A stretch of 64,000 bases of DNA from Russula earlei (taxonomy: Eukaryota; Basidiomycota; Agaricomycetes; Russulales; Russulaceae): positions 164,557 through 228,556 of the forward strand of contig JAGFNK010000031.1 in the NCBI GenBank assembly GCA_025769875.1, read 5' to 3'. This document shows, one piece after another, positions 1-64,000 of this stretch; position 1 is the stretch's first letter, and the number at the start of each line of letters is the position of its first letter. Under the pieces are notes generated by a model. The model saw only the letters and a list, made by a program, of their open reading frames with translations. It was not told where the DNA came from and searched no databases. A program made the position numbers and the translations under genes.

Positions 1-1176
1 GAGGCTGCTGGCATAGAGCATACCGAAGGCACTTATGCGCTAGTCATTCAAAGATATCTAGACGACTCAAACTTTGAAATGGTGTTCAAGCTCTTGGTTG
101 AAATGGAAGGTCGTGGGTTGTCACCGCAACTTAAAACTGCAGAGGGCGTGATCACCCTAGCTGCTCGGAGAAGGATGCCGCGTCTTGCGCTGGAACTGGC
201 TGAGAATTTCGAGGCGTCGTCTGTGCGTAGATTGGACACGCACGTTTGGGTCGCCTGTTTGCTTTCTTCTTCCGAATGTCTTTATGTAGGTATAATCTCA
301 AATTGTATGGAGGTACTCTTGACTTACCACGTATATGTCACTCAGAAAGAAGGCGTCTTGCATTTATGGCCCAAAGTGACGAATGAACTCAAGGCTCTAC
401 CAGATGAGGGCTGCGCAGTAGAGGTCCTTCATACGGCCGGCCGACATGGACTCCCTGAACTGGCTATGGATGTGCTCCGAGTTCTGAAGGCCATCGGTGT
501 TGATCTACGGGAACACCACTTCGCTCCAATCATAGAAGCCTTTTCCCGCGCGAACCGCATCAAGGAAGCGCTTGGCGCGTTTACTATGATACGAAGGAAC
601 AACATCGAACCCAGTCCCGACATCGAGCGCCCTATTTTCGAGGCAATTCGAGTCAACACGGACGCCATAGACGCCGCTTGGGATGCGCTGGAAGCCCTTC
701 ATTCCGAGGGCGAGACAATCGATATTGCGGCGGTCAATGTCGTCACCCAGGCGTCCGTAGCTCTGGGAGATCTGAAACGCGCCTTTGGAACTTATCAAAT
801 GTGTGGCGACTTGCAAGTCAAGCCGACTCTGGAGACATATCACTTACTCCTCTCGGCCTGCATTGCCGCGAGGCATCGGGAATTGGGTGATCGGTTAACT
901 GCTGAGATGAAGGAGGCTGGAATCAAACCCGATGCCAGGACCTACGAGCGGCTGATCGTCTTGTGTCTCACGGGAGAGACATACGAGGACGCTTTCTTCT
1001 ACCTGGAAGAGATGAAAGGAGAGAACCTTCATCCACCACAATCGGTTTATGAGGCGATCATCCAACGGTGTGTGCTGGAGAAGGATGAACGGTATGCCTT
1101 GGCCGTGAAAGAAATGGAAGAGTTTGGATACAAAGTATCCCCCGCATTGGAGAAGGTCATATCGGGCCAGACCTGA
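1..1176 (+). CDS. PPR-repeat protein, 3' part (5' end outside window)
   Basis: The frame is open from base 1 to the TGA at 1174-1176, so the start lies upstream of the window. The protein is a chain of about 35-residue helical hairpins with pentatricopeptide features, for example a helix ending GIKPDARTYERLI and the phrase KPTLETYHLLLSACI. PPR proteins bind organellar RNA, and in fungi nearly all are mitochondrial; the targeting peptide is not visible here. An in-frame 60-nt intron is likely at 286-345 (GTAGGT donor, CTTGAC branch, CAG acceptor); removing it joins ...SSECLY to KEGVLHLW and restores helix spacing. Family confidence is good; the exact role is unknown. Confidence 0.72.
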   Translation, partial: EAAGIEHTEGTYALVIQRYLDDSNFEMVFKLLVEMEGRGLSPQLKTAEGVITLAARRRMPRLALELAENFEASSVRRLDTHVWVACLLSSSECLYVGIISNCMEVLLTYHVYVTQKEGVLHLWPKVTNELKALPDEGCAVEVLHTAGRHGLPELAMDVLRVLKAIGVDLREHHFAPIIEAFSRANRIKEALGAFTMIRRNNIEPSPDIERPIFEAIRVNTDAIDAAWDALEALHSEGETIDIAAVNVVTQASVALGDLKRAFGTYQMCGDLQVKPTLETYHLLLSACIAARHRELGDRLTAEMKEAGIKPDARTYERLIVLCLTGETYEDAFFYLEEMKGENLHPPQSVYEAIIQRCVLEKDERYALAVKEMEEFGYKVSPALEKVISGQT

Positions 1177-1288
1177 TGAAGAAAAGTAGCGACCATTAAT
1201 ATTCACGTGATGACCACACGCGACGCGTCTCTTTGTGTTTGTTTGCTCCTGCCTAGTTCATACTTTCACTACCGTCTTAATTACTGCA

Positions 1289-3428
1289 ATGCAGGAGAGC
1301 ACACAAGCCCAAAGGGACAAGTATGCAGTACTTCAGCGGAAACTCGAACAGTTGGAGAGAATTCATGCTGACGGAAAGAGACAAGTGTGACTTTTTGTCT
1401 CCGTGCTTGTGATCACCTGACTCTTGGATAGCATCAGGCCAACCTTGACAACGTCACAAAGGAGCTCTTGGCCGTGCGGAAAAGCAACGCCGAGCAGTTG
1501 ACGCGCATAGACAAGTTGAAGAAGCAAGTAGATGCCCAGGATACGAAGATCCAGGATTCGAACAAGTCTGCGCTCGCCGACCAGACGGAAATCAAGGACC
1601 TGAGGGTGAAACTGCGCGTCGCAGAGGCCGAGCGTGTCCGGATCCAAGCGAAATATAACGAGGCCGTCCGAACGAAGCAAGTGTTGGATTCCACCAACGC
1701 AGCTCGCCACGACGAGTTGAAGGAGCGAGATCGACGTATCGCAGATCTCGAACGAGCCATGGCTCTAGAGAAGAGGCGCAGAGAAGATGTCGAGTCCCAA
1801 CAACGCGATGCGATGAGTGCAAGAACAGAGGAGGAGCGCGCCAAAGCTCGAACACGGCTCGAACAGGCCGAAGCGGAGGCCGCAAAGGTCAGGGCGGAAC
1901 TGGATGCGGATCGGATACGCGGCGAGATGCAGAGGGAAGAACTCGTGGCCCAGGTGGAAGTTCTGCGCGAAATGCTCCTTCAAGCGGCGACGCATTACGG
2001 CAAACTGGTCTCGGAGACGGTGTCCAAGGCCGCACACGACGAATTGCGGCGCGAGCATAGCTCGTTGCAATTTCACACTTTCCGGCTCGAACGCAAGCTG
2101 GCCAACACCGAGGCGCAGGTGGCGGAGCTGGCGAGTCTCATACGCCAAGCTCATGATGCGAACGGTCTCCTGGAGGATGAGTTGCGCGCCGCTGAGGAAG
2201 ACAAAAATTGGTACAAGGCCACGCTGGAAGACGTGCGGACAGATATCCGCTGTGACCGCATTGACCGCAGCCATGCTTCGCTTGCCGATACCGTGGCCAA
2301 GGCCCAGAAAGAGCACATGTTCTCCGAGCTTGAGATCCAGGAAGCTCTTTCTTCCGTTGAACGACGGTCGGCTGCGTCTTACTGTGGCCTGAATAGCCAG
2401 CTTGTGATCTCCTGCACGACGATGCGCGCAGACCTGGATGCGGAGCTTCTTGTATCGCAGACGCTGGCAGTCGAGTTGCAAACCACGAAGGCTACACACG
2501 ATGCCACGACTGCGGATCTGCATGAAGCGCGGACGGAATTGGAGTCGACGCGGAAGCAACTGGAGGAGGCGTCCAGTTCGCTGAGCGCCGCGAGAACGAG
2601 GGAGGCGGCGCTAGTCCAAGAGGTCAAGGAAGTCAAGTCCCAAAACAAGGAGCAGACGACGGCGCACAAGCATGCACTTCAGAAGGAGAAGGAGACGACC
2701 AACAGGCTCGCGACGGGCCTGCAGCAAAGCAAGGTCGCCGAGGGGGAGCTTCGGGCAGAGATCGACCAGTGAGATTGTTTGAGATGCACCTCTCGGCTTG
2801 TGGATTTGTGCTGACGTTGTGTGTAAATCCAGGTTGACAGTTGACCTCGCGGACGCCGAGCGGTATCGAGAAGCGTATCACAAGCTCCTCGACGAAGTCG
2901 GAGTTCTGGCAGCAAAGAACCAGCTTGCGGAGAGCGAAGCCGACAGGCTGAGCCAGTTCAACGCCGAAATCCTGGGACACAACAACCCCGCGCAGCGCAT
3001 CGTCTATCTCGACCGTGTGCGCCGCGAGTTGGCAGAGACGAAGCAGGTGTGTGTGCGCGCTTCGTTGTGTTGCCGTTGGCTGCTACCTCCGGCCGCACGC
3101 GCACTTGCTCACATTTCCATCAATCTCACTCACCACTCGTTGTCTCTAGATGCTGATCGTCGCAACGCGCGAGCGCGACGCCGCAGGCGAGCAGATCGAA
3201 AGCCTCCGTCGCGAGTTGAGCTTGTATCTCTCCGTGCCCGCAGAGGGCAAGCCACGGACACGGACCACGATGACACGCGTCGGGCGCATGCCCCTGGCCA
3301 CTCAGAGCCAAAACGTGCAACTGGTCGCCGGGCCGACGGCGCCGGACATCGGTGAGGACTTTGAGAAGCACTTGCCACCGCTGGTGGATGGGGCGAATGA
3401 TGAGATGACCTTGGACGAGATTATGTAG
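1289..3428 (+). CDS. Coiled-coil protein with HMMR/RHAMM-like C-terminal motif
   Basis: Four exons (1289-1384, 1432-2768, 2833-3046, 3150-3428) join in phase to a 641-aa protein. Residues about 15-450 are charged, Glu/Lys/Ala-rich coiled coil. Near residue 530 the segment NAEILGHNNPAQRIVYL matches the conserved GHxNxxQKI core of the hyaluronan-mediated motility receptor C-terminal domain, which is also found at the ends of some mitotic kinesins. HMMR family proteins sit on spindle microtubules; a spindle or microtubule role here is inferred from that motif only. The tail is proline and acidic rich (DEMTLDEIM). The gene converges on the chitin synthase, leaving about 500 bp for both 3' ends. 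Introns are 47, 64 and 103 nt. Confidence 0.72.
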
Positions 3429-3933
3429 GGGGAGGAGTCCTTTGCCTCCACATTCGATGGATTTACGACTATTTTGATCTTATGCTTACTATCTTCATCT
3501 GGTTTCATCTATCAACCGAATGCGTTGTTATTTTGTCTGGATGCATAATGTCGCACCAGCGACTAGTATTTGCCATAATGTTAACGGGGTGAGGTCAAGC
3601 AGGAACGTCATCATCGAGTGATCATGGTACCCCCTTTGAAAACCGAACCCTACAGCGTGATCATAATTAGACTCTCGGCAGGTTGGACGATTAGGATGGA
3701 GGGCACGGTATTTAGTTGTTGCCGTCACCAAATTTGTAAAGGTTGTAGTAGAGGCAAATGTGGAGAGATCATTGTAAGTGAAAGATCCAGTAAAACGGGC
3801 TATTATCAAGGTGGTAACATGAGATAACATACGTCTCGAGAAAACATCCAATAGTCGAGAAAAATCCAGTTCCGCATCGTCTGAAGGTCGAAAGGCAAAA
3901 TATAGGTCATAAACATACTATCTACAGAATGTC

Positions 3934-6900
3934 CTACCCAGTGAATACACGCGCGATCAGGTAACATGTACAGCCCAGGAAGCGCTATAGAAGATCACTC
4001 AGCATGATGACGACGCATCACGGCACCCAATCAAACTTACTATAATGCTGGTAAAGCCAACAAAGCTCAACACAAATGTCATGTACGCTTTTGCGGCCGT
4101 GATGCCACCACCGGGTTTGAAGGTATCGACGGACTGGCCGCCGCCCAAAATTCCAGCGAGGAGCAAGCCCTATCATAGGTCAGTGAATGACGTCTTAGGT
4201 TCAATGGGAGATTGCCGACGACCCACATTTGACAAGACCCATGCTAGCAGTACCTGGGCAGTCTGGTGTCAACGTGGCACAGATGTGATGGACAAGTGCT
4301 TACATTTGTCCGTACGCTCGCGTAGTAATCTTTGGCGGCCTGCTCTTTCTCTGCAGGAAGGACGCGGTTATCGTTTGGGCGGATGACAGGTGCTCGGTAT
4401 TTCAAATTATTGGTTCGCCTCGTCGTAGAGTGCATTGGCGTCGGCTTCCTCAATGATCATTTCAACATCCACGCGCGATTGGGCGTCTTGAATGACGGCG
4501 CCTAGGTCCATCTCCACTTTATCTTCCCCCTTTGTTCCCCACGAGATCTAATAGGTTAGTTAGTAACAAAAGAAGCAGGACGGATTTGGCCGAACGCACA
4601 TCATCCTAGGTTGGCAAACGCATAGCTTACATATATTAGACCTTAACGTGTTTCGATGGCAGCAGCGACACGTCACTTACATATTGAGAATATTGATGTA
4701 GGTTGGAGATAATAGTAGATAAGGTATGAAACTGGTGAACATGTGCCATGGATCCAATGCAAGGAAACTGGCCACGGTGTAGACTGAACAGAAACACTTT
4801 AGGACTGTTCTCAGAATACGAATAGTTAGGGATCACCTCCGTAGGTCACTATTATGCTGAACCACATTATTTGATACGCAGTTCCTCCTTGCTTTGCTGC
4901 TTGAATTGCGCACTCCACCGCGGAAAACAGGAGATAGACCATGAGGATGGCAAGGATGATGGCGACGGTTTTATACTTCCATTTTGCACTATTTGGATGT
5001 CAGTAGAAATGCTACCGTATATTAGATAGCGTACGATCGGGGTTTGTTGCCCATGGCGAACAGGAAGCAGGCAATGACAATGGAAGCTAGGAGATACTAG
5101 ACACAAGTTCACGTGAGATTAAATACTGCCTCGAAACGGGGAAACAATACCTGCACAACTGAATTGAAGTATCGAATAGGGTGCATGTGGAAGGCCGGTG
5201 ACTCGAGAGACGAGGACAATATCACGAAGAATAGATAGAAGTTTCCCTTAGTCGGGTCAAGAATGTTGTCAGCATTGCCCTCAACGAATCGCTCAAAATG
5301 CTGCTTACGATGGCAAACCAAGAGGCGATCAGATTGACTACATTGTAGAATGCTTGGATCGTAAGTACGAACTTGCGGCTAGCACTGTGTCCTGACGACA
5401 ACATTTGTCCAACGTGTGCAATGGCATAGGTCGCGGCGAAAAACGATCCGTTCAGCCACCGCCTGCGTTGATTGATGAACTCAGGGAGACCCTCTGGCAC
5501 GTCCGTTTCGCCAACCGCACCCTTGACATAACGAAGAACCCTAGATGCGATATGATCACGACACAATAGAAGCGATGTGGACGTCACATATTTACCAGTT
5601 ATGGTTAGCCCTTGCAACTAGTTCGAAGCACAATATTCGCTATAAGGAGTCTCAGCTTGTGCTCTACATCATGTAGTGGTGACGGTGACATACATCCTCA
5701 GCGAGATCTGCGGTCGACAGTCAGTCATATCTCTCGGGGTGGCCAGAACATCCGACGCACACATGTTCGACGTGAAGATGTCAGTGTCTCGGCCATGCAG
5801 CACCTCCCCTTTAAAGTACGAGGCTAACGGCCCTTGCCCGGTTTTGTCATTCTGCAATGCGTGATACCTGTAGGCGGAGAAAGCACCAGGCTAAAGTTGA
5901 CGCCCTTAGAAACTGGGGTCTCGGAACGCTGTAGATGGCACACCAGAACGCTGATATAGCCAAATAAGCTCTCAGTGGGTTTGTCTAGAATGTTGCTGAC
6001 TTTGTATTCAAAGTTCTGGGCTGCGACTGGGAGAAACGTTATCGTCTACCAATGTATAAATTGAGCGTGTGATCAACCAACCTAAGGGATTTAATAACCC
6101 GGACCAGTTCTTGCCCTTGTACGCTGCTATCTCGCCGCATGCGCCAGCCACGTTCGAATTCAAATCAAAAGCCTTCCACAGGTAGTAGATGCTCTTATGT
6201 GCTGGTCGGGTGCCTACATCAATGAGCACGCATACATTCGGCTATCCTCATTTCTTAGCACTTTTCGGGGCTGTGGCCGTTCTGGAGAGTGGCTTACCTG
6301 TAAGAGAGGACTAAAAGCATTGAAGAACCAACGGTGGCTGTTAATCTTCTTCTGATTTCGTTCCTTCATGCAGAAGATGATCTGTGTGGGCACAATACCC
6401 TTGTCGGGATACTTGAAGTGCAAATTAGGGTCGATTGCAAAGGACGTCGTGTACTCAAATAGATGTGCAGTAACTTGCTTATGGTTAATGACGTTACGCA
6501 TGTGGCCACCAGGCTGATACACGCCAAGGAGGGTCAAGCAATCGAGAACGCGTGGATGTATCTTCCGACGCCCATCGGCAACAATACATACAACCACCTT
6601 GGGACGGGGTAAGCAGGGCGGCTGACGAATGCGATAGGACTCACCTTTTTCCACGATTCAACTCCCCATGTGTGCGAGTTTTTACGAGTGCAGAGGTGCG
6701 CAATATTGCGCATAACGCCATACAATGTCCGGCAAAACAGAATTTCATCTTCCTGAGAACAGATTCACCCTTATTTTTCAGGTCGACTAGGCGTATTCAA
6801 CGACTCACATTGTACATGGTGATGCAGATAAACAACTCAGTGCGTCGGTTCATCTGGTTTTGGCGCAGAAAGTGACCGTTCTTCTCAAAGTCGTCAGGGT

Positions 6901-8545
6901 CGCATGTGACTGCCGTGTATCTTGTCTTCATCACCTCAGGTTGTCCAACGCGCGGCAAGACGAGCTTCGGGGGTACAGGCAGATCTAGAACAAGGTTTCC
7001 GTTCGTGAGCGGTACGCGCTTTGTTGCGTTGTTCCGCCGTGCGACACGCCCAATTGGCGCGGGCCCAAAGTGACGCGTCTCAAGAGGTGTTCCGGGGATA
7101 TCAGACAAAGCAGACGGTGCGTTAGGGAACACTACACGACGCGGATCGGCAAATACGTTCTCGAGCTTGCTCTTCTCCGGCGCTTGATTCAGGAATGCAT
7201 CGCCTTGGCTGCGAGCCTTGGCGAGAAATTCTTGAAATTTGCTCTTTGGCTTCTCCTTTTTCTCTTCGTCGCCCATTTCGTGATCTCCCTTTCCTTCTCC
7301 CTTTCCTTCCAGGCTTTCCTCATCGTAGTCTCCGTCATGGATGCCTTCTGTCTCACCGGTATATTGAGACATAATCGTGGGATTAGTCTCTGTGTAATCC
7401 GATGTTCCTGTACGATGTCTATCGACATCGACATTGCTGACTGCTTCGTAGTTGTCATCGCCGATAGCCGGCGTGGGAGAACGAGAACGAGGGATGGTGT
7501 ACGAGGGAAGCGAATTCCTTCCCGACGCGTATGCTTCAGTATCGTGGCGAAAGTGGTCAATGGGGGAGACTGGCTTCAGCGGGGAGCGGCGCTGAATGAT
7601 GCGATTCATGGGAGGTGTAAGAGCTTGTGATTGGAATGGGTCATACAAAATACGCTGCGGTTGCTGGGTTTTTGACACTAGACCAACGGAAGATTCGTTG
7701 AGGTCATCCCGCGAAGGGGTGGGCAACTGGAAAATGTGTCGTTGGGATGGCGTGACACTGCTGACAGGGGACGAGGCTCTGCTACTAGAACGGGCACTTC
7801 GAGCAGTGGCAGAGGACAGTTGTGAAGGTGGACGTGGGGGGTGATGGTGATGAGCTTCTCCACCAGACGTGAGGTCACCGGTGCGATCACAGCTGGAGGA
7901 TGAATCGAGAGAACGACGCCGGTATGCATAACTTGGGTACGGAGCTATAGATTGTTGCTGAGACTGAGAGCCGTCAGAGAAAGGATCCTCGAATTCTTTT
8001 CTAATGTCCTGGTCGTCCCATTGGAGTGGTTCGCCCGAGTCAATGGTAGGAAGAGCCGGTGGCTGCTGAGACAGCATACGGGCACCAGCCTGATATCGAC
8101 TAGCTTGGCTGACCTTGGCAGGCGCCGCGTAATCCGTTGACACCGTATAAGAGGTGGTGCTGGACGCACTTGACGGTGGGCGTTCATTGGGTGGTGTGCG
8201 TGTGCGCGCACTTTGAGGAGGAGCGGAATGGAAAGGAGGGGTCGATGTGGAGGGGTAACGACTTTGCAGCTTTGTGACGGCCTCGGCGATGGAATCAAAA
8301 GTGGAAATAGCAGAAGCCTGCGGCTGAGAAGATGACGAGCCTAAAGCGTACTGGAGGGTTTTGGAACCTCCCGATGGGGAGTGTCCTGAAGACAGTATCT
8401 GGGGTTCATCAATGTCATCATCATCATAGTCGGCGTCATCGATGTCTTCCTGATAATCGTCGTCTTCATAGTCGTCGTGGAGAGAAGGCGCTGCTGACGT
8501 CCCTTGGACGTATCTGTACGAAAGCACCTTTCTCGCAGCGCTCAT
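3934..8545 (-). CDS. Chitin synthase, division 1 (class I-III type)
   Basis: Transfers GlcNAc from UDP-GlcNAc to growing chitin at the plasma membrane. I trace 18 exons from ATG 8545 to TAG 3934 (about 1229 aa). The first exon (6809-8545, 579 codons) is a long disordered Ser/Pro-rich N-terminus with an acidic Asp cluster at residues 25-48. The catalytic part has the QRRRW motif ([12 protein letters not shown], exon 5309-5540), a donor-site region near [15 protein letters not shown] text, [11 protein letters not shown], and C-terminal membrane helices ([22 protein letters not shown]). A 14-nt micro-exon (5694-5707) encodes YLAED, and a 27-nt exon (4227-4253) encodes VLLAWVLSN. Two single extra bases break the C-terminal part: one in exon 4600-4625 (26 nt where 25 keep frame) and one in exon 4304-4547 near 4400. 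All other junctions are in phase, so I read the gene as real with probable sequence errors. Confidence 0.88.
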
Positions 8546-8853
8546 GATAGGGTTGTCGAATGGAAGAGAACGTGACCCCAGGCAGAGTCCTCAATGCCGT
8601 TGTCCCTAAGGCTGAATTCCAACGCGCCCGAGCCCGACGTTATGCGTGGCAGTAGAGGTAATCATCACGTGACCGCGTGTTTCGACCACCAGCTTGACAC
8701 GAGGCAAGCCACGCTCTGCACACACGCGATTACGCCTCACACGCGATCGAGTCGGGGTCATTCCAACACAGCCATATCGTAGTAGAAATACAACACCGTT
8801 TGGTTGGATGGCAAGCGTAGACCACCTCGTACCATTCCACAACGTCAAATGTA

Positions 8854-9699
8854 TCAGATGAACTTTTTAAACGCTTCGAAACAGGAAAGTATTACACGAC
8901 GGTTGTCCAATGGTTTCATTCCTTCGCTGTAACGATGAGAGGGGCGCGGAATATCGGGAAGGTGGGCATAGACAATGGTCTCTTCAGGCGGGTACTGTCC
9001 AAGTTGAACGGCCTCCACAAGAGGAGCCGTAACCGGTATTTTGAAGAATGTAGGGGAAGTACCCTTCATGGTGATACCAGGGAAAACTCTGTTATCAATG
9101 GGAGCCTGGCCTAGGGTTTCTGTGCGAGTGAGATTGTTTGTATAGAATGCGGCGATGGCTTCGGCGATGAGTTGAGGCACTGGTTCCGTGCTATCAAGAT
9201 ATCGTTTATCTTCTTGGACGAGCAACAGAATATCTGAATCGTCCAGAATACAGACGTCTGTCTTGGCGTGTCGTAATTCGCCACAGATGAAGAGAGGAAT
9301 GTCCTTTCTCGTTCTTGCGACCCTCCCAATGCCGGTATAACTGAGGACACGGAATAGGTTCACCGCGAAGTCGTCAACTGCGGACTCCTCCATTGGAGCG
9401 ATCGCCATTGCCAGATCTAATGTGCGGAGGAGGGTGTAAACCTCGATGTTACGAGTTTCATTCCGATCCTGCACCAAGAGGATTTGGTCATCCACAGTTG
9501 GTGCCGGAAGATTGGGGGTCTCGAAAAATGTGGCGGCATTCTGGTAGAGGACCCTAATATTGTAGCTTTTCAGATCATTTTGGGTCCAATCAGAGCCGGA
9601 TTTAGCGGAACGAATGAGGTTTGCCATGTTATCGGTAATCCGACCAGTTTGGTAAAGACCCTCTATAGACCATTTAGCTTGAGTTGAAGGGGGGCACAA
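8854..9699 (-). CDS. Orphan fungal protein with PD-(D/E)XK-like motif
   Basis: Open frame of about 280 codons ending TGA at 8854; the true start is unresolved because the frame opens at a TTG. The protein contains AKTDVCILDDSDILLLVQEDK spread over residues about 155-177: an Asp, a hydrophobic strand, then Glu-x-Lys, followed by PQLIAEAIAAF. That layout resembles the PD-(D/E)XK nuclease fold, but activity is not established. Similar orphan proteins are, to my memory, common in Agaricomycetes. A first exon is likely around 9730-9829 (an ATG at 9829 is followed by 33 open codons and a GTGAGT donor), but its phase does not fit the obvious CAAG acceptor, so the 5' end may carry an indel or a different splice. 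Confidence 0.5.
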   Translation of the reverse strand: MCPPSTQAKWSIEGLYQTGRITDNMANLIRSAKSGSDWTQNDLKSYNIRVLYQNAATFFETPNLPAPTVDDQILLVQDRNETRNIEVYTLLRTLDLAMAIAPMEESAVDDFAVNLFRVLSYTGIGRVARTRKDIPLFICGELRHAKTDVCILDDSDILLLVQEDKRYLDSTEPVPQLIAEAIAAFYTNNLTRTETLGQAPIDNRVFPGITMKGTSPTFFKIPVTAPLVEAVQLGQYPPEETIVYAHLPDIPRPSHRYSEGMKPLDNRRVILSCFEAFKKFI

Positions 9700-9829
9700 A
9701 TGGTGGGTAAGTAAATGGATGGACTCACGTAAAAGTTGATCGGTTCGAGGTGCTCAGGAGGCTAGGATTGTGCTGTTCTGCGCAGTAGATGAAACTCGTT
9801 TGCTTTGTACTGTGTTGAAAGTTGGACAT

Positions 9830-9953
9830 CGGTGTTGGTATCGAAGAGCGGGTCGGGGACTCCTTTCCACTGGCGCGCGTGGCATCTACACGAAAGCCAG
9901 GTCGGGCCTGGGCTCAAGATCCTCGTCGTGGATTAGCATTTACATCCACCTCA
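9830..9953. promoter_or_regulatory. Likely shared divergent promoter
   Basis: About 125 bp separate the most upstream plausible ATG of the minus-strand orphan gene (9829) from the Mmc1-like ATG (9954). Head-to-head spacing this short implies overlapping promoters. No clear TATA element is seen. Confidence 0.35.
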
Positions 9954-12165
9954 ATGCGACCATGCCCTGTATTCTCGCTTGGTCGTCATCTTGCCCCCTT
10001 CGGTCGTCTGCGTCGACCCTTGTCAGTTTCACTCGTTCACACATGTAGTGTGGTCCCGACACGGTCTCCAGGTGCAGTGCACTGCGATTTGCAGACGACA
10101 ACGGCTCCCACCTACAAGGGACCTTCGGTATCCCCAGCTGCCACATCCTGTTTCGCCTCCATAGCAGCGCGTCACCCGGTCAGACTTCAGCACGCGCCCA
10201 CCCTCACCGTTCTGCACACAGCGCGCGAACTCCTCGCGCGCGTTCTCCCTCCTCAATCTCCCGAGTTATCCTTCTGGAATGCAGTTCTCTGCAAAGTATC
10301 GGATGAAATATCGCGTTCGAGTCTTACCTCGAACCGAGAACATGTGACAATCGTTGGTGCGTACAAGGGGGAAGTCATTGTTCGACCGGCCCCGCGCTTA
10401 TGCATCTTTTGCAGTTTACGCTGTGGACGAATTCTCTGGAGGGGAATCGCTTGTGAGCGCTTTGATCGAGGACCCTTTCTCACCCGAGGTGGAAAGTGCA
10501 CGGATTTCGAAACGCTGGGAGGCCCACGAACAGGATAGCAGGCTTGAAATCGAGTGCGCGATCTGTGTCTTCGCCTACCTACCACTCACCATAATCACTC
10601 TGCAGGCATGCCTCGTCTCCCGTCGACGTCCCAGACGGCCCAGCTCCTTCGTCATCTCACCGTTTGCGCTTGTCATCGTCCTCGTTTTTGGCATCCATGC
10701 CCTTCCCTACGCGATTAATCGAGCTCCGACCGACCAGAGAGCTATTGCAAGATGACTTGCGGCTCCTGTATACAGCGGATATCCCCATAATCCTCCTCAA
10801 TCCGCTCACTACGCCACTCACAACGCTTTCCCCACATACGTCTTCGAATCCAAATCCGCTGGTGTTGCCGTATCCATTTCCACAGCACGGTCTCCTTCTG
10901 ATCGCTTCCCCCTCGCCCATTTCAACATCATCAAGCGTTCCACCAATCGTTTCCGAACTCGGAGTCAGTCCGAATCGCGTATTCCTCGTCGACCCGGACC
11001 GGGCTTTATCATCGATTAAGACTTTGCGCGTCAATCCTTCCGATGTATCGCATATACAACGCTACTCGGACGACGCCCGTGCTTCTGGCCTGAGCATACT
11101 AAAGCACCAACTACAATCTGTTCCCACTCCGATGCAGAAAGGAGATGCGCTGGTGATCGCGACCGTCAGTGTGCTGCGCGATAGGTTGAACGGATGTGAA
11201 GCCGAAACACGCGATGCGGCCGCTCTCGCGCACGCTCTACGAAGCGAGATCTCCCGCGAGCACGAGGATGCTTACCGCGCCGTATTCGGCCCTGCCTCAG
11301 AACAGCCAGGATCAACATCGGCAGATCACGGTAGCAACAAGGTGCGCGCCGCCATGACCCGCGCAGACGACGAGGTGTTGCCCGTGCTGAGCCACATGGT
11401 GTGGTGGCGTGTGCTCTGGGCCCCAGACGAGGTCGGCTGGCGCATGCGGCAGGCGGTGCGGGATGCCTGGGTTGGAAGCGTCGCAAGCGGGCTGCTGCCC
11501 GCGCTCGCCGCGCTCCCCAGCACGCAAACGGCGCAGGCCAGGACGCGCCCTCTCGCGGGCCGCGGCGCTTCCGGCGTCGCTGCGCTCACACGTGCTGCTC
11601 AACGCGCTGAACCAACTCACGCATGCGCCCTCCTTTGCCCTCGATCCGCGCACGCTGCTCCGCTCGCTCGAACGCCGTGTCGCGCGGCTCGATTCTGGCC
11701 CGACTGCCGCGCTCGCGCGCGCGGCGCAGGTCCTGCTTCTGCGTATCGCTGGCAGCGTCGGTGCCGGTGCTGCCACAGGCGCGATGATATTCACGCATGG
11801 TGTGGGCGAGGCGGCCGGCGCGGGACTGTTCGTAGTGGCTACGGGTATTCGCTGGGCGATCGGGAGATGGGATAAGATGCGGAAGGCGTGGATGGCTGAT
11901 TGGGTACGGGTAAAGGAGGCGGCGGAGCGGGACGTCAAGGTACGGGATCATCGCTTCTTCCCCGTGGTTATGGCTGATGGTCCTCCGATTTATGTAGGTT
12001 CCTCTCGACCAAGCGCTCGAAACGCGAGTTCTAATCGTACCCACACGGGCAGCGGAAGGCATCGAGGGTATTGTCGCGAAACGCGAAGACGAATTAAAGC
12101 AGTGGCGGCGAGATGTTAATGAGCTCGACGCTGTCATTCCAGACTCTCTAAAATCTAGAGCATAG
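9954..12165 (+). CDS. mmc1: Mmc1-like mitochondrial inner-membrane/cristae protein
   Basis: Exons 9954-10356, 10415-10553, 10606-11939 and 11998-12165 give about 680 aa. The N-terminus is Arg/Ser/Leu-rich with few acids (MRPCPVFSLGRHLAPFGRL), as in mitochondrial presequences. Residues 250-310 hold an N-domain-like block (PFPTRLIELR, YTADIPIILLNP). Later WWRVLWAPDEVGWRMRQAV matches the WW...D(D/E)VG signature I associate with the Mmc1 C-terminal domain, a fungal dynamin-like family implicated in cristae shape. A Gly/Ala-rich hydrophobic helix follows (near AGSVGAGAATGAM). One extra base near 11540 shifts frame between QARTR and RAAALPASL; no intron with a fitting phase exists there. The family call is from memory of motifs and moderately sure. 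Confidence 0.68.
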
Positions 12166-12409
12166 AAGTCCAGACCATTCGTAGGTGGCTGTGTTGGCTA
12201 TTGTAGCGCCTGTGGAATTTCTAGAACAGAACATGATCTAATTACACAGGACCTGATTATATACTGAGTGAGGGGGTGTGATGGTGGGCCGCGAAACGGG
12301 ATTTGTACTGATAAGCACATGCCAATGTCACAAGGGTCGATATGCACCTCGATGGGCGACATGAATGGGATGATTATGATGAATAAGGTGCAAAAGAAAG
12401 TGATGATAA
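12166..12409. other. Short convergent intergenic stretch
   Basis: This 244-bp gap lies between the convergent 3' ends of the Mmc1-like and Tim17 genes. It contains AT-rich UTR-like sequence and no further gene. Confidence 0.5.
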
Positions 12410-13174
12410 CTAGATGGCAGCTGATGATGACGTCTGTGGAGACATTGATTCGGGTACTGATGCGATATTGGGGTGAGTGGTAGCATAGGTGAAAAGTCCA
12501 AGAAAAAGCTCACAAGGAGGGAGCTGTGGCCGTGTGCCTTCTGAGAATACCCGGCCAAGGAGAACGCCGACACCTTCAAATACACCGAGTAGGATTCCAC
12601 AAGCAACAGCAGATCCGAAAGCGGCTTTTGGGCCACCTGGGAAATTGAGACATTAGTAACGGAAGGCAGGAAACCGTCTATTGAGAAGGATTCCACAAAA
12701 ATTCCACCTCGGAAATGAACATGACAGCCAGAGAAAGAACTCACTACGTGCCGCCAAGCAGCCACCTGTCATGAAACCGGAAATAATGGCGTTCCATGCG
12801 TCCTCCTTTTGCCGATAACCTTTCACGGCACAATCGAACGTAGAGAACATGCCACCCCAAACCCCAAAGTTACCACCGGTGACGGGTGCGCGGGCTTTTA
12901 TAGTTGAAATGGCACCAACGAGGCGTTCACCCTATATGCGTGCAGCATTGGCGTCATGTCCCTATCGGTGGATAAGACGGGTAGGATACATACTCTTGGA
13001 GAGTTCCGAGCACCTTTTATGCCATGCCAAATACCGCCACCGACAGCACCCATGGCAAAGGCACCACCAAAGTCATTGAGGATCACCCACGGGCTGCATG
13101 GTCATTAGTGCACGGGAAGAGTTCAGGAAGGAAATGGCACACCAGGGATCCCGGGTGTGATCGGCGTGTGTCAT
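12410..13174 (-). CDS. tim17: Mitochondrial inner-membrane translocase subunit Tim17
   Basis: Core subunit of the TIM23 complex, which moves presequence proteins across and into the inner mitochondrial membrane. Five exons (13143-13174, 12994-13093, 12748-12931, 12514-12636, 12410-12456) join in phase to 161 aa, the usual Tim17 length. It starts [14 protein letters not shown]; the conserved [16 protein letters not shown] stretch is rebuilt across the first intron. Four glycine-rich membrane helices follow ([53 protein letters not shown]). The tail is Pro/Ser-rich, as in other basidiomycete Tim17 proteins. Start choice: only this ATG gives the conserved DPCPW through a 32-nt first exon. No damage seen. 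Confidence 0.93.
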
Positions 13175-13585
13175 TGGAGAAGGCAAACAACAAATTTAAA
13201 GCAAGGGAGGAGGAAAGTGAGGGATCCCAGCCAATCAGGAGAGAAAATCTGTTACCTTAGGGCCGGCGTATAATCACGTGAATTCCGCGCATGTGAGTGT
13301 CCACGTGATTGGGCCGATTAACTCGAATTGGGAATCAACGGAGCAAGCGCGAGGTCAGAACACACCCCCGTGTGGTTTATCTTCAACCACTATCATCCCA
13401 TGTCGGTCCGCCCATTGTCCCTCCGGGCTCGGCGCGCTCCTCCCTCTTCGACTAGATCGCGCAACCTTCCGGAGGTATACGTTCTAGTTCCACGCTCACC
13501 ATACTCTCTTGCCCCGTCCGAAGCCATCGGAGCCCGCACGACTAACCGCTCTTATAACCCACCGACTCCATTACGCGAACACAAC
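13175..13585. promoter_or_regulatory. Divergent promoter region Tim17 / zf-4CXXC gene
   Basis: A 411-bp gap between head-to-head ATGs. It contains two CACGTGAT-type sites (CACGTGAATT near 13274 and CCACGTGATT near 13300), E-box-like motifs often bound by bHLH factors such as Cbf1 in fungi. A TATAA-like CTTATAACC lies near 13552. Function is inferred. Confidence 0.4.
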
Positions 13586-16137
13586 ATGTCGAACGCAGCT
13601 TCCCCACTAACCGTCATCAAGAGAAAACGCTCAGAGGCGGATTTTGGCGGAACAGAGCAGCGCGTCCCAGAACCCAAGTCCAAGAGACCGAAGGTTGCCA
13701 CTTTGACATCAAAATCAAAGACCCAAGCTGCCACGAAGCACACCCACGCGGTAGCGTCAAACGCGACCACAGAATTCCCAAATGGCTTCTTCTACTGCCA
13801 CCAATGCAATAAGAAACGCGATTCTTCAGGTGAACGAAGAGCGGTCCTGATCATATGCTTGGTCAACATTCTAAAACTCTTCCCCAGTCGGACTATATTG
13901 TACATACAAGATCAAAACCTCGAACACTGTAGCCCGCTGCAAGGCCAAGTATTGTAGGCCGTGCCTTAAGAATCGATACGGGCAGAGCTTAGACGAGATC
14001 AAGGATCGCGGCATCGACGCACTTTCTAACGAAACCGCTTCTCATGATAAAGCGCAAGGCTACATCTTCAAGTACGTTGAATTGATCGCGACCTATCATC
14101 TACTCACCGCTTGGCCCCGCTAGATGTCCGCGCTGCCTTGGAAACTGTAATTGTCGAGGGTGTCGCAAAGCCGTGGGTCTTGAGCCCACTGGGTATGCTC
14201 CATCTACTTCGTAAAATCCTTTTCTTATCTATTTCTTTTTCTATCTCCAGTAACTTGACTTTGGTGGCAAAGAAAACTGGAGCTGACTCGGTTGCTGTCA
14301 TGCTTGACAGTAATGTTAAGATGATTGGTATACTCCCTGGGAAAGGCAGACAAATACTCGATGCTCCCGATGCTCCCAACCGACGCAAGGTGTCAGTGAC
14401 CAAGGTACCCCTTCCTGTATCCAACGTAACAGCTTCAAAGTCAAGGCCACCCGTCAAATACAAGCCTAGACCCCTCCCGAAGGTCCTTTGGGCTCCCGTA
14501 CCTGTTCCACCATCATTCACCCTCGACCGTGCCCTGCCGCGCATTGCGATCCGAGAGTTTGTTGTGCGATTCGGGAAGATTCTCGATATGTCGCGCACCC
14601 ACCTTGAAGAGCTGGAGGAAATAGGAGGGAGGCGGTCGCATGACATTGATGACGATGATGATAATTTAGAGCAAGATATCGATGTGGAGATGGGATGGGT
14701 GGGCGAGACATGCCTACGGGCAATCTTCCTCGGGCTCCTCAATTTACTCTTGAATGACCAGCCCGAGTTTGGTGGCAAGGAAGAGAAGAAGGCCCTCCGG
14801 GATGCAATACAGGAGATAAAGTCATCCCGGGCCAATTTAAGCCGCATATGGGGTGCTCTCGCGGCTCTACGCACTGAGTTTGCGAGGGTGGACAACAAGA
14901 CCATATTCCCCGATCCACTCCCCCCTCCTCAGCATACCAAAATACACACCACACGCAGTGGTGCATTGAATAGTGCAGGGATGAACATCACAGCCACATC
15001 ACAACTGGTACCGGTCGTGCTGCCTCTGATTGAGATGGTTCTGGAGGCTCAAGCCGTGCGCGACGAGTTCGAAGAAGGTGCCAAGGAAACGAAAGAACGC
15101 GCTAGAGAAGAGAAGGAGCAAGCCAAGGCCATCCGCGAGCAATGGGAGGGGCGAAAGCAGAAGAATAACCTGGTACCGTCTCATTCCTACGATCTTGACA
15201 GCTAGACTGAGATGCTTGGCAGAACAAAGCTGCCAGAATGGAATACAAACAAAGGCTAAACGCGCTTGAACAGGCTCAACGCGTTGTGCTGCACGTCTAT
15301 GCGCCACGCTTCGCACCACTGGGCACCGACCATGAGGGCCGCATTTACTTTGCACTTACGCCGAGCGTGGCCGAACGTGAGGCAGCAGGGGCACTCTTGG
15401 CCGGTGATATAATCAAAGGTGGCAAAGCTCAGGGTCGCGCGATAGTCAGCACAGACGAGCGCAGCACGATGCGACGCTGGGGCTGGTTTGTCGCCGTCTG
15501 GGGGAAGAAACCTGCTGACGGACTCCTTCCCGAGGATGACGATGACGATGACGACGTCGAGCGCTGGTGGGGAATCTGGCAACCTGACGAAATCCGGAGG
15601 CTCGCAGACTGGATCGCAATCAGGAATGGGATCGCGGAAGGGAAGCATCACACTACTGAGGGTGACGACCGCCATGGGCGAGTCGCGCCTGTCCCAGCCG
15701 GTCGGGAGCGTTCGGCTGCAAGCTCCCGCTCCAGCAGCTCACTAAAGACCGGCAGTCGTGAGTCCCGCTCTGGAGCGTGGTCGGGCAACTTGACACCTTT
15801 GTCCGACGCATCTGATACTGAGGACGAGCCAGGGTTTGACTCGTCTCTGTCATCCGTTTCCGGAGCCGAGTCTGATGGAGAGCCGAACGGAGATGATGGC
15901 AAAGTGCGGACGCACGTGGACGCACGGCATTTACCCTCGCAGAACGAGCTCAAGACACTGGTCAAGGCCCTAATAGAGTACGCAGAGGTACTAGAATGGA
16001 GAGTGTGGCGCATGCAAGAGGAACATGAAGGAGGCAGTAAAGAGAACAGGACAGTCAAAGACAAAGACAATGCCAGAGCAGCTGGTGGTCCCGTTAGAGC
16101 GATCTCCCCTACAAATTTTTACGGACCAACAGCGTGA
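13586..16137 (+). CDS. zf-4CXXC_R1 zinc-finger protein (CDCA7-related domain)
   Basis: Exons 13586-13829, 13888-14071, 14124-14192, 14251-15172 and 15223-16137 give 777 aa. The N-terminus is basic with an NLS-like KRKRSEADF. Residues about 70-165 form a zinc-finger domain: CHQCNKKRDSS, then CTYK, ARCKAKYCRPCLKNRYGQ, and CPRCLGNCNCRGCRK, the spaced Cys pairs of zf-4CXXC_R1 (the domain of CDCA7/R1). A helical part (IREFVVRFGKIL ... CLRAIFLGLLNLL, about residues 290-380) could be DDT-like. Further on are a charged coiled coil, a seven-Asp run near 15537-15557 and a Ser-rich acidic tail. CDCA7 partners a chromatin remodeller in DNA-methylating organisms; fungal relatives are less studied, so a nuclear chromatin role is inference. 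Confidence 0.8.
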
Positions 16138-16341
16138 CGGTTCCATTATGAACGGGGTCTGCTTTCAAGGTCCCTAGATAGATGGTTCGTGTCGGATTAA
16201 ATTATTCTTGTTCATACCCCTTCGATGTTAAAGCTAACTTTTCCTTTAACTTTATGCACACGATAGCTTACGTGGTGGTGTCGCTATATGTAATATGCTA
16301 TACAAAGTTCGTAATGCGGGGCATTGTCGTCGTGGAGGTTC

Positions 16342-16961
16342 TTATATGTCCGACATTTGTCGCGCAAGGAGGGTCACGACCTCCTCTTTGTTCATTTCGC
16401 GCACGACACACTTCGATAGTGGCCGGGCGATTAGCACGGCTAGGATGTGTTTGCACTGTGGATATGCGTCCTGGTATCATGCATATGAAGGTACTCGAGA
16501 AAGCACACGCACCGTGATCTGAGACTGAGATATCAGCACGGAATAGGCGAAAGCTGGACATGTGCAGTAAAACGGGATGGAGCAGGATTGATACAGGCTC
16601 GGGAAAACGGTGTAAGGGCCAGTCATGCCGAGGACGGAAAAGTGACTTCGGCCCCATGGTGAAATGTGCTGGGTCACTACGAAACCGCAAGAACATAGGG
16701 TTGTCTATTACTTTTTTTCAGAGAAGGCGGTGCCCCCTTACCGCAATCTCTATCTATTAGGTCCAGGGCCGCCAGCAGGAGCTGTTCGGAGAACAGAACG
16801 CCTAGTTTTTTCACAGCTTCATCGGAGACTGTCATCATCGAGGGGAGAGGCACAATCAGTGGGTGAGCGTCATCGCTTCGTGAGCGAAAGATCGCACGAT
16901 CTTTAGGCTCGATAGTTTCAAGTATAGCTTGGAGTATGCTGTGAATGTTGACGGATGGCAT
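16342..16961 (-). CDS. sws1: SWIM zinc-finger protein, Sws1/ZSWIM7-like (Shu complex)
   Basis: Three exons (16742-16961, 16513-16676, 16342-16455) give 165 aa. The SWIM motif spans the last intron: YCTCPAFAYSVL, then CKHILAVLIA, i.e. CxC...CxH with the alanine/phenylalanine setting typical of Sws1/Shu2/ZSWIM7. That family works with Rad51 paralogues to promote Rad51 filament formation in homologous recombination. The N-terminal VSDEAVKKLGVLFSEQLLLAALDLID helix also fits. Introns are 64 and 57 nt; all phases agree. The start is the only ATG in frame. It lies 110 bp head-to-head with Trm11. Confidence 0.82.
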
Positions 16962-17071
16962 TGGATGGGAAATTGCTCATCGCAGTTGATGGAGGAAAGC
17001 CTTAAGTATGTAGACTACCCGCCCCCACCAATCCGATCAAAAGTACAGCCTCAAGGCCCACGCCTACCTGT
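16962..17071. promoter_or_regulatory. 110-bp bidirectional promoter (Sws1-like / Trm11)
   Basis: The two start codons face away from each other across 110 bp, so both 5' UTRs and core promoters must share this stretch. No TATA box or obvious motif pair is seen. Confidence 0.45.
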
Positions 17072-19075
17072 ATGCTACCACGGCCATACCTCGTTGTCTT
17101 TGCACAAGCTCACGAAGAGTTCCGTGTCCCAGAACTGCGGTCTGTCGCAGAGCTCCATGACTTCCCACTTTGCATACCAGACGACTTTGACCCTTCGCGA
17201 CCATTTGGTGTCCTCGCCCTGGAACAGGAGGTGCATGTGCAACTGCTCGCACGGAGATGCATACTGATTAAGTGCGTGACTCTTTGGGGCGTCTATTTGA
17301 CTCTTTGATGTTGATCTGTCTGCCCTCTGGCATGGCAAGATCCGTGTACGAGCTGTGCGCTAGGGGGCGCACCTACGAAGAGGTGCACGAAAGAAACAGG
17401 GCCTCACGGCATCTGTGGGAGAAATACATCCCGAACACGTCCTTCAAGTTCGTCGTGAATGGCTTTAACCATTCTATCTCCAAAGCGCGACAGCGTGAGA
17501 TCATCGAGGAATTTTCGTACATGGGCTTCATGGGGAGGATCGATCTGCGAAGCCCCGAGATCACCATGGGCTGTTTCGAAGAGTGTAAGCTCACTTCCTG
17601 TGGAGGTTTATACTGTAGGGCTCAGGAACGTGTGCTTTGGCCATCGACGTACGCCAATACAGACTGGGACGTTCGCTGTGCGACCGGAAACAACCACAAA
17701 GGCACTGGCGGCATTCGCGAGATCTTCTTCGGCAGGTTGGTACGCAGAGGTCGCTGAAACCATCCCCTTATCCATCCTGACTGCCCCTCCCGTCTGTCCC
17801 AGTTAGAGCAAGGTAGCGCACGGCCTCTGATCAGGACGTTCGACGTCAAAAAGCGGCAATACTTTGGAAATACGAGCATGGAAGCCGAAATATCCCTTCT
17901 TATGGCCAATCAAACTTTGGTAGGGTCTTCTTTCCTGTCACTCTGGCACACAACTTCAATGATGCGCCCCGTGACAGGCCTCCCCAGGGAAATTGATCTA
18001 TGACCCGTTCATAGGCACAGGGAGTCTGGCCTACGCACGTTATCAGCTCGTTTCTCGTCTGGTTATTATCTAGTCTTATTGGTGCCGTTTGATGCATCAG
18101 ACGTCCGCGCATTTCGGTGCGCTTGTATTTGGCTCCGACATTGATGGCCGACAGATGCGAGGAAAAGGCTGGTTTATTTATTTGTCATCGAAGCCGACCC
18201 CTGACTTGTTTTCAGACGCACAACCGGGTATCATGGGCGCTGCCGCTCAATATGGTGTGCGACGTCGCATCTTGGACTTGTGCACGTTCGACATCACGCG
18301 GAACCCTTGGCGATGTGGCGGGCTCTTCGACGCCATTATCACCGATCCACCTTGTAAGGCCATCTGCAAGTGTCACGATGGACACGACCTCAGTATGAGT
18401 CCTCTAGATGGCGTACGCGCAGGTGCAAAGCGTCTTGGCCGTAAAGAGGGGCATGCGTGCAATCCGGCTCCTCCCCTTGAACCACGCGCGTACGTATGTT
18501 TGCCCCAGTGCTCGACACAGCCCCTCCGAACTATCCTCTGTAGGGATGGCCAACCGTGTATACCCCCTACCAAGCCATACGAACTATCGGCACTCGCCAC
18601 CGACCTCGTCGCCCTTGCGAGATATCTCTTGAAGCCTGGCGGGCGCCTGGTCTTTTTCCTGCCAACTGTGATAGACGAATACGAGGAACTCGACCTGGAC
18701 AGCATGCTCTGCGACGGCATGCAAGTCATCGCAAACTCGTTGCAGGATTTCGGCGCGTGGGGAAGGAGGGTACGTCGTTGATGCATCCCCGCTCTTCTCT
18801 ACGCCTTTCTTCACGTCCCGCGGACGCTCGCTCGCCCAAGGCTCACGGCTTCGTGGTTTTTCTTTTCTTTCCTCTTTCATCGTCCCCAGCTGATCACAAT
18901 ACGCAAAACTACGTCTCGATTGTACCCGCCACCGACGTTTGATGCGCGACGAGCGGTGCACATCGGCGACACCGAGGGCGAGGGAGACTCCGATATTCCG
19001 ATCCACGTCCCTGCCCACCGCGACTTTCGAGAAAAGTACTTCCAGGGCTTTAAAAAGCCGACATCGGATGCCTAA
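17072..19075 (+). CDS. trm11: tRNA (guanine-10-N2)-methyltransferase catalytic subunit Trm11
   Basis: With Trm112 it makes m2G10 in tRNA using S-adenosylmethionine. Ten exons (17072-17271, 17340-17582, 17619-17739, 17803-17919, 17978-18034, 18101-18167, 18216-18353, 18408-18489, 18544-18769, 18890-19075) add to exactly 478 codons plus stop. Motifs: a THUMP-like N-terminus; NTSMEAEISLLMANQ; AdoMet-binding YDPFIGTGSLAY; FGSDIDGRQMRGK; catalytic TDPPYGVRAGAKR (rebuilt across an intron); LLKPGGRLVFFLP; C-terminal REKYFQGFKK. Two introns need GC donors: 18035-18100 and 18168-18215. Both are required by phase and by the family spacing GTGSxxxxxAHFGA. No coding damage otherwise. Confidence 0.92.
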
Positions 19076-21189
19076 AAATGCCGCACGCTTTCACATATTG
19101 TCTCATAGATGGGTGGTCACAGGTTCGGTCGATGGACCTCCCTCGAACACGACAGTAGCTTTCGGATCTGAGGAAAAGGAATCACAAGGAAAGAAAAGAG
19201 CACCGCATAGATCGCGCCTTATTCTCTCACTCTCTCTCTGATATAGCGATAAAGTAAGTGTTAGCTATCGCCGACTATCTCCGGGTTAATAGCAGATCGG
19301 TGCCCTCGTGACTTCCTTCCTGATCGATCGTGTTGTAGAACGGACTAACCGGACCGGACGTGTAAATATTATATTATTCAGTTACTTGTTTGTTTTTTCC
19401 CTCAGTCTTTTACACCACACCAAGATCGAGTTATAATCCAACACAATTGTCATTCATCATGTGTGATTTGATTTGCCAATAGACCATGCTCTGGCTGTGG
19501 ATATAAATGAATATCACAAGCCATGATCACTCATGAGGGGGGTTTCAATCTCTTGACCTGATCAAAAAACTTGAACAGCCTGATGTTTTTTGAGTTCTCG
19601 ACCAGCTTTTCGCCCTAGCTCATTTTCGTCCCACGGCTCCGAGTCGTTGCCACTTCTTGCGGCCTCCGAGTCGTCTGTAAATAGCCCCGAGGTATATTAT
19701 CTTGCCATGGTGGTCGGTTCGTGGGCGTCACGAGTATTACTTCTTTTTTATGGTCAGAATCCTTGTCTCCTCTGCAAGGTAAAGTCAACTTTGGGGGAGA
19801 AAGGGGTATTTAAGAGGTTGGCGTACGTTGAAGGAAGTGCGAACGATGGAATAATAATGCCAATGGAGAGGCAAAATATGACGAAAATAGAAGAGGTTCG
19901 CATTGTAACTTATGGGTCAGGTTAGGGATTTTGGAATGGAAGTAGTCGAAGTTGTCGACGTATAAACAAGACAGCAGCGTAGAAAGGTTTGAACGATCGT
20001 CGATCACCGGTACCAGCCAGTGGTAGAATGTAGTGAATGGGGAACACAGCTGGGGAGATTTGCGACCAGGCATTGAATTTTATAGTATGGCAAGTCCGCC
20101 TCCCCTCCGGGTCTGTCCACGTCCACAAATTCCGGACCAGGGTCATGATGGACAATGCTACATCATGATTCAATTGATGCGACAGTGATGGATGCATCAA
20201 GCATTCCATAGCTATATGACACTGATCTACTCCCACTTGTTGGTGACTGTCTTTTAGTGCTAGTATATAGAGCCTCAGGATCATTCCCTAGAGCTGAGCA
20301 ATGCTAAAGTGATTGTTAAATAAATGGATATCAGTCTCAGACTTGGAGGGAGGTACAAATAGAATCCTCGTTTCCTTATCTTCTCTCAATTGAGATTTGA
20401 TATAGGATCATTTTCTCCAATGGCAATCTTGCATTTTGTGTACTCCTAGCTCAATTCAAGAAAATAGTGCAGTGTAAAAGATGGGATCACAGCATATCTT
20501 GATACTGTAGGGGGTCAGGTAGTTGGCCACCCTGACAAGTTGGCCACAGGGGACTTTCTGAACTTTCTAGAGTATTAATGCCTGTGTAGTTGATTTGGGC
20601 AGTAAGAACTATGTCCAGTGTTGCCTCAAACAAAAGTTCTTACACTGGCAGTGATTGCTTGATGAGTTAGAGGCATCTGATTGCTGCTGAGTCAGCAATA
20701 TGACCAATTTGGGAAGGTCACCAGAAGGCCGAATGTGGTGGCCATACCACAGGTGATTCATTTCAGATGCAAATCCTTCAAAACTTCATATTTTGTGTTT
20801 TGTTTCCCTATCTGCTCTTTCTCAGCCATAATTTCTACTGTTATTTCACTTTACTGGCCCATGTCACTCAATTCATTTCTACACCAGTTCCCATTTCGCA
20901 TTTCAGACAGGCTGCATTCAGCAACACCCATTGGGCTCAGATGACAATGTGCATCCAGCACCACCAGGACTTTACATCAGACTGACCTGACCTCTCACTC
21001 ATAGACTTCAGAATATTTTAAATGAATTTATTTACACCTCAATGTGCTCAGTGACACTTGTACATGCCTTATCAGCATGTCATCCTTTGGAAATTGCTGT
21101 GGGACCAGGAGGCAGGCAAACGTCCACCTCTATTTGAGATGGTAGCTATTGGGCATTAAATACTACAAACTACAGGGATGCTACTCCTC
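19076..21189. other. Gene-poor AT-rich stretch with transposon debris
   Basis: No convincing gene. A 111-codon plus ORF (19590-19925) and a 120-codon minus ORF (19922-20284) lack recognisable motifs. At about 19340-19415 lies a copy of a sequence also present at about 55635-55705 (shared CAGTCTTTTACAC end). At 20522-20550 two copies of AGTTGGCCAC flank CCTGACA, the style of a DNA-transposon terminus, but I could not find its inverted partner. Confidence 0.4.
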
Positions 21190-22439
21190 CAACTAAGGGT
21201 CCACGAGCATGGGATGGTGTGGTTTGGATGAGGGGTGAGGGGCTGTGGGCAGCGAGCCCTTGGTTCGGATGGCGATGATGTCAGAGGACACGTCATTGTG
21301 GTCTGTGCGTAGGCGCATGGTGGGGCGAGGACGTTGGTCTGTAGATGATGACGGAGGGGCGAGCAGGATGAAGGGGAGTCGACGATGGGCAAGAGTGTTA
21401 TGACGAAGGGATAGGGAGTGTAGGGAGCCAACCCAGGGCGCACCGAGTTCATATGACTTGATCTGAGGGTGGGTATTGACAGAGAGTAACAGAGAGCAAG
21501 CAATGGCCATACCTGAGGCACAACACTTGATGCTCCGGAGGAGCACCCATGTGAGAGTGTGTGTGTGTTTGTGTGTGTTCTCAAGAGAATGGTTCATGCC
21601 AGCAGATGAGGAGAGGGCAGGTGCGATAGATTGCAAAACTCAACTGTTATTCGAGACTGTAGTTACTAGCCTTAAATCATATTCCTTCGACTGCGAGTCC
21701 ACAAGCGCAAGGTGGTGTGGACAGGCGAGGCACTGTGGGCAGCGAGCCCTTGGATCAAGTGACAATGACGACAGTGAATGTGTCATTGGGGTTGGTGCAT
21801 AGTCGTGTAATGGGTGCGAGGATGACAGTTCGTGAATGATGATGGAGAGGTGAGAGCAGGATGAAAGGGGGAGTCAACAACAGGCAAGAGTGATATGAAG
21901 AAAAGGTAGGGAGCATGCAGAGAAAGACACTAGGCGCAGGGGATGGATGTGGATGGGGGAGCGTGAGGTGTGAGGTGTGGGCGAATGGGTGTCATTGGAG
22001 TAGATTGGGTTGAGCCACTGTCACTGTTCTTGGGCGCAGAAGTGAGGAACATGGTGGTGACATCGAGGAATTGGCACGAGGGAAGGAGTGCATGAAAGGA
22101 AAAGAGTGGCAGAAGTTGGATGAAGGAGTGGAGGGAGAGATGACACATGGGAGGTGGGGGTGAGTGCAAGTCATGTCAGTTTCCTGGTCAGTGGGCTCAA
22201 ACACCTTACAGGTGCATGACACAAACGAGGCAGACTAGTGGCGCAGGGGATGAATGAAGATGGTAGGGCATGAGACGCAGCCAAACAGTGAAGGACTTGT
22301 GCTGTAGGTCGATGCTTGGAGGAGCTGAGCTCTGACTCCAAGACTGAAGGTGGGGGTGTTGAGCGGCAAGGCAAGTGACATCAATGGCGATCAACTTGAA
22401 TCATTGTTGCAGTTCCCGGGCACAGAGTGGGGAATGCAG
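21190..22439. repeat. G-rich diverged repeat region (two to three related units)
   Basis: Two related units, about 21197-21430 and 21694-21910, share the order: GAGTCCACAAG-like start, TGTGGGCAGCGAGCCCTTGG, GATGATG-rich middle, GAGCAGGATGAA, GGGAGTC, GGGCAAGAGTG. A third, CpG-richer copy is at about 59160-59365. A further related motif (ACTAG...GGCGCAGGGGATG) occurs at about 21930 and 22233. A GT microsatellite sits at about 21551-21581. No coding frame is supported. Confidence 0.55.
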
Positions 22440-25400
22440 GTTGTGATGATGTTTGAAGTTGGGACCGTGGGCAGTGGTCTCTTTGTATGGTTTAATCAGG
22501 GAGTTATGGAAGACGGGATGTATTCTCCATGTCTTAGGTAGTTCTAGGGGTACATTGACCGGGTATGAGGTGACAACCTTGAAAGGTCCGTACTGTCAAG
22601 GGGCTATCTTAGCTTTCAGGTATGTTGTCTTCAGATTAGTGGCCTCTAGCCAGACCAAATCTCCTGCTTTGAATTGGTACTTGGGGAAATGGGAACTGGG
22701 TTGTCCCATTAGTGCCATGGCATAATGGAGGGAGGCTGCAACTTCCTCATATTTCAAAGGGGGCTTTATGAGTAGCACTGTGGGTGTGTGCATTATGAGC
22801 AAACTCCATGAAGGGGATTAGTTTGGCCCAGTTGTCTTGTTGGTGATTGCAGAAAATTCTCAAGTACTGTTCTAGTTCTTGATTGACTCTTTCTGTTTCT
22901 CCATCTGACTGAGGGTGGTATGCTGTACTAAGGGAGGACTTGACATTCAGTTTCCTCCATAGTTCCTGGGTAACTTTGGCTGCAAATTGGGGTCCTCGGT
23001 CGGAAATGATTTGAGTTGGTAGTCCCACTCATCTCCACACATTGTTCATGATTAGTGAGGTGGTATCTTCTGTGGTAATGGTCTTATGACATGGGGAAAT
23101 GATGGTAGCTTTGCTAAAGCAGTCCACCACCACTAGTAGGCTGTTGTACCCTTGAGAGGGGGGTAGGTTGACAATGAAGTCCATAGTAATGCTATCCCAT
23201 ATCTTGCCTGCCAGGGTGATAGGGACTAGAGGCACAGTAGTTGTTGGACTGGTTCTTTGTGCTTTGGCACATTGTGCAACCATCTACATAGCTTTTGACA
23301 AATGTCAGCATCCCTGGCCACCAGTAGTTATGACTTATTAGTTTGTAGGTCTTCCATTGACCTGGGTGGCTGGTGGCTAAGGAGTCATGGTGTACTTTGA
23401 GGACTGTATGCCTCAGTGCGTCTGACTTTGGGACATAGACTTTCCCTTTGAAGAGGATCAGTCCATCTTCCAGGTTCCAGTCTTGTAAGCCTTTTGTAAG
23501 GCGATGGGGGCCATTCTTTAGGATGGTTTCTAGGGCTGTTTGACTTCTGGGTCATACTCCTTGCTGGAGTGTAACTGTTTTCTGAGTTCAAAGTCCCCAA
23601 TGGGTTCTGTCATGGATGATCAGGTAGCTCTAATTTTGAAAAATTGTTGGTCCAGCAGGACCTTTGCATCATTTTCATGCATCCCCTCTTTATAGTCTGG
23701 CCACCTGGACAGACCATCTGCTTTGTTTTGGGTGCCCGGGTGATGTATGATGTGGAAATTGAATGTGCTGAGTAGTAAAGCCCATTGAGCTTGTCATTGG
23801 GTGAGCTTTTGCTTCATCATGAAGTATGTGAGGTTGTTGTGGTCCGTCCACAACTCTACTGGGTGTTTAGCCCCCTCCAAGTAATGTCGGAAATGCCAAA
23901 GGGAGGAGACTATAGCTAGAAGTTCTTTGTCATAGATCATATAGTTCTGTTGAGCTGGGTCCAATGATTTGGAGAAGTAAGCAACTGGGTGGTAATGGTT
24001 TAGTTCATCTGGTTGCTCCAAAATGGAGCTGACTGCAAAGTCGCTTGCATCACAGATTAAGTGAAATGGTCTAGAGTGGTCCAGTAGTGCTAAGATGGGT
24101 GCTTTTGTGAATGCTTCAATGAGGACACAGAAGGCTTTTCTTCTTCAGGTCCCTAATGGAATAGGTGATCCTTCTTGGTTAGGTTAAACAATGGGTGGGC
24201 TAGATGGGAGTATTGATGTATGAACTGTCTATAGAAGTTGCAAAAGCCTAAGAAAGGCTTGGACTTCGGTGACAATGGGTAGGGAGTTGGGCCATTGCGT
24301 TATGCCCACTAGTTTATCAGAGTCCATTGATATGCATCCTGGTGGATTGTGAAGCCACTTCTGGTGGCTAGGTACTGGATGGGACTGTTTGCCATGATGA
24401 AGTCGAAGGCGCTATACACTTCTCTGTGCTTTTTGAGTCGGTGCCATACATAAGGTGGGCCGCCTATTGTCGCTTGTAAGAATCTTGTTGACGTCTCCGA
24501 TGTGTCCATTGTTTACGTGCTAATCCTTAGTTATGTGTTATGTTGTCATGTATTAGTGGCTGTGCCACTTAAGGATTCCAAGGTATACCATCAACATGCC
24601 CACTCACCTTTGTGATTAATGTGCTAGCGATGTTGGTTTCATGTAATCGTTGCCATGTAAGATGTTTCGTTGCAAGACCGACAGTTGAACATAATATAGG
24701 CGTTTTGAAAAGGCACGAGGGCGGGTGTGACGCGTTAAAGGCTGCTTAGTGTTTTCATCCACCTTGTTGGAGTTGGAGTTTTATAATCCCCATCGATGTC
24801 AAACTTGGTGAAGTAATTGTGCCCCCAGCAGTTTTGTCAATAAGATCCGGGATCAAATGGGTAGGGGGTAGGCATCTTTAATAGTGTCAGTATTAAGACT
24901 TTGATAGTCTTGTATGGGGCGTAGGGCACCACCTTTCTTTTCTACAAAGAAGAAGGGGCTATCTATTGGTGCTTTAGAGGGGCGAATAGTTCCTCTCTTG
25001 AGGTGTTTGTCTAGGTATTCTTTCAATGCTACTAACTCCTTCGGAGTGAGCCTATAGATGCTGCAGTCCTTACGTGTGGCCTCTGGTTTGAGGTTAATGG
25101 CATGATCCCATGGTGCATGAGCAGGGAGGCGTTGGGAGGCCTGTTCATCAAATATGCTTTGCCAGAGCTTAAACTCAGTCAGGATTAGTTCTGCAAGGGA
25201 TTGTGTTGGCTGGTTATCTTGTGCCAGTTTGGTAGATGTCGTACTCTTTGCGTGGATGTGTAATGGATGGTGCTGGAAAGCATTATGAATCTGTTGGTCA
25301 ACAAGGGGATCTTCTTTATCCATAGTATCATGAAATATCAAGGCTGCTACTTGTTTGAATGGTGGTTCTTCATCTTCTGGGAAGGTGAGGGCTATTATTG

Positions 25401-25930
25401 ACCCTCCGCATGTACTGTGAGTTGATGGGACCATGATGGAGGGTTGTGTCATTACACATGTTGCTGGGCAGTTTTGTAAAGTGATAGTGTCATTGGTCCA
25501 ATTTATGTCTGGGTTGTGGTGTCTTAACCAGTCCATGCCCAGGATAATGTCATGGTCCTCTATGTTGGTAACAAGGAACTCTGCTTGTTCATCATGTGTG
25601 CCTCCTATTGCCTTGATTTGGAGTTGTTGGATGGTGCTATATCTGATTAAGCCATTAGTGTTTGCGGTGCCATCCACATTTTGTGCTGGTAAAGGCTTTT
25701 GCAAGCTACGAAGGTGGAGGTTATGTTGGTTCACGAATTGTTCATGAATTATCATTCCTTCTGCCCCACTGTCTATGAGGGCACTTGCACCAATTTCTTC
25801 GCCACTGATTTTCCTCACAAGTGTTACTTTCAAGGCTATGGAAGGGGATCTTATATTCTTTGTAAAGACTTTGGGGTAATTGGTTTGTACAGGTATAGTG
25901 GCAATCTGTACTGTAGTCCTTAGCGGTGCA
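22440..25930 (-). pseudogene. Element 1: Ty3/Gypsy pol remnant
   Basis: Reading leftward on the minus strand: aspartic protease (LIDSGAEGMIIHEQF, about 25740-25800), reverse transcriptase start (RGTIRPSKAPIDSPFFFVEKKGG, about 24900-25000), RNase H (DASDFAV-like and LDPAQQNYMIYDKELLAIVSSLWHFRHYL, about 23800-24060) and integrase ([39 protein letters not shown], about 22800-23280). It is about 70 percent identical in protein to elements 2 and 3. Stops and shifts are frequent. The RT core with the YxDD motif is not readable (24390-24770). The left end is truncated before the chromodomain and 3' LTR. Confidence 0.75.
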
Positions 25931-25943
25931 CTAAGGGGTTCTA

Positions 25944-26242
25944 TTAAAAATCCATAGGGGCAGAATGAGGACGCAGAATGTTAGCGGTGAGACTCTCTCA
26001 CCAAGTTACCAGGGATGCAATAGGAACTGGGTCAGTTTCCTTCTGTTTGGGTTGTTCCTCCTGAATGGTAGCCGAGTGGACTGCTGTCTGCGAGGACTGT
26101 CCAGGGTGGCGAGTACGATTAGCGGCTTTCTTGGACCTGCAGTCTTTTGCCATATGGTTGGGTTTGCTGCAGTAGTAGCACAGTTTCAGTTCTGTGTGGC
26201 ATTGTTTCTCCACCTTGGTGAGAGTATTACGTGGAGCATTGG
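25944..26242 (-). pseudogene. Element 1: gag C-terminus with zinc knuckle
   Basis: Encodes LCYYCSKPNHMAKDC, a CCHC zinc knuckle, followed by a basic linker, matching the gag end of elements 2 and 3. The gag stop TAA at 25944-25946 is preceded by the same ATGGATTTT context as in the other copies. The gag is cut on its 5' side by an LTR fragment at 26243. Confidence 0.7.
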
Positions 26243-26697
26243 TGTTCCAATGCACGTGGACAGTAATGGCTCTTACTCATCAATAAGAGCCTTCCTACTC
26301 AGCAGCTTACTGAGCATGACTGAGCATGCTCAGTAAGCATACTCCAACTTCTTACTCATCCAGCAATAGTGCTTGATAACAAGGTTATGACTTGTTCCCT
26401 ATTTAGCAGTTCTCCTGTAGTATATAAGCGCTCAATAAAGTAGCAGACAGTCTTCAGACTGTCCATTTGTTTATGGCACTCTCTATCCCTGGGATACTCC
26501 TTTAAGGACCATCCCCTTGTGATCATTCTGGCCTCTTCCCTGCATAACTTCTCAATACTACCAGTGACTGTACCCCTTTGGTACTTGGCACTGCTTTGGA
26601 CCCTGCTTCTCGCTCACACTGTCTGGGATGTCTATCGACTCATCTTTGAACTTCTCCCTCACTCTTGAACTGGATTGTTCAACAGTGAGTCTTGACA
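26243..26697 (+). repeat. Family-2 LTR, partial copy
   Basis: Matches the right half of the nested LTR at 31122-32083 and ends in the same GTGAGTCTTGACA. It has TATATAAGCGCTCAATAAA (promoter-like) near 26418 and a 14-bp inverted repeat at 26305-26338. No matching target duplication was found (ATTGG left, GACCC right), so it is truncated or rearranged. Confidence 0.6.
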
Positions 26698-26803
26698 GAC
26701 CCTTGGCTCATGGGCTACTTCTATCTGTACCAGTCCTTATGCCACAGGCAATAAGGGTCTTTGCAGAAGTAGGGGTGTTCTAAGGAGTGACGATGTTCTT
26801 CTG

Positions 26804-27642
26804 GTGTGTGTCAAGACACGTACTGCTGATCACTAAGGACTCAGGAGCAGGTGGGCAGGGGTCAGAACAGATGATACGCGGCGTAAACGGCGTTGAACAG
26901 GAGGACGAGCCAAACGACTAGAAGATACCAGATGGGGACTGGTATGTGTTGCAAGAGGCAGAGGCGAAGAGTAGAGGCCAGTGCAGCGAGGGACTTTAAA
27001 CAAGGCGGTCGTTGAAGAGTACCTTGAAGACGAGGGAAGGCTTTAGACTGAGCAGTCACAGGGGAGTACCCAGGAAGTGGAGAGTATCACAAATGGACAG
27101 TCTGATGACTGCCATGCTTCATTGGGGCTTATATACAGTGTACAGGGTCGATTACAAAGACCTGGGACTATTCTAGACTCTTTGGTACCATCCAATAGGA
27201 CTACAGAGGCATAAACTTGCTTGTGTCAAGTTTCAGGCTTACTGAGCGCATTACTGATCATTGTGGAGTGATGACATCATTATGATGTCACTGTGGAGCG
27301 CTTAGTGAGCCTATGAGGTCACTGTGGAGTCGCTCAGTCAGCCATGATGTCATTGGAGCCTTGATGACGTCAGATGATTTATGCAACAGTTTCTAAGAGT
27401 TTGTGCCGCTGTTTCGGGTCCATGGTGGCTGAGTGGCCATGTGGTTGCCACGCGATGATTACCCGATTAGGAAACTGGTGCCTGGTCGTGTTATAGTGCC
27501 TTTTGCAATAGCAATATCTTGTACCGCAGGAGGGATAGCCCAGAAAATGGAAGGGAGTCGGTAATGCAAAGTGAGAGAGGTTTTTCTTGAGTAAAATAGG
27601 ACAATCTTCGGCCAGGACTTGGCCTTGGTTCGTAACAGTGTG
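26804..27642 (-). mobile_element. Solo LTR of the element 2/3 family with target duplication
   Basis: An 829-bp LTR (26809-27637) runs from TGTCAAGACACGTACTGC to GGTTCGTAACA and is flanked by GTGTG on both sides (26804-26808 and 27638-27642). It is nearly identical to LTRs at 30412, 40236 and 47564. A solo LTR is the product of recombination between the two LTRs of an inserted element. It splits element 1 between its gag and ORF C. Confidence 0.9.
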
Positions 27643-27930
27643 TGATAGTAGATGCGTCTGATAAAGCATATAGGTTTGTAAAGGTTCTCCCCCTTTACAA
27701 CCTCTGCATACATTGCTGGTTGAATGGTGGGCTATGGGTCCCAAGACTTGGGCCAGACGTGAGTATAGTGCCAATCCTTATGCCAGTAGCAGTAGGGATC
27801 CTTGCAATAGAATGATAGTTCAAAAAGGTGTTGATCTCTTCTTGTAAGATGGAAGATTCACCTCCTGTGGTCATGTGGTTTGTAAAGGTTTTCACCTTTA
27901 ACTACTTCTGCATAGGTGGCTACTAGGATC
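27643..27930 (-). pseudogene. Element 1: gag N-terminal remnant
   Basis: After the ORF C stop an ATG-led frame (about 27870 leftward, MTTGGESSILQEEIN) resembles the acidic gag start of element 2. It is soon disrupted. A direct repeat (TTGTAAAGGTT...CCTTTA) occurs at about 27672 and 27880. Confidence 0.4.
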
Positions 27931-28440
27931 CTATAGGGGTACGACAGTCCAGTGAGTTGTGTCCCACAGGTATGTGACAGTGTATGCTGGTAGTAGTGTG
28001 GGTATGCCCTGTTGTTGGACCTGGAGGTTTTGACTGATGCGGAAGTATTCTTCTGTGACACCAGAGTATGTTATTGCTATGCAGCCTTTCCACAGGAAGC
28101 CTTCAAAGTCTAAGGGGTGCAGGGCGAACTGGCTGATTTCTTCTAGGGGGTGATCTATGTGAACAAAAGCTTGCGTTCGAGCATGCCACAGTTCTTTGCA
28201 ATGACTCTTGAAGTCTAATAATTCCCTATGCATCCTACGAGGTAGTACTGATCCTAAGTATGCTAACTCTGGGGAGTAGCACCATAAACCAACTATGGAA
28301 CCAGGGGGTGACTGGCTACTACTTGAGTGTTCTACTAAAGGAGTAGCAAAGGGAGTTAAAAGTTGATCAGTAAACGGAAGGGGAGCTGGAATAACTGGGG
28401 GAAGTAAGAGGCAATGGGCAATCTACTCAGGAGCTTAAAA
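27931..28440 (-). pseudogene. Element 1: ORF C (unknown retroelement protein)
   Basis: C-terminal 100 residues are open (27931-28233) and upstream homology continues (PFATPLVEHS, CYSPELAYL) to about 28440. Compared with ORF C of elements 2 and 3 it shares RELLDFKSHC/RELIEFKNYC, EISQFA...P.(D/E)FEGFLWK, VTEEYFRI and a final YTVTYLWDTTHWTVV. No known domain is recognised. Conservation of sequence and order with the two other copies argues that it is a real gene of the element. Confidence 0.6.
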
Positions 28441-29411
28441 CTGCAGAAGCAGAGCGGCGGCCTCTTTGTCTGTGAGAGGGTGCCAGAGTGGTTGGTACAG
28501 GAGATGTCTATCTCTAGGGCTCCACTGGTTAATACCTGGTGGTGTAGGGGGAGTGTCTGGGCGGTAGCCACAATTGCACACCTCTCTGAGGCAGAGGCAA
28601 GAGGCTGGGTGAGTTGGAGTCAGGGACCAGTGGGTGATAAGGCTACTTGCCGGGGTTCATCTGGTTACAGGGGTGAGTGGCTGGCTGATGGTGGAGAGTT
28701 CCTCCAGGACAGGGGGTCCGGAGTACACTGTTGGAGGTGGAGAGTATAGCACTGTGGGGTCTATGAGGTTCTGAGGGGCATCAATGATACTGTGAGTCCA
28801 TGTCGCTTCAATCCAGTTGTAGATGTATCTTCTTCCCTCCACATATGCTAGTTGGAGGGTAGCTTGTCCCTCTCGTATGAACCTATTCAGATGGAGGTAG
28901 TTGCACTGTACAGCAATGTGCACATGGGTGAGGGTGAATAAGGACAAGTAGTAGGATGCTTGTCCTTCTAGTAGCTCCTGGATGAGGGCATAATGCTGGG
29001 GCAAGATGACTTCAGTCCAAAGCCTCTCATTGCTGTCCATGAGGGTGAGGATGTCGGTGGGATGTCCTTCGAAGTCCCTTGAATTTGAGAGGTGCCAGAA
29101 CAACAGCTGACATTGTGTGGGCTCAACGAGATGATTTAAAGTGTTGATGAACAGGTCATATTGTGTCTGGTTGAGGATTTGTCCAAACAGGAGGAGGCCT
29201 ACCAAATCTCAGAGGATGTATGCATTGTGTGACCAAACATCAATGTTTTGGCAGTCATAGATGTTGACTGTGGAGATCAGGGGGAAGTAGATGTCCTGAA
29301 GGATGGGAAGGTGGTTGGCAATGAGCTCTCTCTGGTGGAGGATTGTGTTGTCCACAGAGTCATATTCGGAGTCAGTGCTTGGGTTGGGGGAAACTGTGAA
29401 ATGTGGAGGCA
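28441..29411 (-). pseudogene. Element 1: ORF B (unknown), start made by splicing
   Basis: The frame begins TG-CCT-CCA-CAT at 29411, directly after an AG acceptor; splicing out 29412-29460 (49 nt) joins an upstream A to make ATG. It reads MPPHFTVSPNPSTDSEYD..., with one TGA at about 29209-29211, then LLLFGQILNQ, LLFWHLSNSRDFEG, LWTEVILPQHYALI, YLHLNRFIREGQATLQLAY, all aligned with ORF B of elements 2 and 3. The Cys-containing end (CNCGYRPDTPPTPPG) is reached after a frame change. Function unknown. Confidence 0.62.
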
Positions 29412-29460
29412 CTACAGATACTTTGATTTGACGGTCTAGTGTTACAAGGGTAGTTCTTAC

Positions 29461-30340
29461 TTTTAAGAACTATGCACTAGGAAGCGATGTTGATAATACT
29501 TGGGCAAAGGGGATCCAAGGTGAGCAGAGGGTTCAAGGGTAGATGGGGTAGAAAGCAAAAGCGAGCTAAGGCAGGGTAAAGACGGAGGTTGTCAAGGGTA
29601 TTTGAGTAAGCGTTCTCGAATGATATATATCCTCCCTCAGCCACCCTTAAGTAAGCATATGAGTAATAGACCCTGCCATCAAGGAAGTCATGATTGGAAG
29701 TAATGAGAAAAGATCCTTGATAAGCAAAGCGATAAACAGGGGCCAATGTTTCCAAATGGCGACGTATAGATGAGTTGATTAAGTAATGAAGGCGACCAAA
29801 GGGGAAGTCTATATCCAGAGGGTGTATGCCTATGGAGCTACACACCTCGAAGCTTGCTAGGTTAAATTGCCTGACAAGGTCAGGATTGGTAGGCAACACT
29901 GCAAAAGTGTGGGCAGTTTTGGCCCAAAAGGGGGAAACAAAGGAGTCGGTGGATGGTCACTGGAGCAAGTGACCTATAGTAGGGATAGTGGAAAGGGCAT
30001 CACGTTGTCCTGCTTCCTCCAAAGGGTGCCAGTGTTCAAGTTTGTTTTGTTGAACACAGTAAACTTGAAATTGATGAGGGTGAAAGGCATATTCTGCACA
30101 GTCGGGGGGATTGAAGAAGCCTTGCGGAATGGGGGGAAGGTTTTCTTGTTTGGAAGAGGGGTTGTCTTCAATGTAAGTCCCTGGAAGGGGAAGTACTGCA
30201 ATAGGGGGAAGTCCGGGTGGCAGAGATAACCCCGGAACCAAGGGGAAAGATTGAGGGAGGGAGAGGAGTTGGATGTCGGGAGTGTGAGGCTCCGGAGACC
30301 CAGCAGTAGGGACGTTGTCAGACACTTGGTGGGTTGACTG
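29461..30340 (-). pseudogene. Element 1: ORF A (unknown)
   Basis: Homologous to ORF A of elements 2 and 3: P.P.GF...PPDCAEYAFHPHQFQVY, HTFAV, FEVCSSIGIHPLDIDFPFGRLHYLINSS, YRFAYQGSFLITSNHDFLDGRVYYSYAYL, LRLYPALARFCFLPHLPLNPL. One TGA interrupts it near 29955. The putative start, TG-TCT-GAC-AAC after CACCAAG at about 30330, again looks like an acceptor that would supply ATG by splicing. No known domain recognised. Confidence 0.6.
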
Positions 30341-30356
30341 GTCAGCACAGGTTGGT

Positions 30357-30411
30357 AGAGACTGTCCAGAAGTCAAGACTCACTGTTGAACAATCCAGTT
30401 CAAGAGCAAGC
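30357..30411 (-). repeat. Element 1: primer-binding site and 5' LTR relic (family 2)
   Basis: On the minus strand the sequence TCTGGACAGTCTCT (30357-30370) is the putative primer-binding site, shared with elements 2 and 3. Next to it lie 41 bp that are the inverted end of the family-2 LTR (compare 26657-26697 and 32044-32083). Element 1 therefore had a family-2 LTR, now cut by the insertion at 30412. Confidence 0.6.
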
Positions 30412-32207
30412 TGTCAAGACACGTACTGCTGATCACTAAGGACTCAGGAGCAGGTGGGCAAAGGTCGGAACAGATGGTACGCGGCGAAGGCGGCGTTGAA
30501 CAGGAGGACGAGCCAAACGACAAGGAGGTACCAGATGGGGACTGGTAGGTGTTGCAAGAGGCAGAGGCGAAGACTGGAGGCCAGTGCAGCGAAGGGGCTT
30601 TAGACAAGGCAGTCGTTGAAGAGTACCTTGGAGGCGAGGGAAGTCTTTAAACTGAGCGGTCACAGGGGAGTACCCAGGAGTATGAGAGTATCACAAATGG
30701 ACAGTCTGACGACTGCCATGCTTCATTGGGGCTTATATACAGTGTACAGGGTCGATTACAAAGACCTGGGACTATTCTAGACTCTTTGATACCACCCAAT
30801 AGGACTACAGAGGCATAAACTTGCTTGTGTCAAGTTTCAGGCTTACTGAGCGCATTACTGATCATTGTGGAGCGATGACATCATTATGATGTCACTGTGG
30901 AGCGCTTAGTGAGCCTATGAGGTCACTGTGGAGTCGCTCAGTCAGCTATGATGTCATTGGAGCCTGGATGACGTCAGATGATTTATGCAACAGTTTCTAA
31001 GGGTTTGTGCCACTGTTTCGGGTCCTTGGTGGCTGGGTGGCCATGTGGCTGCCACGCGATGATTACCCGATTAGGAAACGGGTGCCTGGTCGAGTTATAG
31101 TGCCTTTGCAATAGCGATATCTGTCATGAACCATTCTCCAGAGAGGGCCCTTAAAGGACCCTTCCTTATAGGAGGAAACCTGGTCTCTATGGTGTCACCC
31201 TGTTCACACGAGCAAAAGGGGTGAGTAGAGGTGTCCACAATATCGCGCGCGCATTGTTGCGCGAGCGATTCTTGGCACAATCGACATACAGCAAGCCCCA
31301 CTTAAAAGCAACCCTTCTAGCAACAAAAGACAGTATTAGGGCCTTCCTAAGGACCCTTTGGAACGACCCTAGAAGCTCTACTATAGGCACTAACCTAGTA
31401 TCAAAGACCCCACAACGCGTTATTAGACCAACTCTAATAACTATAGAACGAACTATAAGGCAACACTAAGGACCTTAATAAGAGTATTAGGGTCGACTCT
31501 AGGGACCCTAATAGAACTATATAAGGGCCTTATAAAGATAACACTATTCCCTGACCAAACTACAAGTCCTCAAATGACCGGCCCTAAACTAACTAACAGG
31601 AAATGAATCAGGTGCTCGCACGTGCACTAAAGCAATGAACACGTGGACAATGGAAGCTCTTACTCATCAAAGGAGCCTTCTTACTCAGCAGCTTACTGAG
31701 CATGACTGAGCATGCTCAGTAAGCGTCCTCCGACTTCTTACTCATCACTCTACTGTGCTTGATAACAAGGTTATGACTTGTTCCATATTCAGCAGTTCTC
31801 TTGTAGTATATAAGCACTCAATAAAGTAGCGGACAGTCCTCAGACTGTCCATTTGTTTACGGCACTCTCCATCCCTGGGATACTCCTTTAAGGACCGTCC
31901 CCTTGTGACCACTCTGGCCTCTTCCCTGTGTGATTGTTCTACTCTCACAGTAACAATACCCCTCTGGTATTTGTTACTACTCTGGACTTTACTCCTTGCC
32001 CACGCCGTCTTGGACGTCTACCGACTCGTCTTCAAGCTTATCCCTCGCTCTTGAACTGGATAGTTCAACAGTGAGTCTTGACAATATCTTGCACTGCAAG
32101 GGGGATAGCCCAGAAAACGGAAGGGAGTTGGTAATGCAAAATGAGAGAGGTCTCTCTTGAGTGAAATAGGACCATCTACGGTCAGGACTTGGCCTTGGTT
32201 CGTAACA
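30412..32207 (-). mobile_element. 3' LTR of the composite element (with nested insertion)
   Basis: LTR sequence 30412-31121 continues at 32084-32207, ending GGTTCGTAACA. The break is a nested LTR at 31122-32083. The left flank CAAGC (30407-30411) equals the right flank of the LTR at 47564-48393, so these two LTRs bound one insertion. The inner side carries a purine tract (TAAAGAGGGGATGAA on the minus strand, 32208-32222), the expected plus-strand primer. Confidence 0.88.
31117..32088 (+). mobile_element. Nested family-2 solo LTR (962 bp) with target duplication
   Basis: Begins TGTCATGAACC at 31122, ends GAGTCTTGACA at 32083, and is flanked by ATATC on both sides (31117-31121, 32084-32088). 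It contains TATATAAGCACTCAATAAA near 31808 and a 14-bp inverted repeat (31691-31724). It inserted into the LTR that starts at 30412 and is thus younger than it. Confidence 0.88.
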
Positions 32208-32446
32208 TTCATCCCCTCTTTATAGACTTGTTGCTCCTGCAACGGTAGGGACTTGTTTCTTTGGGAGGTGGAGTAGTTTGCATATGAAAAGTCGAAGTCT
32301 GTTTGTTCGTGGGGAATTCTTTCTTGTTTTATGGATTGCTTTGGGGATAGCTGTAGTCGATTGAGTGCATGTGATCGCAGGGGTTCTTTGAGAAGTTCGT
32401 TGGTAACAAGGATAAAGGTAGTCGTCGACAGAGGTCATGATGAGAG

Positions 32447-35400
32447 TTATTGGTTTAGGGGGTTACTCCTGGTGGGAATTGTTTTAAGCGCTTTCGGATA
32501 TTTCCGATGGAAGTCTTTGACAAGTGATTGCGCTCTTGATAGGTTAGAGGCTGGTTCCCAAGTATTTTCTGCAGCAGTGTACCCTTTCCATTTAACTAGG
32601 TATTGAATCCCTTTGCGGTTCGGGGAGAGTCGAGAATTTAAGATCTGTTCCACTTCGTATTGCTCTTCTCCTTCGATTAGTACCGGTGGTGGGTTTGAGA
32701 AGTTAGGGCCATGGGCAGCGGTTTCTTTATAAGGTTTGATCAGGGAGTGGTGAAAAACTGGGTGTATCTTCCAAGACTTTGGTAGTTCAAGGCGAACATT
32801 TACTGGATAGGCAGTGGTGACTTTGAATGGCCCATAGCGTCGAGGGGCTAGTTTTGCTTTTGGGTGAGTGGTTCGTAGATTTGTGGCTTCCAGCCATACT
32901 TGATCCCCTTCTTTAAAACGAAATGTGGAGGATTGGGGTCCTGATTGTTTCATGATTCTCTGTTGCTCGGTTCAGGGAGGCAGCTACTTCTTCTCTGAGT
33001 TGGTTTAGTCTTGATAGTCTTTCTTGGATTGAAGGGAACTTTGATGTAAAGGCAAGGGGCGGAGCAAATGTTGGGTTAAAGCCATACCAGACCTCAAAAG
33101 GGGGTTTGTTTCGTAGCACTGTGTTGTCTGGCATTATGTGCGAACTCCATAAAGGGAATCAGTTCTGCCCAATTGTCTGCTTGATGGTTGCAAAATATTC
33201 GTAGGTATTGTTCTAGTTCTTGGTTAACTCGTTCTGTTTCTCCGTCTGTCTGTGGGTGATATGCTGTGCTTAATGATACTTTGACATTTAACTTCTTCCA
33301 TAGTTCTTGAGTAACTTTTGCTGCGAATTGAGGGCCTCTGTCTGATATTATTTGTGTCGGGAGGCCTATTCTTCTCCAGACATTGTTCATGATTAGTGTC
33401 GCTGTTTCATCTGCTGTGATTGTCTTGTGGCAAGGGGTAATGATTATTGCTTTACTGAATCGATCTACCACGACTAGGAGGCTGTCAAAGCCTTGTGAAA
33501 TCGGTAGGTCCGTGATAAAGTCCATGGTAATGCTTTTCCATACTTCTCCGGCTGGTGTAATTGGTACAAGGGGTGTTTCTGTCTTTGGACGGTTCTTTGT
33601 ACTCTGGCAAATTGCGCAACCGTCTACGTAACTTTTGACATAGGTTAGCATTCCTGGCCACCAATAGTTTCGGCTGATTAGTTCGTAAGTTTTCCATTGG
33701 CCAGGATGTCCAGTGGCAAGGGAGTCGTGGTGTAGTTTCAGAATTTTCTTTCTTAGGGTGTCGTTGTTTGGGATATAGACTTTTCCTTTGAATAATATTA
33801 GTCCATCTTCGAGGTTCCAGTCCTGTAAGCCTTTGGATAGTCGTCTTGGTCCATTCTTTATAATGATTGCTAATGCGTTAGATACTTCTGGGTCATAGTC
33901 TTTGCTAGATCGTAGTTGTTGTCGAAGTTCCTGGTCGCCGATTGGTTCTGTAGCAGGAGGTGCGTGTTGCTCTGATTTTAAAAAATTTGTCATCTAGGAG
34001 CACCTTTCCATCATTTTCGTTTTGTATCCCCTCTTTAAAGTCTGGCCGCCTGGACAGACCGTCTGCTTTGTTCATAGTTACCTGGGTGGTGGGTGATAGG
34101 TGAAGTCGAAATTGCTGAGGAGGAGTGCCCATCGGGCTTGTCGTCTCGTGAGCTTTTGTTTTGTCATGAAGTAATGTCAAGTTATTGTGGTCTGTCCATA
34201 GATCAATGGGGTGTGTAGCGCCTTCAAGGTAGTGTCGGAAGTGCCAGAGGGATAAGACGATAGCAAGGAGTTCTTTATCGTAGATCATGTAATTTCGTTG
34301 TGCGGGGTCCAAGGATTTCGAGAAATAGGCTACTGGGTGATATCTATTAAATTCATCGGGTTGTTCCAAGATTGCACCGACTGCAAAGTCACTTGCATCG
34401 CAGATGAGTCGAAAGGGTTTCGTATGGTCAGGTAACATGAGGATTGGGGCCATTGTGAATGCTTGGATTAGCTTCTGAAATGCTTGTTCTTCATCGTCTT
34501 CCCATTTGAAGGGGTTTTCTTTCTTTGTTAAGTTAAACAAGGGCCGTGCTATTCGAGAGTATTGGTGGATAAATCGTCGATAGAAGTTGCAGAATCCTAG
34601 AAATGCTTGTACTTCCGTAACATTGGTCGGAGTAGGCCACTTTGTAATGCCTATTAACTTGTCTTGGTCCATGGATATTCGTCCTTGGGAGATATTGATG
34701 CCTAGGTAACTAATAGAGGTTTGTCGGAAAGCACATTTCTCTGGTTTCAAGTATAAGTCGTGGTCTTGGAGTGTTTTTAGGACCTTATGTGTCCAGTCGT
34801 CTAGTTCGTTCAAGGTTTGCGCCATGATTAGTATATCATCTAGATAAACAACCACTCGTTCAGTGGCGATGTATTTTGCTAGGATGGTGTTCATAAAGCG
34901 TTGGAAAGTGGCTGGGGCGTTGCAGAGACCAAATGTCATTATCAATGGTTCGAAGAGTCCTAATGGTGTCTTGAATGCTGCGAGGTGTTCATCGCCCTCT
35001 CTGAGGCGAATATTGTTGTATCCCCATCGTACGTCAAACTTGGTAAAGTATTGGGCTCCTTGGAGTTTGTCAATTAATTCAGGAATCAAGGGTAGTGGAT
35101 ACGCGTCTTTGACAGTTGCTGTATTCAGGGCTCTGTAGTCTTGCACTGGTCGTAGATTTCCTCCTTTCTTTTCTACAAAGAAGAATGGGCTGGCAATAGC
35201 TGCTTTTGATGGTCGGATTGTGCCTCTCTTCAAATGTTCGTCTAAGTATTCTTTTAGGGCTTGTAGTTCTTTGGGAGTAAGTCGGTAGATGCCAGAATCA
35301 CGTCGGGCGAATCCCTGGTTTTAGATTGATTGCATGGTCCCATGGTTGGTGAGCAGGAAGGCGTTGAGAGGCTTGTTCGTCAAAAACCTTTCGCCATTTC

Positions 35401-36240
35401 AAGAACTGGACAGGGATAAGTTCGTCTAATGTCTTGGGGGGTGTTTCTGCATGGGCTAGTTTGGTAGCTGTGGTTGATTTGGCTCTTATGCTGATTGTCA
35501 CTGGTCGGAATGCGTTGTAGATTTGTTCGTCTACACATGGGTTCAATGGTCCTTCAGTATCTGGGAAGATTAGTGCAGCAACGTTTGCAAATTCAGGTTC
35601 TTCGTCTTCAGGGAAAAGTAAGCGCTTGTATTTGGTAATTCCGTGTTCCAGATGCAGATGCAATGGTTATGCTTGGGTGCGTGGTAAGGCAGGTCCGAGG
35701 ACAATTCCTCAGCGTGATTGTGTCGTTTGCCCAATCGATATCTGGGTTGTGGTGTCGTAGCCAGTCTGTTCCTAAGATGATGTCGTGATCTCCAATGTTA
35801 GTAACAAGGAATTCTGCTTGTTCGTCATGGGTAGCGCCTGTATGCGCTTGAATGCGGAGTCTCTGGATAGTGCTAAAGCGTATTAGTCCATTGGCATTTT
35901 GTGTTCCATCTACATTCTGTGCTGGCAATGGTTTGGTCATAGTTCGGAGGTGCAGGTGGTGTCTTTGTGCGAATCGCTCGTGGATTATCATTCCTTCTGC
36001 TCCACTATCGAGCAGGGCTCTTGCACCGATTTCTTTGCCGCTTGTCTTCCCCACTAAAGTAACTTTCAAGGCAATGGAAGGGGAGCGAATGTTCTTGGTA
36101 AAAACTTTGGGGTAATTGATTTCTCTCTGTATCGTACTGATTTGGACCATGTCCCTTCTCGGTGCAGAAGGGGGTCCAATTAAAAATCCATAGGAGCAGA
36201 TCTTGGGCGGAGGATCGAGTCCGCAAGTGTTTCTCTCCAA
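32447..36240 (-). CDS. Element 2: Ty3/Gypsy pol polyprotein (frame broken by single extra bases)
   Basis: Order on the minus strand: protease (LLDSGAEGMIIHERF), RT (RGTIRPSKAAIASPFFFVEKKGG, TKFDVRWGYNNIRL, VVVYLDDILIMA), RNase H (LICDASDFAVGAILEQ), integrase zinc domain (HHDSLATGHPG ... CAICQ), DDE core ([26 protein letters not shown]) and chromodomain (EEQYEVEQILNSR, YLVKWKGYTAAENTWEP). All catalytic motifs are present. The frame changes at about 35617, 35305, 34170, 33113 and 32940 are each one extra base against element 3 or 1, several in homopolymers (TTTT, CCCCC). With those errors aside the copy would be young and near complete. Confidence 0.88.
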
Positions 36241-37688
36241 GTTGTTAATGATGCAACAGGAATAGGTTCTTCTTGTGCAGGTTCAATGTTTTCATCTTGG
36301 ATGGTTGTAGCTCTGACTGTTTGGGGGCGAGATCCTTGTCGTTGGCGTCCTTGGGCTGCTTTCTTTGCTCTACATTGATTTGCCATATGGTTCTTCTTTC
36401 CACAATAATAACAGAGGTTGTTCTTGCGTCGAAACTCTTTCTCTGTATCTGTGAGAGGTTTTCTTTCACTTTTGGTTTCCCAAGGTCGTTCATTAGGTTC
36501 TCCTTGATACAAGTTAATTTCCAAGGGATTATCTGATCCCTGAGTGTTTAATCCTCGGGTACGCACAGAGCGTCCTCCTCGAAAAGCAGTGGAGTTGTAT
36601 AGGTGGAAAAGGTTGTCAAATTCTCTTGCTGCTTTGACAAGGGCTGCAAGTGTAGTTGGTGTCGGCGTGATCCCTAGTATTTTCTGATGTAGGGCCGGGT
36701 TAATATTCTTCCTGAATGCGTACATCTTTGTTCTTTCGTCAGTGGTAGCTCGTGATGCGTGGTGCGACCATTTCTGATACCATTCATTAAATGGTAGTTT
36801 CCCTTGATAGTAGGTGTGCATGGTATTAGCGGAGGCCAATTCTGCTTCTGCAGGAATAAAATGATCGGCAAAGGCTTTCTTGAAGTCGTCCCATGACCCA
36901 TAGTCTGCTACGGTACGAGCCATAGCCTTGGTGGTTTGTTCTCTAGCCCATGCTCCAGCGGGTGTTCCTACTTTAAAGTGGGTTAGTGCAGCGGCAACTT
37001 TCTTGCTTTCATCTGTAAAGGAGTCGCCATTGATGTAATAATAATTGGCCAAAGCTGCCCAAAAGGCTTCTGCGTTATCAGCCTTTCCGTCAAAGGGTTC
37101 TGGTGCTGTTCCAACAAGGCGCGGATTGCTTGACATGGTGGGATTCTGAGTTGTTGTAGCTGTAACAATAGGTGGGGCTGAACCTTGTAGTTGGATTCTA
37201 GTTGGAGTGAGCGTTCGAGGGACTGCTTGTGGTACGTTGCTAGTTGTATGAGGAGTAGGTTGTTGGGTATTACGCCGAGTAGAAGGTCCTGGAGTGGTGC
37301 TTCGAGTGCTCTGAGCAGTTCCTAGGATAGCGGTAACTTCTTGAGGTGTTCTGGCTGAGAAATCGACTTCTCGATTGTTATAGTAAACCCAATGTCTTCT
37401 AGAACGGCTCCACTTGACTGGTCTGTCTAGGAAAAGGCCTGTGTAGTTATAGGGGTTGAAGTCTTGAACGTTTTCTGCTCCTGGGGCTGCCGCTTTAAGT
37501 TGTTCAGTGGTAACTTCGTCGTTATCGTCTTCGTATAACCAAGTGTCAGAAAGATTTCCGTGGTTGATAATAGGGGTGCCTGCAAATTTTCCTCGGTAAC
37601 AGTGATCTTGGGTGTCGTAACTGAGGTTTTCAAATAGGAGTGGGATTAGATTTTCTTCTTCGTCAGTGATGTCCCTCCTAGTGCTCAT
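36180..37688 (-). CDS. Element 2: gag
   Basis: Open frame of about 502 codons from ATG 37688 to TAA 36180. It has an acidic N-terminus, a Ser/Thr/Pro-rich linker, a retrotransposon gag domain (AEAFWAALANYYYING ... GSWDDFKKAFADHFIP ... LPFNEWYQKWSHHA) and a CCHC knuckle (CYYCGKKNHMANQC). The ATG lies 4 nt after the ORF C stop. Pol overlaps its end in the -1 frame, so a -1 ribosomal frameshift at the T-run before the stop is likely. Confidence 0.9.
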   Translation of the reverse strand: MSTRRDITDEEENLIPLLFENLSYDTQDHCYRGKFAGTPIINHGNLSDTWLYEDDNDEVTTEQLKAAAPGAENVQDFNPYNYTGLFLDRPVKWSRSRRHWVYYNNREVDFSARTPQEVTAILGTAQSTRSTTPGPSTRRNTQQPTPHTTSNVPQAVPRTLTPTRIQLQGSAPPIVTATTTQNPTMSSNPRLVGTAPEPFDGKADNAEAFWAALANYYYINGDSFTDESKKVAAALTHFKVGTPAGAWAREQTTKAMARTVADYGSWDDFKKAFADHFIPAEAELASANTMHTYYQGKLPFNEWYQKWSHHASRATTDERTKMYAFRKNINPALHQKILGITPTPTTLAALVKAAREFDNLFHLYNSTAFRGGRSVRTRGLNTQGSDNPLEINLYQGEPNERPWETKSERKPLTDTEKEFRRKNNLCYYCGKKNHMANQCRAKKAAQGRQRQGSRPQTVRATTIQDENIEPAQEEPIPVASLTTWRETLADSILRPRSAPMDF

Positions 37689-37692
37689 AGAT

Positions 37693-38274
37693 CTAGACAA
37701 CTGTTATAGTCCAATGACCGTTGTTCCAAGGATATGCAATGGTGTAGGCTGGCTTTAGTCGAATGGTATCGGGTCTTCCTTGATGTTTTCTTAATTGGAT
37801 TCGGGAGTATTCTTCAGTAATGCTGCTTTGTGTTAGAACTACTCGGGTTTTCCACAGATATCCTTCAAATTCTGCTGGGGAGATGGCAAAGTCACTTATT
37901 TCCTTGGTGGGGTGCTTGTAAACTATAAAGTGTGTCAGTCGTTGATGCCAAGCTTGGGTACAATAATTCTTGAATTCAATTAACTCTCTCCTTGAACGCG
38001 TAGGTAGGTTTAATGCTAAGAAGGATTGTTCTGGTAGATAACAGTGTAAATCAGTATTCCTAAGATCGGTACTATCAGGGGATTCAACAAGGGGTGATGC
38101 AAAGGGTTGGACAGGTATGACAGGGGTAGGAATACGATTGGTAAACAAGGGTACGTAGGCGTCAGGAGGGGTAGGAGGTAATGGTCTTTCAACAAGAAAT
38201 CCTCTTGCGTTGGGAACTGTTTCTCTCTCAGGGGGTCGTTGGGATGACGCGCGTCTCCTGTGTCGAGGAGCCAG
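37693..38274 (-). CDS. Element 2: ORF C (unknown, 193 aa)
   Basis: Directly downstream of ORF B and 4 nt upstream of gag. In element 3 the ORF starts with ATG two bases after the ORF B stop; here that codon is CTG (38272-38274), so translation may be reduced or use a non-AUG start. Features: basic N-terminus (APRHRRRASSQRPPER), Pro-rich VERPLPPTPP, then a folded-looking domain with RRELIEFKNYCTQAWHQRLTHF, EFEGYLWKTRVVL, SITEEYSRI and final YPWNNGHWTI. No known domain. Same length (193 codons) as in element 3. Confidence 0.75.
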   Translation of the reverse strand: MAPRHRRRASSQRPPERETVPNARGFLVERPLPPTPPDAYVPLFTNRIPTPVIPVQPFASPLVESPDSTDLRNTDLHCYLPEQSFLALNLPTRSRRELIEFKNYCTQAWHQRLTHFIVYKHPTKEISDFAISPAEFEGYLWKTRVVLTQSSITEEYSRIQLRKHQGRPDTIRLKPAYTIAYPWNNGHWTITVV

Positions 38275-38276
38275 AT

Positions 38277-39195
38277 TTATCGAATGGGGAGATGGTAATC
38301 GCCTGGCGTCCACAAGGTAATTCCGTCAGGAGTAGGGGGTGTGTCTGGTCGAAAGTTGCACGTGCAATACTCTGTTTTGCAGTTACACCTTGCTGTCCAC
38401 GGATTTGACTCAGTATCTTCTGTGCTGGCAGACCAACGTTCTTGGCTAGTTGGGACAGTGGTCTGAATCGGTGTGAGGGGTCGAGGGGCGAGACTTGAGG
38501 CTTCTAGGAATTGCTGGGACAGAATAGTACGCAGGGGGACCAGTATATGAGGCGTCTGGGCTGGTAATTGCCCAAGGTTGATTATAATCTGCGTCGTACA
38601 ACCACGAGTTAGTTTCCCAATCGAAGGTGTTGTGTATTCCTGGTACAACCGCAAGTTGGACGTAAGATTGATTTTCCCTTTGTATTCTGTTGAGACGTAG
38701 GTGATAGAACTGGACAGTGAGACGATAGTAGCTGATGTATGTCCAAGCTAAGTAGAACAAGCGGTATCCTGTTCTCAAGGAGTGGATAATGATGTGGTGA
38801 CGTGGTTGAATGACTCTGGTCCAGAGGTTTAATTCACTGGTGCGTAATGATTGGTAGTCAACTGGTTGTCCTTGGATGTTCTTCGCTTGAGCAAGGTGCC
38901 AATATAATAGTTGTTGTCGTGCTGGTGGTAGAAGTCGACTAAGGGTTTCAAGGTATAGTGCGTGTTCGTCGTGGCTTAAGAGCTGTCCAAAAGGTAAGAC
39001 TCCAAGGAACTCTTTAACAATAAGGTGGGGGAAGTCCTCGTGAGGTGGTTCAATTTCTGGTACGTCGTGTAAGTTGGTTAAAGTGGTGACAGGGAACGCA
39101 ACGGAGGTCCCAGGTTCGATAGTGATTTAGGATTAAGACGTGTCTAGTGATAGCGTCTTCTTCTTCGTCTTCTTCTAAGGCGTATTCTCGTGGCA
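38277..39195 (-). CDS. Element 2: ORF B (unknown), start codon created by splicing
   Basis: The frame opens TG-CCA-CGA-GAA at 39195 just after TAAAG; removing 39196-39262 (67 nt, GTAAGA donor, TAAAG acceptor) joins the A at 39263 to give ATG. The protein is acidic at its start (REYALEEDEEEDAI), then LPFGQLLSHDEHALYLETLSRLL, YWHLAQAKNIQGQP, LYHLRLNRIQRENQSYVQLAVVPG and a Cys cluster near the end (ARCNCKTEYCTCNF). Two single extra bases (about 39103 and 38508) split it here. Function unknown; the Cys cluster could bind metal. Confidence 0.72.
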
Positions 39196-39262
39196 CTTTA
39201 GTTAAAGCAAAAAAAGGATCTTTATTCGATCTTTATTGAAGCGTTACAAGGGTGGTTCTTAC
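39196..39262 (-). promoter_or_regulatory. Predicted intron between ORF A and ORF B (element 2)
   Basis: GTAAGAACC donor, TTTAACTAAAG branch/acceptor end, 67 nt. The ORF A stop TAA ends 3 nt before the donor. The donor sits in an inverted repeat (GGTTCTTA ... TAAGAACC). The equivalent interval is 67 nt in element 3 (46537-46603) and 49 nt in element 1 (29412-29460). Confidence 0.6.
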
Positions 39263-39265
39263 TTT

Positions 39266-40187
39266 TTAAGAACCGTGCGCAAGATCTATGGTTTCGAGGC
39301 AGTACCTCTCGATTATATCGAGGGGGTTAGGGGGAATACGAGGCATGAAACAGAAGCGAAGTAACTGGGGGTTGAAGCGTATGGTGTCGACTGTATAAGT
39401 CGAATAGTGACGTAGAGATACGCGGTTACTGTTCTCCTCGAAATGTAAGTAACCATAAGCAAAGGCGAGGCGTCTGTCCAAGAAGTCGTGTACGATAGAT
39501 AAGCAAAACGAGCCCTCATAAGCAGGGCGGTAAATAGCAGGCAAGGTAAGTAGTTTCCTAAACAAAGAAGTGTTAAAGATGTATGTGATGCATCCGAGGG
39601 GGAAGTCAGTGTCTGGGGCATATATCCCGACATTGGAACAGATGCCAAAAGGGGTCAGGTTGTACTGGGTGGCAAGGGCAGTGTCAGATGGTTCCACTGC
39701 AAAAGTGTGGACGATGCATGCACGAAAGGCGGTGGTGTAAGTGTCTGTGAACATGCGACGAGTTAACTGGTCTGAGGTAGGGATGCGTCCCAAGTAGTCT
39801 TGATGATTCAAGTCGTGGAGGGGGCGCCACTGCTCGCAGGAACGATTGGTGGAAGGGAGGACGAAGTACTGGTGCGGATGGAAGCGAAACGCTGTGCAGG
39901 GGGGACGGTCAAGGAAGCCTTCAGGCAAGGGAGGATGGTCTGCTTGCTGTTGCTCGTTCTGTGCTGGAGGGGGAGTGCCGATGGGGACGAAGTCACCTGG
40001 GATAGGCTGGGCAGTGGTAGGGGACAATGGGGGAGCCATTGGGGAGTACAAGATGCTGAGGGGGGAAGATGCGTCAACCGGATTGAGATCTTCAGTGAGA
40101 AGACGAAGGGTGGTGCGTGGAGTGGGCTGGAGAGGAGAAGGGAGACACAGGGAGGTATTGACAAGAGTAAGGGAGTTGGGAGTAGAC
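39266..40187 (-). CDS. Element 2: ORF A (unknown, about 307 aa)
   Basis: First ORF after the primer-binding site. N-terminal 90 residues are Ser/Thr/Pro-rich; the rest looks folded: PPCTAFRFHPHQYFVLPSTNRS, HTFAVEPSDTALATQYNLTPFG, CSNVGIYAPDTDFPLG, YRPAYEGSFCLSIVHDFLDRRLAFAYGYLHF, RFCFMPRIPPNPLDIIE. No ATG begins the frame; it opens TG-TCT-ACT-CCC after CTCAAG, an acceptor-like site, so the start codon is probably made by splicing from a leader exon ending in A. No known domain; not an envelope (no signal peptide or membrane helix seen). Confidence 0.72.
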
Positions 40188-40221
40188 ACTTGAGTGTTGG
40201 CTGGTCAATACAAGAATGTTT

Positions 40222-40235
40222 AGAGACTGTCCAGA
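40222..40235 (-). other. Element 2: putative primer-binding site
   Basis: TCTGGACAGTCTCT directly abuts the 5' LTR and is identical in elements 1 and 3, with divergence right after it. TGGACAGTCTCT would pair with a tRNA 3' end reading AGAGACTGTCCA. The tRNA is not identified. Confidence 0.55.
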
Positions 40236-41653
40236 TGTCAAGACACGTACTGCTGATCACTAAGGACTCAGGAGCAGGTGGGCAAGGGTCGGAACAGATG
40301 GTACGCGGCGAAGGCAGCATTGATGTTAAGATTCTCTCAATTCTCGAACTGTCATCTGTTTCCACTGACTCGTCTATGATTACTCATGTGTCTGCTTATC
40401 AATCTGGCTCAGTGATTGCTTACTGATTGGCTTACCGATTGCTTACTGATGCTTATCAATCTGGCTTAGTGATTGCTTACTGATTGGCTTACCGATTGCT
40501 TACTGATTGATTACTGATTGCTTACTGATACTAGGAAAGAATGACTCACGCGTGAGTCATTTCCAACACTCTGAATTGCGCTTTCTGTATTTGGATACTA
40601 CGCGTTCTCAGCTATGTACACCCCGAGTTTCGTACAAATCGGATCAGTAGTTATCGAGATATCGTATAAATAGTCTGTAGTACCAAGAAGTCGAGCCTTA
40701 CGCTCAACTTACACCTTTCTACAAGATAATCATCTTGTCAACCGATCTAAACAAATTATAGTGCAGACTCTAACCAAAAGAGGCCCCTCTCTTTTCTACA
40801 TTCAATCTTCCTGAGATAATATCAAAGGGTTCGAAGTCTAGTGCTTGAACGATATCAAGCAACTCTTTCACAAGAAGAGTCGGTACTAAGATCTGTCAGA
40901 TCTTAACAATTGAACAGGAGGACGAGCCAAACGACGAGGAGGTACCAGATGGGGACTGGTAGATGTTGCAAGAGACAAAGGCGAAGGCTAGAGGCCAGTG
41001 TAGCAAGGGGGCTTTAAACAAGGTGGTCGTTGAAGAGTACCTTGAAGACGAGAGTAGACTTTAAACTGAGCAGTCGTGGGGAGTACCCAGGAGGATGAGA
41101 GTATCACAAATGGACAGTCTGACGACTGCCATGCTTCATTGGGGCTTATATACAGTGTACAGGGTCGATTACAAAGACCTGGGACTATTCTAGACTCATT
41201 GGTACCATCCAATAGGACTACAGAGGCATAAACTTGCTTGTGTCAAGTTTCAGGCTTACTGAGCACATTACTGATCATTGTGGAGCGATGACATCATTAT
41301 GATGTCACTGTGGAGCGCTTAGTGAGCCTATGAGGTCACTGTGGAGTCGCTCAGTCAGCTATGATGTCATTGGAGCCTTGATGACGTCAGATGATTTATG
41401 CAACAGTTTCTAAGAGTTTGTGCCGCTGTTTCGGGTCCTTGGTGGCTGGGTGGCCATGTGGCTGCCATGCGATGATTACCCGATTAGGAAACGGGTGCCT
41501 GGTCATGTTATAGTGCCTTTGCAATAGCGATATCTTGTACCACAGGAGGGATAGCCCAGAAAATGGAAGGGAGTTGGCAATGCAAAGTGAGAGGGGTCTC
41601 TCTTGAGTGAAAGAGGACAATCTACGGCCAGGACCTGGCCTTGGTTCATAACA
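40236..41653 (-). mobile_element. 5' LTR of element 2 (with nested solo LTR)
   Basis: TGTCAAGACACG at 40236 to GGTTCATAACA at 41653; without the nested 585-bp LTR and one duplicated 5-mer it is 828 bp, matching the other copies. It directly abuts the truncated pol of element 3 at CCATGATTAG, a sequence found inside intact pol (34823-34832), which marks the insertion point of element 2 in element 3. On the minus strand a TATATAAGCCCC box is visible near 41145. Confidence 0.85.
40319..40913. mobile_element. Nested solo LTR (585 bp, third LTR family) with target duplication
   Basis: TGTTAAGATTCTC at 40324 to GATCTTAACA at 40908, flanked by ATTGA on both sides (40319-40323, 40909-40913). It carries an internal run of GATTGCTTACTGATTGGCTT-like units (about 40412-40531) and a TATAAATAG box near 40665. 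No internal element of this family is in the window. Confidence 0.9.
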
Positions 41654-43560
41654 CCATGATTAGTATATCATCTAGATAAAAGACCACTTGTTCAGTGGCA
41701 ATGTATTTTGCTAGGATGGTGTTCATAAAGCGTTGGAAAGTGGCTGGGTTGTTGCAGAGACCGAATGTCATTATCAATGGTTTGAAGAGTCCTAATGGTG
41801 TCTTGAATGCTGTGAGGTGTTCGTTGCCCTCTCTTAGGTGGATATTGTTGTAACCCCATCGTACGTCAAACTTGGTAAAGTATTGGGCTCCTTGGAGTTT
41901 GTCGATTAATTCAGGAATCAAAGGTAGTGGATAGGCATCTTTGACAGTTGCTGTGTTCAGGGCTCTGTAGTCTTGTACTGGTTGTAGACTTCCTCCTTTC
42001 TTTTCCACAAAGAAGAATGGACTGGCAATAGCTGCTTTTGATGGTCGGATAGTGCCTCTTTTCAAGTGTTCATCTAAGTATTCTTTTAGGGCTTGTAGCT
42101 CTTTGGGAGTAAGTTGATAGATTCCAGAATCGTGTCAGGTGATCCCTGGTTTCAGATTGATTGCATGGTCCCATGGTTGGTGAGCAGGAAGGCATTGGGA
42201 AGCTTGTTCATCAAAAACCTTTCGCCATTTCAAGAATTGGGCAGGGATAAGTTTGTCTAATGTCTTGGGGGGTGTCTCTGCATGAGCTATCTTGGTAGCT
42301 GTGGTTGATTTGGCTCTTATGCTGATTGTTATTGGTCTAAATGCATCGTGGATTTGTTCATCAACACATGGGTTCAATAGTCCTCCAGTATCTGGGAAGA
42401 TTAGTGCAGCAACGTTTGCAAACTCAGGTTCTTCTTCTTCAGGGAAAGTAAGCACTTGTATTTGGTAATTCCATGTTCCAGATGCAGATGCAATGATTAT
42501 GCTTGGATGTGTGGTAAGACAGGTTTTGGGGCAGTTCCTCAGTGTGATTGTATCATTTGCCCAATCGATATCTGGGTTGTGGTGTTGTAGCCAATCTGTT
42601 CCTAAGATAATATCATGATCTCCAATGTTAGTGACAAGGAATTCTGCTTGTTCATCGTGAGTAGCGCCTGTGTGCACTTGTATGCGAAGTCTTTGGATGG
42701 TGCTAAAGTGTATTAGTCCATTGGCATTTTGTGTTCCTGTAGCGAGCCAGTCCAGGGCACGCTGAGTTCGTGGGGCTGGATGGCAATCCAAAACAGTTGT
42801 CTTGACCCAAGAGCAAGCAGAAAAAGAGGGGGAGGGAGAAGAGAAGGAGAGGAGAGGAGAGCAAGATCACTCGTGTGTGGAAGTTTCTGACTGAAGGTAA
42901 GGGGAACTCAAGAAGACTGTATTCTTCCTCTTCTTCTTTTTTTTTACAGAGTAGCTAGGTGTTTTATATACAGGAGAGAAGTACTAAGGATGAAAGGCAT
43001 GAAAGGGAGATAGGCATGAAAGAGAATCAAGACTGGTCAAGATGGTCAAGGCCATGGTGAAAGGCCTGAGACGTGAACGTGTCGCGTGTGCCGAGGCGTG
43101 GCATGTGCATGTGGTCAGTGGCAAGGACTGGGCGATGCAATGTGAGGAATGAGGCAAGGTGTGGGAGGAGGCCGAGCATCACGCATCGCCCATGGTCCAC
43201 ACATGGTTCTGAGGCCAGCAATATGGCTCACCTTACATTCCATCTATATTTTGTGCTGGCAAGGGTTTGGTCATAGTTTGGAGGTGCAGGTGGTGTCTTT
43301 GTGCGAATTGTTCATGGATTATCATTCCTTCTGCTCCACTGTCAAGCAGGGCTCTTGCACCAATTTCTTTGCCGCTTGTCTTCTCCACAAGAGTAACATT
43401 TAAGGCAATGGATGGGGAGTGAATATTCTTGGTAAAAACTTTGGGGTAATTGATTTCTCTTTGTATTGTACTGATTTGGACTGTGTCCCTTCTCGGTGCA
43501 GAAGGGGGTCCCATTAAAAATCCATAGGAGCAGATCTTGGGCAGAGGATCGAGTCCGCAA
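41654..43560 (-). pseudogene. Element 3: truncated pol (protease and half RT)
   Basis: Protease (LLDSGAEGMIIHEQF), linker and RT up to VVFYLDDILIM, then cut by the LTR of element 2. RNase H, integrase and chromodomain are missing. A TGA replaces an Arg-type codon near 42135, and the protease is split by a solo LTR at 42738-43237. Compared with element 2 many CG pairs are TG or CA. Confidence 0.8.
42734..43241. mobile_element. Nested solo LTR (500 bp, fourth LTR family)
   Basis: TGTAGCGAGCC at 42738 to CTCACCTTACA at 43237, flanked by TTCC on both sides (42734-42737, 43238-43241) within the otherwise continuous protease sequence GTGTTCCATCTA. It has a GA-rich tract (42820-42865) and a TTTTATATACAGG box near 42962. 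Confidence 0.85.
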
Positions 43561-45028
43561 GTGTTTCTCTCCAAGTTGTTAGTGATGCAACAGGAACAGG
43601 TTCTTCTTGCGCAGGTTCGATGTTTTCATCTTGGATGGTTGTAGCTCTGACTGTTTGGGGGCGAGATCCTTGTCGTTGGCGTCCTTGGGCTGCTTTCTTT
43701 GCTCTACATTGATTTGCCATATGGTTCTTCTTCCCACAATAATAACAGAGATTGTTCTTGCGTCGAAACTCTTTCTCTGCATCTGTGACGGGTTTCCTTT
43801 CACTTCTGGATTCCCAGGGTCGTTCGTTGGGTTCTCCTTGGTACAAGTTAATTTCCAAGGGATTGTCTGATCCTTGAGTGTTTAGTCCTTGAGTACACAC
43901 AGAGCATCCTCCTCTAAAGGCTGTGGAATTGTATAGGTGGAACAGGGTTGTCAAATTCTCTTGCTGCTTTGACAAGGGCTGCAAGTGTAGTTGGTGTCGG
44001 TGTGATTTCCAATATCTTCTGATGTAGGGCTGGATTAATGTTCTTCCTGAATGCATACATCTTTGTCCTTTTGTCAGTGGTAGCTCGTGATGCATGGTGT
44101 GACCATTTCTGATACCATTCATTAAATGGTAGTTTTCCTTGATAATAAGTGTGCATAGTGTTGGCAGAAGCCAATTCTGCTTCTGCAGGGATAAAATGGT
44201 CAGCAAAGGCCTTTTTGAAGTCGTCCCATGATCCATAGTCGGCTACAGTACGAGCCATGGCTTTAGTAGTTTGTTCTCTAGCCCATGCTCCAGTGGGTGT
44301 TCCTTCCTACTTTAAAGTGGGTCAGTGCAGCAGGCAACTTTCTTGCTTTCGTCTGTAAAAGAGTCACCATTGATGTAGTAATAATTGGCCAGGGCTGCCC
44401 AAAAGGCTTCTGCATTGTCGGCCTTTCCATCGAAGGGTTCTGGGGCAGTTCCCACAAGTTGTGGATTGCTGGACATTGTAGGGTTCTGGGTTGTTGCAAC
44501 TGTAACAATTGGTGGAGCTGGACCTTGTAACTGGATTCTAGTTGGAGTGAGTGTTTGAGGGATTGTTTGTGGTACGTTGCTAACTGTATGTGGTGTGGGT
44601 TGTTGAGTATTTCATTGGGTAGAGGGTCCTGGAGTAGTGCTTCGAATGCTTGGGGTAGTGCCTAGAACGGCAGTAACTTCTTGTGTTGCTCTAGCTGTGA
44701 AGTCAACTTCTTTGTTGTTGTAGTAAACCCAATATCTTCTAGAACGTCTCCACTTGACTGGTTTATCTAGGAAGAGACCTGTGAAATTGTAGGGGTTGAA
44801 TTCTTGAACATTTTCTGCTCCTGGGGCTGCTGCTTTAAGTTGGGTGGTAGTAACTTCGTTGTTATTGTCTTCGTAAAACCAGGAATCTGAAAGATTTCCT
44901 TGGTTAATAATAGATAATCCTGCAAATTGTCCTCGATAACAGTGGTCTACAGTATTGTAGCTGAGGTTTTCAAATAAGAGTGGGATTCAGTTTTCTTCGT
45001 CGTCAGTGATATCTCTTCTAGTGCTCAT
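43514..45028 (-). pseudogene. Element 3: gag, inactivated
   Basis: Same layout as the element 2 gag, with CCHC knuckle CYYCGKKNHMANQC. Broken by a TGA near the N-terminus (about 44988), a 4-bp duplication TTCC near 44302 and small indels around 44330 and 43948. The ATG (45026-45028) follows the ORF C stop by 10 nt. The T-run before the TAA is kept. Confidence 0.8.
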
Positions 45029-45035
45029 AAGTTTT

Positions 45036-45617
45036 TTAGATGATGTTTATGGTCCAATGGCCATTGTTCCAAGGATATGCTATGGTATAGGCTGGTTTCA
45101 GTTGAATGGAGTTGGGTTTTCCTTGATGTCTTTTTAACTGGATCTGGGAGTATTCTTCAGTGATGCTGCTTTGTGTTAGAACTACTTGGGTTTTCCACAG
45201 ATACCCTTCAAATTCCGCTGGAGATTTGGCAAAGTCACTTATTTCCTTGATGGGGTGTTTGTAAACTATAAAGTGTGTCAGTCGTTGATGCCAAGCTTGG
45301 GTACAATAACTCTTGAATTCAATTAACTCTCTCCTTGAACACATAGGTAGGTTTAATGCTAAGAAGGATTGTTCTGGTAAGTAGCAGTGTAAATCAGTAC
45401 TCCTAAGATCGGCACTATCAGGGGATTCAATGAGGGGTGATGCAAAGGGTTGGATAGGTACAACAGGGGTAGGAATACAATTGGTAAACAAGGGTAAGTA
45501 GGTGTCAGGAGGGGTAGGAGGTAATGGTCTTTCAACAAGAAATCCTCTTGCATTGGGAACTGTTTCTCTCTCAGGGGGTCGTTGGGATGATGCGTGTCTC
45601 CTGTGTCGAGGAGCCAT
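45036..45617 (-). CDS. Element 3: ORF C (unknown, 193 aa, intact)
   Basis: Begins with ATG 45617, two bases after the TAA of ORF B. MAPRHRRHASSQRPPER start, VERPLPPTPP, RRELIEFKSYCTQAWHQRLTHF, EFEGYLWKTQVVL, SITEEYSQI, end YPWNNGHWTI. Fully open although gag and pol of the same element are dead. Function unknown. Confidence 0.75.
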   Translation of the reverse strand: MAPRHRRHASSQRPPERETVPNARGFLVERPLPPTPPDTYLPLFTNCIPTPVVPIQPFASPLIESPDSADLRSTDLHCYLPEQSFLALNLPMCSRRELIEFKSYCTQAWHQRLTHFIVYKHPIKEISDFAKSPAEFEGYLWKTQVVLTQSSITEEYSQIQLKRHQGKPNSIQLKPAYTIAYPWNNGHWTINII

Positions 45618-45619
45618 AT

Positions 45620-46536
45620 TTATTGAATGGGGAGGTGGTAATCGCCTGGCGTCCACAAGGTAATTCTGTCAGGAGTAGGAGGTGTATCTGGTTGAAAGTT
45701 GCACGTGAAATACTCTGTTTTGCAGTTACACCTTGCTGTCCATGGATTTGACTCAGTATCTTCTGTGCTGGCAGACCAACATTCCTGGCTAGTTGGGACG
45801 GTGGTTTGAATTGGTGTGAGGGCTCGAAGGGCAAGACTTGAGGCTTCTAGGATTGCTGGGACAGCATAGTATGCAGGGGGACCAGTATATGAGGCATCTG
45901 GGCTGGTAATTGCCCAAGGTTGATTGTAGTCTGCATTGTATAACCAAGAGTTAGTTTCCCAATCAAAGGTGTTGTGTATTCCTGGTATAACAGCAAGTTG
46001 GATGTAAGATTGGTTTTCCCTTTGTATTCTGTTGAGGCGTAGGTGGTAGAACTGGACAGTGAGACAATAGTAGCTGATGTATGTCCAAGCCAGGTAAAAC
46101 AGGCGATACCCTGTCCTTAAAGAATTAACAATGAGATGGTGACGTGGCTGGATGATCCTGGTCCAAAGGTTCAATTTGCTGGAGCGCAGGGATTGATAAT
46201 CAACTGGTTGTCCTTGGATGTTCTTTGCTTGAGCAAGTTGCCAATATAATAGTTGTTGTTGTGCTGGTGGCAGGAGTCAACTAAGGGTTTCAAGATATAA
46301 TGCATGTTCGTCGTGGCTTAGGAGTTGTCCAAATGGTAAGACTTCAAGGAACTCTTTGACAATGAGATGAGGAAAGTCTTCATGGGGTGGTTCTATTCCT
46401 GGTACATCGTGTAGGTTGGTTACAGTGGTGACAGGGAATGCAGTGGAGGCCCAAGTTTGATAATGATTTAGACTTAAGATGTGTCTAGTGATAGCATCTT
46501 CTTCTTTGTATTCTTCTAGGGCGTATTCTCGAGGCA
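45620..46536 (-). pseudogene. Element 3: ORF B with one TGA stop
   Basis: One continuous frame apart from a single TGA at 46277-46279, where element 2 has CGA (Arg). The 67-nt intron 46537-46603 would again make the ATG. Layout: acidic start, LPFGQLLSHDEHALYLETLS, LRLNRIQRENQSYIQLAVIPG, Cys cluster ARCNCKTEYFTCNF. This copy defines the full ORF B length (about 305 aa). Confidence 0.75.
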
Positions 46537-46605
46537 CTTTTAGTCAAGGCAAAGAAAAAGATTTATTTGATCTTTATTGAAGTGTTACAAGGGTGGTTCT
46601 TACTT

Positions 46606-47515
46606 TTAAGAACCATGTGCAAGATCTATGGTTTCAAGATGGTACTTCTCAATTATTTCAAGAGGGTTAGGGGGAATACAAGGCGTGAAGCAGAAGTGAA
46701 GTAACTGTGGGTTGAAGCGGATGGTATCAACTGTATAAGTCGAATAGTGGCATAGGGAGACGTGGTTACTGTTCTCTTTGAAATGTAAGTAACCGTAAGC
46801 AAAAGCGAGGCGTCCATCCAAGAAGTCATGTACAATAGATAAGCAAAATGAGCCCTCATAAGCAGGGTGGTAAACAGCAGGCAAGGTAAGTAGTTTCCTA
46901 AACAAAGAAGTATTAAAGATGTATGCAATGCGTCCGAGGGGAAAGTCAGCATCTGGGGCGTAGATCCCGACATTGGAACAGATGCCAAAGGGGGTTAGAT
47001 TGTACTGGGTGGCAAGGGCAGTGTCAGATGGTTCCACAGCAAAAGTGTGGACGATGTGTGCATGAAAGGTGGTTGTGTAGGTGTCTGTGAAGCCACAATG
47101 ACTCAACTGGTCTGAGGTAGGGATGCATCCCAGACAATCTTGATGGTGCAAGTCGTGGAGGGGATGCCACTGCTCGCGGGAGTGGTTGGTGCTGGGGAGG
47201 ACGAAGTACTGGTGAGGGTGGAACCAGAATGCTGTGCAAGGGGGGCGATCAAGGAAGCCTTCAGGCAAGGGAGGACAGTCCGCTTGCTGCTGCTTGTTCT
47301 GTGCTGAGGGGGGAGTGCTGACAGGGATAAAGTCACCTGGAATAGCCTGGGAAACGCTGGGAGACGACAGTGGGGCTGTTGGGGAGTATAAGATGCTGCA
47401 GGGCAAGGAGGTGTTGACCGGGTCAATGTCTTCAGTGAGGATGTGAAGGGCAGTGCGTGGAGTGGGCTGGAGAGGAGAAGGGAGACGCAGGGTGTTGGGG
47501 GAGTTGGGAGTAGAC
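46606..47515 (-). CDS. Element 3: ORF A (unknown, about 303 aa, intact)
   Basis: Open throughout and about 85 percent identical to ORF A of element 2. It begins TG-TCT-ACT-CCC after GCTCAAG (47516), again acceptor-like. Shared folded part: FHPHQYFVLPSTN, HTFAVEPSDTALATQYNLTPFG, SIVHDFLDGRLAFAYGYLHF, IPPNPLEIIE. Stop TAA at 46606-46608 lies inside the inverted repeat that holds the intron donor. Confidence 0.75.
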
Positions 47516-47563
47516 ACTTGAGCATTGGCTGGTCAATACAGGGATGATGAGAGACTGTCCAGA

Positions 47564-48398
47564 TGTCAAGACACATACTGCTGATCACTAAGGACTCAGG
47601 AGCAGGTGGGCAAGGGTCAGAACAGACGGTACGCGGTGTAGGCGGCGTTGAACAAGAGGACGAGCCAAATGACTAGGATATACCAGATGGGGACTGGTAC
47701 GTGTAACTGGAGGCAGAGGTGAAGGTTAGAAGCCAGTGCAATGAGGGGGCTTTAGACAAGGCAGTTGTAGAAGAGTACCTTGGAGGCGAGGGAAGTCTTT
47801 AAACTGAGCGGTCGCAGGGGAGTACCCAGGAAGAGGAAGAGTATCACAAATGGACAGTCTGACGACTGCCATGCTTTATTGGGGCCTATATACAGTGTAC
47901 AGGGTCGATTACAAAGAACTGGAACTATTCTAGACCCTTTGGTACCATCCAATAGGACTACAGAGGCATAAACTTGCTTGTGTCAAGTTTCAGGCTTACT
48001 GAGCGCATTACTGATCATTGTGGAGCGATGACATCATTATGATGTCACTGTGGAGTGCTTAGTGAGCCTATGAGGTCACTGTGGAGTCGCTCAGTCAGCC
48101 ATGATGTCATTGGAGCCTTGATGATGTCAGATGGGTTATGCAACAGTTTCTAAGCATTTGTGCCACTGTTTCAGGTTCTTGGTGGCTGGGTGACCATGTG
48201 GCTGCCACGCGATGATTACCCGATTAGGAAACGGGTGCCTGGTCGTGTTATAGTGCCTTTGTAATAGCGATATCTTGTACCACAGGAGGGGTAGCCCAGG
48301 AAACGGAAGGGAGTTGGCAATGCAAAGTGAGAGGGGTCTCTCTTCAGTGAAATAGGACAATCTACGGCCAGGACCTGGCCTTGGTTTGTAACACAAGC
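47564..48398 (-). mobile_element. 5' LTR of element 3, outer right end of the composite
   Basis: 830-bp LTR (47564-48393), TGTCAAGACACATAC to GGTTTGTAACA, followed by CAAGC (48394-48398), the partner of CAAGC at 30407-30411. The primer-binding site TCTGGACAGTCTCT (minus) is at 47550-47563. Its CRE-like site reads TGATGTCA where the other copies have TGACGTCA. Confidence 0.88.
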
Positions 48399-51300
48399 GT
48401 ATCCACGCCCCTCCTTGTTCCAAGGCTTTGGAGGATGTGGAAGAAGGCCCCCCAGCCCGGACCCTGATGACTACAACAACTTCGCCCGCTACGACCATGA
48501 TGCATGCCCTTCAGACAATGGCAAACTTGAAGGAGTTCCTCCGAAGGTGTTCAACGGTGATCATGCGCACACCCACGCATTCCTTACCACATTCCGATGC
48601 TTCATGAGGATGAATTTTGACAGTAAAATTGCCCAAAATCCCATCAAGAAATGTGCTTATTTTCTATCATTGATGGAAGGACCTCACGTTGACGGATGGG
48701 TTGAAGCGATGGACAAGTGGCTTGAAAAAGTCATGCTCGATCCGGATGAGATTCCCTTTGGACTGACTGCCTGGCAGGCCATGGAGCAACAATTCAAATG
48801 AGCATTTACTGACTACACCGAATGTGAACGTGCACAAGACCAGCTACGCAAACTCAAGATGAAGGATAATAACTTAGACAAATATATAGCTAACTTCGAG
48901 TTGTTAGCATGACAAGGATCCCTGCACACAGACGATCCAATGGTTATGCGCCTGTTCACGTGCGGCCTTCCCAAACCATTGGTTGAAGCAATTATCAGTC
49001 AGGAAGACCCTACCACCTTTCAAGAGTGGATTTCTGGTGCCCAGAAGCAACACCGCATCTGGATGCATAAACGCACAGTCCTCATGGACCACACTAACAC
49101 TCACAATTGCAACGCAAACCCAAACCGTCCCTGGGCCCACCTCTCCACCTGGGGCATGCGCAGCAGCAACACTAACAACGCCACTGCACCTCACGCCCAC
49201 CTTCCTCCTCGCGATCCTAACGCGATGGACACCAGCGCCGGCACTGCACAAAAGGCAATCACAGAAGCGGACAAAGAAAAACACCGTGCCGAAGGCAGGT
49301 GCTTCCACTGCTCAAAACAAGGACACCTCACCAGGGATTGCCCCATGAAACCGAAACGCAAAACGACACACGCACGTGTGGCAGAAGTGACCACCACCAC
49401 ATCTGAATCCTCCATCTCGAGATCGTTGAAGAAAGCACGACCGCTAAAGTCGCAAAGGCTGCTAAAGCCCTCTCTAAAGAAGAAAGAGAAGGATTTATCA
49501 AGATGCTGACTGGAGAAGCCGACAATGATGAGAAGAAGGATTTTTTGGATGCCTGAGCATATCAGGCGATTGCTCGGGCCCTAGGTACCACCAATGTATA
49601 TAACACTATAAAAAAGTCAATGCAGGTCAATTTGACAATACACATTGGAACCTCAAAAGCCGAAAAGAAAGTTGCATTGATTGACAGTGGGGTGACCGAA
49701 TGTTTCATCTCCCCAAAATTAACTAAAGAACTCCAACTGAAAACACGAGAATTGTCAACACCTAGGATAGTAAAAAATGTCGACAATATTCCCAACCATC
49801 TAGGAAGAATCACTCGAGCAGTAGACCTAGAACTGAAACTATTAGGACAAAGAAGCAAACACCAATTCCTCATAGCAGACATTGGACAAGATGATCTAAT
49901 CCTGGGATACCCCTTCCTCAAATCAACAAACCCCAAGATCAATTGGACCAAAGGAACATTAATGGGAAGAATAGTCCTATTTGGAGATAAAGAAATACCA
50001 GAGTGGATAAGAAACATCACCGAATGGGAAGAGGGTGACGAACTTTGGATACAAACTCAATTGTGAAAGACCATGATTGCCCAACAATTAGCAGAATCCC
50101 AAATGGAATTAAAACAACTAACCTGGCAACAAATAGTCCCCCCTCAATATCACGTCTACGGCCAAGTCTTTATGGAACAAGAATCAGAGAGATTCCCTGG
50201 ACCAAGGAAATGGGACCACACCATTGATCTCAAACCTGATGCCCCCACAACAATCAATTGTAGAGTATATCCTCTTTCACCCAAAGAAAAAGAGGAACAA
50301 GGAAAATTCCTTGAACAAAACCTATGATTGAAACGAATCAGAAGATCCAACTCACCATATGCAAGCAGCTTCTTTTTAATTAAAAAGAAGGATGGCAAAT
50401 TCCGACCAGTACAAGACTACAGAAATTTGAACAAATGGACTATGCCCAACGTCGATCCACTCCCTTTAATCCCAGAGTTAATACATGCCCTAGCAGGCAA
50501 AGAACTCTTTACTAAACTCAATATTAGATGGGGCTACAACAACATTAGGATTAAAGAAGGAGACGAATGGAAAGCCACTTTCAAAACTAGCAATGGATTG
50601 TTCGAACCAACAGTAATGTTCTTCAGATTAACCAATTCCCCAGCAACCTTCCGAACTATGATGGACAATATCTTTCAAGAAGAACTCGCCCAAGGATGGC
50701 TCAAAATTTACATGGATGATATCATCGTTGCCACAAAAAACAATGAAGAAGAACACAAATCTAAAGTCGAGCACATCCTATCAAAATCGAAACAACACGA
50801 CTTATATCTCAAACTGGAAAAATGTCAATTCCACAAAAAGAAGGTTGAATACCTGGGAGTAATCATCGGTGAAGGAAAAATCACTATGGACCCAGTCAAA
50901 GTCAAAGGAATCAAAGACTGGCCTACACCAAAAATGTTAAAAGAAGTCCAAAGTTTCCTAGGGTTCTGCAACTTCTATCGCAATTTCATTTTGAACTTCT
51001 CAATAAAAGCCAGACCTCTCAATGATCTAACAAAAAAGAACAGACAATGGGAATGGACACCCAAAGAAGAACAGGTGTTCCAAACACTAAAAGATACATG
51101 TGTATCTTACCCAGTCCTGCGAACTCCAGATTGGACTAAACAATTTATTCTCGACACCGACGCATCAGGATTCGCTGTAGGAGCAGTCATTTCCCAAGAA
51201 CACAAAGATGGACTCCATCCTATAGCATTCTATTCAAGAGCATTACTAGATGCAGAAAGAAACTATGATGCACATGACAAAGAACTAGCTGCCATCATTT

Positions 51301-52830
51301 TTGGTCTTAAAAGTGGCTGACCATTCTTCCTAGGCACAGAAAAACCTGTTCGGATAAGAACAGACCACAAAAATCTTACATACTTCAAAGAACCACAGAA
51401 ACTAACCGGACGACAAGCAAGGTGGATGCAATATATGCAAGACTTCAACATAACCATGGAACACGTCCCTGGACACACCCATACCATTGCCAACACTCTT
51501 TCCCATCGCAAAAACCTTAACAAGGGGGTAGAAGAACAAAAAACTACCCTCCTCCCACCTGAAATTTTTACATGGAAGATTTACCTACCCAACAAACTGG
51601 ACAAACGACAAGAAATCTTACAACAATTCCACGATGCCCCACCTGCAGGACATCCTGGAATAGCCAATACATGGGACTTAGTCAAACAACATTATGAAGG
51701 ACCCAGATTATGACAGTTTGTAGAACAATATGTAAAAGGTTGTGCCAAATGCCAAGAATCTAAAACTAACTGACAAAGAAAAAAGGCCACGACCTTTCCA
51801 CTTGACACACACGTTGAACAAGGCCCATTCCAATATGTATCGATGGACCTTATCACTGACCTACCAAAATCAGAAGGATTTGACAGCATTCTCACCATTG
51901 TTGATCAAGGATGTTCCAAAGCAACCAAATTCATTCCACGCAACAAGACAATCAATGGAACAGGTGTTGCACACGAGTATCTAAAACACCTCATACCCTG
52001 GTTTGGTATCCCAAAAAGAATCATATCTGACAGAGAACTCCGATTCGCATCAAACTTCTCTAGAGCCCTATGCAAAAGTCTAGGCATCAAACAAAACATG
52101 TCAACTGCGTTCCACCCCCAAACTGACGGACAAACCAAAAGAATGAATGCTTGGCTAGAACAATACCTAAGACCCTGGACCACGACCCATCCACACTCCT
52201 GGGCAAAAATGCTCCCCATTGCAGAATACACACACAATTCATGGAAACACAAGGTGTCATGACGATCACCACATGAACTCCTCATGGGATTCAAACCCCA
52301 GATCAACATAAACCTCAAAGACAACAACGTTCCTGCCTCCACCGATTGCCTCAAAGAACTAGAACAATCTAGACATGATGCACAACAACTTTTAGAACGT
52401 AAACAACAACCCCTAAAACCTAACATCCCGGAAATGAGAGAAGGAACCCTTGTATGGTTAGAAAGCAAGAACCTCAAGACACGAGGAAACCGCAAACTAA
52501 CACCGAAACGTTATGGACCCTTCCCCATTACTAAGAAGATTTCTAAAGTTGCTTACCAACTCCAACTCCCATCATCCATGAAGATACATGATGTTTTCCA
52601 TGTCAACCTGCTCCTACCCTATATAGAAATGGAGGAATATGGCACACCATTCACACGACCTCCTCCGATCATCGATAACGAAGAAGAATACGAAATCGAA
52701 GCTATTCTAGATACCAGAAGGTTTGGATGAACACATAAACTTCAATATCTTGTACACTGGAAAGGTTACCCAACATCAGATGACTCATGGGTCGACCATC
52801 ATGACCTCAATGCCCGAAAACTTCTATAAG
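48399..52830 (+). pseudogene. Element 4: Tf2-like Ty3/Gypsy gag-pol, dead
   Basis: Plus-strand element with gag (LEGVPPKVFNGDHAHTHAFL; knuckle CFHCSKQGHLTRDC), protease (LIDSGVTECFIS), RT (KLNIRWGYNNIRI, YMDDIIVATKN), RNase H (LDTDASGFAVGAVIS), integrase (HPGIANTWDLVKQHY, CAKCQ; MDLITDLP) and chromodomain (EEYEIEAILDTRR, YLVHWKGYPTSDDSW). Ten in-frame stops interrupt it (starting at 48799, 48910, 49554, 50064, 50325, 51318, 51711, 51771, 52260, 52728) and all are TGA. The integrase catalytic Glu is Lys (QTKRMN). One -1-type frame change lies near 49425. No LTR is visible on either side. Confidence 0.88.
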
Positions 52831-53480
52831 AATTCATATACATACCATATTGAGTATGGCTGTAGCCGTATACGGTACGGTTGGCCGCCCTACACCTCAA
52901 GTCAATCAAAAAAAGATGGTTCGCCCGCCATATGGCTGCTTCTCAGGAGCAACAACTTCGGTGCCTACAGTGAAGAATTTGAGGCTGTCATCAAACATAG
53001 TCATGTTAGGAACATTCATTTCTTGATCAGGAGGGAGTTCAAAGGGGCATTTGAGAGCTGCCAGTGCTTCAACAGATGGCTTGCTCAATCCCTTGTATCT
53101 CTAGTCTCGGACAGTAGTCATGTTGGGGAAAATCAATATATTTCGCAAGTGTGTGGTTTGGGGTTGAGGGTTCAGAAAGGTAAGCTTGTTCTAATGTCAC
53201 CAACTGGGGGCAGTGTCACTGACAAGTTCATTCATGTGCGAGATGTGCACACAGAGTTGAGCAAGAATGACCAGTTCTTGTGAGATTTGGGGAGCTTGGT
53301 GACAACAATGCCAAGGCAATTGTGTACCACAGAGTGGGAAGATAGTCGAGAAGTCTTCACATTCAAAGACTTGAAGAGAGGAAAGAGAATTTGGAGTGTT
53401 TGCTTGATTTCCTGCAAGCCTACAGTCCTGAAGCAAATTCCAGTGATATTTCACAAGAGAACAAGCTTAGGGCTTGTTCT
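52831..53480. other. Unassigned stretch left of the pogo transposon
   Basis: No recognised domain on either strand. A 60-codon minus frame (52906-53088) and plus frames around 53161-53460 are open but unplaced. GGTTGGCCGCCCT at about 52879 resembles the AGTTGGCCACCCT at 20522 and might be a transposon end; its inverted partner was not found. Confidence 0.3.
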
Positions 53481-53548
53481 CTGCTAACAGATGGGTTTAT
53501 ATACATGAGGGACACTATATCAAATGGTGTCCTTAAGGGAACCATGAG

Positions 53549-55438
53549 GTGATCAAGACAAGAACATGCTGGAACATCATGGTAGGCGCTGAGGCTATAT
53601 TACAACACAGGTTAGGGGATGGCTTTCCAGAAGGAGGGCTTGGCAAGGATTGGGCAAGCTGCTTTATCACAAAGCAAAAGAATCGTCTTGGCATGTACTG
53701 GTCAAGTGCACTAGATGGTTCTCATGGCTGTGCTGTGAATCCAATCACAAAGGAGGAGTACTTCAGGCTGCTAAAAGAGGGAAGAGAATTGCATAACATT
53801 CCAGATGAGCTGGTATATGGTGTGGATGAGACAGGGACACAGTCAGGGATAGGTGTGATGGAGTGGGTGATTGGACCTGCTGGAGCTAAGATCCAGCATC
53901 AGCAGCAAAGTGGAACACAGGAGAATATCACAGTTCTACCCACCATTTGTGCCAATGGAACAACAGTTGCACCTACCGTTATATACAAGGGAGAAGCATT
54001 CCAAATGAAGTGGCTCCAGGAAAACCCATTGGATGCTAGGTATGATTCCCAAATGATAAGCTCGATAGAAGCTCATTCTGGTCTAGAATGGGATATCAGA
54101 AAAAAGGTTATACATCAGGTGAGATCGGTGTGGCATGGCTCAAAGACTGGGATACACAAACAAAAATGAAGGCAGATGGCAGGACTCGACTCCTCATTGT
54201 TGATGGCCATGGTTCTCATTACACCCTTGGCTTCCTGGAGTATACAGGACAACAGCATTGTTGTACTGTGCTATCCCTCCCATTCTACTCATGTCTACCA
54301 AGGTCTCGATGTCGTCATCTTTAGTGTCTTGAAACAGGCCTGGAGCAATGAACAAGACAAGTTTGAGGCACGAGGACCTGCAGTGACCAAACTGAACTTT
54401 ATGGCAGTCTATGCAAAGGCACACGTCCACACGTTCACAGAGAGTAACATTCGGGTGGCCTTTGCGAAGACTGGAATGGTGCCATTTAACCCCAATGTTG
54501 TTACCGTGGAGATGATGGCCCCTAGCCTTGAGACATCAAGGATCAGTCTTCTCCCACTTGGACTTGCTAGCCCCATCCATGAACTTGTTGATTTGATCTC
54601 TCACCACAATGCCCGGAAGCAGAAACGACAGGAGATGGAAACTGAAGTAGGAACACCTGAGATGGCTCTGGGATCACCAGATATGTCATACACACCTGTG
54701 TGATGTGCAATTGCTTCATTAGCAACAACATCTTCATCATTTCTAGTATCAAACTCACCCATTCTGTCGACGTCAAGGTTGCCACCCATTTTCACCATCA
54801 CCATGTCACCTACAAAGCAACGAGACGCAATGATCTTGGACACAGCACCAAGCACAGATTTAGAGGCAAAGCTACAGGAAGCATTACGTGCCAGCAATGC
54901 AACAGTGGAGGCACAGAAGAAAGTGATGCAAGGGATGCAAGCACAGACTGTCTTGCATTCCATGTACCTAGAGGGCATGTGGGGACAATTGCAAGCCCAG
55001 GAGGAGAAGAAATTGAAGAAGAGAAAGACTGGAAAGATCAACATGGATGGCCAGGCAAAGATTCTAATGCAAGATGACATTGTTGCAGGTGTTCAGGAAT
55101 GGCAAGATGGTCAGGATAAAGCTGTTGAAGAAGCTGCAGTGAAGGAAAAGGTGAGAGTGAAGTATACCACAGCAATGGAGATCTGGAAAGTACAAGGGAT
55201 GGATCGAAAGGGGCAGAATGCGGTCTTCAAAGGTGGATGGGATGAGGATGTGAAGAAATGGACAATTGAACAAGACAATGTGAAATATGAGCACCATAAG
55301 CCAAGATGGACAAAGCCAAAGATGCCAGTTATGGAGAAGGCCCTCAAGAACCTTTGTTGGCTGATTTTAGCACTGAAGACTCTGACAGCAATGAGGAGGA
55401 CAACAACGATGACGACTCAGAACCTGAGATGTCAGTAG
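53549..55438 (+). pseudogene. pogo-type DDE transposase, degraded
   Basis: Catalytic region present: YGVDETGTQSG (first D), RLLIVDGHGSHY (second D), STHVYQGLDVVIF (third D), with TVLPTICANGTTVAPTVIYKGE between. The spliced form needs one intron at about 54039-54085 (GTATGATT donor, TCTAG acceptor) joining LDAR to MGYQKKGYTSGEIG. Damage: one extra base near 54255, one TGA at 54701-54703, and the HTH DNA-binding N-terminus is not readable. The C-terminal coiled coil (LEAKLQEALRASNATVEAQKK ... WGQLQAQEEKKLKKRKTGK) is typical of this transposase group in mushrooms. Confidence 0.8.
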
Positions 55439-55875
55439 ATAATGATCTAGATAGTGATCGGTAATCGCCCAATTTGGGAATCACACCCTGATGTGACTTG
55501 GGTCAATGACCCAGTTTTGACTGATAACAACTTTTTGGACTGATTGCATTCATTGTGTACTGCAACATTGCTCAACAGTGGTTCTTAGGTGCTCAAAATA
55601 TGTTGGATGTGCAGCTGCTAAGTGCCGTGCGAATGGACAATCTGGACCATACGTGTAAATAATTAGAATAATTTAGTTATCGTGTTTGTTTCCTCAGTCT
55701 TTTACACACAAGACTGAGGTCAGTACTACACATTCCTTTACACTCCTTTAAAGCTAATGCTGTACATAGCTATCATCCCTATAGGTTAGATAACTAACCA
55801 ATATAGTCTTTTACACACAAGACTGAGCTATCATCCCTATAGCTCCAACAAAATATGACTGATATGTATTACATG
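55439..55875. other. Non-coding transposon-derived stretch
   Basis: No gene. About 55635-55705 resembles 19340-19415 (shared CGTGTAAAT, TTGTTT, CCTCAGTCTTTTACAC). The piece CAGTCTTTTACACACAAGACTGAG occurs twice in part (55697 and 55806) and can form a short hairpin (CTCAGTCTT/AAGACTGAG). Confidence 0.35.
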
Positions 55876-58750
55876 GATACTGTCAGTCTTTGACATTTCG
55901 CGGCGTGTTGAATTACCATAAAAGGCGATTGTGTCGGCAAGAGAGTCGGGACTTCAATCACGCGTTAACGGATGTAATTTAGTTATATAAGTGGGTTAAT
56001 AATAAGATAACTCCTTACCATTTTCCCCCTACCAAAAAAAAAAAGAAATGCAATCTCGTTTCCGATTGATTGGCGCGCCATCCGCATCATCCGCCCATTC
56101 CGGCCCGAGCGCCCCTTTTGCGACACAATGTTTCCAGATCACTGCCAATTCTGGAAAGAGGGGAGGACTCAATTATGACCGGGAGCACGGCGGATACCCC
56201 ATGGAATGGCCGACAGCAGCCGATTTCGACGCGTGGCGCCGGCAAGAAGAATTGGCTCACTCAATTGAATTGATTCCATCGAGCACCAAGCATGGGCAGG
56301 GATGGACAAAGAAGGTTTTCGTCTGCTCCCGCCAACTATCCGGGGGAGCTTCGAGTTATGTAAAGAAGCACCCCGATCGCACACGGAGATCCGAGATCAA
56401 GAAGACGGGTTGCCGTTGCCGAATAGTCATCAAGTCTTACGCGGACGCACCTACCATTCTTGGACAATATGCAAGCGAGCATTCCCATGAAATCAGAATT
56501 GCTAATCTCGCTTACACACGAATGTCACGCGTAGCGCGTGATAAAATTAAATTCATGCTGTCAAAGAAGGTTGATCCACGGGAAATAGTAAGTGCCTGTA
56601 TTGAATTTATTTTATTTTTATTTGCTAACTTAATAATGGAAAGGTACGCGATATTCAGGATTCATCGCCCGATGGCAGCCGAGACCGATTCATCTCGCTC
56701 CAGGATGTAAGCCACATGGCCCGGGAAATGGAAGATGAGATTATCAGGCTGCATCCAGAGGATGCTATCTCCACCAGGCTCTGGTTGGACAGGTTTACAG
56801 ATGAAAAAACAAATGTTTTTTACAAAGACAGGGTGCACAGTGCCCCATCTCAATCAAATCTGCAGGAGGATGCATATGTATTATGCATCCAGACCCCTTT
56901 CCAAATGGAGGCATTCCGCCGCCTCGGGAACGGCTTCATCGGTATCGATGCAACTCATAATATTACTCAATATCCGGACTTCTTATTATTTACCATGATC
57001 GCGCGCGATCACTGGGGACATGGTGCGTAATATTTACTAAATGTCAATTTAGCGCGCTTACCCTTTCCGGATAGGTGTGCCTGTTGCCTGGATGCTGGCA
57101 TCCAATGGAACAAAGGACACAATATCCTTTTTTGTCCATTGGGTCAGGGATGCCAGTCCGGCTGTCCGGCCGTCTATTATTATGACAGATCGTGATGCCG
57201 CGCAGATTGCCGCCCTCAAGATCGCCTATCCGGGAAGTCGGATATGGCTTTGCAAGTGGCACGTGTTGCGCGCGATGCGATCACACTTCCATGCTAACAA
57301 TTTTCCTGATCTGTGGGATAAGATCAAGAGATGGGTACATACAGATGATCAGGCCGACTTTCTACAAATCTGGGAGGAGATCTCCACTGATCCTCAGGTT
57401 CCAGAAACTTTTGTGAACTATCTTGGGTCCCAATGGATGCCTGTGGTGCATATGTGGTCCATGGTTTACCGGAAAAATCGACATATCTTTGAGGAAGGGG
57501 ACACCAACATGTTGATCGAAGCGTATGTGATCCTCCCGATCTAAAGATAAGATGACTCAATCTTTTTAGATATCATCATGTCCTCAAATCACATTGGCTC
57601 GACGGCAAGCGCAATCGGCGGATCGATCGAATATTATTTGTTCTAGTGCGTCGCATGGTGCCGTATTACCAAAACAGGCACGAACGGCAGAACGTCAGGC
57701 TCGATGGTTGGGACCTGGCGGCTGACAGGCGTCATATAATTTTCACCCGTGCCGAGAGCATCTCACAAGATTCGATCTTGCAATTTGATGAGATCTGCTT
57801 TCACGTCGCTTCACAGTCCCGTTCCGGCGCGTTTTACTCAATCGATCTGATGAAGTCAACTTGTGATTGCACAGATTATCCCCGGATTAGATTCTGCAAA
57901 CACATTGCAGCAATCTACATCCACTTTCCCTACCTCTGTCCTGAGGGGAGCACACAAAAGGAAAGTGCAAATAAATCACCCGACCCCCCATCCCCATCAT
58001 CTTCTTCATCCACACCAAGGGAGAGCCTAGTATCTCTCTCACAGGAGATCATATCATTATCGCGCGATCTCACATCTAGGCTTGAAAACGCTAATCAAAC
58101 AGCGGAGATCGTTGAGGCCACGCGGGCCGCCAAATACAGTTTGGCAGCCGCAATCAATTTAATTCAAGGCTCCAAGGTCTTACCTGATAAGGAAGTGATC
58201 GCGCCCAATCAGAAAACGTGGACGGAGACAGCCGAGCGTATGGGTGTCAAACTCAAACGGGGCCCAAAACAACGGACCAGTCTCCCCGACGTGCGGGGAT
58301 TGACAGCGCGAAGCATCGGCGTCGCTAAGGGAAAGCGCCGCCATGTTCACGATGATCCGTACGCCGGGGGCGAACGGTCGGGCAAGCGCGCCAAGCCCGA
58401 TGCAACATCTGCCGCCGCGAATGCGCGCACGCGTGCCCTCGGGGAACCATCGTCCCTCCCTCGGAACCCCCCTCCCTCCGATGCCGCCGCCTCCCTTGCA
58501 CCAGGTCCCTTCGGACTCGCACCGCTGCCTCTAACGGCCTCAACTGTTGCTGTTCCTTACAATACAAAATCTTTTTTTGTATCAATTTAATTTATTTGTC
58601 TAATAGCTAATAAATAAGTCATTAAATATGTAATTGAGAAAATGATTTGGTGACATTTAAATGCATAATTGATGTACCGATTCTCTTGCCAACAAAATCG
58701 CCTTTTATGGTAACTCAACCCACCGCGAAAAGAACGCAACTGATACTGTC
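55876..58750 (+). mobile_element. Complete Mutator-like element (MULE) with 9-bp target duplication
   Basis: The element (55885-58741, 2857 bp) is flanked by GATACTGTC on both sides (55876-55884 and 58742-58750). Terminal inverted repeats of about 65 bp share AGT at the tip, then TTCGCGG, GTTGA, TTACCATAAAAGGCGATT and GGCAAGAGA, with several mismatches. It encodes one intact transposase. CpG sites are abundant, unlike in the older repeats, which with the perfect duplication suggests a recent insertion. Confidence 0.93.
56048..58590 (+). CDS. MULE transposase with SWIM zinc finger (795 aa, intact)
   Basis: Exons 56048-56587, 56644-57022, 57075-57522 and 57570-58590 join in phase with no stop. 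N-terminal FAR1/WRKY-GCM1-like part with zinc ligands (FVCSRQLSGG ... KKTGCRCRIVIK ... EHSHEI). The MULE core has FIGIDATHN (D), IIMTDRDAAQI (D), the downstream WLCKWHVLRAM motif, and a Glu in the helical region after it. The SWIM finger is CDCTDYPRIRFCKHI. A long C-terminal tail carries basic clusters (KGKRRHVHDD, RSGKRAKPD), likely nuclear signals. ATG 56048 follows an A-run; introns are 56, 52 and 47 nt. Confidence 0.93.
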
Positions 58751-59139
58751 TACTTAAAATATCTATCTGTGGTCTGTTACCAATTTCCGGGGGTCATAAA
58801 CATTTGGTTGTCCCAAAGAGGCATGAATGACTGTGCGGGATTCAAAGAGTGCTTTTCCTTCTAGCAGATAACATGTCAGACAAGTAATGATAAAGTCAGG
58901 TGACACATCATCGTCATCGGCAACGTCATAGTTAGCAAGGAGGGCGCCCATAAAAACGAATGGGAAATCGCACCTGGTCACCGGGTGCGTGGTCGTACAG
59001 AATTTTTTGATGACCACTTCATGTTCTCGAGGTCTTGGCCCGGAGTCACCGGTATGTGAATGAGACCGATGCGTATGGAACGAGGTGAAAATGAGGAAAG
59101 ACGGAGTCGCAACACAGTATACTAATCAAGAGCGTACCA
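58751..59139 (-). other. Unidentified ORF fragment beside the MULE
   Basis: An 84-codon minus frame (58763-59017) reads an acidic stretch (ANYDVADDDDVSPDFIITC) with no family I recognise. It ends close to the MULE right end and may be part of an older gene that the MULE separated from its remainder. The sequence left of the MULE shows no matching continuation. Confidence 0.25.
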
Positions 59140-59370
59140 AAAACCTGTACCACTGACTCTGAGTCCGCAAGCACGGGGCAGCGCGACGATGTCGACAGGG
59201 CGAGGCGTTGTGGGCAGCGAGCCCTCGAATAGGGCGACGATGACGCAGCGAACGCATCATCCGGGTCCGTGCGTCGACTCGTGACGGGGGCAAGGACAAT
59301 GATGATGGAGGAGGCGAAATGATGAAAGGGAGTCAAGGACGGGAGAGAGCGACGGAGAGGAATGATGCAA
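59140..59370. repeat. Third copy of the dispersed G-rich repeat
   Basis: GAGTCCGCAAGC ... TTGTGGGCAGCGAGCCCTCG ... GATGATGGAGGAGGCG ... AAAGGGAGTC matches the units at 21197-21430 and 21694-21910. Many CG pairs here are TG or CA in those copies. Confidence 0.6.
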
Positions 59371-60384
59371 GTAAAAGACACTACGGCCATCTGAGAATCC
59401 CCTCATTCTTGCCATGCTGGAACAGTGCTTCTTCACTGGGCCAGCATCTATTGGCGCTCGACTCCCAAGCAAGTTCAAGTCTTCCTGGAGTGACAGGGCT
59501 GATGAGAAGGAAATACCTATTCCATGCTTGCTCTCGTTGCAACTGGTGTAAGTGCCACATCACACTTCTGGACCAGGCCCTCCTCAACAATTTGGCCCAC
59601 AACGTCGACCGGAACATCGAGCCTGCCCGTCGCACCGCAACGTGCGTGCGGGGATACGTGTGGGGAGGCCCAGCTCCTCGCGCCGCCGCAGTCGGACACC
59701 GGTGGCGGTGTGAGCACTGCGGCTGATGGTGCTCGTTGGGCGGATGCAGACGCGGACACAGAAGAAAACGCGGCGGCGGCGTTCCTTTTTCGACTTGATC
59801 CTCCTCTCGGACCTCATTTTCAATCACTCGCAGGTGCGCCGCGTTCCTTCATTGTTGACAAGCGAGTGATCATGTGTGTGCGCGGGGCGCGCGCTGGCGT
59901 TTGCTTTTAGCATTGCGCGCTGCTCACGACGTACGAGCGTGCCATCGCACCCGCTGGGTGTGTGCTCATGTTTTATACCCACCGTCGGCCCCACCTCGCC
60001 CGGCGCGACATGCAGTTTTCGACATGGCCCGCGAGGCGAGGTGGGAGTGCGAAAAGGTGTGGGCAGACCGATTCCCGGTACGTGTCACCGTCTTCGGGAG
60101 CCTTCACTTTCTCTCAAACTCGATGACTTTTTTTTTCTCATTCTCAGCCTATGTTTCCTGACGACCCGGGCGAGGAAGGAGGTGCGGTCGACTGTGCATG
60201 GTTGGAAGCTCACCCGGGCGTGTCCTTGAGGAAACACTGTAATGCTAGGTGCACGCCATGGTACACTCGGGACTGTCGCGGTGCGCGCCTGTTATCATAT
60301 GGCCGTACTACAACAAGTCAACGCAAGGCCGAGTCGTACGCAGAGCGTGATCTATTATGTGGCCTACTGACAATCCCTGTATAA
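59371..60384 (+). other. Possible exons of an unrecognised gene or gene remnant
   Basis: GC-rich, with open frames on both strands and intron-like gaps. The best-looking pair is an exon near 60026-60078 (MAREARWECEKVWADRFP), a GTACGT...TCTCAG intron (60079-60147), and an exon from 60148 to the TAA at 60382. I recognise no domain and cannot choose a strand with confidence. Confidence 0.25.
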
Positions 60385-61793
60385 CTGGACAGGTGTATGC
60401 TGCCATCAAGGAGTGGGAGTGTAGCCCCGGTGTCCTACGGTCTCAACTATGGCAAAATATTGTAGGGACAATTTGCTGATAATGTTGATATTGATCAATA
60501 TAATATCTGTCCTCGAAATGACGACACTTCGGCTGCGAATAATTACCAATAATCAAGGTATTCTCCTATATACTCGTGTATACCGACATTTAGAGATATT
60601 TAGAGATATTTCACAGATGTAGATTTCCCTGATGTGGTAACACCTGCCCAGGTGCTAGGCGACACCAAGTCACCATGGATGGATACCGCATATGCGAGTG
60701 GTGACAACAAGTCAGACCAATATGGAGTGAGTTACATGAGACAGTTGAGACATCGGTGGGGTTTGTCTTGCAATTGAGTACAACTAATATACGGCCCGTA
60801 TATACACGACGGACAGGAATGGATAAGTCCAGTCCACTAAAACTCAACTCAGTGGTCAATAAAGGTGAAATATATTGACCACTGAATTGACTCAGCTCAG
60901 ATTACAAATTATTTTAAAACAATTGATTGATTTGTTGCCCTCTCCTCATGCATCGCATTATTGTAAATATGTCAACCCAAACAATTAGAACTTAGTCAAA
61001 TGCTTAAGAGAGGGCAGCTCAGTGCCCAAGTTATGTAACCTAAGATGCAACATGAGTCGCCCCGAATCACCAGGGGGATCATATACACTTAATTTGCCCG
61101 ATCAATTTAGCCTTAGCAGACTCGGATAAACTTAACACAATGGCGTATGTTAATACATGGATTTATATTGAATAAATCGAGACATAAAGTGCATCCACAA
61201 ATATGACACCAAATTTTAAATAGGAACGGTCTACTCATTACATGGCGATAATCGGCCGATGGGGATCAATTGCACCCGATGGGGATCAATCGCCTCGATG
61301 ACAGAGACTGACCACACAGATTAAACTCAACGCGAAGATCTGGGCTTTACATTTTGTTACAATTTTACTCAAGCCAAATAATATAGTTAGCATTCTTATA
61401 ATTGAATCTTGTTTGTATTCCCACTAAGAACCAAGTCTGTGTTGAAGGCAGCGGGTGGTGGCTTGCTGAGTTCGCGAAAACACACACAAAAGAAGGGACA
61501 AAACAGGTCTCTTGTTCCAAGGCGTAACTAGAGTTTCTACATACGAGACGCAATCTATGAGAGAGGGGGATATTGGGGCATTGGGGAGACAGAAAGACGC
61601 GAGTTGGGAGTGCGATACATGGATGTGGAACAAGACGAGCCAGAGCGATGAGCTGCGATGAAAGAGGGTCGAGAGCTGGCTGGGCAGCGGAGGTGGAACC
61701 GGTACGCGATGAAAGAGAGTCGAGAGCAATGACGCAGGGCTGGAATGGGATGCCGCCTTACAGCGGGACACTGTGTGACGACGTACTAAAGAA
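60385..61793. other. AT-rich intergenic region
   Basis: No gene seen. It holds a long inverted repeat at 60842-60892 and a direct repeat (CGATGGGGATCAAT twice, 61256-61290). A 134-codon plus frame at 61573-61977 overlaps the kinase end and has no supporting motif. Confidence 0.45.
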
Positions 61794-64000
61794 TTACCTT
61801 GGACATGGAAAGCTTTGCGAGACAGCCGACAAGCTATACCTGGAAAGTGAAGATCCTTTTGGTGGATATCGTCCTCTACGCTTTTTGTTGAATGATAGAC
61901 CCATTTCCTTTTCTACAGGACTATCATCATCTTTAGCCTTGCGCTTGCGGCAGCCCCTGCTGAACATTGGATCATGACCAACGATGTTCTTTGATAGGCT
62001 GCCGTCATCGTCGGACCAATTTTTGGATTCCAGGTTCCGTGTTATGAGATTCAAGACCCATTCAGAAGAACAAAGCTTCTCGTGAGCGTCCTTGACCTCC
62101 GTCCGGACATTCCTCTCCACTTGAGGTTCGGGCATAATTGATTTTGGGTTAATATCATCATAGAAGGTTTTAAGAAGGGTGCGCAACTCTTCAATGATCT
62201 GGCGGCATGGTTCTGGGACAAAACCAAACGTATCCGGGTGAAGCATTAGTTTGTGTAGGAAAGATAGCTTTCCGTCACCGCCCCGGATAACACCATCTTC
62301 ATCCACGTCTCTGTATCCATCAAATACGCGTTGCATATCTTGTGATTGGCCCTTGATCGCAGAATGTCGGCATTTCATGACAATATAAATAAGAACCCAG
62401 TAAAAGGATTCAATATCATCTGAAATTTGATGAGATCGAGCGTGAGGGTGTAATAAAAGTCCTGTTGATATGAACTGCCATGTACCCTGAACACGAAGTC
62501 AATTCGCCGCGCATAGGGGATAAACAGATCATACCGTGCGGGAGTGTTGTCTCTGCTGGGTCACATCCACCCTCTTGGACATGTCCCAGTCGATCAATAA
62601 ACCTGATCGATCTGGGGCGATCAGAATGTTTCCTGCGCTCACATCCCAATGTAAAGTTTTTGCTTTGTCGTATGCATCCGTATGAGCTGTTCCAAATTGT
62701 CAAACAACAAACTTAAACGTAACGCCAATCCTCACCGATCATAGCATCCCAAATGACCTGGCATAGCTCCCGAGTCGATCCGAACGTACTCAGCGGCTGT
62801 CCGAGCGTGTTCAAGACAAGTTGGTAGTGGACATATCGTTTGACGCGTGGTGTACCAGGACACCAAATACATTTGCGTTCACCATCTTTCACATAGTCTT
62901 GCGTCCTTGTGCATTGTACGTCGAGTGAATGCTCCGGTGTCGACAGCACGTCGCCAGCTGGACCCAACTCTGGAATGAAACGCACTTTTGCTTCTAGTAA
63001 ATCGCGATAAATATCCCCTTCTTTCTCGATACCTGGGAAATCGGTACGCCAGTAATCTTTGAGGTAAACCAGTTTATTCCGTTTGACGTCATGGCACACA
63101 AATCCAAACGTCGACCGACCAAAAAGGGTTTTCGTCTCCCATATTGGTTTCCATATGATATAGGGCTTCGGCTGTCCGTCCGTGGCATGATCGTCATTGA
63201 CGAGAATCTGGCGAAGGTCTTCAACTTCAATTTTCTCGACGTCCATGTATACCGCCAGCGTGGACTGTGCATCACCAACCCCCTTATTGTTCTTCAAGAC
63301 CGAGGTGACAGTGGTGTTGTATCCACGCTGGGCAAAAGTGAGAGAGTTGAGCCTCCAGATGAATTCGGAAAGGGTGTTGGGATTTTTGGTCCAATCGAAT
63401 ATCTCGGTATAGATTGCACCACTGCGATCCCATCGCAGTAGTCGCCCTTCTGCCTTTCCAAAGAGGATGATCGAGTAAGAGAAGACCCGAAACTGTGAAC
63501 AATGGATAGAAGTGGCATAATGTGTGAGTTGACCACACACACGATACGCGCGCTCAGTCCACCTAACGTGACACTCGACCCCAGCCTCTCGCCTCATATG
63601 TGTAAGGTTGTGAAAAATGTCCTCTTTTCCCTTTTTGTTTTCGATCCACACATCGACCGCTCTCCAGTCCAGTGAGGTCAGCCGCTCGTTTTCCTGATGA
63701 CCTTCCCTTTTCTGATAGATAACAGATGTCTGGTCTCCCTAGGATTGCCTTATCTTGCTTGGCAGTGGTGTTGACGAATGTGAGATTATCAGCGAGGCCG
63801 GACGTTTTGATTGCCTGTATCTGTCATGTACGTGAGCGTGGATCCCCCCTTGAATGTGGGGACTGACAAAGTGATCCTCATTGTGTGAGACGGAGCACTT
63901 GTCGAAGCTGATGATGCGCTCCGTCTTTCGAGCTTGGCTTGCTTCTGGCACGAATTCCGAGAGGAATTCGGCTATTGGCATAGGCCTGACAAATTGTCAC
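61794..64000 (-). CDS. FunK1-type fungal protein kinase (5' end outside window)
   Basis: FunK1 kinases are an expanded family in mushroom-forming fungi; substrates are unknown. Exons traced: from the right edge through about 63868-63981 (AEFLSEFVPEASQ), 63814 leftward (DNLTFVNTTAKQDKAILGRPDICY), the large exon ending 62736, 62535-62686, and 61794-62486. Motifs: LLRWDRSGAIYTE and LSEFIWRL (family-specific N-domain), catalytic loop LHWDVSAGNILI (HxD variant HWD...N), LLIDWDMSK in place of DFG, RTGTWQFIS and DDIESFYWVLIYI. A basic tail (NKKRRGRYPP) follows. One extra base near 63715 changes frame between PDICY and EGHQENER. The C-terminal 230 codons are intact. Confidence 0.85.

What the first reader, a model, noticed from the sequence alone, without database searches (positions are those of the whole stretch)
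27931..47515. Three extra conserved ORFs (A, B, C) upstream of gag in a Ty3/Gypsy lineage
Three minus-strand elements (ORFs at 27931-30340, 37693-40187, 45036-47515) carry, between primer-binding site and gag, the same three ORFs in the same order. Elements 2 and 3 are close; element 1 is much diverged in protein yet keeps order and core motifs (HDFLDGR in A; LRLNRxxREGQ/QREN in B; RELxxFK...C and FEGxLWK in C). In element 3, A and C are fully open while gag and pol are dead. Ordinary Ty3/Gypsy elements have gag-pol and sometimes an env after pol; three novel ORFs before gag are not something I know of. I recognise no domain in any of them.
Basis: partly seen in the sequence, partly recalled or inferred. 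Interest (0 to 1): 0.88.

Follow-up and report, generated by a model that had tools for sequence, protein, structure and literature searches.

The report
Retrotransposon genes with intron-split start codons
A family of fungal jumping genes carries three extra genes ahead of its usual ones, in a stretch that in its best-kept copies contains no normal start signal; for two of the genes the start signal seems to be put together only when the RNA is spliced, which would let one RNA serve either as the jumping gene's genome or as a message for an extra protein.

Summary
Three minus-strand chromoviruses (Ty3/Gypsy with chromodomain) in a Russula-like fungus carry ORFs A, B and C between the 5' LTR and gag; A alone has 147 hits in the genome. 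A, B and C evolve under purifying selection (dN/dS 0.13, 0.09, 0.14) and match no Pfam family above cut-off. In the least decayed copies the leader up to the gag ATG (2.85 kb in one subfamily, 3.1 kb in a distant one) has no ATG in any frame (about 22 expected), and ten of twelve database relatives of A and B lack internal Met. A and B begin at AG|TG, each closing a 53-67-nt intron whose donor is preceded by A, so splicing would create their ATG. Four genomic copies lack the second intron; in three that align cleanly it is removed exactly, creating the ATG of B. No copy without the first intron was found; it contains the primer-binding site, so none is expected. Best model: unspliced RNA is genome and gag-pol message; splicing switches on A or B. 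How C starts is open; no RNA data were seen. New variant of a known kind.

The parts
40233..41654 (-). 5' LTR of element 2 (TG...CA), with a 586-nt insertion at 40324-40909
   Evidence: Match to LTR of L033: 41651-40910 and 40323-40233; inserted into the RT of element 3
40189..40250 (-). Element 2 intron 1 (62 nt), A|GTACGT ... CAAG|TG; contains the LTR end and the PBS-like stretch (about 40222-40233)
   Evidence: Donor/acceptor pair; PBS position read
39266..40188 (-). Element 2 ORF A (from the A|TG junction), open
   Evidence: 307 aa from A|TG in L035
39196..39262 (-). Element 2 intron 2 (67 nt), AAA|GTAAGA ... TAAAG|TG
   Evidence: exact removal of this intron in L059, L060, L062
38277..39195 (-). 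Element 2 ORF B, frameshifted in this copy; open in L035 and L031
37693..38274 (-). Element 2 ORF C, counted from the candidate CTG (A at -3, G at +4)
   Evidence: same site in L035 and L041
36180..37688 (-). Element 2 gag (ATG at 37688)
32205..36291 (-). Element 2 end of gag, protease-RT-RNaseH-integrase-chromodomain, down to the 3' LTR
30409..32205 (-). Element 2 3' LTR, split by a plus-strand solo LTR of the element-1 type at 31122-32083
47561..48391 (-). 5' LTR of element 3
47517..47578 (-). Element 3 intron 1
46606..47516 (-). Element 3 ORF A, open
46537..46603 (-). Element 3 intron 2
45620..46536 (-). Element 3 ORF B (one in-frame stop)
45036..45617 (-). Element 3 ORF C, open (ATG here at the site that is CTG in element 2)
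30325..30383 (-). Element 1 intron 1 (59 nt)
29477..30324 (-). Element 1 ORF A (one in-frame stop)
29412..29460 (-). Element 1 intron 2 (49 nt)
27931..29411 (-). Element 1 ORFs B and C, decayed
   Evidence: leader match to L041 at 30367-27644

Best explanation
This is a chromodomain Ty3/Gypsy LTR retrotransposon with three accessory genes (A, B, C) between primer-binding site and gag. Its 5' leader is kept free of AUG in all frames, so that a ribosome scanning the unspliced RNA meets its first AUG at gag. A and B have no start codon of their own in the DNA. Each is preceded by a small intron (53-67 nt in L035 and L041) with exon 1 ending in A and exon 2 beginning with TG, so that splicing creates the AUG. 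Intron 1 (start of A) includes the LTR end and the PBS, so RNA that makes A can no longer be reverse transcribed. Intron 2 (start of B) lies between A and B. The unspliced RNA is thus genome and gag-pol message, and splicing converts it to a message for A or B. Shown from sequence: conservation of and selection on A-C, absence of ATG in intact copies, conserved splice sites, and exact loss of intron 2 with creation of the ATG in genomic copies. Inferred: splicing of intron 1, scanning to gag, the genome/message switch. C is perhaps begun at a CUG, which is a guess. The role of the proteins is unknown; I think accessory or host-interaction proteins most likely.
For: No ATG in 2849 nt of L035 and 2855 nt of L033 (21.9 and 22.0 expected; 300 dinucleotide shuffles, minimum 11 and 13) and in 3125 nt of the distant L041 (23.7, minimum 14); CAT, the reverse, is at or above expectation (41 vs 41.2, 45 vs 41.9, 59 vs 47.1). 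With proteins and codon use kept (2000 shuffles), off-frame ATG is 0 in A, B, C against 2.7, 6.9, 3.2 (L035; P 0.038, 0.0005, 0.0095) and 0 in A, part of B, C against 2.5, 2.0, 3.6 (L041; P 0.033, 0.09, 0.004); gag 13 vs 15.4 and 13 vs 11.0. 15 of 36 unique copies with over 2000 nt aligned have zero ATG; over all 46 copies, 207 of 267 aligned ATGs sit where L035 has ACG, so decay gains ATG. 10 of 12 relatives, 3461 aa, have no internal Met; the other two are Russula gene models with 2 and 8. L035 has just two strong donors in the leader, both A|GT, and the AG|TG 62 and 67 nt on opens A (307 aa) and B (305 aa); L041 has both at the same places, with a different intron-1 donor. Intron 1 sites are intact in 15 of 15 ATG-free copies; for intron 2, GTAAGA and AAG|TG are intact in 15 of 15, the preceding A aligned in 13. 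Four genomic copies lack intron 2 (reversed-pattern controls 0), with exact GT-AG removal in L059, L060, L062, against 302 matches to the intact donor region. L059 is 99.6-99.7% identical to intron-bearing L019, and L059 and L060 are 91.5% alike, so there were at least two events. L061 shows L059 inside a long element with intact gag ORF. Copies without intron 1: none found.
Against: No RNA, ribosome or protein data. Splicing of intron 1 rests on sites alone; the lack of intron-1-free copies fits the model but is weak (at the intron-2 rate, 4 against 302, only about 4 would be expected). No element-1-type copy without intron 2 was found (too few copies to expect many). Two strong donors in the leader is no more than chance gives (3.0 by base shuffling in L035; 5 against 3.8 in L041): only their places are telling. 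In L041 a third A|GTAAGA (3063) has an AG|TG 85 nt on that opens only 50 aa, and in L035 another AG|TG (1084) opens 150 aa. A|donor..AG|TG pairs also occur elsewhere: 6 on the plus strand of the window, 5 of 11 on the minus strand not at A or B, one in the LTR of L035. Intron 2 of L041 has no YTNAY branch match. From the junction B is open for only 39 codons in L033 and 92 in L041. In the element-2 type two ATGs lie 13 and 20 nt after the first base of the TATA box; if transcribed, the leader is not fully AUG-free (L041 has none there). Three of five relatives of B (P0010-P0012) begin with M in the database, which may be a true ATG or a converted start. C has no AG|TG start. None of the 8 lower-ranked copies with a long leader is ATG-free. 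L063 is noisy, and L062 may share one event with L059.
Confidence: 0.72

Rival explanations
1. Leaky scanning with non-AUG starts, as in rice tungro bacilliform virus and badnaviruses: A and B start at GUG and C at CUG on the unspliced RNA, most ribosomes pass on to gag, and the splice sites are incidental or minor.
For: AUG-free leader. GTG-TCC (A), GTG-CCT (B) and CTG-GC (C) are conserved between the two subfamilies; all five jgi relatives of A (P0003-P0007) begin V-S in the database. In RTBV ORF I starts at AUU and about 900 nt lack internal AUG (PMC5902531, passages).
Against: GTG at A and B is what AG|TG looks like when unspliced. Near-cognate codons in good context are not depleted elsewhere in the leader. 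Intron 2 has been removed from some RNAs that were copied back into the genome.
Confidence: 0.15
2. Introns 1 and 2 are constitutive, A and B are the main products of most RNA, and gag is made from a further spliced or internally initiated RNA; the AUG-free leader has another cause.
For: Strong donors and short introns.
Against: 302 intact donor places against 4 intron-less ones show that the replicated RNA is mostly unspliced at intron 2; no explanation for off-frame ATG depletion through B and C.
Confidence: 0.09
3. A, B and C are a separate element or decayed host genes that were co-inserted once and ride along.
For: No similarity found to known retrotransposon proteins.
Against: dN/dS about 0.1, same order in two subfamilies with 32-47% amino-acid identity, presence inside LTRs in the copies read.
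Confidence: 0.01
4. The lack of ATG is a by-product of base composition or amino-acid use.
For: The leader is C-rich and G-poor.
Against: Dinucleotide and codon shuffles keep composition and still give about 22 ATGs, and about 13 off-frame ones in L035 A+B+C; CAT is not depleted; gag-pol of the same element is not depleted.
Confidence: 0.02

Closest known systems
Fungal chromoviruses (chromodomain Ty3/Gypsy elements)
   Same: Gag, protease, RT, RNase H, integrase, chromodomain in order; LTRs with 5-bp target duplications in L031, L042 and the solo LTR
   Different: Surveyed families mostly have one gag-pol ORF or two ORFs; a figure legend marks an additional ORF of unknown function (PMC2864245, passages). 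Three ORFs ahead of gag in an ATG-free leader are not mentioned in the passages seen.
Rice tungro bacilliform virus and badnaviruses (Caulimoviridae)
   Same: ORFs ahead of the main polyprotein are kept free of internal AUG so that ribosomes scan through (PMC5902531, passages)
   Different: About 900 nt there against 2.85-3.1 kb here; starts there are AUU and a moderate AUG, here A|TG codons split by introns (A and B); here an LTR element with integrase
BARE1 (barley copia element) spliced RNA pools
   Same: Separate RNA pools for genome and for translation; a short alternatively spliced intron (104 nt) changes which protein is made (PMC3735527, abstract and passages)
   Different: BARE1 splicing ends Gag by frameshift; in the passages seen it creates no start codon and serves no accessory gene. 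[quoted passage not shown]
SpIREs (spliced integrated L1 copies in human)
   Same: Genomic copies with an intron removed reveal splicing of the retrotransposon RNA, about 2% of L1s (131 of 6,609; PMC5860796, passages)
   Different: Those are L1 5' UTR or 5' UTR/ORF1 events; here the junction creates the start codon of a conserved gene
Tat elements of mosses and a clubmoss with RNase H in an ORF upstream of gag
   Same: An extra ORF ahead of gag in a Gypsy element (PMC10508981, one passage)
   Different: One ORF with a known domain in plants; here three ORFs with no known domain

Membership tests
Ty3/Gypsy chromovirus | RT and RNase H before integrase, with a chromodomain at the end of pol | tested here: met
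   Pfam RVT_1, RT_RNaseH, Integrase_H2C2, rve and Chromo above their cut-offs in successive ORFs of element 2
Ty3/Gypsy chromovirus | LTRs with TG...CA ends and 5-bp target site duplication | tested here: met
   ACTGC in L031, ACTAT in L042, CACAC at the solo LTR 26809-27637; L033, L034 and element 2 show no matching duplication
Ty3/Gypsy chromovirus | PBS complementary to a host tRNA just after the 5' LTR | tested here: inconclusive
   TGGACAGTCTC two bases after the LTR; no match for the matching tRNA-end pattern in the genome
Caulimoviridae-type leaky scanning (RTBV, badnavirus) | ORFs upstream of the main ORF without internal AUG in any frame | tested here: met
Caulimoviridae-type leaky scanning (RTBV, badnavirus) | First ORF started at a non-AUG codon on unspliced RNA | tested here: inconclusive
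   Conserved GTG, but it coincides with an AG|TG acceptor
Caulimoviridae (membership) | No LTRs and no integrase (recalled) | tested here: not met
   LTRs and integrase are present
LTR retrotransposons with spliced subgenomic RNA (BARE1, copia) | A spliced RNA is made from the element | tested here: met
   Indirect: genomic copies with exact loss of intron 2; no RNA seen
LTR retrotransposons with spliced subgenomic RNA (BARE1, copia) | Spliced RNA on polysomes making protein | not testable with these tools
   No RNA or protein data
Known protein family for A, B or C | Match to Pfam, PDB sequence or PDB fold | tested here: inconclusive

The most novel reading that the evidence does not exclude
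A fungal retrotransposon lineage separates 'genome' from 'message' by splitting start codons: the starts of A and B are A|TG across an intron, the whole 3-kb leader is purged of AUG so that unspliced RNA reads gag, and the first intron carries the primer-binding site so that an RNA that makes A can never be reverse transcribed. Met-free relatives of A and B in environmental sequence suggest that the device is general in this lineage.
Probability: 0.58. Interest if true: 0.88.

Novelty: new variant of a known kind. Interest (0 to 1): 0.82.

Why it matters
A retrotransposon RNA must serve as genome and as message. Here a simple switch can be read from DNA: splicing makes the start codon and, for A, removes the primer-binding site. 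It offers a test of how far a eukaryotic ribosome can scan (about 3 kb with no AUG), a case of selection purging AUG from coding DNA in all frames, and three protein families with no known relatives, easily overlooked because gene finders look for a start codon. It also suggests looking for genes in long ATG-free leaders of other elements.

Tried and rejected
Shared ancestry of A, B and C: hhalign gave nothing for A-B and A-C, and a weak B-C match (probability 6%, E 0.0063 over 48 columns); not claimed.

Start of C by a split ATG: no AG|TG opens C; AT|G is impossible in an ATG-free leader. A 56-nt GTGGAC..CACAG intron that would fuse B to C has a weak donor and no genomic copy without it was found. 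CTG is conserved with A at -3 and G at +4 in both subfamilies, but such codons occur elsewhere in the leader (3 in all in L035, 8 in L041).

First dN/dS runs counted copies twice (six under two locus numbers, and window element 2 also as L001) and came from the best-scoring hits; replaced with unique copies and 15 lower-ranked ones. One search keeps pairs with dS 0.03-0.8 only (985 of 1035 for A, 625 of 630 for B, 332 of 435 for C, 20 of 21 for gag), and its stops are counted in rows anchored on L035, so frameshifts are not seen. One search also counted duplicates; one search replaces it. In one search the two subfamilies cross-match, so I quote only the ATG-free copies of the element-2 type. 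The 345-aa frame of L039 that I used as B of the element-1 type is out of the B frame in its first part, before an indel, so the 32% identity of B is too low; in L042 B is open from the junction to its deletion break.

Literature: ten searches (one search was rejected for its spelling). Among the papers listed (1 to 20 per search, of up to 6,963 holding the terms) and the passages seen I met no description of ATG-free leaders, split start codons or three ORFs ahead of gag in a fungal element. The library lacks most subscription journals.

Full report
What is there. The window lies in a 66.6-Mb genome (G000:C31:164557-228556). The best named relative of A is a Russula earlei protein (84% identity), and a chitin synthase N-terminus and a PPR protein lie in the flanks, so the host is probably a member of Russulales (inference). 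Three minus-strand LTR elements are nested or rearranged. Element 3 (5' LTR 48391-47561) is broken in its RT by element 2 (41654 to 30409). Element 2's 3' LTR is split by a plus-strand solo LTR of the element-1 type (31122-32083). Next to it lies element 1 (leader 30367-27644, solo LTR 27637-26809 with target duplication CACAC, gag-pol remnants to 22450). Element 2 codes for gag, protease, RT, RNase H, integrase and chromodomain.

A, B and C are real genes of the element. A has 147 hits in the genome, a lower bound, 19 with a stop inside the match. The element-1 type has about 70 matches at 63% identity or more, some being pieces of one copy. The order A-B-C-gag holds in the longer copies read of both subfamilies, some genes being frameshifted, apart from copies with internal deletions. 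L035 and L041 share 41, 47 and 53% of residues in A, C and gag; B of L035 and L039 share 32%, too low because part of the L039 frame is out of register. Over unique copies dN/dS is 0.129 for A (46 copies, 985 pairs), 0.088 for B (36, 625), 0.137 for C (30, 332) and 0.079 for gag (7, 20). In-frame stops occur in 3, 10, 5 and 1 of these copies. Lower-ranked copies alone give 0.166 for A (15 copies, 89 pairs), 0.116 for B (7, 21) and 0.166 for C (6, 12). CpG decay probably raises dS in old copies, so the ratios are rough. Relatives were found for A (P0001-P0007) and B (P0008-P0012): two Russula earlei models at 84 and 64% and ten others at 26-42% identity.

The leader has no ATG in intact copies. 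In L035 there is none in any frame from 804 to 3652 (gag ATG at 3653), in L033 none from 803 to 3657, and in L041, of the other subfamily, none from 1045 to 4169; dinucleotide shuffles expect 21.9, 22.0 and 23.7. CAT is not depleted, so this is specific to one strand. The next longest ATG-free runs on the same strand are 552, 553 and 771 nt, all just inside gag. Keeping each protein and its codons and shuffling synonymous codons, off-frame ATGs are 0 against a summed mean of 12.8 for L035 A+B+C and 0 against 8.1 for L041 A, part of B, and C; single-ORF P values run from 0.0005 to 0.09; gag and pol show no depletion. Of 36 unique element-2-type copies with over 2000 nt of leader aligned, 15 have zero ATG, including copies 6-8% different from L035; the rest have 1-27. 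Over all 46 copies 207 of 267 aligned ATGs are ACG in L035. None of the 8 lower-ranked copies with a long leader is ATG-free. Ten of the 12 relatives (P0003-P0012) have no internal Met in 3461 aa; P0001 and P0002, the Russula gene models, have 2 and 8.

The start codons are split. The L035 leader has just two strong splice donors (GTRNGT or GTAAG), at 1093 (A|GTACGT) and 2081 (A|GTAAGA). The AG|TG that closes an intron of 62 and 67 nt opens A (307 aa) and B (305 aa). L041 has A|GTGAGT at 1340 and A|GTAAGA at 2263 with introns of 59 and 53 nt; of its three other donors one is A|GTAAGA (3063), whose AG|TG 85 nt on opens only 50 aa. Of the six AG|TG in the L035 leader the two at A and B open the longest frames; the next opens 150 aa. 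The number of donors is no more than base shuffles give; it is their places that match. From the junction B is open for 305 codons in L035, 39 in L033 and 92 in L041; in L042 it is open from the junction to the deletion break. Joined, the sequences read GCA^TGTCC, ACA^TGTCC, AAA^TGCCTC and AAA^TGCCTC. Intron 1 has TTGAC (L035) or CTGAC (L041) with the branch A 16-17 nt before its end; intron 2 has TTAAC 6 nt before the end in L035 and no such motif in L041. In 15 of 15 ATG-free copies intron 1 sites are intact; for intron 2, GTAAGA and AAG|TG are intact in 15 of 15, with the preceding A aligned in 13 and an alignment gap there in 2. Of the five relatives of B two begin with V and three with M in the database.

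Splicing has left traces. A search for the intron-2 junction found C95:129035 (exact) and C465:40093 (one mismatch), with none for the reversed control. A variant with one A fewer found C839:48 (exact) and C1152:13038 (two mismatches), again none for the control. In L059, L060 and L062 the intron is removed exactly from GT to AG and the ATG of B is created; L063 lacks it too, but its sequence is noisy. L059 is 99.6-99.7% identical to intron-bearing L019 and 91.5% identical to L060, whose nearest sampled relative, L008, bears the intron; so at least two independent events. L062 is 99.0% identical to L059 and may share its event. L061 shows that the L059 copy lies in a long element with a 5' LTR, an intact gag ORF and a 3' LTR cut by the contig end. 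The intact donor region matches 302 places. No copy without intron 1 was found in either subfamily, nor an element-1-type copy without intron 2. The model predicts the first result, since intron 1 contains the last LTR bases and the PBS, so RNA lacking it cannot prime reverse transcription; but at the intron-2 rate only about four would be expected anyway.

How it most likely works. Transcription starts near the TATA box in the LTR (inferred). Unspliced RNA has gag as its first AUG and is both genome and gag-pol message (inferred from the ATG-free leader). In the element-2 type two ATGs lie 13 and 20 nt after the first base of the TATA box and may or may not be transcribed; L041 has none there. 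Removal of intron 1 gives an AUG for A and destroys the PBS; removal of intron 2 alone gives an AUG for B. Either AUG would then capture the ribosomes before gag, which may be why intron-less copies are rare (inferred). C has a conserved CTG in good context in both subfamilies, but nothing shows that it is used. The functions of A, B and C are unknown. The model of A has one confident domain near residues 110-220 of the piece modelled, and relatives of B share a Cys-rich stretch followed by RPDTPPTP near the end. Neither matched a known structure significantly.

Compared with what is known. BARE1 uses a short alternative intron to make a Gag-only RNA and keeps genome and message apart (PMC3735527, abstract and passages). 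RTBV keeps two ORFs free of internal AUG for leaky scanning over about 900 nt (PMC5902531, passages). Human L1 leaves spliced genomic copies (PMC5860796, passages). The present element joins such features and adds start codons split by introns and three unknown accessory genes. Ten literature searches listed no such element (see Tried and rejected). I file it as a new variant of a known kind.

Noticed in passing
L041:5633-6014 (minus strand of the locus; sense 3788-4169): The element-1 type has a further Met-free stretch between C and gag with two copies of a unit of about 65 aa (ATYAEVVKGE..LYKP...CKDPYC.WH), in the gag frame, each followed by a stop; a possible fourth ORF, D.
   Followed up: no
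L042:388-6162 and L031 (sense 279-6459): Internal-deletion derivatives with target duplications; L042 has 99.9% identical LTRs and keeps only A, part of B and the 3' part of pol, so it is young and presumably moved in trans.
   Followed up: partly
window:37693-40188 and other decayed copies: ATGs in old leaders sit at ACG of L035 in 207 of 267 cases, a sign of CpG-type C-to-T decay.
   Followed up: partly
window:40324-40909: A 586-nt insertion with short repeats (ATCAGTAAGCAATC-like) inside the 5' LTR of element 2.
   Followed up: no
window:30409-30425 and 41654: The two flanks of element 2 differ (RT of element 3; LTR of element 1) with no target duplication, so the array was probably rearranged after insertion.
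   Followed up: partly
L035:781-803: Two ATGs lie 13 and 20 nt after the first base of the TATA box in the element-2 type but not in L041; whether they are transcribed is unknown.
   Followed up: partly
L035:1110-1120: PBS-like TGGACAGTCTC, shared by both subfamilies, matches no tRNA end found by pattern in this genome; the primer is unknown.
   Followed up: partly
L043:4010-7743: Long ORFs with Copia-like motifs (recognised from memory, no search) lie next to an element-1-type A-B leader.
   Followed up: no
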